This document shows positions 1 to 23,403 of a DNA stretch of 23,403 nt, piece by piece. Positions within the stretch are counted from its first letter, which is position 1. Every line of letters starts with the position of its first letter. The stretch covers positions 1 to 23,403 of IMG/VR virus record IMGVR_UViG_3300032046_000225; one strand, given 5' to 3'. Position numbers and translations under genes: made by a program. Below the pieces are notes generated by a model. That model searched no databases. It saw nothing but the letters and a program-made list of their open reading frames with translations, and had not been told where the DNA came from. This DNA comes from a virus.

Positions 1-351
1 AAGGTTCTCTGAATTATCAGGGTCGGGATTAGCATACCAACCTATCTTATCCCCTTTGTGTTCAATTTTATTTCCTATGAGTGAGGTTACGGCGTTAGGA
101 ATATCAAAGAGGGGTTTTATGGTGAGGGAGTTTTCTGGCTTGCCAGACTTGTCCTTCCACTTGGTAAAGGTTATCTGGGGCTTAAAAGCAGTAAATTGAG
201 AAGCATTCTTATCGCCTATAATAACTTCATCATTGGCTTCGCCCAGAGTAACTTTATATGCTTTAGTATTAGCAATAGGAGTGATATTCTTTTCTTGAGC
301 AAAACAAGTTGAGGTGAGGAAAAGGAGAGATAAAAATAAGAGTTTTTTCAT
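1..351 (-). CDS. Secreted protein of unknown function, cut by window edge
   Basis: The reading frame opens at ATG 351-349 and runs without a stop to base 1, giving at least 117 residues; the C-terminus lies outside the window. Residues 1-19 are a classical Sec signal peptide: MKK, a Leu/Phe-rich core, then T-C-F-A with signal peptidase I cleavage expected before Q20. The mature part is polar (lysine, asparagine, aspartate) with no motif I recognise. It follows the 705-residue fibre gene in the same direction but is separated from it by the oppositely oriented HNH gene. The segment around the cleavage site (FAQEK) also occurs in the nozzle-like protein at 11064-12884. It may be a tail-associated or host-surface protein; the function is unknown. 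An overlapping minus-strand frame at 348-980 is a shadow of the HNH gene and is not proposed. Confidence 0.8.
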   Translation of the reverse strand, partial: MKKLLFLSLLFLTSTCFAQEKNITPIANTKAYKVTLGEANDEVIIGDKNASQFTAFKPQITFTKWKDKSGKPENSLTIKPLFDIPNAVTSLIGNKIEHKGDKIGWYANPDPDNSENL

Positions 352-352
352 A

Positions 353-380
353 TTGACAAAGTTCCTAATTGTGGTATACT
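353..380 (+). promoter_or_regulatory. Sigma70-type promoter for the HNH gene
   Basis: A perfect -35 box TTGACA (353-358), a 16-base spacer and a -10 box TATACT (375-380) point rightward, giving a predicted start near G387. The first 11 bases (TTGACAAAGTT) are identical to those of the promoter at 3473, the only other plus-strand promoter seen next to a plus-strand gene. The -35 box sits one base beyond the start codon of the leftward gene at 351. Confidence 0.75.
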
Positions 381-386
381 TATTTT

Positions 387-480
387 GGTTATCGGAAGCG
401 GTATTTTTATATCTAATCGGGCTTTGAGTAAGCGGAGAAACTTCACCGTTTCTGATAACCACGCTGAAAGAAGCCCTTTA
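387..480 (+). ncRNA. Structured leader RNA with pseudoknot upstream of HNH gene
   Basis: The predicted transcript starts at G387. Bases 387-393 (GGTTATC) are complementary to 454-460 (GATAACC), and with two G-U pairs the helix can extend to 15 pairs (387-401 with 446-460). Independently, a nested hairpin can form: GGGCTT 419-424 with AAGCCC 471-476, AGCG 431-434 with CGCT 462-465, and AGAAAC 436-441 with GTTTCT 448-453 around loop 442-447. In the nested form GATAACC stays unpaired and can pair with 387-393 as a pseudoknot; the 15-pair helix would instead disrupt the inner hairpin. The outer stem is followed by TTTAATTTTT, like a weak intrinsic terminator, and then by the HNH ribosome binding site. 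This could be an attenuator, a cis-acting regulatory RNA or a small ribozyme. I do not recognise a known class. Confidence 0.5.
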
Positions 481-497
481 ATTTTTGAGGTGATGGA

Positions 498-995
498 ATG
501 TATAAAAGAGATAAAAAGGGTAGGTTTATAAAGGGAACTCCTCAACCGAAAGGAATTAAAAAGGGTCATATTCCCTGGAATAAAGATAAACATACTGGTC
601 TTATCCCTCGGTCTGCTTTTAAAAAAGGACATAAATCTTGGAACAAAGGAAATCATATGTATTTGGGTGGTAAGAGATTTGAGAAAGGACATATTCCGTG
701 GCTTAAAGGAAAACATCCTGAATATTTGCAAGGAAAAAATCATCCTAATTGGACTGGTGGAAAGATTATTCATGGAGGATATGTTTATCTTCTTAAACCT
801 AATCATCCATTTTGTAATTTTGGTGGTTATGTGCGTCATTCTCGTTTGGTTATGGAAAAAAGTATAGGTCGTTATCTTAAATGTGAAGAAGTGGTGCATC
901 ATCTTAACCGTAAAAAAACAGATGATAGATTGCAAAATCTTAAATTGTTTAAAAATCATTCTGCACATATTAAATTTCATTGGAATAAAATTTAA
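498..995 (+). CDS. HNH homing endonuclease with NUMOD3-like repeats
   Basis: This 165-residue protein is a probable site-specific DNA endonuclease of the free-standing homing type. The N-terminal half carries three copies of a basic KKGHIPWNK-like motif (around residues 21-29, 42-50 and 62-70), as in the NUMOD3 DNA-binding modules of phage HNH and GIY-YIG enzymes. The C-terminal half has the HNH signature: H134-H135, N147 in DRLQNL, and H154/H157. A strong ribosome binding site (GAGGTGAT, 487-494) sits just before ATG 498. It is on the plus strand, opposite to the virion genes, fills the space between two leftward genes and ends only 10 bases from the stop of the fibre gene, as expected of a mobile gene inserted between genes. 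It has its own promoter and structured leader. Target site unknown. Confidence 0.88.
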   Translation: MYKRDKKGRFIKGTPQPKGIKKGHIPWNKDKHTGLIPRSAFKKGHKSWNKGNHMYLGGKRFEKGHIPWLKGKHPEYLQGKNHPNWTGGKIIHGGYVYLLKPNHPFCNFGGYVRHSRLVMEKSIGRYLKCEEVVHHLNRKKTDDRLQNLKLFKNHSAHIKFHWNKI

Positions 996-1005
996 TTAAT
1001 CTTGT

Positions 1006-3123
1006 TTATTGTGTGTAGTTAAATGTTACCCCCATAACTCCCCCTGTCGTCCAGGTAGTTGCCGTGATGTGAAATCCTACCCAGTCATTCGCATCTATCG
1101 AGGGGTTACTCAAAGATGCGTCATCTGCGGCGTTTGTGCCAGATGTAACAGTTATATCCGTAGCTCCGTCTACTCCTGCACAGTTCGCCCCATTCGCATC
1201 ACACTCGTCGAGATGGCAAGTAGCAGACCACGAAGTTCCAGTTGCCGTAACATTAACACTTGTTATGGTAATCGCCACAGGAGTTTTCCATAAAGTTCCA
1301 TAATCAGAGGCAGTAGATATTGTGCCTGATAATTGAAAACTCTTACTCAACGGCACTTGCCCTGCCCCTGTTCCCCAGTCTATATCAGTAAGACCTAAAC
1401 TATCGGCAGGCAAAGTTAATTCACCATTTCCCGTGCCATCTGTAGTCAAAGCTATAGTATCAGTTGTAGCATCGCCTATTGTAAAAGCAATATTTCCACT
1501 CTTTATATCTCCGCCCGATACAGTAATATCCCCAGAAAATGTAGCTAGTCCTGTCGTCCAAGTAACTGTATAATCAGTCGCAAGGTCAAAAGTCCATACC
1601 TGTTGAGCTCCAGCTCCCCAAGTGGGAGCGATAACTTCGGCAGGAGCAAATTTAAGCACTGCCGTATCTATAACTAAGCCTACGCCTTCTAAATCTGTGC
1701 AAGCAGTAACATCAGTTGTAATTATTCCAGCTAATCCATCCAATCGGTCTAATTCTGCCGCTGAAAGTGTAGTCGGTGTAGAAGTAGTTAAACTTGTGGT
1801 AATGGTAGGAGTGGTTAAGTTCCAAGAGGTTACTGCTACGCTATCGTCTATTGTAGGTGAAGCCCAAGTGCCGCCGAGTTCTCCTCCTGGTGTTTCCGTA
1901 GAATTGTAAACAGCATTTGTGCCTTCCGTTAAAGTCGCAACATCTACCGTTCCTGAAAATGTCGTTTTCGCAGTTGTCCAGGTCATTGTTACATCAGTAG
2001 CTAAATCAATAGTCCAAACAATACCTGCCCCTGAACCCCAAGTTAAATTTCCAAGTTCAGTAGCGTCAAAAGTAGGCGTATAAGTAGAACCTGCACCTGA
2101 TGCAGTCCCATCTATTCCTGTTCCATCCGCAACAGTTCCGACATAATTGGCGATTGTAGCTTGTTTAGCATTAAATGTAGTCCAATCTGTAGACCATAAA
2201 TAGCCATTTGTAGTAGTGTCTGCTTTTGGTATGGCTATTGTAATGTCTGCATCTGCTCCTGGTAGAATGTTATCTGTGCCGCCTGTAAGAGGTGCAGTCG
2301 TAACTAAATCCTTGGCTAAAGTCCCCGCCATTTTATCGTTAAATGTATTCCAGTCCGTAGACCATAAGTAACCGTTTGTGGAAGTATCTGCTTTAGTGAT
2401 TGATAAAGTTATATCGGCATCAGCACCTGGGAGTATATCATTCGTCCCACCAGCTAAAGGAGTGGTAGTTACTAAATCTTTAGCAAGCGTTCCAGCCATT
2501 TTGTCATTAAAGGTATTCCAGTCGGTTGACCAGAGATAGCCATTAGTTGAGGTATCGGCTTTTCCAAGTATCGTCTGAATTTCAGCAGAAGTATCTACTG
2601 TGGGGTCGACTTCGGTATGTATAAGTGTTCCCCCTGTGGTAGGAAGTGTCCAAGTAACCGCACCTGCAATATCTGGAATAATTAAAGTCCCTGCCCCCTG
2701 TGGGTCATAAAAACTGATATAAGTCCCGCCATCTGAGGTGCCGTCAAGACAAGCACCACCTGTGCAGTCGCCTACATCAGTAACATCACCGGCACCGGCA
2801 GGGGCATTTTCAGTGCATACTACCTTACCTCCGCTTTCAATACACCATTTGCCAGTTGTAAGAGTGCCGATTTTATCGCAACTATCAACTATATTATTAA
2901 CATCTGTATCGTAGGTGGCTTTGAGCATATCACCAGAACCACCCCCCGAAAAAGTAACTACTAATCCTGTGGCGGTATTAGATAATGAAGTATTGGGAAA
3001 TCTTACTTTGGTAGGAAAAACTGAAGGAGAACCATCTTGTTCAATCCAATTAACAGGCGGAAAAGCACCGTAAGAATTACTTGCAAAACAGAGTATCGCT
3101 AATATAATAAATAATTTACGCAT
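1006..3123 (-). CDS. Large repeat-containing tail fibre or adhesin with signal peptide
   Basis: The protein has 705 residues, is rich in Thr, Gly, Asp and Ala, almost lacks charged stretches and looks beta-structured, as in phage tail fibres. Residues 1-20 form a Sec signal peptide (MRKLF, hydrophobic core, cleavage expected after S-Y-G). A 56-residue unit with the phrase NGYLWSTDWNTFNDK occurs 2.4 times in the first half. A second repeat, with the phrase VWT-DLATD-T-TWTT, occurs twice, about 420 bases apart. Phrases such as GGTWASPTI and AAELDRLDGL are common in metagenomic fibre proteins. A ribosome binding site (AGGAG) lies in the 7-base gap after the 107-residue gene, so both are probably co-transcribed. 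It likely decorates the tail and contacts the host surface; the receptor is unknown. A secreted adhesin is the alternative suggested by the signal peptide. Confidence 0.75.
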   Translation of the reverse strand: MRKLFIILAILCFASNSYGAFPPVNWIEQDGSPSVFPTKVRFPNTSLSNTATGLVVTFSGGGSGDMLKATYDTDVNNIVDSCDKIGTLTTGKWCIESGGKVVCTENAPAGAGDVTDVGDCTGGACLDGTSDGGTYISFYDPQGAGTLIIPDIAGAVTWTLPTTGGTLIHTEVDPTVDTSAEIQTILGKADTSTNGYLWSTDWNTFNDKMAGTLAKDLVTTTPLAGGTNDILPGADADITLSITKADTSTNGYLWSTDWNTFNDKMAGTLAKDLVTTAPLTGGTDNILPGADADITIAIPKADTTTNGYLWSTDWTTFNAKQATIANYVGTVADGTGIDGTASGAGSTYTPTFDATELGNLTWGSGAGIVWTIDLATDVTMTWTTAKTTFSGTVDVATLTEGTNAVYNSTETPGGELGGTWASPTIDDSVAVTSWNLTTPTITTSLTTSTPTTLSAAELDRLDGLAGIITTDVTACTDLEGVGLVIDTAVLKFAPAEVIAPTWGAGAQQVWTFDLATDYTVTWTTGLATFSGDITVSGGDIKSGNIAFTIGDATTDTIALTTDGTGNGELTLPADSLGLTDIDWGTGAGQVPLSKSFQLSGTISTASDYGTLWKTPVAITITSVNVTATGTSWSATCHLDECDANGANCAGVDGATDITVTSGTNAADDASLSNPSIDANDWVGFHITATTWTTGGVMGVTFNYTQ
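2166..2568 (-). repeat. 168-bp tandem repeat inside the fibre gene
   Basis: A direct repeat with period 168 bases (56 codons) is visible from landmark words at 2193, 2361 and 2529 (plus-strand ACCATA, ACCATA, ACCAGA). There are about 2.4 copies. Protein sequence is more conserved than DNA, so the copies are old enough to have drifted at third positions. Confidence 0.8.
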
Positions 3124-3130
3124 AATTCTC

Positions 3131-3454
3131 CTAATAAGTTACATAAAGGAACGCTACGCCATCACCATTAGATGTCGAGTCAATGTAAACTTTATTCAAA
3201 TCGTCTATCTCCAATTCCACATCTTGTAAGGGAACGAGTTGCTTTCCTCTACCGTTGGCTACTGTTGAACCACCGACCCAGATATTCCCAGAGTTAGCCC
3301 CTAAAGCAGTAATGAGGACTTTCTTGCAGGGTGTTGAAGTTGTAGAGAGTTGAACTGCTGTTCCTGCGGTGGTTACGGTTTGTGAACCATCTGAAATTGT
3401 GTTTGGAGGGTAAGAAAAAACTTCAAAAGCGTTTCTGCGTGGTGTTAGCGACAT
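3131..3454 (-). CDS. Small virion-associated protein, hypothetical
   Basis: The protein has 107 residues, no signal peptide and no membrane segment. It is rich in Thr, Ser and Val with alternating hydrophobic residues, and it has the phrases KKVLITALGANSGNIWVGG and VELEIDDLNKVYIDSTSNGD. This pattern (a short all-beta protein, residues 45-105 forming one compact domain) is typical of small ring-, baseplate- or head-surface proteins in phage structural modules. It starts with ATG after AAAGGAG and is followed 7 bases later by the 705-residue fibre gene, so a role in attaching or presenting that fibre is reasonable. A candidate leftward promoter lies at 3673-3646, which would give this gene and the fibre a separate transcript with a leader of about 185 bases. 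Function not established. Confidence 0.65.
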   Translation of the reverse strand: MSLTPRRNAFEVFSYPPNTISDGSQTVTTAGTAVQLSTTSTPCKKVLITALGANSGNIWVGGSTVANGRGKQLVPLQDVELEIDDLNKVYIDSTSNGDGVAFLYVTY

Positions 3455-3472
3455 ATTATCTCCTTTAATTTC

Positions 3473-3501
3473 TTGACAAAGTTATGTTTATAGTGTATAG
3501 T
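3473..3501 (+). promoter_or_regulatory. Sigma70-type promoter for 48-residue peptide gene
   Basis: A -35 box TTGACA (3473-3478), a 17-base spacer and a -10 box TATAGT (3496-3501) predict a start near 3508, at or one base before ATG 3509, so the mRNA would be leaderless. It shares the 11 bases TTGACAAAGTT with the HNH promoter. Confidence 0.65.
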
Positions 3502-3508
3502 TAATTTA

Positions 3509-3655
3509 ATGAAAAAAATATTGATTCCTTTGACTTGGTTATTCATAGCATTATGTTTTATTAAATATGTTCTTCCCTATACAATATTCACGATTTTAGT
3601 AATATCTTTTTATACGGGTTTTAAAACTTTATTCTCACCCAAAAAATTATCTTAA
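3509..3655 (+). CDS. 48-residue membrane peptide (moron candidate)
   Basis: ATG 3509 opens a 48-codon frame ending in TAA 3653-3655. The product is MKK followed by hydrophobic residues nearly throughout: two predicted membrane helices (about residues 4-20 and 23-38) and a basic tail FSPKKLS. It stands alone on the plus strand in the 192-base gap between the leftward 1274-residue and 107-residue genes, and its end overlaps the last 9 bases of the former on the other strand. No Shine-Dalgarno sequence is visible, but the promoter ends 7 bases before the ATG, which fits leaderless translation. A tiny membrane protein with its own promoter is typical of phage morons, for example superinfection-exclusion peptides. 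That role is inferred from context only. It could be a chance frame, but promoter plus fitting start argues against that. Confidence 0.5.
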   Translation: MKKILIPLTWLFIALCFIKYVLPYTIFTILVISFYTGFKTLFSPKKLS

Positions 3656-3673
3656 TGCTTTGGGTCTTGTCAA
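3646..3673 (-). promoter_or_regulatory. Candidate leftward promoter for the 107-residue and fibre genes
   Basis: On the minus strand TTGACA (3673-3668), a 16-base spacer and GATAAT (3651-3646) straddle the stop codon of the 1274-residue gene. It points at the 107-residue gene and its downstream fibre. It converges with the rightward promoter at 3473, so the two transcripts would be antisense to each other for about 140 bases. Confidence 0.4.
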
Positions 3674-6600
3674 ATACTCACGCACATTAGCTGGTAATTC
3701 TCTTTTCTTTGCCCTCTCCATCAATTCATCAACTAAATTACTTCTATCATAATTGGGATATTTCTTCAAAAACTCCTCCAATGCCATACTATCACCCTTG
3801 CTATCCAAAACATAATCAAGCATTTTTCTATGTTCATTACGATAAATTTCCGCTTCTTGTCTTTCCTTAGATAAACTTTGCCACGCCTCTTTTCTTTCTT
3901 TTGTCGGTCCTACTAAAATACGCAATATTTCTTCTTTGGGAGAACTCGTATATTGGAGTTGATTATAAGCATTTCTTATCTTGTAATCATTTTCATCGGT
4001 GTTAATTAAGTCTATTATCTTCTTCATAGCAAAACCACCAGGAACAAGTGTAGGCAAGGATTTCTGGACTAAACGACTACGAATAATATCTTGTAGATTG
4101 GTTATTTCGTGGGTTGCTATTGCTTTCACAAACCTTGGTATTTCCGCACCGATTAAACTTGCCGCAGGACCTCGTGCAAAAGGAACTCCAGAACTATAAA
4201 TACCTAATCCAAAGTTCTGCCCTATATCTATTCCAGATAGTCCAGCCAATGAAGTGTATCTTTCAACATTCTTTATTAACTTCTTGGTATCCTCGGGCAT
4301 TTGCGGAAGTTGTTTATAATCACCATCTATTATCCCGTCAAGAAAAGGAACTGTTCTTGTTCCACCTAAAAGATACGCTATGGTGGCAAACCTCGCTACT
4401 TTCCCCCATTGTCCATTTCTCGCCCAGTTATATAATAAAAATCCCTGCTTAGTTGGGAATTGCGTAAATTGACCCAATATTCTACCTACTGAACCATATT
4501 GTCTGTATAATTTAGGAACATCTATACCCGTTTGAATAAATTGGGTTTTACGGACTATTTTAGTTGCATATCGTTCTGCCTCTATTAAACCCCTACCTTC
4601 GGATAATGCTTTTTGTTTTGCACCTAAATAAGTTACTCCCCTATTTACAAACTCTACTTGTGAAAAGAAATCTAATTGGTCTATGGGTTTTCCTAATGAA
4701 AAATCTCCTGAAAGTCCACTATCTATAAACTCTTGTCTGCCCTCAGAAGACATTAACCGTCTATAACCATACATTACCGATTTAGGTCCGATTTCGGGAA
4801 TAGTGTTAGTTAATACCTGAGTAGCATTTTTAGTTGCAGCGGAAAAGTTTGCATAAAGAGTTCCACGATAGGTAAGACGAACCAAGTCTTTAGGCAACCT
4901 GCCTAACACTTCTTCGCCCTTATATCTTCCTCTGCCTAAAAAGGCTTCCATAAAATCTACTGCTTCGTTTTTGTATTCAAGGTTTAGATATGGGTCTAAT
5001 AAAGTGTTATATTCTTGTAATACTGGTTCACGGAATATCTTTCTTGATACACTCGGAATATAAATATCTAACGCCTTGACTATGTCTTGTTTATATGGTT
5101 TAGCACCTTTTCTGGTTTCAAAAAACCTTGAATATAACTCATCGGGCAAAAATCTACCCAATGGTGATACATCATAACCTTTTTCCAACCCGTCATTTAT
5201 TAGGTGGGTGGCATAATCCCTTATTCCTTCGTATTCTGATTTCCCTGACGCACCCCAGATTTCCTTGTAAGCGTTGCGTATAATAGGTATAAATTTCTGT
5301 TGGTCGGGGGTAAGTTTGGCGATTTCCTCTGGCGATGCCCTACGATAATCAAGTGCCTTAAATATGGTTTCGCTTGCCTTTGAACCCTCTGTAATTCCTA
5401 CCTTATCGGCTAAATCAAGTATCTTGGTGTATTTATTGACAAATGCCCTTTCTTTATCTATGGCATCTGCTGCCCTTGTTATAAGGATACTTTCATCTTT
5501 ACTACCAGATTTATTTATAGCTTCAATTACTTTTTCACTATCATTGATTTCTTTTAATCTCTGTGCAACCATACTCTGTGGTAATTCACCGCCTTGGGTT
5601 TCCGCTATCTTTCTTTGGCGTTCTGCCATTACAGAGTTGATGAGTTTATCATTTCTAAGGACTTCTCCTGCTGGTGCTATACCACGATAAATCTTGGTTG
5701 CAGTTTGGGTTATGGGTTCGGTAAGTTCAGGAGGAACAACTATTGAACCACGCTTGTTGATAATGTTATTAAAGTTGGTCAATTTCTCTTTATCGTTCTC
5801 TAATTTTAACTCCCAATTTCCAACCTGTATTTTAACTGGTTTTGCATAAGTTCCTTGTTCTGGGGCTTGTGTTATTGCATCAGAAAGTTTGTTCTGTAAT
5901 TCAAACTTTTCTTCTGGGAGTAATAATCTTTCTTTTTTAGGTCCAGTTATTACTCCTCCTCTTTGAGTATACGGAACTTCACCAAATTTAATTTTTCCAG
6001 TAGGTTTAACTAAACCTATCTTTTTAGATATAGTGGGTTCTGATATGTTGGTTATTACCTCACCTGTGGGTTCTTTCATTTCTTTCTTAACACCATAAGG
6101 AAGTTCTCTAACTATTTTCCTTTTAGATACTATATATTCAGCAACATCTTTGCTAAAACCACCCTCTTTCTGAAAATAGTTAACTAATTCTGCGTTAGTA
6201 GATACTTCATCATTGTCTAATACGCTTGCAATCCAGTCTTTTGTTCTTGCTACATTTTCACCTATTGTTTCTCCTGGACGCATAATCTTTTGAGTAGCAA
6301 CCTTTATTTCAGCATTAAACTTCCCCTCACCCGTGGGTAATGGTTGTTTGACCTTTTCAACTACCGTAGGTGATTGCTGTGCTACCTTTTGGATAGTTTC
6401 TTCTGGGGTGGGTGTAGTCCTTAATTCTTTTGCCACTCCCTTTCCCAATGGTCTTGCTATTTGTTTTCCGCCAGTTACCGTAAATCCTTCACCAGTCCTT
6501 GTTACGCCTTTTTCAAGTAGGGGTTCATAACCTATTTGTTCGGGTTGTCTAAAACCGAGTTGTTTCTGTATTGATAAAGGAATTTTAGTAACCGATGGCT

Positions 6601-7471
6601 TTGCAGTAAATCCTTCTCCATATAAAGTTTCTGGAACAGGAAGTTGGCGTTGGGTAGATATGGGAATTTTTGCTTGTGCTAAACCCTGTTTAACTTCCCT
6701 TATTCCTTCTTTAAAAGTCGCCTCTTTGTAAAGGGTATCTATGTTTGTTTTGTCTTGAACTGATAAATCTGGTCGTTGATGGGTAAGTGCAGTTAATCCA
6801 CCAAATAAAATTCCAGTAGATAATTTTTCTCCTTTTGGGGCAATTAAAGAGCCGAGACCAAAAGAGGTAGCGATTGCTTTAGGATAAGAATGGATTAGTC
6901 CAGTCGGACCAAATATAGACCCCATAGCCGCTTCCTCTGGTAATCCTTGGGTTATGGGTTGTTTTTCAACTACATTTCTTAATGCTCTTGCACCAGTAAA
7001 AGTAGTAACACCGCCAGCCGAAGCACCAATATATTTAGCAAGAGTGGGTAATTTAGAAGCAAGTGCTTTTGTTACTCCACCACCGACTATTTTTCCACCT
7101 ACTCCACCACCCATAAAATAAGGCAATAGACCCACTAATGACCCCGCACCCCTTGATATCTTAGTAGGTAATCCTTGTGGGGTAGAAAGTTGGTCTATTT
7201 GTTCCCAGGGTATATTTTCGTTTCCTTTTAATTTTAATTGTTCAGGAATACCCAAACCTTGAGTAAGGGGAACACCAAACCTTCTTACTCCTGCCATAAA
7301 TTGAGCAATAGAACTTTTAGACAAATCTTCTTGGGGTTGAACGGTTTTAGTGGTTTCGGGTGGTATGGTTTCAATGTTGGAAAAAATAGAAATACCAACA
7401 GGTTCTTTCTGTTGAAAAATAGAAACCCCTTGTTGGTTTTCTTCTTTTATCTTTTGAAATATTGAAGCCAT
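3647..7471 (-). CDS. Very large internal virion / ejection protein
   Basis: At 1274 residues this is the longest protein here. The N-terminus repeats a short SIFQ/SIFS word three times in the first 32 residues. Residues about 95-230 are rich in glycine and hydrophobic residues with several potential membrane-inserting stretches. Residues 250-650 are Lys/Glu/Thr/Pro-rich and low in complexity. From about 690 on the protein is helical and better ordered, with phrases such as KALDIYIPSVSRKIFREP (about 800) and NFSAATKNATQVLTNT (about 872) that recall the large polyvalent or internal proteins of podoviruses. Its start overlaps the stop of the preceding gene (TAATG), giving tight coupling with the two other internal proteins. 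I infer that it is packed in the capsid and ejected into the host to span the envelope. No transglycosylase or protease motif was recognised. A tape-measure role is less likely. Confidence 0.65.
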   Translation of the reverse strand: MASIFQKIKEENQQGVSIFQQKEPVGISIFSNIETIPPETTKTVQPQEDLSKSSIAQFMAGVRRFGVPLTQGLGIPEQLKLKGNENIPWEQIDQLSTPQGLPTKISRGAGSLVGLLPYFMGGGVGGKIVGGGVTKALASKLPTLAKYIGASAGGVTTFTGARALRNVVEKQPITQGLPEEAAMGSIFGPTGLIHSYPKAIATSFGLGSLIAPKGEKLSTGILFGGLTALTHQRPDLSVQDKTNIDTLYKEATFKEGIREVKQGLAQAKIPISTQRQLPVPETLYGEGFTAKPSVTKIPLSIQKQLGFRQPEQIGYEPLLEKGVTRTGEGFTVTGGKQIARPLGKGVAKELRTTPTPEETIQKVAQQSPTVVEKVKQPLPTGEGKFNAEIKVATQKIMRPGETIGENVARTKDWIASVLDNDEVSTNAELVNYFQKEGGFSKDVAEYIVSKRKIVRELPYGVKKEMKEPTGEVITNISEPTISKKIGLVKPTGKIKFGEVPYTQRGGVITGPKKERLLLPEEKFELQNKLSDAITQAPEQGTYAKPVKIQVGNWELKLENDKEKLTNFNNIINKRGSIVVPPELTEPITQTATKIYRGIAPAGEVLRNDKLINSVMAERQRKIAETQGGELPQSMVAQRLKEINDSEKVIEAINKSGSKDESILITRAADAIDKERAFVNKYTKILDLADKVGITEGSKASETIFKALDYRRASPEEIAKLTPDQQKFIPIIRNAYKEIWGASGKSEYEGIRDYATHLINDGLEKGYDVSPLGRFLPDELYSRFFETRKGAKPYKQDIVKALDIYIPSVSRKIFREPVLQEYNTLLDPYLNLEYKNEAVDFMEAFLGRGRYKGEEVLGRLPKDLVRLTYRGTLYANFSAATKNATQVLTNTIPEIGPKSVMYGYRRLMSSEGRQEFIDSGLSGDFSLGKPIDQLDFFSQVEFVNRGVTYLGAKQKALSEGRGLIEAERYATKIVRKTQFIQTGIDVPKLYRQYGSVGRILGQFTQFPTKQGFLLYNWARNGQWGKVARFATIAYLLGGTRTVPFLDGIIDGDYKQLPQMPEDTKKLIKNVERYTSLAGLSGIDIGQNFGLGIYSSGVPFARGPAASLIGAEIPRFVKAIATHEITNLQDIIRSRLVQKSLPTLVPGGFAMKKIIDLINTDENDYKIRNAYNQLQYTSSPKEEILRILVGPTKERKEAWQSLSKERQEAEIYRNEHRKMLDYVLDSKGDSMALEEFLKKYPNYDRSNLVDELMERAKKRELPANVREYLTRPKALR

Positions 7472-8340
7472 TATCTTCTACCTTTACCTACAGGATAGAT
7501 ACCAGTTTTTCTAAAATAGTATTCATCAATCTGTTTCTGCATTTCAGGAAAATTCTCTGACATCATCTTGTAAGCCATTTCATCATCTACCGCTCCACCT
7601 GCCCAGTCTTTTAACGAAGCATTGAAATCAAGTTCCTTGCTATATTTTTGTTCAGACGGAGATTCTTTCTTTTGTGCAACTGCCCTTGCAGGTATATTTT
7701 GACCAGTTAATTTACCAGTTGCGGGGTCATACATAGGAGAACCTGTCTGATAATATTGATTAAGCATTTCTCTTGATGTTGCTTCCGAACTTGAAGGTTG
7801 ACCCAACTTAGACATAACTATATTAGGCACTACTCCCCCAGCATAATAAGCAGTTCTTCTGCCTTGTGAAACATCTTGTAACCCTTCTGGTTGTGGTTGT
7901 CCCGTAAGGGCATTTATAAAACCTCTTATTGCTCCTACATCTGGATGTTGTTGTCCACCTTGTTGTGGTTGTTGCTGACCCATCTGTAAATATGCAGGTG
8001 GTATTCTATTTGAAGTCATACCATACCTAGGCATTGCTTCCCCTTGACCCTGAATTGATTGCCCCATTGGTCCAGGCACTCTTATTCTTCCTAAGTCAAC
8101 ATTGGGGGTTTGTTCTATGCCATATTTTTTAGGGTCAAAAGCCGTTCCTGCTAACATTTGTGGAGTATTCCCCCCCTTATCAGAAGCAAAAGCTTCAGTT
8201 AATTTTCCTAATCCTGCCCCCTGTTGCATCCTATTTAAACCCCATTTACCAACTGCTGTCGCACCCTTACCTACTGCCTTTGCACCTGTCATTGCGGCAG
8301 TTCCTAACATTTTTAAAATTGCTAATAAAATCGCTGGCAT
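7471..8340 (-). CDS. Internal virion / ejection protein, medium size
   Basis: This 289-residue protein begins with a hydrophobic, alanine- and glycine-rich stretch (residues 1-40, ILLAILKMLGTAAM onward) that could insert into a membrane. A Gln/Gly/Pro-rich middle (about 95-160) includes runs such as QQQPQQGGQQ, and the C-terminus is basic and helical. This composition matches small internal virion proteins that leave the capsid with the DNA. It lies between two other such candidates, with 11 bases to the upstream gene and a one-base stop/start overlap to the downstream gene. The start has a strong ribosome binding site (AAGGGGGT). Assignment rests on composition and position, not on a recognised domain. 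Confidence 0.55.
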   Translation of the reverse strand: MPAILLAILKMLGTAAMTGAKAVGKGATAVGKWGLNRMQQGAGLGKLTEAFASDKGGNTPQMLAGTAFDPKKYGIEQTPNVDLGRIRVPGPMGQSIQGQGEAMPRYGMTSNRIPPAYLQMGQQQPQQGGQQHPDVGAIRGFINALTGQPQPEGLQDVSQGRRTAYYAGGVVPNIVMSKLGQPSSSEATSREMLNQYYQTGSPMYDPATGKLTGQNIPARAVAQKKESPSEQKYSKELDFNASLKDWAGGAVDDEMAYKMMSENFPEMQKQIDEYYFRKTGIYPVGKGRR

Positions 8341-8351
8341 AATTTACCCCC

Positions 8352-9164
8352 TTAATAACTACCCCATTGACCGAGTAGACCTAATGATGTTCCTGAACCC
8401 GCTTTAGTTTGAAAATACTGTGGCTGGCTTGCCTGAAAAATTGCATTGTATAAAGTATCAGCACTCGGAACTGCACTCTGATATTGATAAGATTGGACAT
8501 TCGGTTGCTGTGTTCCTACCTGCGGATATAAAATTTGCATATAAGGAGTGAGTGCCTGTTGTGCCGCTTGTCCTGCACTCATTCTTCTTTGATAATCTGA
8601 AGTTTCAAACTGACCTAATAAATCTTGCATACTTCTTGCTTCTGCTCCTGCGGCACGACCTCCAAAAAGCCCACCACCTAAATTAGCTCTTTGACGCATA
8701 GCTTGTTGCATAGCAGAAACCTGTTGACCTCTTTGAGTATTAAGTGCTTCTTGTTCTTGTGGTGTCATATAATCTGGATTTTGTAATCTTGAAAGTGCCG
8801 ATTGAGCCCCCTGTTCTACAATCTGACTTTGGTAAGGATAAAGTTCCTGTTGGGTTTGTTGTTGTGTTTTCGCCATCTGGGGCATATATTGATTATATAA
8901 AGCGTTATATAATGCCGTTTGTTGTGGCATAAATTCGTTTTGAATATCAAATGACTGTTGAGCCATTGGTTGACCATATTTTAATTGTGCCTGATAGATT
9001 TGTTCTGCTGACTCACCCGCACTTGGAGCAGGCGTAGTGGGTGTGGCTTGAATAGTTGTTTCTCCTTTTCCACACCTACACCCGAATAAATTATCCTTGC
9101 ATAATGGTTCGTTAAAATTACAAGGGAATAATCTGTCAAAGAATTTCTTAATTTGTTTCTTCAT
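8352..9164 (-). CDS. Glutamine-rich internal virion protein
   Basis: The protein has 270 residues. A short basic N-terminus carries four cysteines (C15, C22, C29, C31) followed by a Thr/Pro linker; the rest is Gln-, Ala- and Tyr-rich and helical, with a glycine-rich turn RANLGGGLFGGRAAGAEARS around 160-180. Phage proteins of this look, next to fibre genes and upstream of large ejection proteins, are usually internal core or ejection proteins comparable in role to T7 gp14. The start ATG 9164 has GGAGGAG six bases upstream and overlaps the end of the GNAT-like gene by 17 bases in another frame. The N-terminal cysteine cluster is unusual for this class and could bind a metal. Role inferred. Confidence 0.6.
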   Translation of the reverse strand: MKKQIKKFFDRLFPCNFNEPLCKDNLFGCRCGKGETTIQATPTTPAPSAGESAEQIYQAQLKYGQPMAQQSFDIQNEFMPQQTALYNALYNQYMPQMAKTQQQTQQELYPYQSQIVEQGAQSALSRLQNPDYMTPQEQEALNTQRGQQVSAMQQAMRQRANLGGGLFGGRAAGAEARSMQDLLGQFETSDYQRRMSAGQAAQQALTPYMQILYPQVGTQQPNVQSYQYQSAVPSADTLYNAIFQASQPQYFQTKAGSGTSLGLLGQWGSY

Positions 9165-9543
9165 TTCTCCTCCATTTATTGATAGGTATTAAAAACTTTC
9201 TGTTGTTTTTCTCATCATCACAAAAGAATATATGGGTTGCTTCCTCATTATCCTCTACACCGTCTCGTATCATCCTATTAAGCAATCCTTTGTGTCCTTC
9301 TTTGACATAAGCACATTGGATATAAGCAATCTTTCCTTCTGGGTGTTCAATATATTTATTATCTACCTTATTTAAGTCTTTAATAAAAAGCCAACAGGAA
9401 AACCCTATTATTTCTTTTCCCTCTACTATTAAAATATACTGACTTTTTGATACACAATTCGTTAATGTTTTTATCCATTGTTCTTCTGTCCATTCGTTAC
9501 GTCTATCACACAACTTCGCAATTTGCAGGAGTTCAGATATCAA
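9148..9543 (-). CDS. GNAT-like acyltransferase-fold protein
   Basis: The protein has 131 residues. The strand pair YILIVEGKEIIGFSCW (36-51), a second strand KIAYIQCAYV (71-80) and the following GHKGLLNRMIRDGVE (83-97) have the order of a GNAT N-acetyltransferase core: paired strands, the acetyl-CoA strand, then the helix after the pyrophosphate loop. The usual Q/R-x-x-G-x-G/A loop is degenerate (EGHKGL), so activity is uncertain. The start is TTG at 9543-9541, chosen because AAGGAG sits four bases upstream and no ATG fits. It lies between tail fibre and internal proteins, where podoviruses often have a small GNAT-like gene. It could modify a virion protein or be a non-catalytic structural relative. 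Confidence 0.55.
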   Translation of the reverse strand: MISELLQIAKLCDRRNEWTEEQWIKTLTNCVSKSQYILIVEGKEIIGFSCWLFIKDLNKVDNKYIEHPEGKIAYIQCAYVKEGHKGLLNRMIRDGVEDNEEATHIFFCDDEKNNRKFLIPINKWRRNEETN

Positions 9544-9565
9544 TTTACTCCTTAAAATTCTAAGA

Positions 9566-10744
9566 CTATTTAATTATAAGTTTCCTAACCTTGATATAAT
9601 CAGGAATAGTTTTTACTAATTCCTTTACCTGTTTATTATCTTCGGTCAAATATTTTCCAGAATGTAGGGGTTTATAAACTTCTTCCTTTGCCATATCTGG
9701 TTTGTATAATTCATTTACTAAAGTAAGCAAGCTCTTTTCTTTTGTAACCTGTGTCTTCAATTCTGCAATAGTTTCTTGGTCAACAAGGACTATCTCGTGT
9801 TTGGTTTCATCGTAAGAACCAAAAGGATGAGGCATTTTATCAAAGTCCCCTCCATTTCCATACGCAGGGTGGTCAGGTGCGGAATAAGCACATATAATTT
9901 CTTTCGTTACTTTATCTAATAATAAAAATAACCAATGGTCTGTGCCTGAAGCGGTTACATATCTTTGTTGAATATATCCTACATTAGCCCCAGTGCCAGA
10001 TGCATAAAAAGATACTACTGTTGTATAGGATGTGGGCCACGCTGTATCAGTTCCTCCTACACTATGGATACTGACCCATCCATTTGAAGAAGCACTTTTT
10101 ATTTGCGGATAAAATCCATATTCTCCACCAGGTAAAGTAACACTATAATTATTTCCTGTTCCACTTACTTCTCCTGTCGTTGTTTTAAGGGCGGTGGTAT
10201 CACAAGAAGCATTGGGTAAATAACCATCAGCACCTAACACCACCACTCCATTAGCCGCATTAGCCGCCGCAGTTGCACCTGTGCCGCCGTTTCCGACAGG
10301 AAGCGTTCCTGTTATAGCACTTACATTTACTTTAGAAGCGGTGGTTATAGTTGCTAACTTAGTATCCACTATCCCCGCAGAAGAATTTATGTCGGCATTT
10401 AATATAGAGTCGGTTAATGTTAATTTTGAATAAGGTATTCCAGCAGAGGCGATTATGTCGGCATTTACTATCAAACCAGTAAGATTTAGTTTTGAATAAG
10501 CAATCGCCGCCGAACCTGATATATCTATATTGGCGACTGTTCCGTTTAAAATGTCGTCAGTTGTGATTGTGCTATCTTCATAAACACTAACACCCCTTGT
10601 GAGATAATTAAAAATAGCGTCCTCATTACTTGTAACTTTTGAGGGGTCAATTATCGCCCCAGAGGTGTATGTAAAAACTCTTGAGGGGGAGCCCGCCCAA
10701 ACTAAAGTCGGAAGTAATAAAAATAGTAATAATAACTTTTTCAT
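9566..10744 (-). CDS. Tail fibre protein with signal peptide
   Basis: The protein has 392 residues. Residues 1-17 are a textbook Sec signal peptide (MKK, poly-Leu, V-W-A then G). The mature start SRVFTYTSGAIIDPSKVTSN resembles the N-terminal attachment region of many metagenomic tail fibres. Residues about 65-130 hold three copies of a 22-residue unit (SAGIPYSKLTLTDSILNADI-type) that suits a beta-helical or triple-stranded shaft. The phrase GNGGTGATAAANA near 150 is a common fibre motif. A beta-rich domain (190-290) and a charged helical end follow. The ribosome binding site AGGAG overlaps the stop of the 104-residue gene, so the two are coupled. It is presumably the host-recognition fibre; why it has an export signal is unexplained. 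Confidence 0.75.
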   Translation of the reverse strand: MKKLLLLFLLLPTLVWAGSPSRVFTYTSGAIIDPSKVTSNEDAIFNYLTRGVSVYEDSTITTDDILNGTVANIDISGSAAIAYSKLNLTGLIVNADIIASAGIPYSKLTLTDSILNADINSSAGIVDTKLATITTASKVNVSAITGTLPVGNGGTGATAAANAANGVVVLGADGYLPNASCDTTALKTTTGEVSGTGNNYSVTLPGGEYGFYPQIKSASSNGWVSIHSVGGTDTAWPTSYTTVVSFYASGTGANVGYIQQRYVTASGTDHWLFLLLDKVTKEIICAYSAPDHPAYGNGGDFDKMPHPFGSYDETKHEIVLVDQETIAELKTQVTKEKSLLTLVNELYKPDMAKEEVYKPLHSGKYLTEDNKQVKELVKTIPDYIKVRKLIIK

Positions 10745-10752
10745 TTTATCTC

Positions 10753-11067
10753 CTAAGGTGTTTCATCAGTCCAATATGGAATATATACAATCGTTCCATC
10801 ACTTTTTTCAACTTGTAACCACCCTGCACTATTAGCACTACTCGCTGAACCCATTTTTACAGTTCCCGTTCCAGTAGAAATAACACTTCCTGAATTAAAA
10901 CTTACCCGACCATTTGTTACATTCCAAAGTTGCTCTAAGGTTTCGTTCAAAGTAACTAACCCATTCTGGTCAAAGTCAGTTATTCTCTGGGGTTTGGGTG
11001 TCCTGTAAGCATAACTAATCCCCGTTACTAAAAGACTTCCTAATAAAAATCCGATTATAAATCTCAT
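10753..11067 (-). CDS. Small secreted or membrane-anchored tail-module protein
   Basis: I place the start at ATG 11067, not the upstream ATG at 11085, because 11067-11065 overlaps the TGA stop of the nozzle gene (ATGA), the usual sign of coupled genes. The 104-residue product begins with a signal peptide or membrane anchor (residues 1-20, cleavage possible after S-Y-A), followed by a polar segment that includes DQNGLVTLNETLEQLWNVTN (residues 34-53) and then a short beta-rich end with the sequence GWLQVEKSDGTIVYIPYW. The segment around 30-60 resembles the connector region of fibre proteins, so it may be a short fibre or fibre adaptor. No family recognised. Confidence 0.6.
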   Translation of the reverse strand: MRFIIGFLLGSLLVTGISYAYRTPKPQRITDFDQNGLVTLNETLEQLWNVTNGRVSFNSGSVISTGTGTVKMGSASSANSAGWLQVEKSDGTIVYIPYWTDETP

Positions 11068-12884
11068 AGGTAATCCAAATTCCACAAAAGAAAATTATAG
11101 CCGAACAAATCCATTGGTTCGTCAATGGTATCTTCACTGAATTTAACTTTTATATATCTTCCTGAAACATTTAAAGGAATAATGCTTAACTTAGTAGCAC
11201 TTCCCGCCCAAGTTGAAGTTCCCCAAATTGCAGTCCCCCACAAATCCCCAGACGCACCTATATCAACATTGGTTGAGGTTATTGTAGAGTCAAAATCGGT
11301 AGCATAATAAACTTGCATTGTGGAAGAGGTGTCGGCAGAAGCCCATAAGAAAAGTTCCCCGAAGTTCTTTCTTAGTGGTGCAGAACCCATATCATACCAT
11401 TTGGTAGTATAATAAGACTCTATCGCACCGACAGAATAAGTCGTTCCTGCGACTGCGGTAATAGTCCCTGTAACCATAAGCCCTGTTGAAATCATATCGC
11501 AGATCACTGCCTCTGTTCCTACCCCTGTTCCTGAAGTGAATGATACTATCGCACCCGTAGCGTCTGTGAAAGAAGCCGAAGTATCGTAAAGAATAATTAT
11601 CCCTGTGGCGGTTGCACCAGCATAAGTTCCCTTGCTTGTAATCGTCCCCGTTTCCCCCGTTACATCACTATTCTTATCGGGGTCTATCATCTGATAAATA
11701 AAAGATTTATAATTCCCGAAGTAAACCTGCGGAACTTCATTAGTGTCATTAGCCACACAGAAAGCATTGGCGTCTATTTGGATGTGTTTAGACCACTCCC
11801 CTATTCCGTAGTGAAAGTCTAAAAGTAAGTTATTTGTTCCCGTAGAGTCGGTAACACTAAGGTAATAATGGGCGTTTGTTTGGTCGTCTATACTCACAGC
11901 GTAAGGTAATCTTGCCGAAGAAAGACCATCCATAACTTCACCTATATTAGTAGAAATTTCTGTAACCTTTACCCCGTCACAGAAATTGATTGTCTTGTCT
12001 CTTGAAAGGAATATAAGACCTTCGGAGTTTCCTATCTGAATGTTTTGAATGGAGTTTTTGGCGATACAACCTATACCTTCGGAAACTTTGGTTACATTGA
12101 TTAACTCATCTCCGCCTACCAAAGAAACTTTATAAATACTATCCGTTAAAAATACATAAAGATTATCATAAAGAGTAGCAAAACCCTCTATCTGTTGACC
12201 GCCTAAAGAGGCAATATCCACATAATCATCATCAGACCAAGTTTCAATCGTTCCTACATTAGACCAACGGATACGGGTGGAATGAACGGTGGTGTTTTCG
12301 GTAGTGTTTCCGAAGATAAGATAATTTTTCCACCATATTACGCATTTAGCGTCAGTAACAGGGGTGGAAAGCCCAGTCCAAGAAAGTGCGGTAGTAGAAG
12401 TTCCTGTGGTTCTTATCGGGGGGTCAACATTATTCGTTCCTATTCCGTAATCTAAAGCGGTGATAAACTGCCATTGATAATCTGCACTCTCTGTGATAGT
12501 AACTCCACCTGTGATGTCGGTCTTTACCCCTGCGGAAGTGATAGCGAATAATTTATTTCCACAAGTTGCTATCTTTGTTCTTGTTCCAGTTGATTTATAG
12601 ATTTCGTGCATACCCGTTACTGCTTCAAAGTCATCAACCAAAGCGACAGTATCTAACCTTGAATGGTAGGCGTAACCATAGCGTTTGGAAGCACCGCCAG
12701 TTATATCAAGAGTGATATTTTGCAGGTCAGCAGACCTTCCGTCCAAAACCACGGGAGGCGATGAAGTATCATCAAGCCCTTTAAATTGCATTAAACCCTG
12801 TTCAGGAAAAACACGAGCTTTCTCTTGAGCAAAACCACAAGTTAAAGATAAACTTAAAAGTAATATTAAAAGTAGTTTCTTCAT
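11064..12884 (-). CDS. Tail nozzle / stopper-like protein with signal peptide
   Basis: The 606-residue protein is beta-rich throughout. The segment LQNITLDITGGASKRYGY (54-71) is the hallmark seen near the start of podovirus tail-tube or nozzle proteins (T7 gp12 and P22 gp10 type), and repeated W/Y-G-x-Y/F strands fit the propeller-like body. Its place right after the adaptor gene supports this. Unexpectedly, residues 1-19 are a clear Sec signal peptide (MKK, Leu-rich core, G-F-A then Q20). Only one base separates it from the adaptor stop and no good ribosome binding site is visible, so translation probably depends on re-initiation. If it is the nozzle, it should be assembled in the cytoplasm, which makes the export signal the notable oddity. 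Confidence 0.68.
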   Translation of the reverse strand: MKKLLLILLLSLSLTCGFAQEKARVFPEQGLMQFKGLDDTSSPPVVLDGRSADLQNITLDITGGASKRYGYAYHSRLDTVALVDDFEAVTGMHEIYKSTGTRTKIATCGNKLFAITSAGVKTDITGGVTITESADYQWQFITALDYGIGTNNVDPPIRTTGTSTTALSWTGLSTPVTDAKCVIWWKNYLIFGNTTENTTVHSTRIRWSNVGTIETWSDDDYVDIASLGGQQIEGFATLYDNLYVFLTDSIYKVSLVGGDELINVTKVSEGIGCIAKNSIQNIQIGNSEGLIFLSRDKTINFCDGVKVTEISTNIGEVMDGLSSARLPYAVSIDDQTNAHYYLSVTDSTGTNNLLLDFHYGIGEWSKHIQIDANAFCVANDTNEVPQVYFGNYKSFIYQMIDPDKNSDVTGETGTITSKGTYAGATATGIIILYDTSASFTDATGAIVSFTSGTGVGTEAVICDMISTGLMVTGTITAVAGTTYSVGAIESYYTTKWYDMGSAPLRKNFGELFLWASADTSSTMQVYYATDFDSTITSTNVDIGASGDLWGTAIWGTSTWAGSATKLSIIPLNVSGRYIKVKFSEDTIDEPMDLFGYNFLLWNLDYL

Positions 12885-12885
12885 A

Positions 12886-13881
12886 TTAAGTAATTGTTGG
12901 ACTATCTGGTAAATTTAACCAAGCATTTCCACCTTGTTGAAGTTGCGACCTAAGTGTTGGTATATAATCAAGATTTTGGAGGTCAGCCCGAACCATACTT
13001 CTCACACCCGCTGAATACATACCCTGTGTTGCTGTAAACAATTCAAGTTTCCCTTGATATTGATAAACTTTTGCCATAGCACCTAAACGGATAATCCATA
13101 TCCATTTCTCATCAATGTCAGGCACATCATTATCGCCTTCCAAGTTTCTTATTCGGGTATAGTATTCAATGTAAACAGAGATTGCTGATGAAGGTATGGG
13201 ATAAAAAGAAATAATTTTAAACCTTGCCGAAAGTTCGGTAGGTGCTAATTGGACTAAAGTAACATCTAAAGTGGCTTTTCTTACTGTGATAATTCCTACT
13301 GTGGAGGCGGATTTGGATATTCTTAACACATCTCCAGCGTTCCAGGTGATAGTTCCAGGCACAAAAGTCTCTCCTGTCAAAGTAAGACTTTCTGTGCGAG
13401 ATAATCCATTACTATCTGTTCCTACTATTCTTACTGTCTGGGTGGTGTCTGAGGACGAAGAAGATAAAACTTCAATCGTATCATCTGCGGTCAACCTTAC
13501 TGATACCCCTTCTTCTTCCCATATCCGATACCATTTAGGGTTTCCTGTTGCGGTGGGATTAGGAATGTAATCATAGAATAAGTCATCTGGGATAAAACGA
13601 ATTTTCTGTGGTGAGGTAGTCTGACGAATTAAACCGATAGCATCTAAATCTCTTGGAAGTTGGTAGAACTCGGTAGGGGCGACAGTAGCGAGAGTATATT
13701 TTCTGCGGTTAAAAGACCACTTGTGTTCATATCCCTTCTGTCCTGTCTGTTCAAACGCCCAAGCAGGACTTTGGATTTCCTGAACTGTTAAATTTAGGTA
13801 TTCATCTATTGTAGAATTTATCTGTGTTTCTCTTGTGTCAGTAGCGATTTGTGTCCTTAAAGCCAACCGAGTTTTTAACAT
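12886..13881 (-). CDS. Head-tail adaptor-like structural protein
   Basis: The protein has 331 residues and no signal peptide. An N-terminal helical part (1-60, with a Trp-containing SPAWAFEQ segment) is followed by a beta-rich insert (about 115-200, Ser/Thr-rich, possibly Ig-like) and a C-terminal helical part with PDIDEKWIWIIRLGAMAKVY (about 255-274). This layout, and its place just before the nozzle-like gene, matches adaptor proteins that sit under the portal in short-tailed phages. The start ATG 13881 has GAGGT six bases upstream. It overlaps the end of the O-antigen polymerase-like gene by 44 bases in a different frame, which suggests that gene was inserted upstream and extended into it. 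Confidence 0.6.
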   Translation of the reverse strand: MLKTRLALRTQIATDTRETQINSTIDEYLNLTVQEIQSPAWAFEQTGQKGYEHKWSFNRRKYTLATVAPTEFYQLPRDLDAIGLIRQTTSPQKIRFIPDDLFYDYIPNPTATGNPKWYRIWEEEGVSVRLTADDTIEVLSSSSSDTTQTVRIVGTDSNGLSRTESLTLTGETFVPGTITWNAGDVLRISKSASTVGIITVRKATLDVTLVQLAPTELSARFKIISFYPIPSSAISVYIEYYTRIRNLEGDNDVPDIDEKWIWIIRLGAMAKVYQYQGKLELFTATQGMYSAGVRSMVRADLQNLDYIPTLRSQLQQGGNAWLNLPDSPTIT

Positions 13882-14974
13882 TTTTTACCTCATTTTTAAT
13901 TACATATAATCCTGCATAGGACATAAGACCTATTACACTTGTCAACCATAAATGGGCTGGTGATAACATTCCCGATACAAAACAAAACCCGAAAAATATA
14001 CTCGCCAACCTAATCGTCAAGTCAGTTTTTAATGGTGTCTTAAAATAATCCCAAATACACCACAAAACCAAAACTAAACCTATTAAACCTACTTCAAAAA
14101 CTACCTGTAAGTATTCGTTATGTAAGTGTTGCCAATGATAATTTGTGCTTCCTATATTGCTTAATGAATAAGTCCCAAGCCCAAACCCTGTGATAAATTT
14201 ATCTTTAATTTCCTTACAAACCAAACCCCAAACCCTAAACCTGTCGGAATTAAAAAAGAAACCCTTGTTAACCAACCGTAAGACAGTTAACAAAACGGTT
14301 GATACTATTGAAAAACTTATGGCTAATCTGCGTTTCTTAAAGAATAACCAGAATAAAAATACCCCCAGACCCACAACTAAACCCGTAGCTGAACCCGTTA
14401 AAATAATTATCAACCATAATAAAATAAGTGATAAGATATTCTCTCGGCTTTTCTCAAAGAACAGAGGTTGTAATATCGCCAATAATCCCGCCAAGTGTAT
14501 AGGGTTTCCTATCGTTCCTGTCAATTCATCGTGTCCTGAAAGTCCTGCAAAAAACTCATCTAATTTAAGGTATTGTAAGGCACAGTAAAAAAGTAGAATT
14601 ATTACGCTATACTTCAACCACCTTAAAATCATTTCTATGTCATCCTTATTAAGATATTCCGTAATTAACTTATAGAGCCACACAAGGCATAATAGGTTAA
14701 AGAAAGGTAAAAATATCTTGATTGGATAATGTTGGGTCTTAGAGAATACCGTCAACCAACCATAAGCCGTTACTAATCCTGACCAACATATAAAAGAACC
14801 CAATGGTTTGTTCAATATTTGAACATACTTGGGCTTTTCAAAGAACGAATAACAAAACAAAATCAAAATGCTTACTTGGACAAAATGCCCTGTTGAGTGC
14901 CAAAGGTCTGTTGTTCTAAAAAAGAAATTTCCCCAAGGCAACAGAAAAAAGAACAGAATGAATAGATTACTCAT
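13838..14974 (-). CDS. O-antigen polymerase/ligase-like membrane protein (Wzy_C family)
   Basis: The 378-residue protein has about ten predicted membrane helices. Family marks of the Wzy/WaaL group are present: GTIGNPIHLAGLLA (153-166), a large non-membrane loop with the arginines R245/R247, then GFGLGTY (263-269) and the H-x-H-N box H283-L-H285-N286, followed by VFEVGLIGL. In this family the loop arginines and histidine join lipid-linked sugars outside the inner membrane. A phage copy would be expected to change host O-antigen or capsule after infection, blocking or shifting receptor use. Its ATG overlaps the TGA of the lipoprotein gene (ATGA), so the two form a pair. It sits between decoration-like and adaptor genes, an odd place for a conversion gene. 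The family is confident; the exact reaction (polymerase or ligase) is not. Confidence 0.85.
   Translation of the reverse strand: MSNLFILFFFLLPWGNFFFRTTDLWHSTGHFVQVSILILFCYSFFEKPKYVQILNKPLGSFICWSGLVTAYGWLTVFSKTQHYPIKIFLPFFNLLCLVWLYKLITEYLNKDDIEMILRWLKYSVIILLFYCALQYLKLDEFFAGLSGHDELTGTIGNPIHLAGLLAILQPLFFEKSRENILSLILLWLIIILTGSATGLVVGLGVFLFWLFFKKRRLAISFSIVSTVLLTVLRLVNKGFFFNSDRFRVWGLVCKEIKDKFITGFGLGTYSLSNIGSTNYHWQHLHNEYLQVVFEVGLIGLVLVLWCIWDYFKTPLKTDLTIRLASIFFGFCFVSGMLSPAHLWLTSVIGLMSYAGLYVIKNEVKNVKNSVGFKDTNRY
14496..14524 (-). promoter_or_regulatory. Candidate promoter inside the Wzy-like gene
   Basis: On the minus strand TTGACA (14524-14519), a 17-base spacer and TATACA (14501-14496) point toward the adaptor and nozzle genes. 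It lies downstream of the terminator hairpin at 15194-15211, so it could restart transcription of the tail genes. It is also part of coding sequence (codons for D-E-L-T onward), so chance is possible. Confidence 0.35.
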
Positions 14975-15183
14975 CTACCCTTGTATAACTTTTCGTAACA
15001 TTCATTACATATAATTTTCTTTCCATTCATTACCTTAAAAAATCCACATCGTTTATGGCAAAAATTACAGGTTTTTTTAGCCCAGAAATACTCTGTTGTA
15101 GCACCACTATCACCAGAAGGTTGAAAACGTGGATATGCACAACCTGTTAATAATAAAATTATAATTATAAAAATATATCTCAT
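14971..15183 (-). CDS. Zinc-ribbon lipoprotein
   Basis: The 70-residue protein has a lipoprotein signal peptide: a short basic start, an Ile/Leu core and the lipobox LLTGC with C15 as the lipid-modified residue. After a flexible linker (about 19-33) comes a four-cysteine zinc ribbon, C39-x2-C42 and C59-x2-C62, with an extra C46. A metal-binding knuckle on a lipoprotein is an unusual combination. It starts right after the terminator hairpin and has no visible ribosome binding site; its stop overlaps the start of the Wzy-like gene. Phage lipoproteins often act in superinfection exclusion, and pairing with a surface-glycan enzyme would suit this, but the function is unknown. A small Rz1-like role is unlikely because no Rz partner is seen. 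Confidence 0.7.
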   Translation of the reverse strand: MRYIFIIIILLLTGCAYPRFQPSGDSGATTEYFWAKKTCNFCHKRCGFFKVMNGKKIICNECYEKLYKGR

Positions 15184-15193
15184 ATAAAGACAA

Positions 15194-15211
15194 GAGGGGG
15201 TTGCCCCCCTC
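15194..15211 (-). terminator. GC-rich hairpin terminator after head genes
   Basis: A 7-pair stem GAGGGGG/CCCCCTC with a 4-base loop lies 13 bases beyond the stop of the decoration-like gene. On the minus strand it is followed by TTGTCTTTAT, a modest U-rich tail. It probably ends or weakens the strong capsid transcript before the lipoprotein/Wzy pair. Confidence 0.65.
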
Positions 15212-15223
15212 AGTTATTACTAA

Positions 15224-15769
15224 TTACTCAACGTTAGCTAATGTTGGTTGAATAAATATGAGTGAAGACCCAGCACCGATATTGGCTTCAATGTCGTTTC
15301 CAGCGGCACTTGCTTTGATTACAACACCAAGCATCGCTTCGTCTGAACCCACAACTTCATCTTCCACATAACCAGCAGCACCAGCAGAAACTTCTGTATT
15401 TACAGAAGGGGGTACATTATTGTTATGAACTACCGCAGGACCACGAATAATGATAGTTCCAACTTCACCATTCGCTATCCCTTTTCCTATTGTAGTTACA
15501 CCAGCTGTCCACGGACTTGATTCATCACTACTTGTTTGAACCCAGGCTCCTGTATCATCGTAAATTGTTCCTGCATCAGAATCACAGGCATCAAATGTCC
15601 AACTTACGCACATACCCGTTGCAATATCAGAACCAGAACCGTTATAGACTAATTCAGTCCATACGGTAGGATAGTTCTTTGGGTCAGTTACTGTTGGTAT
15701 GTTTGTTGCGTAACTATTGACTACTCCAAACACTAACAGGAGAGCCAAGACTAAAAATAATTTTCTCAT
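15224..15769 (-). CDS. Head decoration-like protein with signal peptide
   Basis: The protein has 181 residues. Residues 1-21 are a Sec signal peptide (MRKLF start, Leu/Val core, S-Y-A then T). The mature part is Gly/Ala/Val-rich and beta-structured: IGKGIANGEVGTIIIRGPAV (about 92-111) and the later VEDEVVGSDEAMLGVVIKAS resemble the short beta domains of small head decoration or stabilisation proteins (DUF2190-like in look). It lies 12 bases after the major capsid gene, the usual place for a decoration protein, with a strong AGGAGG ribosome binding site, and is followed by a terminator, as for an abundant product. Two cysteines (C54, C62) would suit a periplasmic disulphide. The signal peptide conflicts with a cytoplasmic assembly role, so it might instead be a secreted protein. 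Confidence 0.62.
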   Translation of the reverse strand: MRKLFLVLALLLVFGVVNSYATNIPTVTDPKNYPTVWTELVYNGSGSDIATGMCVSWTFDACDSDAGTIYDDTGAWVQTSSDESSPWTAGVTTIGKGIANGEVGTIIIRGPAVVHNNNVPPSVNTEVSAGAAGYVEDEVVGSDEAMLGVVIKASAAGNDIEANIGAGSSLIFIQPTLANVE

Positions 15770-15781
15770 CTTATCCTCCTA

Positions 15782-16744
15782 TTAGGTTACAACCTGATAC
15801 GCATTAGTTCTGCGTGAACCAGTTGTTAGGTTGCCAAAAATATACAACAATGCCACTCTCATTAACTGGTCGTGGGACGGTTGCATTTCTGTCAACTCCA
15901 TATTGCCTCTTGCTAATACCTGTAACCAAAGATTGTCCGTATCAACGAAGTAAAGTGAAAGTGCAGGACAATTATCATCAAACACGACAGGCATAGTCTG
16001 ATACGCTAAGTGCATAAAACCAGCATCCGCTAATTCGGTGGTTACATAACGGATATTGGAAGTAAGCAAACTTTCGTATTGGCTATACTGTGTCTTGTTT
16101 GTTATTACTAATCTCGGACCTTGACGACCGTAGGTGCAAGTCGCAACCAATGCTGATAAATTCTTAAAAGTTGTAGCCGCAGTTCCATCAAAGTCGTATG
16201 TAGTCCCGATTGAATTTCTCCAATAATCATTGCCAGTCGCAGATGCATCAATTCCGCCTACATCTGTTTGTCCTGATGGTGCAGAATGGACCAAGAACTG
16301 GAGACCGTCAAAATCCTTATCCCCAGAACCATCTTTAAACACCTGATTACCCATTTCCTCTGCCATAGAAATCTTTGCACGAGTAACGGTTTCATCTACC
16401 AAGTCAATCAACTTCTCTTTGTTTCCTGCATTCATCGCTTCTTCAAGTAATGAAATTACGACAGAACCAGCGACAATCTTTATCGGATACTCTGCACGAG
16501 TTACATCATCCATTAAAGGTGTGTCAATGGTATCGGTCTTATTGTAGGATTTGAAAGAAGTGTTAGCTTTGTAGTAAATAGGATGGGTGAAAGAACGCCC
16601 ACCCGACACTACCTTTAAATTGCCTCTTTTCTGAAGCATATAAAGTAGTGCGTTATTCGTAGAAACATTATCAAAAACTTCTGCTGGAAGGTTCTGAAGG
16701 GTAGTGGTAATCAGTTTTGTAAATGAACTATTACCAGTTGCCAT
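15782..16744 (-). CDS. Major capsid protein
   Basis: The 320-residue protein is of usual size for an HK97-fold capsid subunit that uses a separate scaffold. The N-terminal LQNLPAEVFDNVSTNNALL (about 17-35) and the following RGNLKVVSGGRSFTHPIYY match the N-arm to E-loop region of this group. A helical spine (about 105-135, EEAMNAGNKEKLIDLVDETV) and the beta-rich P-domain and A-domain follow. The C-terminal TGSRRTNAYQVV is typical of capsid ends. It comes straight after the scaffold-like gene, has AAGGAG before ATG 16744 and is followed by the decoration-like gene. No signal peptide is present, unlike its downstream neighbour. It builds the icosahedral head. Confidence 0.85.
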   Translation of the reverse strand: MATGNSSFTKLITTTLQNLPAEVFDNVSTNNALLYMLQKRGNLKVVSGGRSFTHPIYYKANTSFKSYNKTDTIDTPLMDDVTRAEYPIKIVAGSVVISLLEEAMNAGNKEKLIDLVDETVTRAKISMAEEMGNQVFKDGSGDKDFDGLQFLVHSAPSGQTDVGGIDASATGNDYWRNSIGTTYDFDGTAATTFKNLSALVATCTYGRQGPRLVITNKTQYSQYESLLTSNIRYVTTELADAGFMHLAYQTMPVVFDDNCPALSLYFVDTDNLWLQVLARGNMELTEMQPSHDQLMRVALLYIFGNLTTGSRRTNAYQVVT

Positions 16745-16770
16745 TAGAAACTCCTTAGATTTTTAGAAAC

Positions 16771-17469
16771 CTAAAACTCCATATCCCTTGCGAGTCGTTC
16801 TATCTTTTGTCGTTGCGTTTCCTTTATTTTTGTAGGAGGAATCGCACTTTGGGGAATAGATGACTGTTCCACATTGGCTTGTTTTTTGGCTTCTATTTTT
16901 TGTTTAACATTGATGTTTCCTTTTGTCTCGGCTTGGGCAACCTTTTTATCCCACATCACACTACGGTAGGCATCTTCGGGAAGATAACCCATCTGGATTT
17001 TTTCGGCAATCGCTATTTCTTCGGGAGAGTTTGGTTTTATGTCAGTATGTCCGTCCCTGAATTGTTGGACTTTCATCTGTGCCAATTCCATTCTTCCCGC
17101 ATCAATCACAGGACTTATCTGCCTGACTTTCGCTTCGGCAATTTTTTCAGCCCTTTGGTCAACTGCCCTCCAGAAGTGTTCTTCCTCTGGGTTCATACCG
17201 CTGTAAGGGTCTTGTGTAGGTTGTTGCTGTTGTTGAGCAAAACGCTGTTCTAATTGGGTCTTATACCAATTTTTCTCATCAACAACTTCCTTTAACCGAG
17301 AATACGGAACTCTTGCTTCTTCCGCTTGCTGTTCCTCTTGAGCTACCTCCTCTTTCGCTGGAGTCTGCGTCTCTTGAGGTTCTTCTTTGAGTGCTTCTGG
17401 CGAGGAAGCGATTGCATCGCCGAGTGCGGAGGAAGGTTCCGCTATTACTTCCTTTTGTTCGTCTGCCAT
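16771..17469 (-). CDS. Capsid scaffolding protein
   Basis: The 232-residue protein is highly charged and almost entirely helical or disordered. An acidic, Glu/Gln/Ala-rich N-terminus (1-55), a segment with RFAQQQQQPTQDPY (about 75-88), a helical core and a basic C-terminus (IKETQRQKIERLARDMEF) are the standard scaffold layout; the basic end would contact the capsid protein. It is directly upstream of the major capsid gene with a 26-base gap. The start has GAGGAG and follows two small hairpins at 17484-17524. No protease domain is visible, so release of the scaffold rather than self-cleavage is expected. Confidence 0.8.
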   Translation of the reverse strand: MADEQKEVIAEPSSALGDAIASSPEALKEEPQETQTPAKEEVAQEEQQAEEARVPYSRLKEVVDEKNWYKTQLEQRFAQQQQQPTQDPYSGMNPEEEHFWRAVDQRAEKIAEAKVRQISPVIDAGRMELAQMKVQQFRDGHTDIKPNSPEEIAIAEKIQMGYLPEDAYRSVMWDKKVAQAETKGNINVKQKIEAKKQANVEQSSIPQSAIPPTKIKETQRQKIERLARDMEF

Positions 17470-17483
17470 TTGGTTTTCTCCTC

Positions 17484-17524
17484 GGGGTAACGCCCCCTAT
17501 TGCGTTTTAGAGTTAACCCTAAAA
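17484..17524 (-). promoter_or_regulatory. Two hairpins in the leader of the scaffold gene
   Basis: In the 68 bases between the 172-residue gene and the scaffold, the minus-strand RNA can form an 8-pair stem over 17505-17524 (UUUUAGGG with CUCUAAAA, one G-U pair) and a small GGGG/CCCC stem (17484-17497) that ends right at the GAGGAG ribosome binding site. They may set transcript ends or tune scaffold and capsid translation. The first lacks a U-run, so it is not a clear terminator. Confidence 0.35.
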
Positions 17525-17537
17525 TTTAACTAATAAT

Positions 17538-18056
17538 CTAACTTGGACTCGGTGATAACCGAGGTCTTGATTGCCTGATAAGGGACTCTAATCTCTGTAA
17601 AATTCCGTCAAAGGCATTAAATAAAACCTTGTTGTTATTGTTTGATACTCTGACTATCTGAGGCTTTAAAGTAATGTTCTTAATGGAATTTTCCAAAGAA
17701 CTCAACTTAGAAGTAAAAAGTTTTATTTCTTCCTGACCGTCATCTTTTTCAAGGTTTTTAATCTTTCTTGCAAACTCATCCCTTAATAAATCAATCTTTT
17801 CTTTCTGACTATGGGTCATCATTGACTTATTCATCGCAAGCATTTTATTAAAGTTGCTCATAAAAGAACTTTGCATATTCTCAATTACTTTTATGTAATC
17901 GGTCTTGTCAATGAATGACTTGTATTGCTGGTCAAGTTTCCTTTCAAGGTTGTCCATACGGGACAAAGTCATCTGGTTGTGTTTTTCGTTTGGTTCTTGA
18001 CCGCCGACAATAATCACCGTAGGGGATTTTATCCCGTTAGGAACCTTAATATTCAT
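17538..18056 (-). CDS. Coiled-coil head-module protein, hypothetical
   Basis: The 172-residue protein is predicted to be mostly helical, with heptad-like segments (about 28-60 around MDNLERKLDQQYKSF and 82-130) rich in Lys, Met and Asn, and a C-terminal low-complexity tail RQSRPRLSPSPS. No enzyme motif or membrane segment is seen. It lies between portal-associated small genes and the scaffold, with AAGAGG upstream of its ATG. A structural or assembly role, such as a second scaffold-like or head-completion protein, is possible from position, but I do not recognise a family. Confidence 0.6.
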   Translation of the reverse strand: MNIKVPNGIKSPTVIIVGGQEPNEKHNQMTLSRMDNLERKLDQQYKSFIDKTDYIKVIENMQSSFMSNFNKMLAMNKSMMTHSQKEKIDLLRDEFARKIKNLEKDDGQEEIKLFTSKLSSLENSIKNITLKPQIVRVSNNNNKVLFNAFDGILQRLESLIRQSRPRLSPSPS

Positions 18057-18065
18057 AACTACCTC

Positions 18066-18269
18066 TTAATTTGAACCTAACTTTCCCTTCATTGTTGGTG
18101 TCCCTTTTATTGTTCCGTCTGCTTTTGCAGGATTGGTGTAAGGGCAATTTGGGGGTTCAGAAATGGGTTCAACATCCCTGAAATTTCCGTCTTTTGGTGC
18201 ACCTTTGCTTTTTTGTTTCGCTATTTCTATTCCTATTTTTGCATTTTTACCACCACGAATCGTTGCCAT
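18066..18269 (-). CDS. Small basic hypothetical protein
   Basis: The 67-residue protein is basic and rich in Gly, Pro and Lys, with little hydrophobic core, so it is probably disordered alone (IRGGKNAKIGIEIAKQKSKG start, PTMKGKLGSN end). A single cysteine is present. The start has a strong AAGGAGG ribosome binding site and the gene is packed 9 bases after and 9 bases before its neighbours, which supports a real gene in the portal-to-scaffold block. Such small basic proteins may be minor virion or DNA-associated components. No family recognised. Confidence 0.6.
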   Translation of the reverse strand: MATIRGGKNAKIGIEIAKQKSKGAPKDGNFRDVEPISEPPNCPYTNPAKADGTIKGTPTMKGKLGSN

Positions 18270-18278
18270 ACTTCCTCC

Positions 18279-18560
18279 TTATCTGTTTTTGTAATATTTT
18301 GGACAGGTCTTTTGACCTGGAATAAAGTAGTAAACTCCCCTTTTATCTACTGGCTTATCACATCCCTCCATCTTTAGCCCTTTTTCTCTCATATACTGGC
18401 GTTTTTCTCCTTTAGACGAAAACTTTTTGTCCAAGACCATATCAAAATATCCGCCCTCGGGACAATAAACTGGACCATTAAGCCCGTGATTGGGGTCTGG
18501 TGCTATTTCATCTATTTCAACCCACTTTTTTTCTTTTGTTATCCAACGGTATCTTGGCAT
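18279..18560 (-). CDS. Small head-module protein, hypothetical
   Basis: The 93-residue protein starts MPRYRWITKEKKWVEIDEIA and has a central segment FSSKGEKRQYMREKGLKMEG (48-67) of the kind seen in conserved small phage proteins next to portal genes. It has three cysteines (C33, C69, C86). It overlaps the preceding 60-residue gene by 44 bases in another frame and has only a weak AGAAG before the ATG, which suggests coupled translation. Function unknown; the position suggests a virion or assembly role. Confidence 0.6.
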   Translation of the reverse strand: MPRYRWITKEKKWVEIDEIAPDPNHGLNGPVYCPEGGYFDMVLDKKFSSKGEKRQYMREKGLKMEGCDKPVDKRGVYYFIPGQKTCPKYYKNR

Positions 18561-18699
18561 TTTTAAATCTTCTATCTATATCCTTTTCAAGAGATGTAAT
18601 CTTGTTTAATATCTCAATCAATGAACCACGCACCCCTTGAGTAAAATCAAACAATAAATCTTTAAGCATTTCATCTTGGGTCATATTAAATTTACTCAT
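18517..18699 (-). CDS. Small helical hypothetical protein
   Basis: The 60-residue helical protein is acidic at its N-terminus and basic at its C-terminus (RRFKNAKIPLDNKRKKVG). Its ATG follows directly after the portal stop (TAG then ATG, no gap), which implies coupling to the portal. Its last 44 bases overlap the next gene. No motif recognised. The frame is short, but its packing in the operon supports it. Confidence 0.55.
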   Translation of the reverse strand: MSKFNMTQDEMLKDLLFDFTQGVRGSLIEILNKITSLEKDIDRRFKNAKIPLDNKRKKVG

Positions 18700-20628
18700 C
18701 TAAGCAAGTGGGATTTGCCCACCTTTCTCGCCTCCCATACTTGAAATAATGTCCGCAGGTGTCGGTGGATTTGCTTGTCTTTGTTGCGGGACTGCACCTA
18801 CCCCTGCACCGCCTGTTCCTTGGGGTTGTCCTCCCTCTGGGGGAGGTAACATCGCCTGTTGCGGGTTTTGTATGGGTTTGATAATCCGTGAAATGTTCGT
18901 AAAGACATCAGGAAACATCTGTAAGTATTTTTTGAATATCTCGGCAAGTTCTATTTTGTATCCTTGAGCCGCAAATGCTTCAAGAACACCTTTCCCACCT
19001 AAAATATTGACCATATTCTCAACTTGCTTTCTTAAAACTGGTAAGTCTGGTTTTTGGGTAGAACCGACTTCAATCTGGAAATCATATTCACCCGTGATTA
19101 ACTTACCTTCCATATCATTATCAATAGGTGCGAGCCAAGAATATCTGGGAGTTCCCGTAACATCATCAAAAGCAGTATCACCTGTAATCAATTCAATTTC
19201 TTCCAAGTCAACGAACTGACGGATTATCTGCCATAACTTTCTACCCTGACGATTAGAGAAGTCAGCAACCATATCGGCTTTGTCGGAGATACGGAGATTT
19301 TGTCCTGCCTGACCTATCTGGGCTTCGGTGGCGGTCTCTGCGGAAGTCATACCCGTTAACATTGCTCGTGTAATCCCAGTTTCTAATGAGATGATGTCAA
19401 CCATCTTATCTATAATCATCATCAAGTCGCCCTTGACTTGGGTGAAAGCAATCTCTTTTATCGCTTCTGAAGGACTCTTATTACAAGCCACTAATGAACC
19501 CAACATACCGTCTCTTAATGCTTTCTGACCCGCAGTGGTTACGGCAGTTTCATCGTAGGCGAGTTTGGTCATAAACTTATCCAACTGCTCCAAGATGTTT
19601 TCAAAAGTATTATTTATCCTGTCTTGTAAGGGTTTGGTAATGTTGACTTCGGGTTGGGGATAAAGTTTGTGTCCGTGCTTGTTAAAAGTCAGGAGTTCAT
19701 ATTGGAAACCGTCTATTTCGTAGATTGATTTGTCGTGGCGTAAAGCAACATAATCCCCTTGGTCTTTAGCCAGAACGAGAATGTTAATCCCTTCTTCGGT
19801 CTTGTAGTGGATTTCATAAAGTTCTATGGGCTTGAAGTTTTCTATCTGTGTATCAGGAATGTCTTTCTGGAAAGTGGGTTCTAAATCCATTCCGTTTAAG
19901 TCTTTTGTGTTCTTGTAATTCTTGTTCCCTTTCACTCGGTCTAAAGTAGTGGTGATTTTTTCATAGACATAATTCGCTTCATAAATAGAGTTAGCCATCG
20001 GGTCTATGCCGAAGTTAAACGGATTAACCCAAGTTACATAAGGGCTTTCTGCAATAATAAACTCATTCAAGTCTATATTCTTCGGTAGTTCTTCTGGCTC
20101 TTTGGGTTTTCTTAAACCTAACTTTTCTAATAAACCTTTTTTCTTTTCCTGTTCCCGTTTCTTTTCTAAGTTTTCATCTTCAATATCCATTCCGAAACGG
20201 GTAGCATATCCTAATTTGCCAATCCCCATACCTAACACATAAGCGTCAAAGATAATCTGCTGGTTGACTCTTTTCACATCTAACTGTTTGTAGAAATGGT
20301 TTACTATCGCCGAAACATAAGACGATGAGTCCTCGTCCTGTTTGCGTTTTGGTATGGCTACAATGTAGGGATTTTTGTAATACAACGAGGGGATAACATT
20401 CTTGACAATAGGATAGATTATATTCAGCGGAACAAGATAATTGGGGTCTATCTTAGAATAATCCGCCAGATACCTTGAAGAAAATCCTTTCTCAAAATAT
20501 CCGATGTTCTCCCCTACGCCTTTTATCTCACCTTTTAAACAAGAACCGAACTCGTCGGTCTTAAACTTTTCGGCTTGGTCTATCTCTATTCTCCAGCGTT
20601 GAATTAAATCTTTGTCTATGGGGAGCAT
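18700..20628 (-). CDS. Portal protein
   Basis: The 642-residue protein has the features of the short-tailed-phage portal group: an N-terminal segment with IIYPIVKNVIPSLYYKNPYI (about 70-90), a helical wing (VSAIVNHFYKQLDVKRVNQQ around 104-123) with the glycine-rich YVLGMGIGKLGYA after it, and a long helical stem region that includes ETGITRAMLTGMTSAETATE (about 413-432), comparable to the tunnel-loop area of portals. The C-terminus is Pro/Gly/Gln-rich and probably disordered. It forms the twelve-subunit ring at one capsid vertex through which TerL pumps DNA. It lies two genes after TerL, and only two bases separate its ATG from the preceding micro-gene stop. Confidence 0.82.
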   Translation of the reverse strand: MLPIDKDLIQRWRIEIDQAEKFKTDEFGSCLKGEIKGVGENIGYFEKGFSSRYLADYSKIDPNYLVPLNIIYPIVKNVIPSLYYKNPYIVAIPKRKQDEDSSSYVSAIVNHFYKQLDVKRVNQQIIFDAYVLGMGIGKLGYATRFGMDIEDENLEKKREQEKKKGLLEKLGLRKPKEPEELPKNIDLNEFIIAESPYVTWVNPFNFGIDPMANSIYEANYVYEKITTTLDRVKGNKNYKNTKDLNGMDLEPTFQKDIPDTQIENFKPIELYEIHYKTEEGINILVLAKDQGDYVALRHDKSIYEIDGFQYELLTFNKHGHKLYPQPEVNITKPLQDRINNTFENILEQLDKFMTKLAYDETAVTTAGQKALRDGMLGSLVACNKSPSEAIKEIAFTQVKGDLMMIIDKMVDIISLETGITRAMLTGMTSAETATEAQIGQAGQNLRISDKADMVADFSNRQGRKLWQIIRQFVDLEEIELITGDTAFDDVTGTPRYSWLAPIDNDMEGKLITGEYDFQIEVGSTQKPDLPVLRKQVENMVNILGGKGVLEAFAAQGYKIELAEIFKKYLQMFPDVFTNISRIIKPIQNPQQAMLPPPEGGQPQGTGGAGVGAVPQQRQANPPTPADIISSMGGEKGGQIPLA

Positions 20629-20630
20629 AA

Positions 20631-20735
20631 TTACGCCTCTGTGAAGTTTACATTTCCTGTTTTATTGATTACATTGGGTTCTTCTTTCTTTTCTTCAACC
20701 TCAATCCTCACTTCTTCTTCTCTGCGTTTTGCCAT
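20631..20735 (-). CDS. 34-residue charged micro-protein
   Basis: ATG 20735-20733 opens a 34-codon frame ending in TAA two bases before the portal start. A perfect AGGAGG stands upstream, which is the main reason to accept it. The product is very charged: MAKRREEEVRIEVEEKKEEP, then an Asn/Thr-rich end. It looks like a short helix followed by a flexible tail. It fills the gap between the coiled-coil gene and the portal. It may be mainly a translational coupler for the portal. No function recognised. Confidence 0.6.
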   Translation of the reverse strand: MAKRREEEVRIEVEEKKEEPNVINKTGNVNFTEA

Positions 20736-20744
20736 ACACCCTCC

Positions 20745-20903
20745 TTAGTTAGAAACAATAATCCTATTTTCCTTTTTCTTTAATTTATCAATATCAATCG
20801 CTAAGTTATAAACCTTGATTTGCAGGTCTTTAAGCCCTTGGTTTGTATCTCGCATAAACTTTTCTAATCTTCCGAGTAATTCTATTGCGTCTTTTTCTTC
20901 CAT
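20745..20903 (-). CDS. Small coiled-coil protein
   Basis: I start this gene at ATG 20903, which overlaps the TerL stop by one base (TAATG), rather than at the earlier in-frame ATG 20981 inside TerL. The 52-residue product (MEEKDAIELLGRLEKFMRDT onward) is a single amphipathic helix with heptad spacing of Leu, Ile and Val and a basic KLKKKENR end, so it probably forms a coiled coil. It resembles the small helical proteins often found between terminase and portal, but I do not know its role. Confidence 0.6.
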   Translation of the reverse strand: MEEKDAIELLGRLEKFMRDTNQGLKDLQIKVYNLAIDIDKLKKKENRIIVSN

Positions 20904-22255
20904 TACGAAAATGCCAAATCCATCGGAGTTCTTCTTAATCTCCTTGGTAAAGATTGATTGTAAGCAACCTCTTTTTCCCAACTCCTTCTTTCAAGCCAGG
21001 CGGGGGAATTTCTGGGAAGATTATTCTCGGAGTCCTCTTTAGTTTTATAAAGTGCGTAGGACATCCCTCTTATCGCTAATCCCAGGCTTATCACCCCGTC
21101 ATCGTGTAATCCTTCAGGTGCGGTGTATCTAAGTTTCCCCGAAGGCAGGAGTTCATAAGTGAAACACTTTAACTCATCTATCAAAAACTTCGTTTCGTTG
21201 CAGTCAGGTATTGACAAAAGACCCTGTTCAATCGCCACAATCAACTGTTCAATCAAGACTTGCTTGGAGGTGTTGGAAAACTTAAATCCCCTGACTATCA
21301 CTCCGCTTTTGTTCAGGTCATCACATATCGGGTCTCCAAGACCAGTTGAGTCTATATGGACGATGTTGTTTCGGTAAACCCTCACCACCGCTTTGATATG
21401 TTCTTTCTGCAAAGACCAGTCAATCTTGTTAATGCGGTTGATATAAACCAACTCGCCAGTTGATTCTTTAATAACCGTGATAACGGTGAAGTCCTCCGCT
21501 TTCCCCAAATCAACCCCGATGGAATACTTTTCTTTTTCTTCATTGGTCTGTAATGAACCCCTGATACATTTGTCAAGGTTTCTAAAGACAGTGGCTTCAT
21601 CTTCCAAAAAGTCAGCGTAATACTCCTGCCTTAAGATAAGTTCAGGAGTAGTCTCGGCTATGACTTTCTTTTCGCTTTCAGGAAAAAACGGATTATCAAA
21701 AGTCGTATATCTCCAAGACTTGATTTCGGAGTTTTCTTCCTGACCTTTAAGCCAGAGTTCATAAAACCAGTTGCGTCCTTTCGGCGTCGAAATAAATATT
21801 GCCCTGCCTAACTTATCAGAAAGAGCTGGTCTTAAACCTTGTTCCCAAGACTTCTTTGAAACCCTGCTTGCTTCATCAATTACCGCACCATCAAGTCCCG
21901 CACCTCTAAGTCCTTCGTCATCTCTTTCGGCTGATTTAAACTCAAAAAACCCAAAAGGAGAGAAGTCCATACGCATATCAGTAAGACCTTTATGGGTGAT
22001 AGCGTCTTTTAAAAGTTCTTCTGCAATGAGCCAATCTTCTCTTACCAGAGGAAAGGTGGGAGCAACTATCCAAATCCTGTGTCTTTGACCGTCTTTCTCA
22101 TAGAGCCTTAAAAGCATCTGGAAAGCTTCACGGATTGCTGAAAGGCTCTTTCCCCATCTCCTCCCGCAAGCTACAACCCTGAACCTGTGAGGGTCTTGCT
22201 CTATCCCCGCTTGAGCAGGATAGGGTGGAAGAATGTAAATGCTTTTTTCTCTCAC
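20903..22255 (-). CDS. terL: Terminase large subunit (TerL)
   Basis: The 450-residue protein is the DNA-packaging ATPase and nuclease. ATPase part: deviant Walker A ACGRRWGKS (29-37), Walker B AVIDE (124-128) and coupling motif FISTPKG (154-160). Nuclease part (RNase H fold): D249 in SIGVDLG, D302 in VHIDSTGLGDP, and D385-D386 in GLHDDGVISLGLA. Together these give the full acidic set. The start is GTG 22255; the stop of the preceding zinc-motif gene overlaps it (GTGA), an in-frame stop lies only a few codons upstream and no ribosome binding site is visible, so translation is probably coupled. TerL binds the portal and cuts concatemers. The C-terminus is basic (RRLRRTPMDLAFS). Confidence 0.93.
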   Translation of the reverse strand: MREKSIYILPPYPAQAGIEQDPHRFRVVACGRRWGKSLSAIREAFQMLLRLYEKDGQRHRIWIVAPTFPLVREDWLIAEELLKDAITHKGLTDMRMDFSPFGFFEFKSAERDDEGLRGAGLDGAVIDEASRVSKKSWEQGLRPALSDKLGRAIFISTPKGRNWFYELWLKGQEENSEIKSWRYTTFDNPFFPESEKKVIAETTPELILRQEYYADFLEDEATVFRNLDKCIRGSLQTNEEKEKYSIGVDLGKAEDFTVITVIKESTGELVYINRINKIDWSLQKEHIKAVVRVYRNNIVHIDSTGLGDPICDDLNKSGVIVRGFKFSNTSKQVLIEQLIVAIEQGLLSIPDCNETKFLIDELKCFTYELLPSGKLRYTAPEGLHDDGVISLGLAIRGMSYALYKTKEDSENNLPRNSPAWLERRSWEKEVAYNQSLPRRLRRTPMDLAFS

Positions 22256-22386
22256 TTCAAATGAAATGTCTTGTAATCAAATTCTAATCTCTTACATCTT
22301 GAGCAAACCAAACCCTCACGATGACCAAAAAGGCGGCACAAAAGATGTTTAAAACGGCGAAGATATAGATTAAGATATAGGTTCAA
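22252..22386 (-). CDS. Zinc-motif micro-protein coupled to TerL
   Basis: A frame ends in TGA 22254-22252, overlapping the GTG start of TerL. I choose TTG 22386 as start because GGGGG lies four to five bases upstream; the frame is open further, to an ATT at 22425. The 44-residue product has RRFKHLLCRLFGHREGLVCS followed by RCKRLEF: a C-x4-H and C-x2-C arrangement, like the zinc-binding pattern of DUF1660-type phage proteins. It is basic and probably binds nucleic acid or helps the terminase. The start codon is uncertain, but the motif and overlap make the frame credible. Confidence 0.5.
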   Translation of the reverse strand: MNLYLNLYLRRFKHLLCRLFGHREGLVCSRCKRLEFDYKTFHLK

Positions 22387-22495
22387 ATAACCCCCAGGTT
22401 CAACGAACTCTAAAATACATACAATATCCCTATTTGGTGATTACCCATCAACCTTGCTATGTTTCCGTTGTTTCTTCAAGCACAAAGGGTATACC

Positions 22496-22621
22496 CTACT
22501 TGGAAACTGTCTCTTTCTTCTGGTTGCTCTTAAAGAAAGGACAACGAATAACCTTAATCTGCTCCCATTGTTTACAAGATTGGGTGCATTGAGAACAAAG
22601 TTTATTAGTTCCTGAAAGCAT
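22496..22621 (-). CDS. 41-residue cysteine-rich micro-protein
   Basis: ATG 22621 follows a strong AAAGGAG by five bases and opens a 41-codon frame ending in TAG. The product contains C-x2-C-x3-C-x10-C (LCSQCTQSCKQWEQIKVIRC) followed by PFFK and a basic end. This resembles widespread short phage proteins with a CxxC...CP zinc knuckle. It sits between TerS and TerL. The good ribosome binding site and the motif support it. The role is unknown; metal-dependent nucleic-acid binding is plausible. Confidence 0.65.
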   Translation of the reverse strand: MLSGTNKLCSQCTQSCKQWEQIKVIRCPFFKSNQKKETVSK

Positions 22622-22901
22622 TAAAACTCCTTTAAAAGAACTTTTGATTTTGCATTTATTGTTTGTGCGAGTAGAATAAGTATATCTATATTGAAAGGGG
22701 TGGGGTCACGGTGTTTTCTTACTTCTCACCTTCTCCCTCTTAGCTATCCCTGCTCTCTCTGTCTATCCTTGCCTGAATCTGTCTGATGGTCTTCATTCTT
22801 TTATAACCCACTTATACACAACTTATGCACTGTTTTCATATAAGGATAGGTAAGTCTAAGTAAGTTCATATAAGATGTAGTTAACATAAGCATTATTATA
22901 A
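22622..22901 (-). other. Non-coding gap with origin-like or packaging-site features
   Basis: This stretch holds no convincing gene. On the plus strand TTATACACA (22812-22820) fits the DnaA-box consensus, and TTATGCACT (22823-22831) fits at 8 of 9 bases. A 10-base word is repeated at 22835 and 22865, six TAAG words lie at 22841-22890, and an AT-rich run follows (22880-22910). On the minus strand 22700-22800 is purine-rich. A replication origin, or the packaging start site that often lies beside terminase genes, would suit. Neither is proved. Confidence 0.35.
22835..22874. repeat. Paired 10-base direct repeat, 30-base spacing
   Basis: TTCATATAAG occurs at 22835-22844 and 22865-22874, exactly 30 bases apart, close to three helical turns. 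This phasing suits a protein-binding pair such as iterons. Confidence 0.5.
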
Positions 22902-23009
22902 TTACATTAAGGGTTTCTCGAGTCCTAATCTACGATTATAAATAGTGATAACCTTATGGCACACAGAGCATAATGTTACTATATTTATTTGTGTATCCTC
23001 TCCGCCCAT
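22902..23009 (-). CDS. 35-residue CxxCH micro-protein
   Basis: ATG 23009-23007 opens a 35-codon frame ending in TAA 22904-22902. The product, MGGEDTQINIVTLCSVCHKV and then a basic ITIYNRRLGLEKPLM end, has one C-x2-C-H knuckle, as in half of a zinc ribbon. It starts 39 bases after the TerS stop. No ribosome binding site is visible, so the call rests on the motif and on its two cysteine-motif neighbours. It may be a remnant or a dimerising zinc protein. Confidence 0.4.
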   Translation of the reverse strand: MGGEDTQINIVTLCSVCHKVITIYNRRLGLEKPLM

Positions 23010-23048
23010 TATTTGACTTTTTTAGAAATTGCAACCCCTTGTCCTATG

Positions 23049-23396
23049 TTATGTTACATTAGCTGGTTTAGTGGCATAGACTATTATAGTTTTTTCGGGG
23101 TTCTTGTTTGTTACTTCAGTTCTCTCTAATTGTAAGCCTTCAATCCTGGACATAAGTTCCAAAGCTCGGAGATTGTTTGTTCTATCTTTACCCTTAGAAG
23201 CTTCTTTTTGTGCTTTCCTAATCTCCTTTCTAATATACTCCACATCAAAATAATTCCTTAGGCTCTTACTGTTTCTTACCAATCCATATATACTGCTTGT
23301 ACTTGTATAATCCGAATATCCTGCCTTTTTAGCGGCTTCTGATAGGCTATTAGAATTTGGTATTGCTTGTAATAACCTCTTTTGCTTTAGTGTCAT
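23049..23396 (-). CDS. Terminase small subunit-like protein
   Basis: The 115-residue protein has an N-terminal helix-turn-helix (about 5-50) with SLSEAAKKAGYSDYTSTS, the pattern used by small terminase subunits to bind the packaging site, then a helical middle (EYIRKEIRKAQKEASKGKDR) and a C-terminal RALELMSRIEGLQLERTEVT followed by a beta strand TIIVYAT, which in TerS proteins marks oligomerisation and TerL contact. Two genes downstream of it in the same direction separate it from TerL, with three micro-genes in all. ATG 23396 is close to the window edge and has GGA upstream; the frame could be longer beyond the edge, but TerS of this length is normal. It selects phage DNA for packaging. Confidence 0.72.
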   Translation of the reverse strand: MTLKQKRLLQAIPNSNSLSEAAKKAGYSDYTSTSSIYGLVRNSKSLRNYFDVEYIRKEIRKAQKEASKGKDRTNNLRALELMSRIEGLQLERTEVTNKNPEKTIIVYATKPANVT

Positions 23397-23403
23397 ATTA
23401 TCC

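Follow-up and report, generated by a model that had tools for sequence, protein, structure and literature searches.

Sec-type signals on decoration, nozzle and fibre proteins of a short-tailed phage clade suggest that part of the virion matures outside the cytoplasm

The assembly of tailed phages is generally regarded as a wholly cytoplasmic process, and we know of no report of virion parts that mature elsewhere. The locus analyzed here shares with the gp4/gp10 neck of P22 a nozzle placed after the adaptor, and the nozzle homologues found outside its own clade are annotated as phage stabilization proteins; P22 gp10, however, is cytoplasmic, whereas the nozzle of our locus carries a signal. Mx8/Mx9-type podoviruses and their relatives (BUCT555, Bradyrhizobium ppBjS10J-1 and the Manatee Spring contigs) encode a related capsid (26-33% identity) and a related nozzle, with the same order of capsid, adaptor, nozzle-like, acyltransferase-like and further structural proteins. 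They differ in having no signal in the virion module and no Wzy_C product among their listed CDS, and the Mx9-type proteins in the decoration position show no profile relation to the decoration protein of our locus. Virion proteins with Sec signals that are used from the envelope are found in filamentous phages (in part after PMC4823517), but those coat proteins are membrane proteins extruded without lysis, whereas the proteins described here are soluble and belong to a tailed phage with a dsDNA genome. The target proteins of phage DGRs lack signal peptides (PMC6199706), and for two rumen phages no more than one or two signals are reported in each genome (PMC5723332). Searches of an open-access library returned no description of such signals on the decoration or nozzle proteins of tailed phages.

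The window, that is, the whole stretch of 23,403 nucleotides analyzed, is a linear IMG/VR virus record with the head-tail gene run of a short-tailed phage, all of it on the minus strand (Table 1). The run is ordered terminase, portal, scaffold, capsid, decoration, lipoprotein, membrane enzyme, adaptor, nozzle, 104-residue protein, fibre, acyltransferase-like protein, internal proteins and further fibre-like proteins. The lipoprotein and membrane-enzyme genes overlap by 4 bp, the tail fibre shows a weak match to phrog_2012 (minor tail) and the left-edge protein is 410 residues long in a near-identical contig. The nozzle is recognized by its phrog_3287 homology together with its position after the adaptor. 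More signal-bearing genes lie downstream of the fibre genes.

Table 1. Features of the head-tail gene run in the window, with predicted signals and signal peptidase sites (the slash marks the cleaved bond).
Product	Coordinates	Strand	Predicted Sec signal	Predicted cleavage	Basis or remark
Putative capsid decoration protein, 181 aa	15224..15769	-	about residues 1-21 (15769-15707)	A21/T22	AF2/Foldseek
Small lipoprotein, 70 aa	14971..15183	-	lipobox LLTGC		two CxxC pairs
Polytopic membrane enzyme, predicted Wzy_C O-antigen ligase superfamily, 378 aa	13838..14974	-			PF04932
Head-tail adaptor, 331 aa	12886..13881	-	none		PF24175 SU10 adaptor, E 2.8e-14
Tail nozzle-like protein, 606 aa	11064..12884	-	residues 1-19 (12884-12828)	A19/Q20	phrog_3287, E 2e-24
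104-aa protein	10753..11067	-	residues 1-20 (11067-11008)	A20/Y21	
Tail fibre, 392 aa	9566..10744	-	residues 1-17 (10744-10694)	A17/G18	
Repeat-rich fibre-like protein, 705 aa	1006..3123	-	about residues 1-19	G19/A20 or A14/S15	
Left-edge protein	1..351	-	residues 1-18 (351-298)	A18/Q19	cut by contig end
Major capsid protein, 320 aa	15782..16744	-	none		phrog_9953, E 1.1e-54
Portal protein, 642 aa	18700..20628	-	none		phrog_1216

Signals were called by a rule that combines a net positive n-region, an uncharged core of 10 residues and either a -3/-1 site or a lipobox. Calibrated on E. coli K-12, the rule flagged 20/20 exported, 2/82 cytoplasmic and 9/24 inner-membrane proteins, so that it cannot tell a cleaved signal peptide from an N-terminal membrane helix; the -3/-1 sites and the predicted solubility of the mature parts nevertheless argue for signal peptides. 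A sequence-only reading of this DNA had described Sec signal peptides on at least six proteins of the virion module and named a seventh (15183) as a lipoprotein. All seven N-termini were recovered as described, six of them with the basic n-region, hydrophobic h-region and small -3/-1 residues of Sec/SPase I substrates, and the same rule called no signal in the remaining window ORFs that were checked. The rule likewise bore out that portal, scaffold, capsid, adaptor and internal proteins lack a signal, and it predicts a mature nozzle beginning at Q20, the residue named in that reading. The A-x-A-type site ascribed to all six holds except in the 705-residue protein, which has a G-type site.

Based on a nozzle search, we collected 24 relatives with 96 to 43% identity from genomes of 33-56% GC, and their start codons were picked by Shine-Dalgarno score, blind to the signal. 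Signals were present in decoration (18/18), fibre (16/17), nozzle (18/22) and 104-residue (11/14) proteins and in none of the adaptors (0/21), capsids (0/19), scaffolds (0/18), portals (0/14) or terminases (0/8). When the sequences were read, most of the missed signals were explained by the start that had been picked or by a contig end. About 40 related IMG/VR contigs carry these signals, and the cleavage site is retained although the sequences diverge; the decoration protein has Ala at -1 in 30/33 and Ala or Val at -3 in 26/33, as the signal peptidase rule prescribes, and small residues are kept in the fibre too. The capsid alignment brought in extra contigs of up to 60% GC, and the hydrophobic character of the N-termini is retained over the whole range of 33-60% GC. 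Nearly all contigs that cover the region show the same order of capsid, decoration (signal), often the lipoprotein (homologues in 13/24 loci), Wzy_C enzyme, adaptor, nozzle (signal), 104-residue protein (signal) and fibre (signal), and the gaps in this order come from a simple gene caller that misplaced a start or lost the frame. The division within the clade is sharp, as the parts that make and fill the head, up to the adaptor, are without signal, and the decoration of the head exterior and the parts beyond the adaptor (nozzle, 104-residue protein and fibres) carry one. On the capsid tree, a fully supported branch sets 37 rows of the signal-bearing clade apart from the rest; the roughly 40 contigs are one clade, counted once, in which signal and Wzy_C enzyme represent a single origin. 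The view that the pattern is not due to chance and is tied to the virion module withstood comparison, the same four families being marked throughout the clade and none of the head and adaptor proteins.

We looked for homologues that start downstream of the signal region, and every clade homologue read with a complete N-terminus keeps the signal. The decoration and fibre starts have strong Shine-Dalgarno sequences (in the window, AGGAGG just 5' of the decoration start), whereas those of the nozzle are weak, with a median score of 3.5. This is expected under translational coupling to the upstream gene, and in the window the adaptor stop codon TAA stands one base ahead of the nozzle ATG. An in-frame second start with a Shine-Dalgarno sequence near the cleavage site was found in 0/18 nozzle, 0/22 fibre, 0/14 104-residue and 2/36 decoration genes. 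Nozzle, decoration and fibre genes are present in one copy each in six longer contigs, two of which, of about 39-40 kb with the first bases recurring near the end, are probably near complete. Since there is a single copy and virtually no in-frame alternative start, the sole nozzle of the phage bears the signal.

Outside the clade, no signals were found in the listed virion-module proteins of Mx9, BUCT555, ppBjS10J-1, three Manatee Spring contigs and a Microcystis phage, and the sister contigs L083 and L084 showed neither signal nor Wzy_C enzyme within the stretch they cover. Within this phage group, the trait is restricted to a single clade. The nozzle is homologous to the nozzle-like proteins outside the clade (hhalign 98.8%), and these distant homologues lack a signal and start close to the conserved core; the signal was therefore gained by a pre-existing virion protein and is no artefact of a miscalled start. 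The AF2 model of the nozzle has a pLDDT of 36. No prophage of this type appeared in scans of genome contigs, and neither the Wzy_C enzymes nor the decoration protein had relatives in INPHARED.

Concerning the product of 15224..15769, profile comparison with outside proteins gave no relation and its identity came from a fold search. The AF2 model (pLDDT 87) matched by Foldseek, with probability 1.00, the PDB entries 6qyy (E 1.4e-4), 8hdt, 8qsy, 9ocb and 9kzj. The matched folds are decoration or head-fibre proteins, namely the base of phi29 gp8.5 and proteins of cyanophage Pam3, HFTV1, Sf11, T1, E217 and TW1, so that, as far as a predicted model can tell, this is a capsid decoration protein. Its cysteines come and go in pairs among the relatives. 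Columns 116/122 have both cysteines in 13 sequences, a single one in 0 and none in 21, and the capsid tree shows 4 changes; the counts are 8, 0 and 19 for columns 171/208 (4 changes), and 3, 0 and 31 for columns 31/48 (3 changes). When only pairs in which each column changed 3 times or more are counted, perfect concordance is seen in 3/55 for Cys versus 8/~2,100 for eleven other residues of the same decoration family that served as the control, a paired gain and loss that looks like disulfides. Such bonds usually arise outside the cytoplasm. The window's own decoration copy has only two cysteines, and the argument for oxidation accordingly rests on the relatives. Cysteine covariation was dropped as a general trait because in the nozzle it was not above the background of other residues, and oxidation is thus supported for the decoration protein only; the 104-residue protein has one concordant Cys pair, too few to judge.

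Enzymes of the Wzy_C superfamily act on the periplasmic face of the membrane with undecaprenyl-linked glycans. The window enzyme scores 46.7 bits against PF04932 (cut-off 31.7), by which it is a predicted member of this superfamily, and Wzy_C was the only domain found at E up to 0.1; it has neither PglL_A nor Wzy_C_2 and so does not show the domains of PglL/PglS. The sequence-only reading had not mentioned this partner gene in the same run. The enzyme is encoded in 23/24 nozzle relatives and is missing only from a fragment whose sequence begins within the nozzle, and across the clade the gene always occupies the same slot between decoration and adaptor. R245, W249 and H285 are invariant; residues that matter in the family are R288/R215/H338 of WaaL and R298/R224/H349 of PglL (PMC3643930). 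With PilO/TfpO, TfpM, PglS, PglL and WaaL it shares the Wzy_C domain, an invariant Arg and His and a gene beside signal-bearing proteins, but in contrast to the bacterial O-oligosaccharyltransferases and WaaL it is phage-borne and lies inside a head-tail run. The gene is not within an LPS locus, and no glycan-synthesis gene was noticed within the window. For transferases of the PilO/TfpO, TfpM and PglS kinds, a gene position close to that of the target is common (PMC12645811, PMC3643930), and on the simplest reading the window enzyme would accordingly put a host glycan on an exported phage protein. The exported proteins showed no enrichment in N-x-S/T, and a Wzy_C domain by itself is as compatible with LPS ligation or O-antigen polymerisation as with the glycosylation of protein. 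The enzyme is conserved to the same degree as the signals and is probably their functional partner.

We propose that the particle is built from two compartments. The signal-free capsid, scaffold, portal and adaptor would be put together with the DNA in the cytoplasm, whereas the decoration protein, nozzle, 104-residue protein and fibres would be exported, cleaved, folded and kept in the periplasm, where the decoration protein would acquire disulfides in many relatives and the co-encoded Wzy_C enzyme would most likely move a host glycan onto at least one of them. When lysis opens the inner membrane, heads that contain DNA and bear the adaptor would meet the exported pool and be completed. The sharp division of signals agrees with heads that are filled in the cytoplasm and later finished with exported parts, and late addition is feasible because decoration proteins and P22-type tail parts can join heads in vitro. 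We regard the export of the signal-bearing proteins, read from their N-termini, as very probable and their arrival in virions as likely. Our confidence is evenly balanced for the model as a whole, with working Sec/SPase-I signals on real virion proteins; it falls a little short of that for glycan transfer, and completion of the particle at lysis is put forward more tentatively still. Concerning the undescribed assembly or surface-display route proposed in the sequence-only reading, the signal pattern supports the direction, and the site of assembly is what we infer from it. The near-identical contig encodes an amidase-type endolysin that also has an N-terminal signal, which is consistent with lysis rather than extrusion.

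Other roles for these N-termini have to be weighed. The signals could remain uncleaved and anchor nozzle, decoration and fibre in the inner membrane, where heads would be completed and the anchors kept or trimmed late. The hydrophobic N-termini would suit such anchors, as would the membrane proteins of E. coli that the rule flags (9/24), but the conserved small -1 and -3 residues of decoration and fibre would be purposeless, the mature domains would sit outside the membrane, still apart from the heads, and the paired decoration cysteines point to an oxidising compartment; we consider this unlikely. Somewhat less probable is that the exported proteins work on the surface of the infected cell, in receptor masking, superinfection exclusion or O-antigen change, and are absent from the particle. 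Phages are known to encode O-antigen polymerases and exclusion lipoproteins, O-antigen change would involve the Wzy_C enzyme and the lipoprotein, and the extra signal-bearing genes after the fibre genes would also agree with a surface role. Nevertheless, single-copy nozzle, decoration and fibre genes leave no second copy for the virion, the decoration fold is capsid-associated and the genes keep a conserved order inside the head-tail run. Slightly less probable again, the hydrophobic stretches might be parts of the virion, as membrane-penetrating or packing peptides of proteins that stay cytoplasmic, since some podovirus tail knobs penetrate membranes via hydrophobic elements. It is hard to see, however, what use a head decoration protein would have for a penetration peptide, and all these N-termini have n-, h- and c-regions and a peptidase site and would normally enter the Sec pathway. 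Miscalled start codons, with proteins beginning past the signal region, would agree with the weak nozzle Shine-Dalgarno motifs but are largely refuted and barely credible given the strong decoration and fibre motifs, the near absence of alternative starts and the N-terminal hydrophobicity kept across GC contents.

The split-compartment reading suggests that decoration, nozzle and fibres mature outside the cytoplasm. If so, part of a tailed virion would gain disulfides and possibly host sugars unobtainable in cytoplasmic assembly, and tailed phages would have an assembly route in which capsids could be coated with host glycans. When and where the head closes, and how phages hide or stabilise their capsids, would become testable, and a signal-bearing decoration gene beside a Wzy_C gene in the head module would be a practical marker for more such phages.

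A pattern scan of IMG/VR for the Wzy_C enzyme, blind to signals, led to other phages with a comparable arrangement. L106 encodes a signal-bearing protein of 187 residues, the Wzy_C enzyme and a signal-bearing protein of 134 residues, besides large signal-bearing proteins of 1045 and 809 residues, and L113 has the enzyme between signal-bearing proteins of 168 and 968 residues. L107 and its relative L117 carry a capsid fusion, a signal-bearing protein (160/163 residues) and the enzyme. These phages look unrelated to the window clade. Three distant phage enzymes tested scored 54.4, 40.1 and 49.5 bits against PF04932, all above the cut-off. These lineages are few and partly fragmentary. It is conceivable, though somewhat less likely than not, that several unrelated tailed-phage lineages have evolved one common device, the export, oxidation and Wzy_C glycosylation of decoration and receptor-side proteins of the virion, with the particle completed outside the cytoplasm. 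The signal-bearing protein of L107 adjoins the capsid gene and has a weak match to Phage_cement_2 (E 0.0011, below the cut-off). L104 has a capsid distantly related to that of the window, and its gene order is capsid, signal-bearing protein (175 residues), Wzy_C enzyme, adaptor, an unsignalled 636-residue protein and a signal-bearing fibre, and the protein in the nozzle position has no signal.

Among the lower-GC members of the clade, the window's zinc-ribbon-like lipoprotein gene is kept between the decoration gene and that of Wzy_C, an O-antigen-ligase-type membrane enzyme; none was seen among the higher-GC members. Outside the clade, small proteins with a predicted export signal are encoded immediately upstream of Wzy_C genes in the IMG/VR contigs L104, L106, L107, L113 and L117, mostly within the head module. 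In L104, L106 and L113 this pair is followed by large fibre-like proteins, also with a signal. Further signal-bearing proteins are encoded downstream of the fibre genes in three contigs, and one of them (L037, 3903-4748) carries a Laminin_G_3 lectin-type domain (PF13385, E 1.8e-24). Among relatives, tandem duplications involve the signal-bearing decoration gene in L074 (640-1626) and the fibre gene in L061/L062.

Coordinates of accessory features in the window and in other contigs
Feature	Location	Strand	Remarks
Lipoprotein	window 14971-15183		two CxxC pairs
Amidase_2 endolysin	L034 11704-12207		own N-terminal signal or signal anchor
Signal protein + Wzy_C	L104 8163-14528		
Signal protein + Wzy_C	L106 7745-16137		
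Signal protein + Wzy_C	L107 1476-5580		
Signal protein + Wzy_C	L113 6628-14019		
Signal protein + Wzy_C	L117 5268-9401		
Signal proteins past fibre genes	L034 16392-19437		
Signal proteins past fibre genes	L037 3204-4748		
Signal proteins past fibre genes	L039 6951-10043		
HNH_3-like endonuclease	window 498-995	+	PF13392 E 7.5e-5, just below cut-off
Small acyltransferase-like protein	window 9148-9543		
Internal-type protein	window 3647-7471		1274 aa

The acyltransferase-like protein is conserved across this phage group, its slot being occupied by a putative acyl-CoA N-acyltransferase in phage Mx9 and by GNAT proteins in BUCT555 and Bradyrhizobium phage ppBjS10J-1. The internal-type protein is replaced by a different, shorter one (797 aa called) in contig G001, which is otherwise near-identical to the window. 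The HNH_3-like gene, placed between the left-edge and 705-aa genes on the opposite strand, probably encodes a free-standing homing endonuclease.
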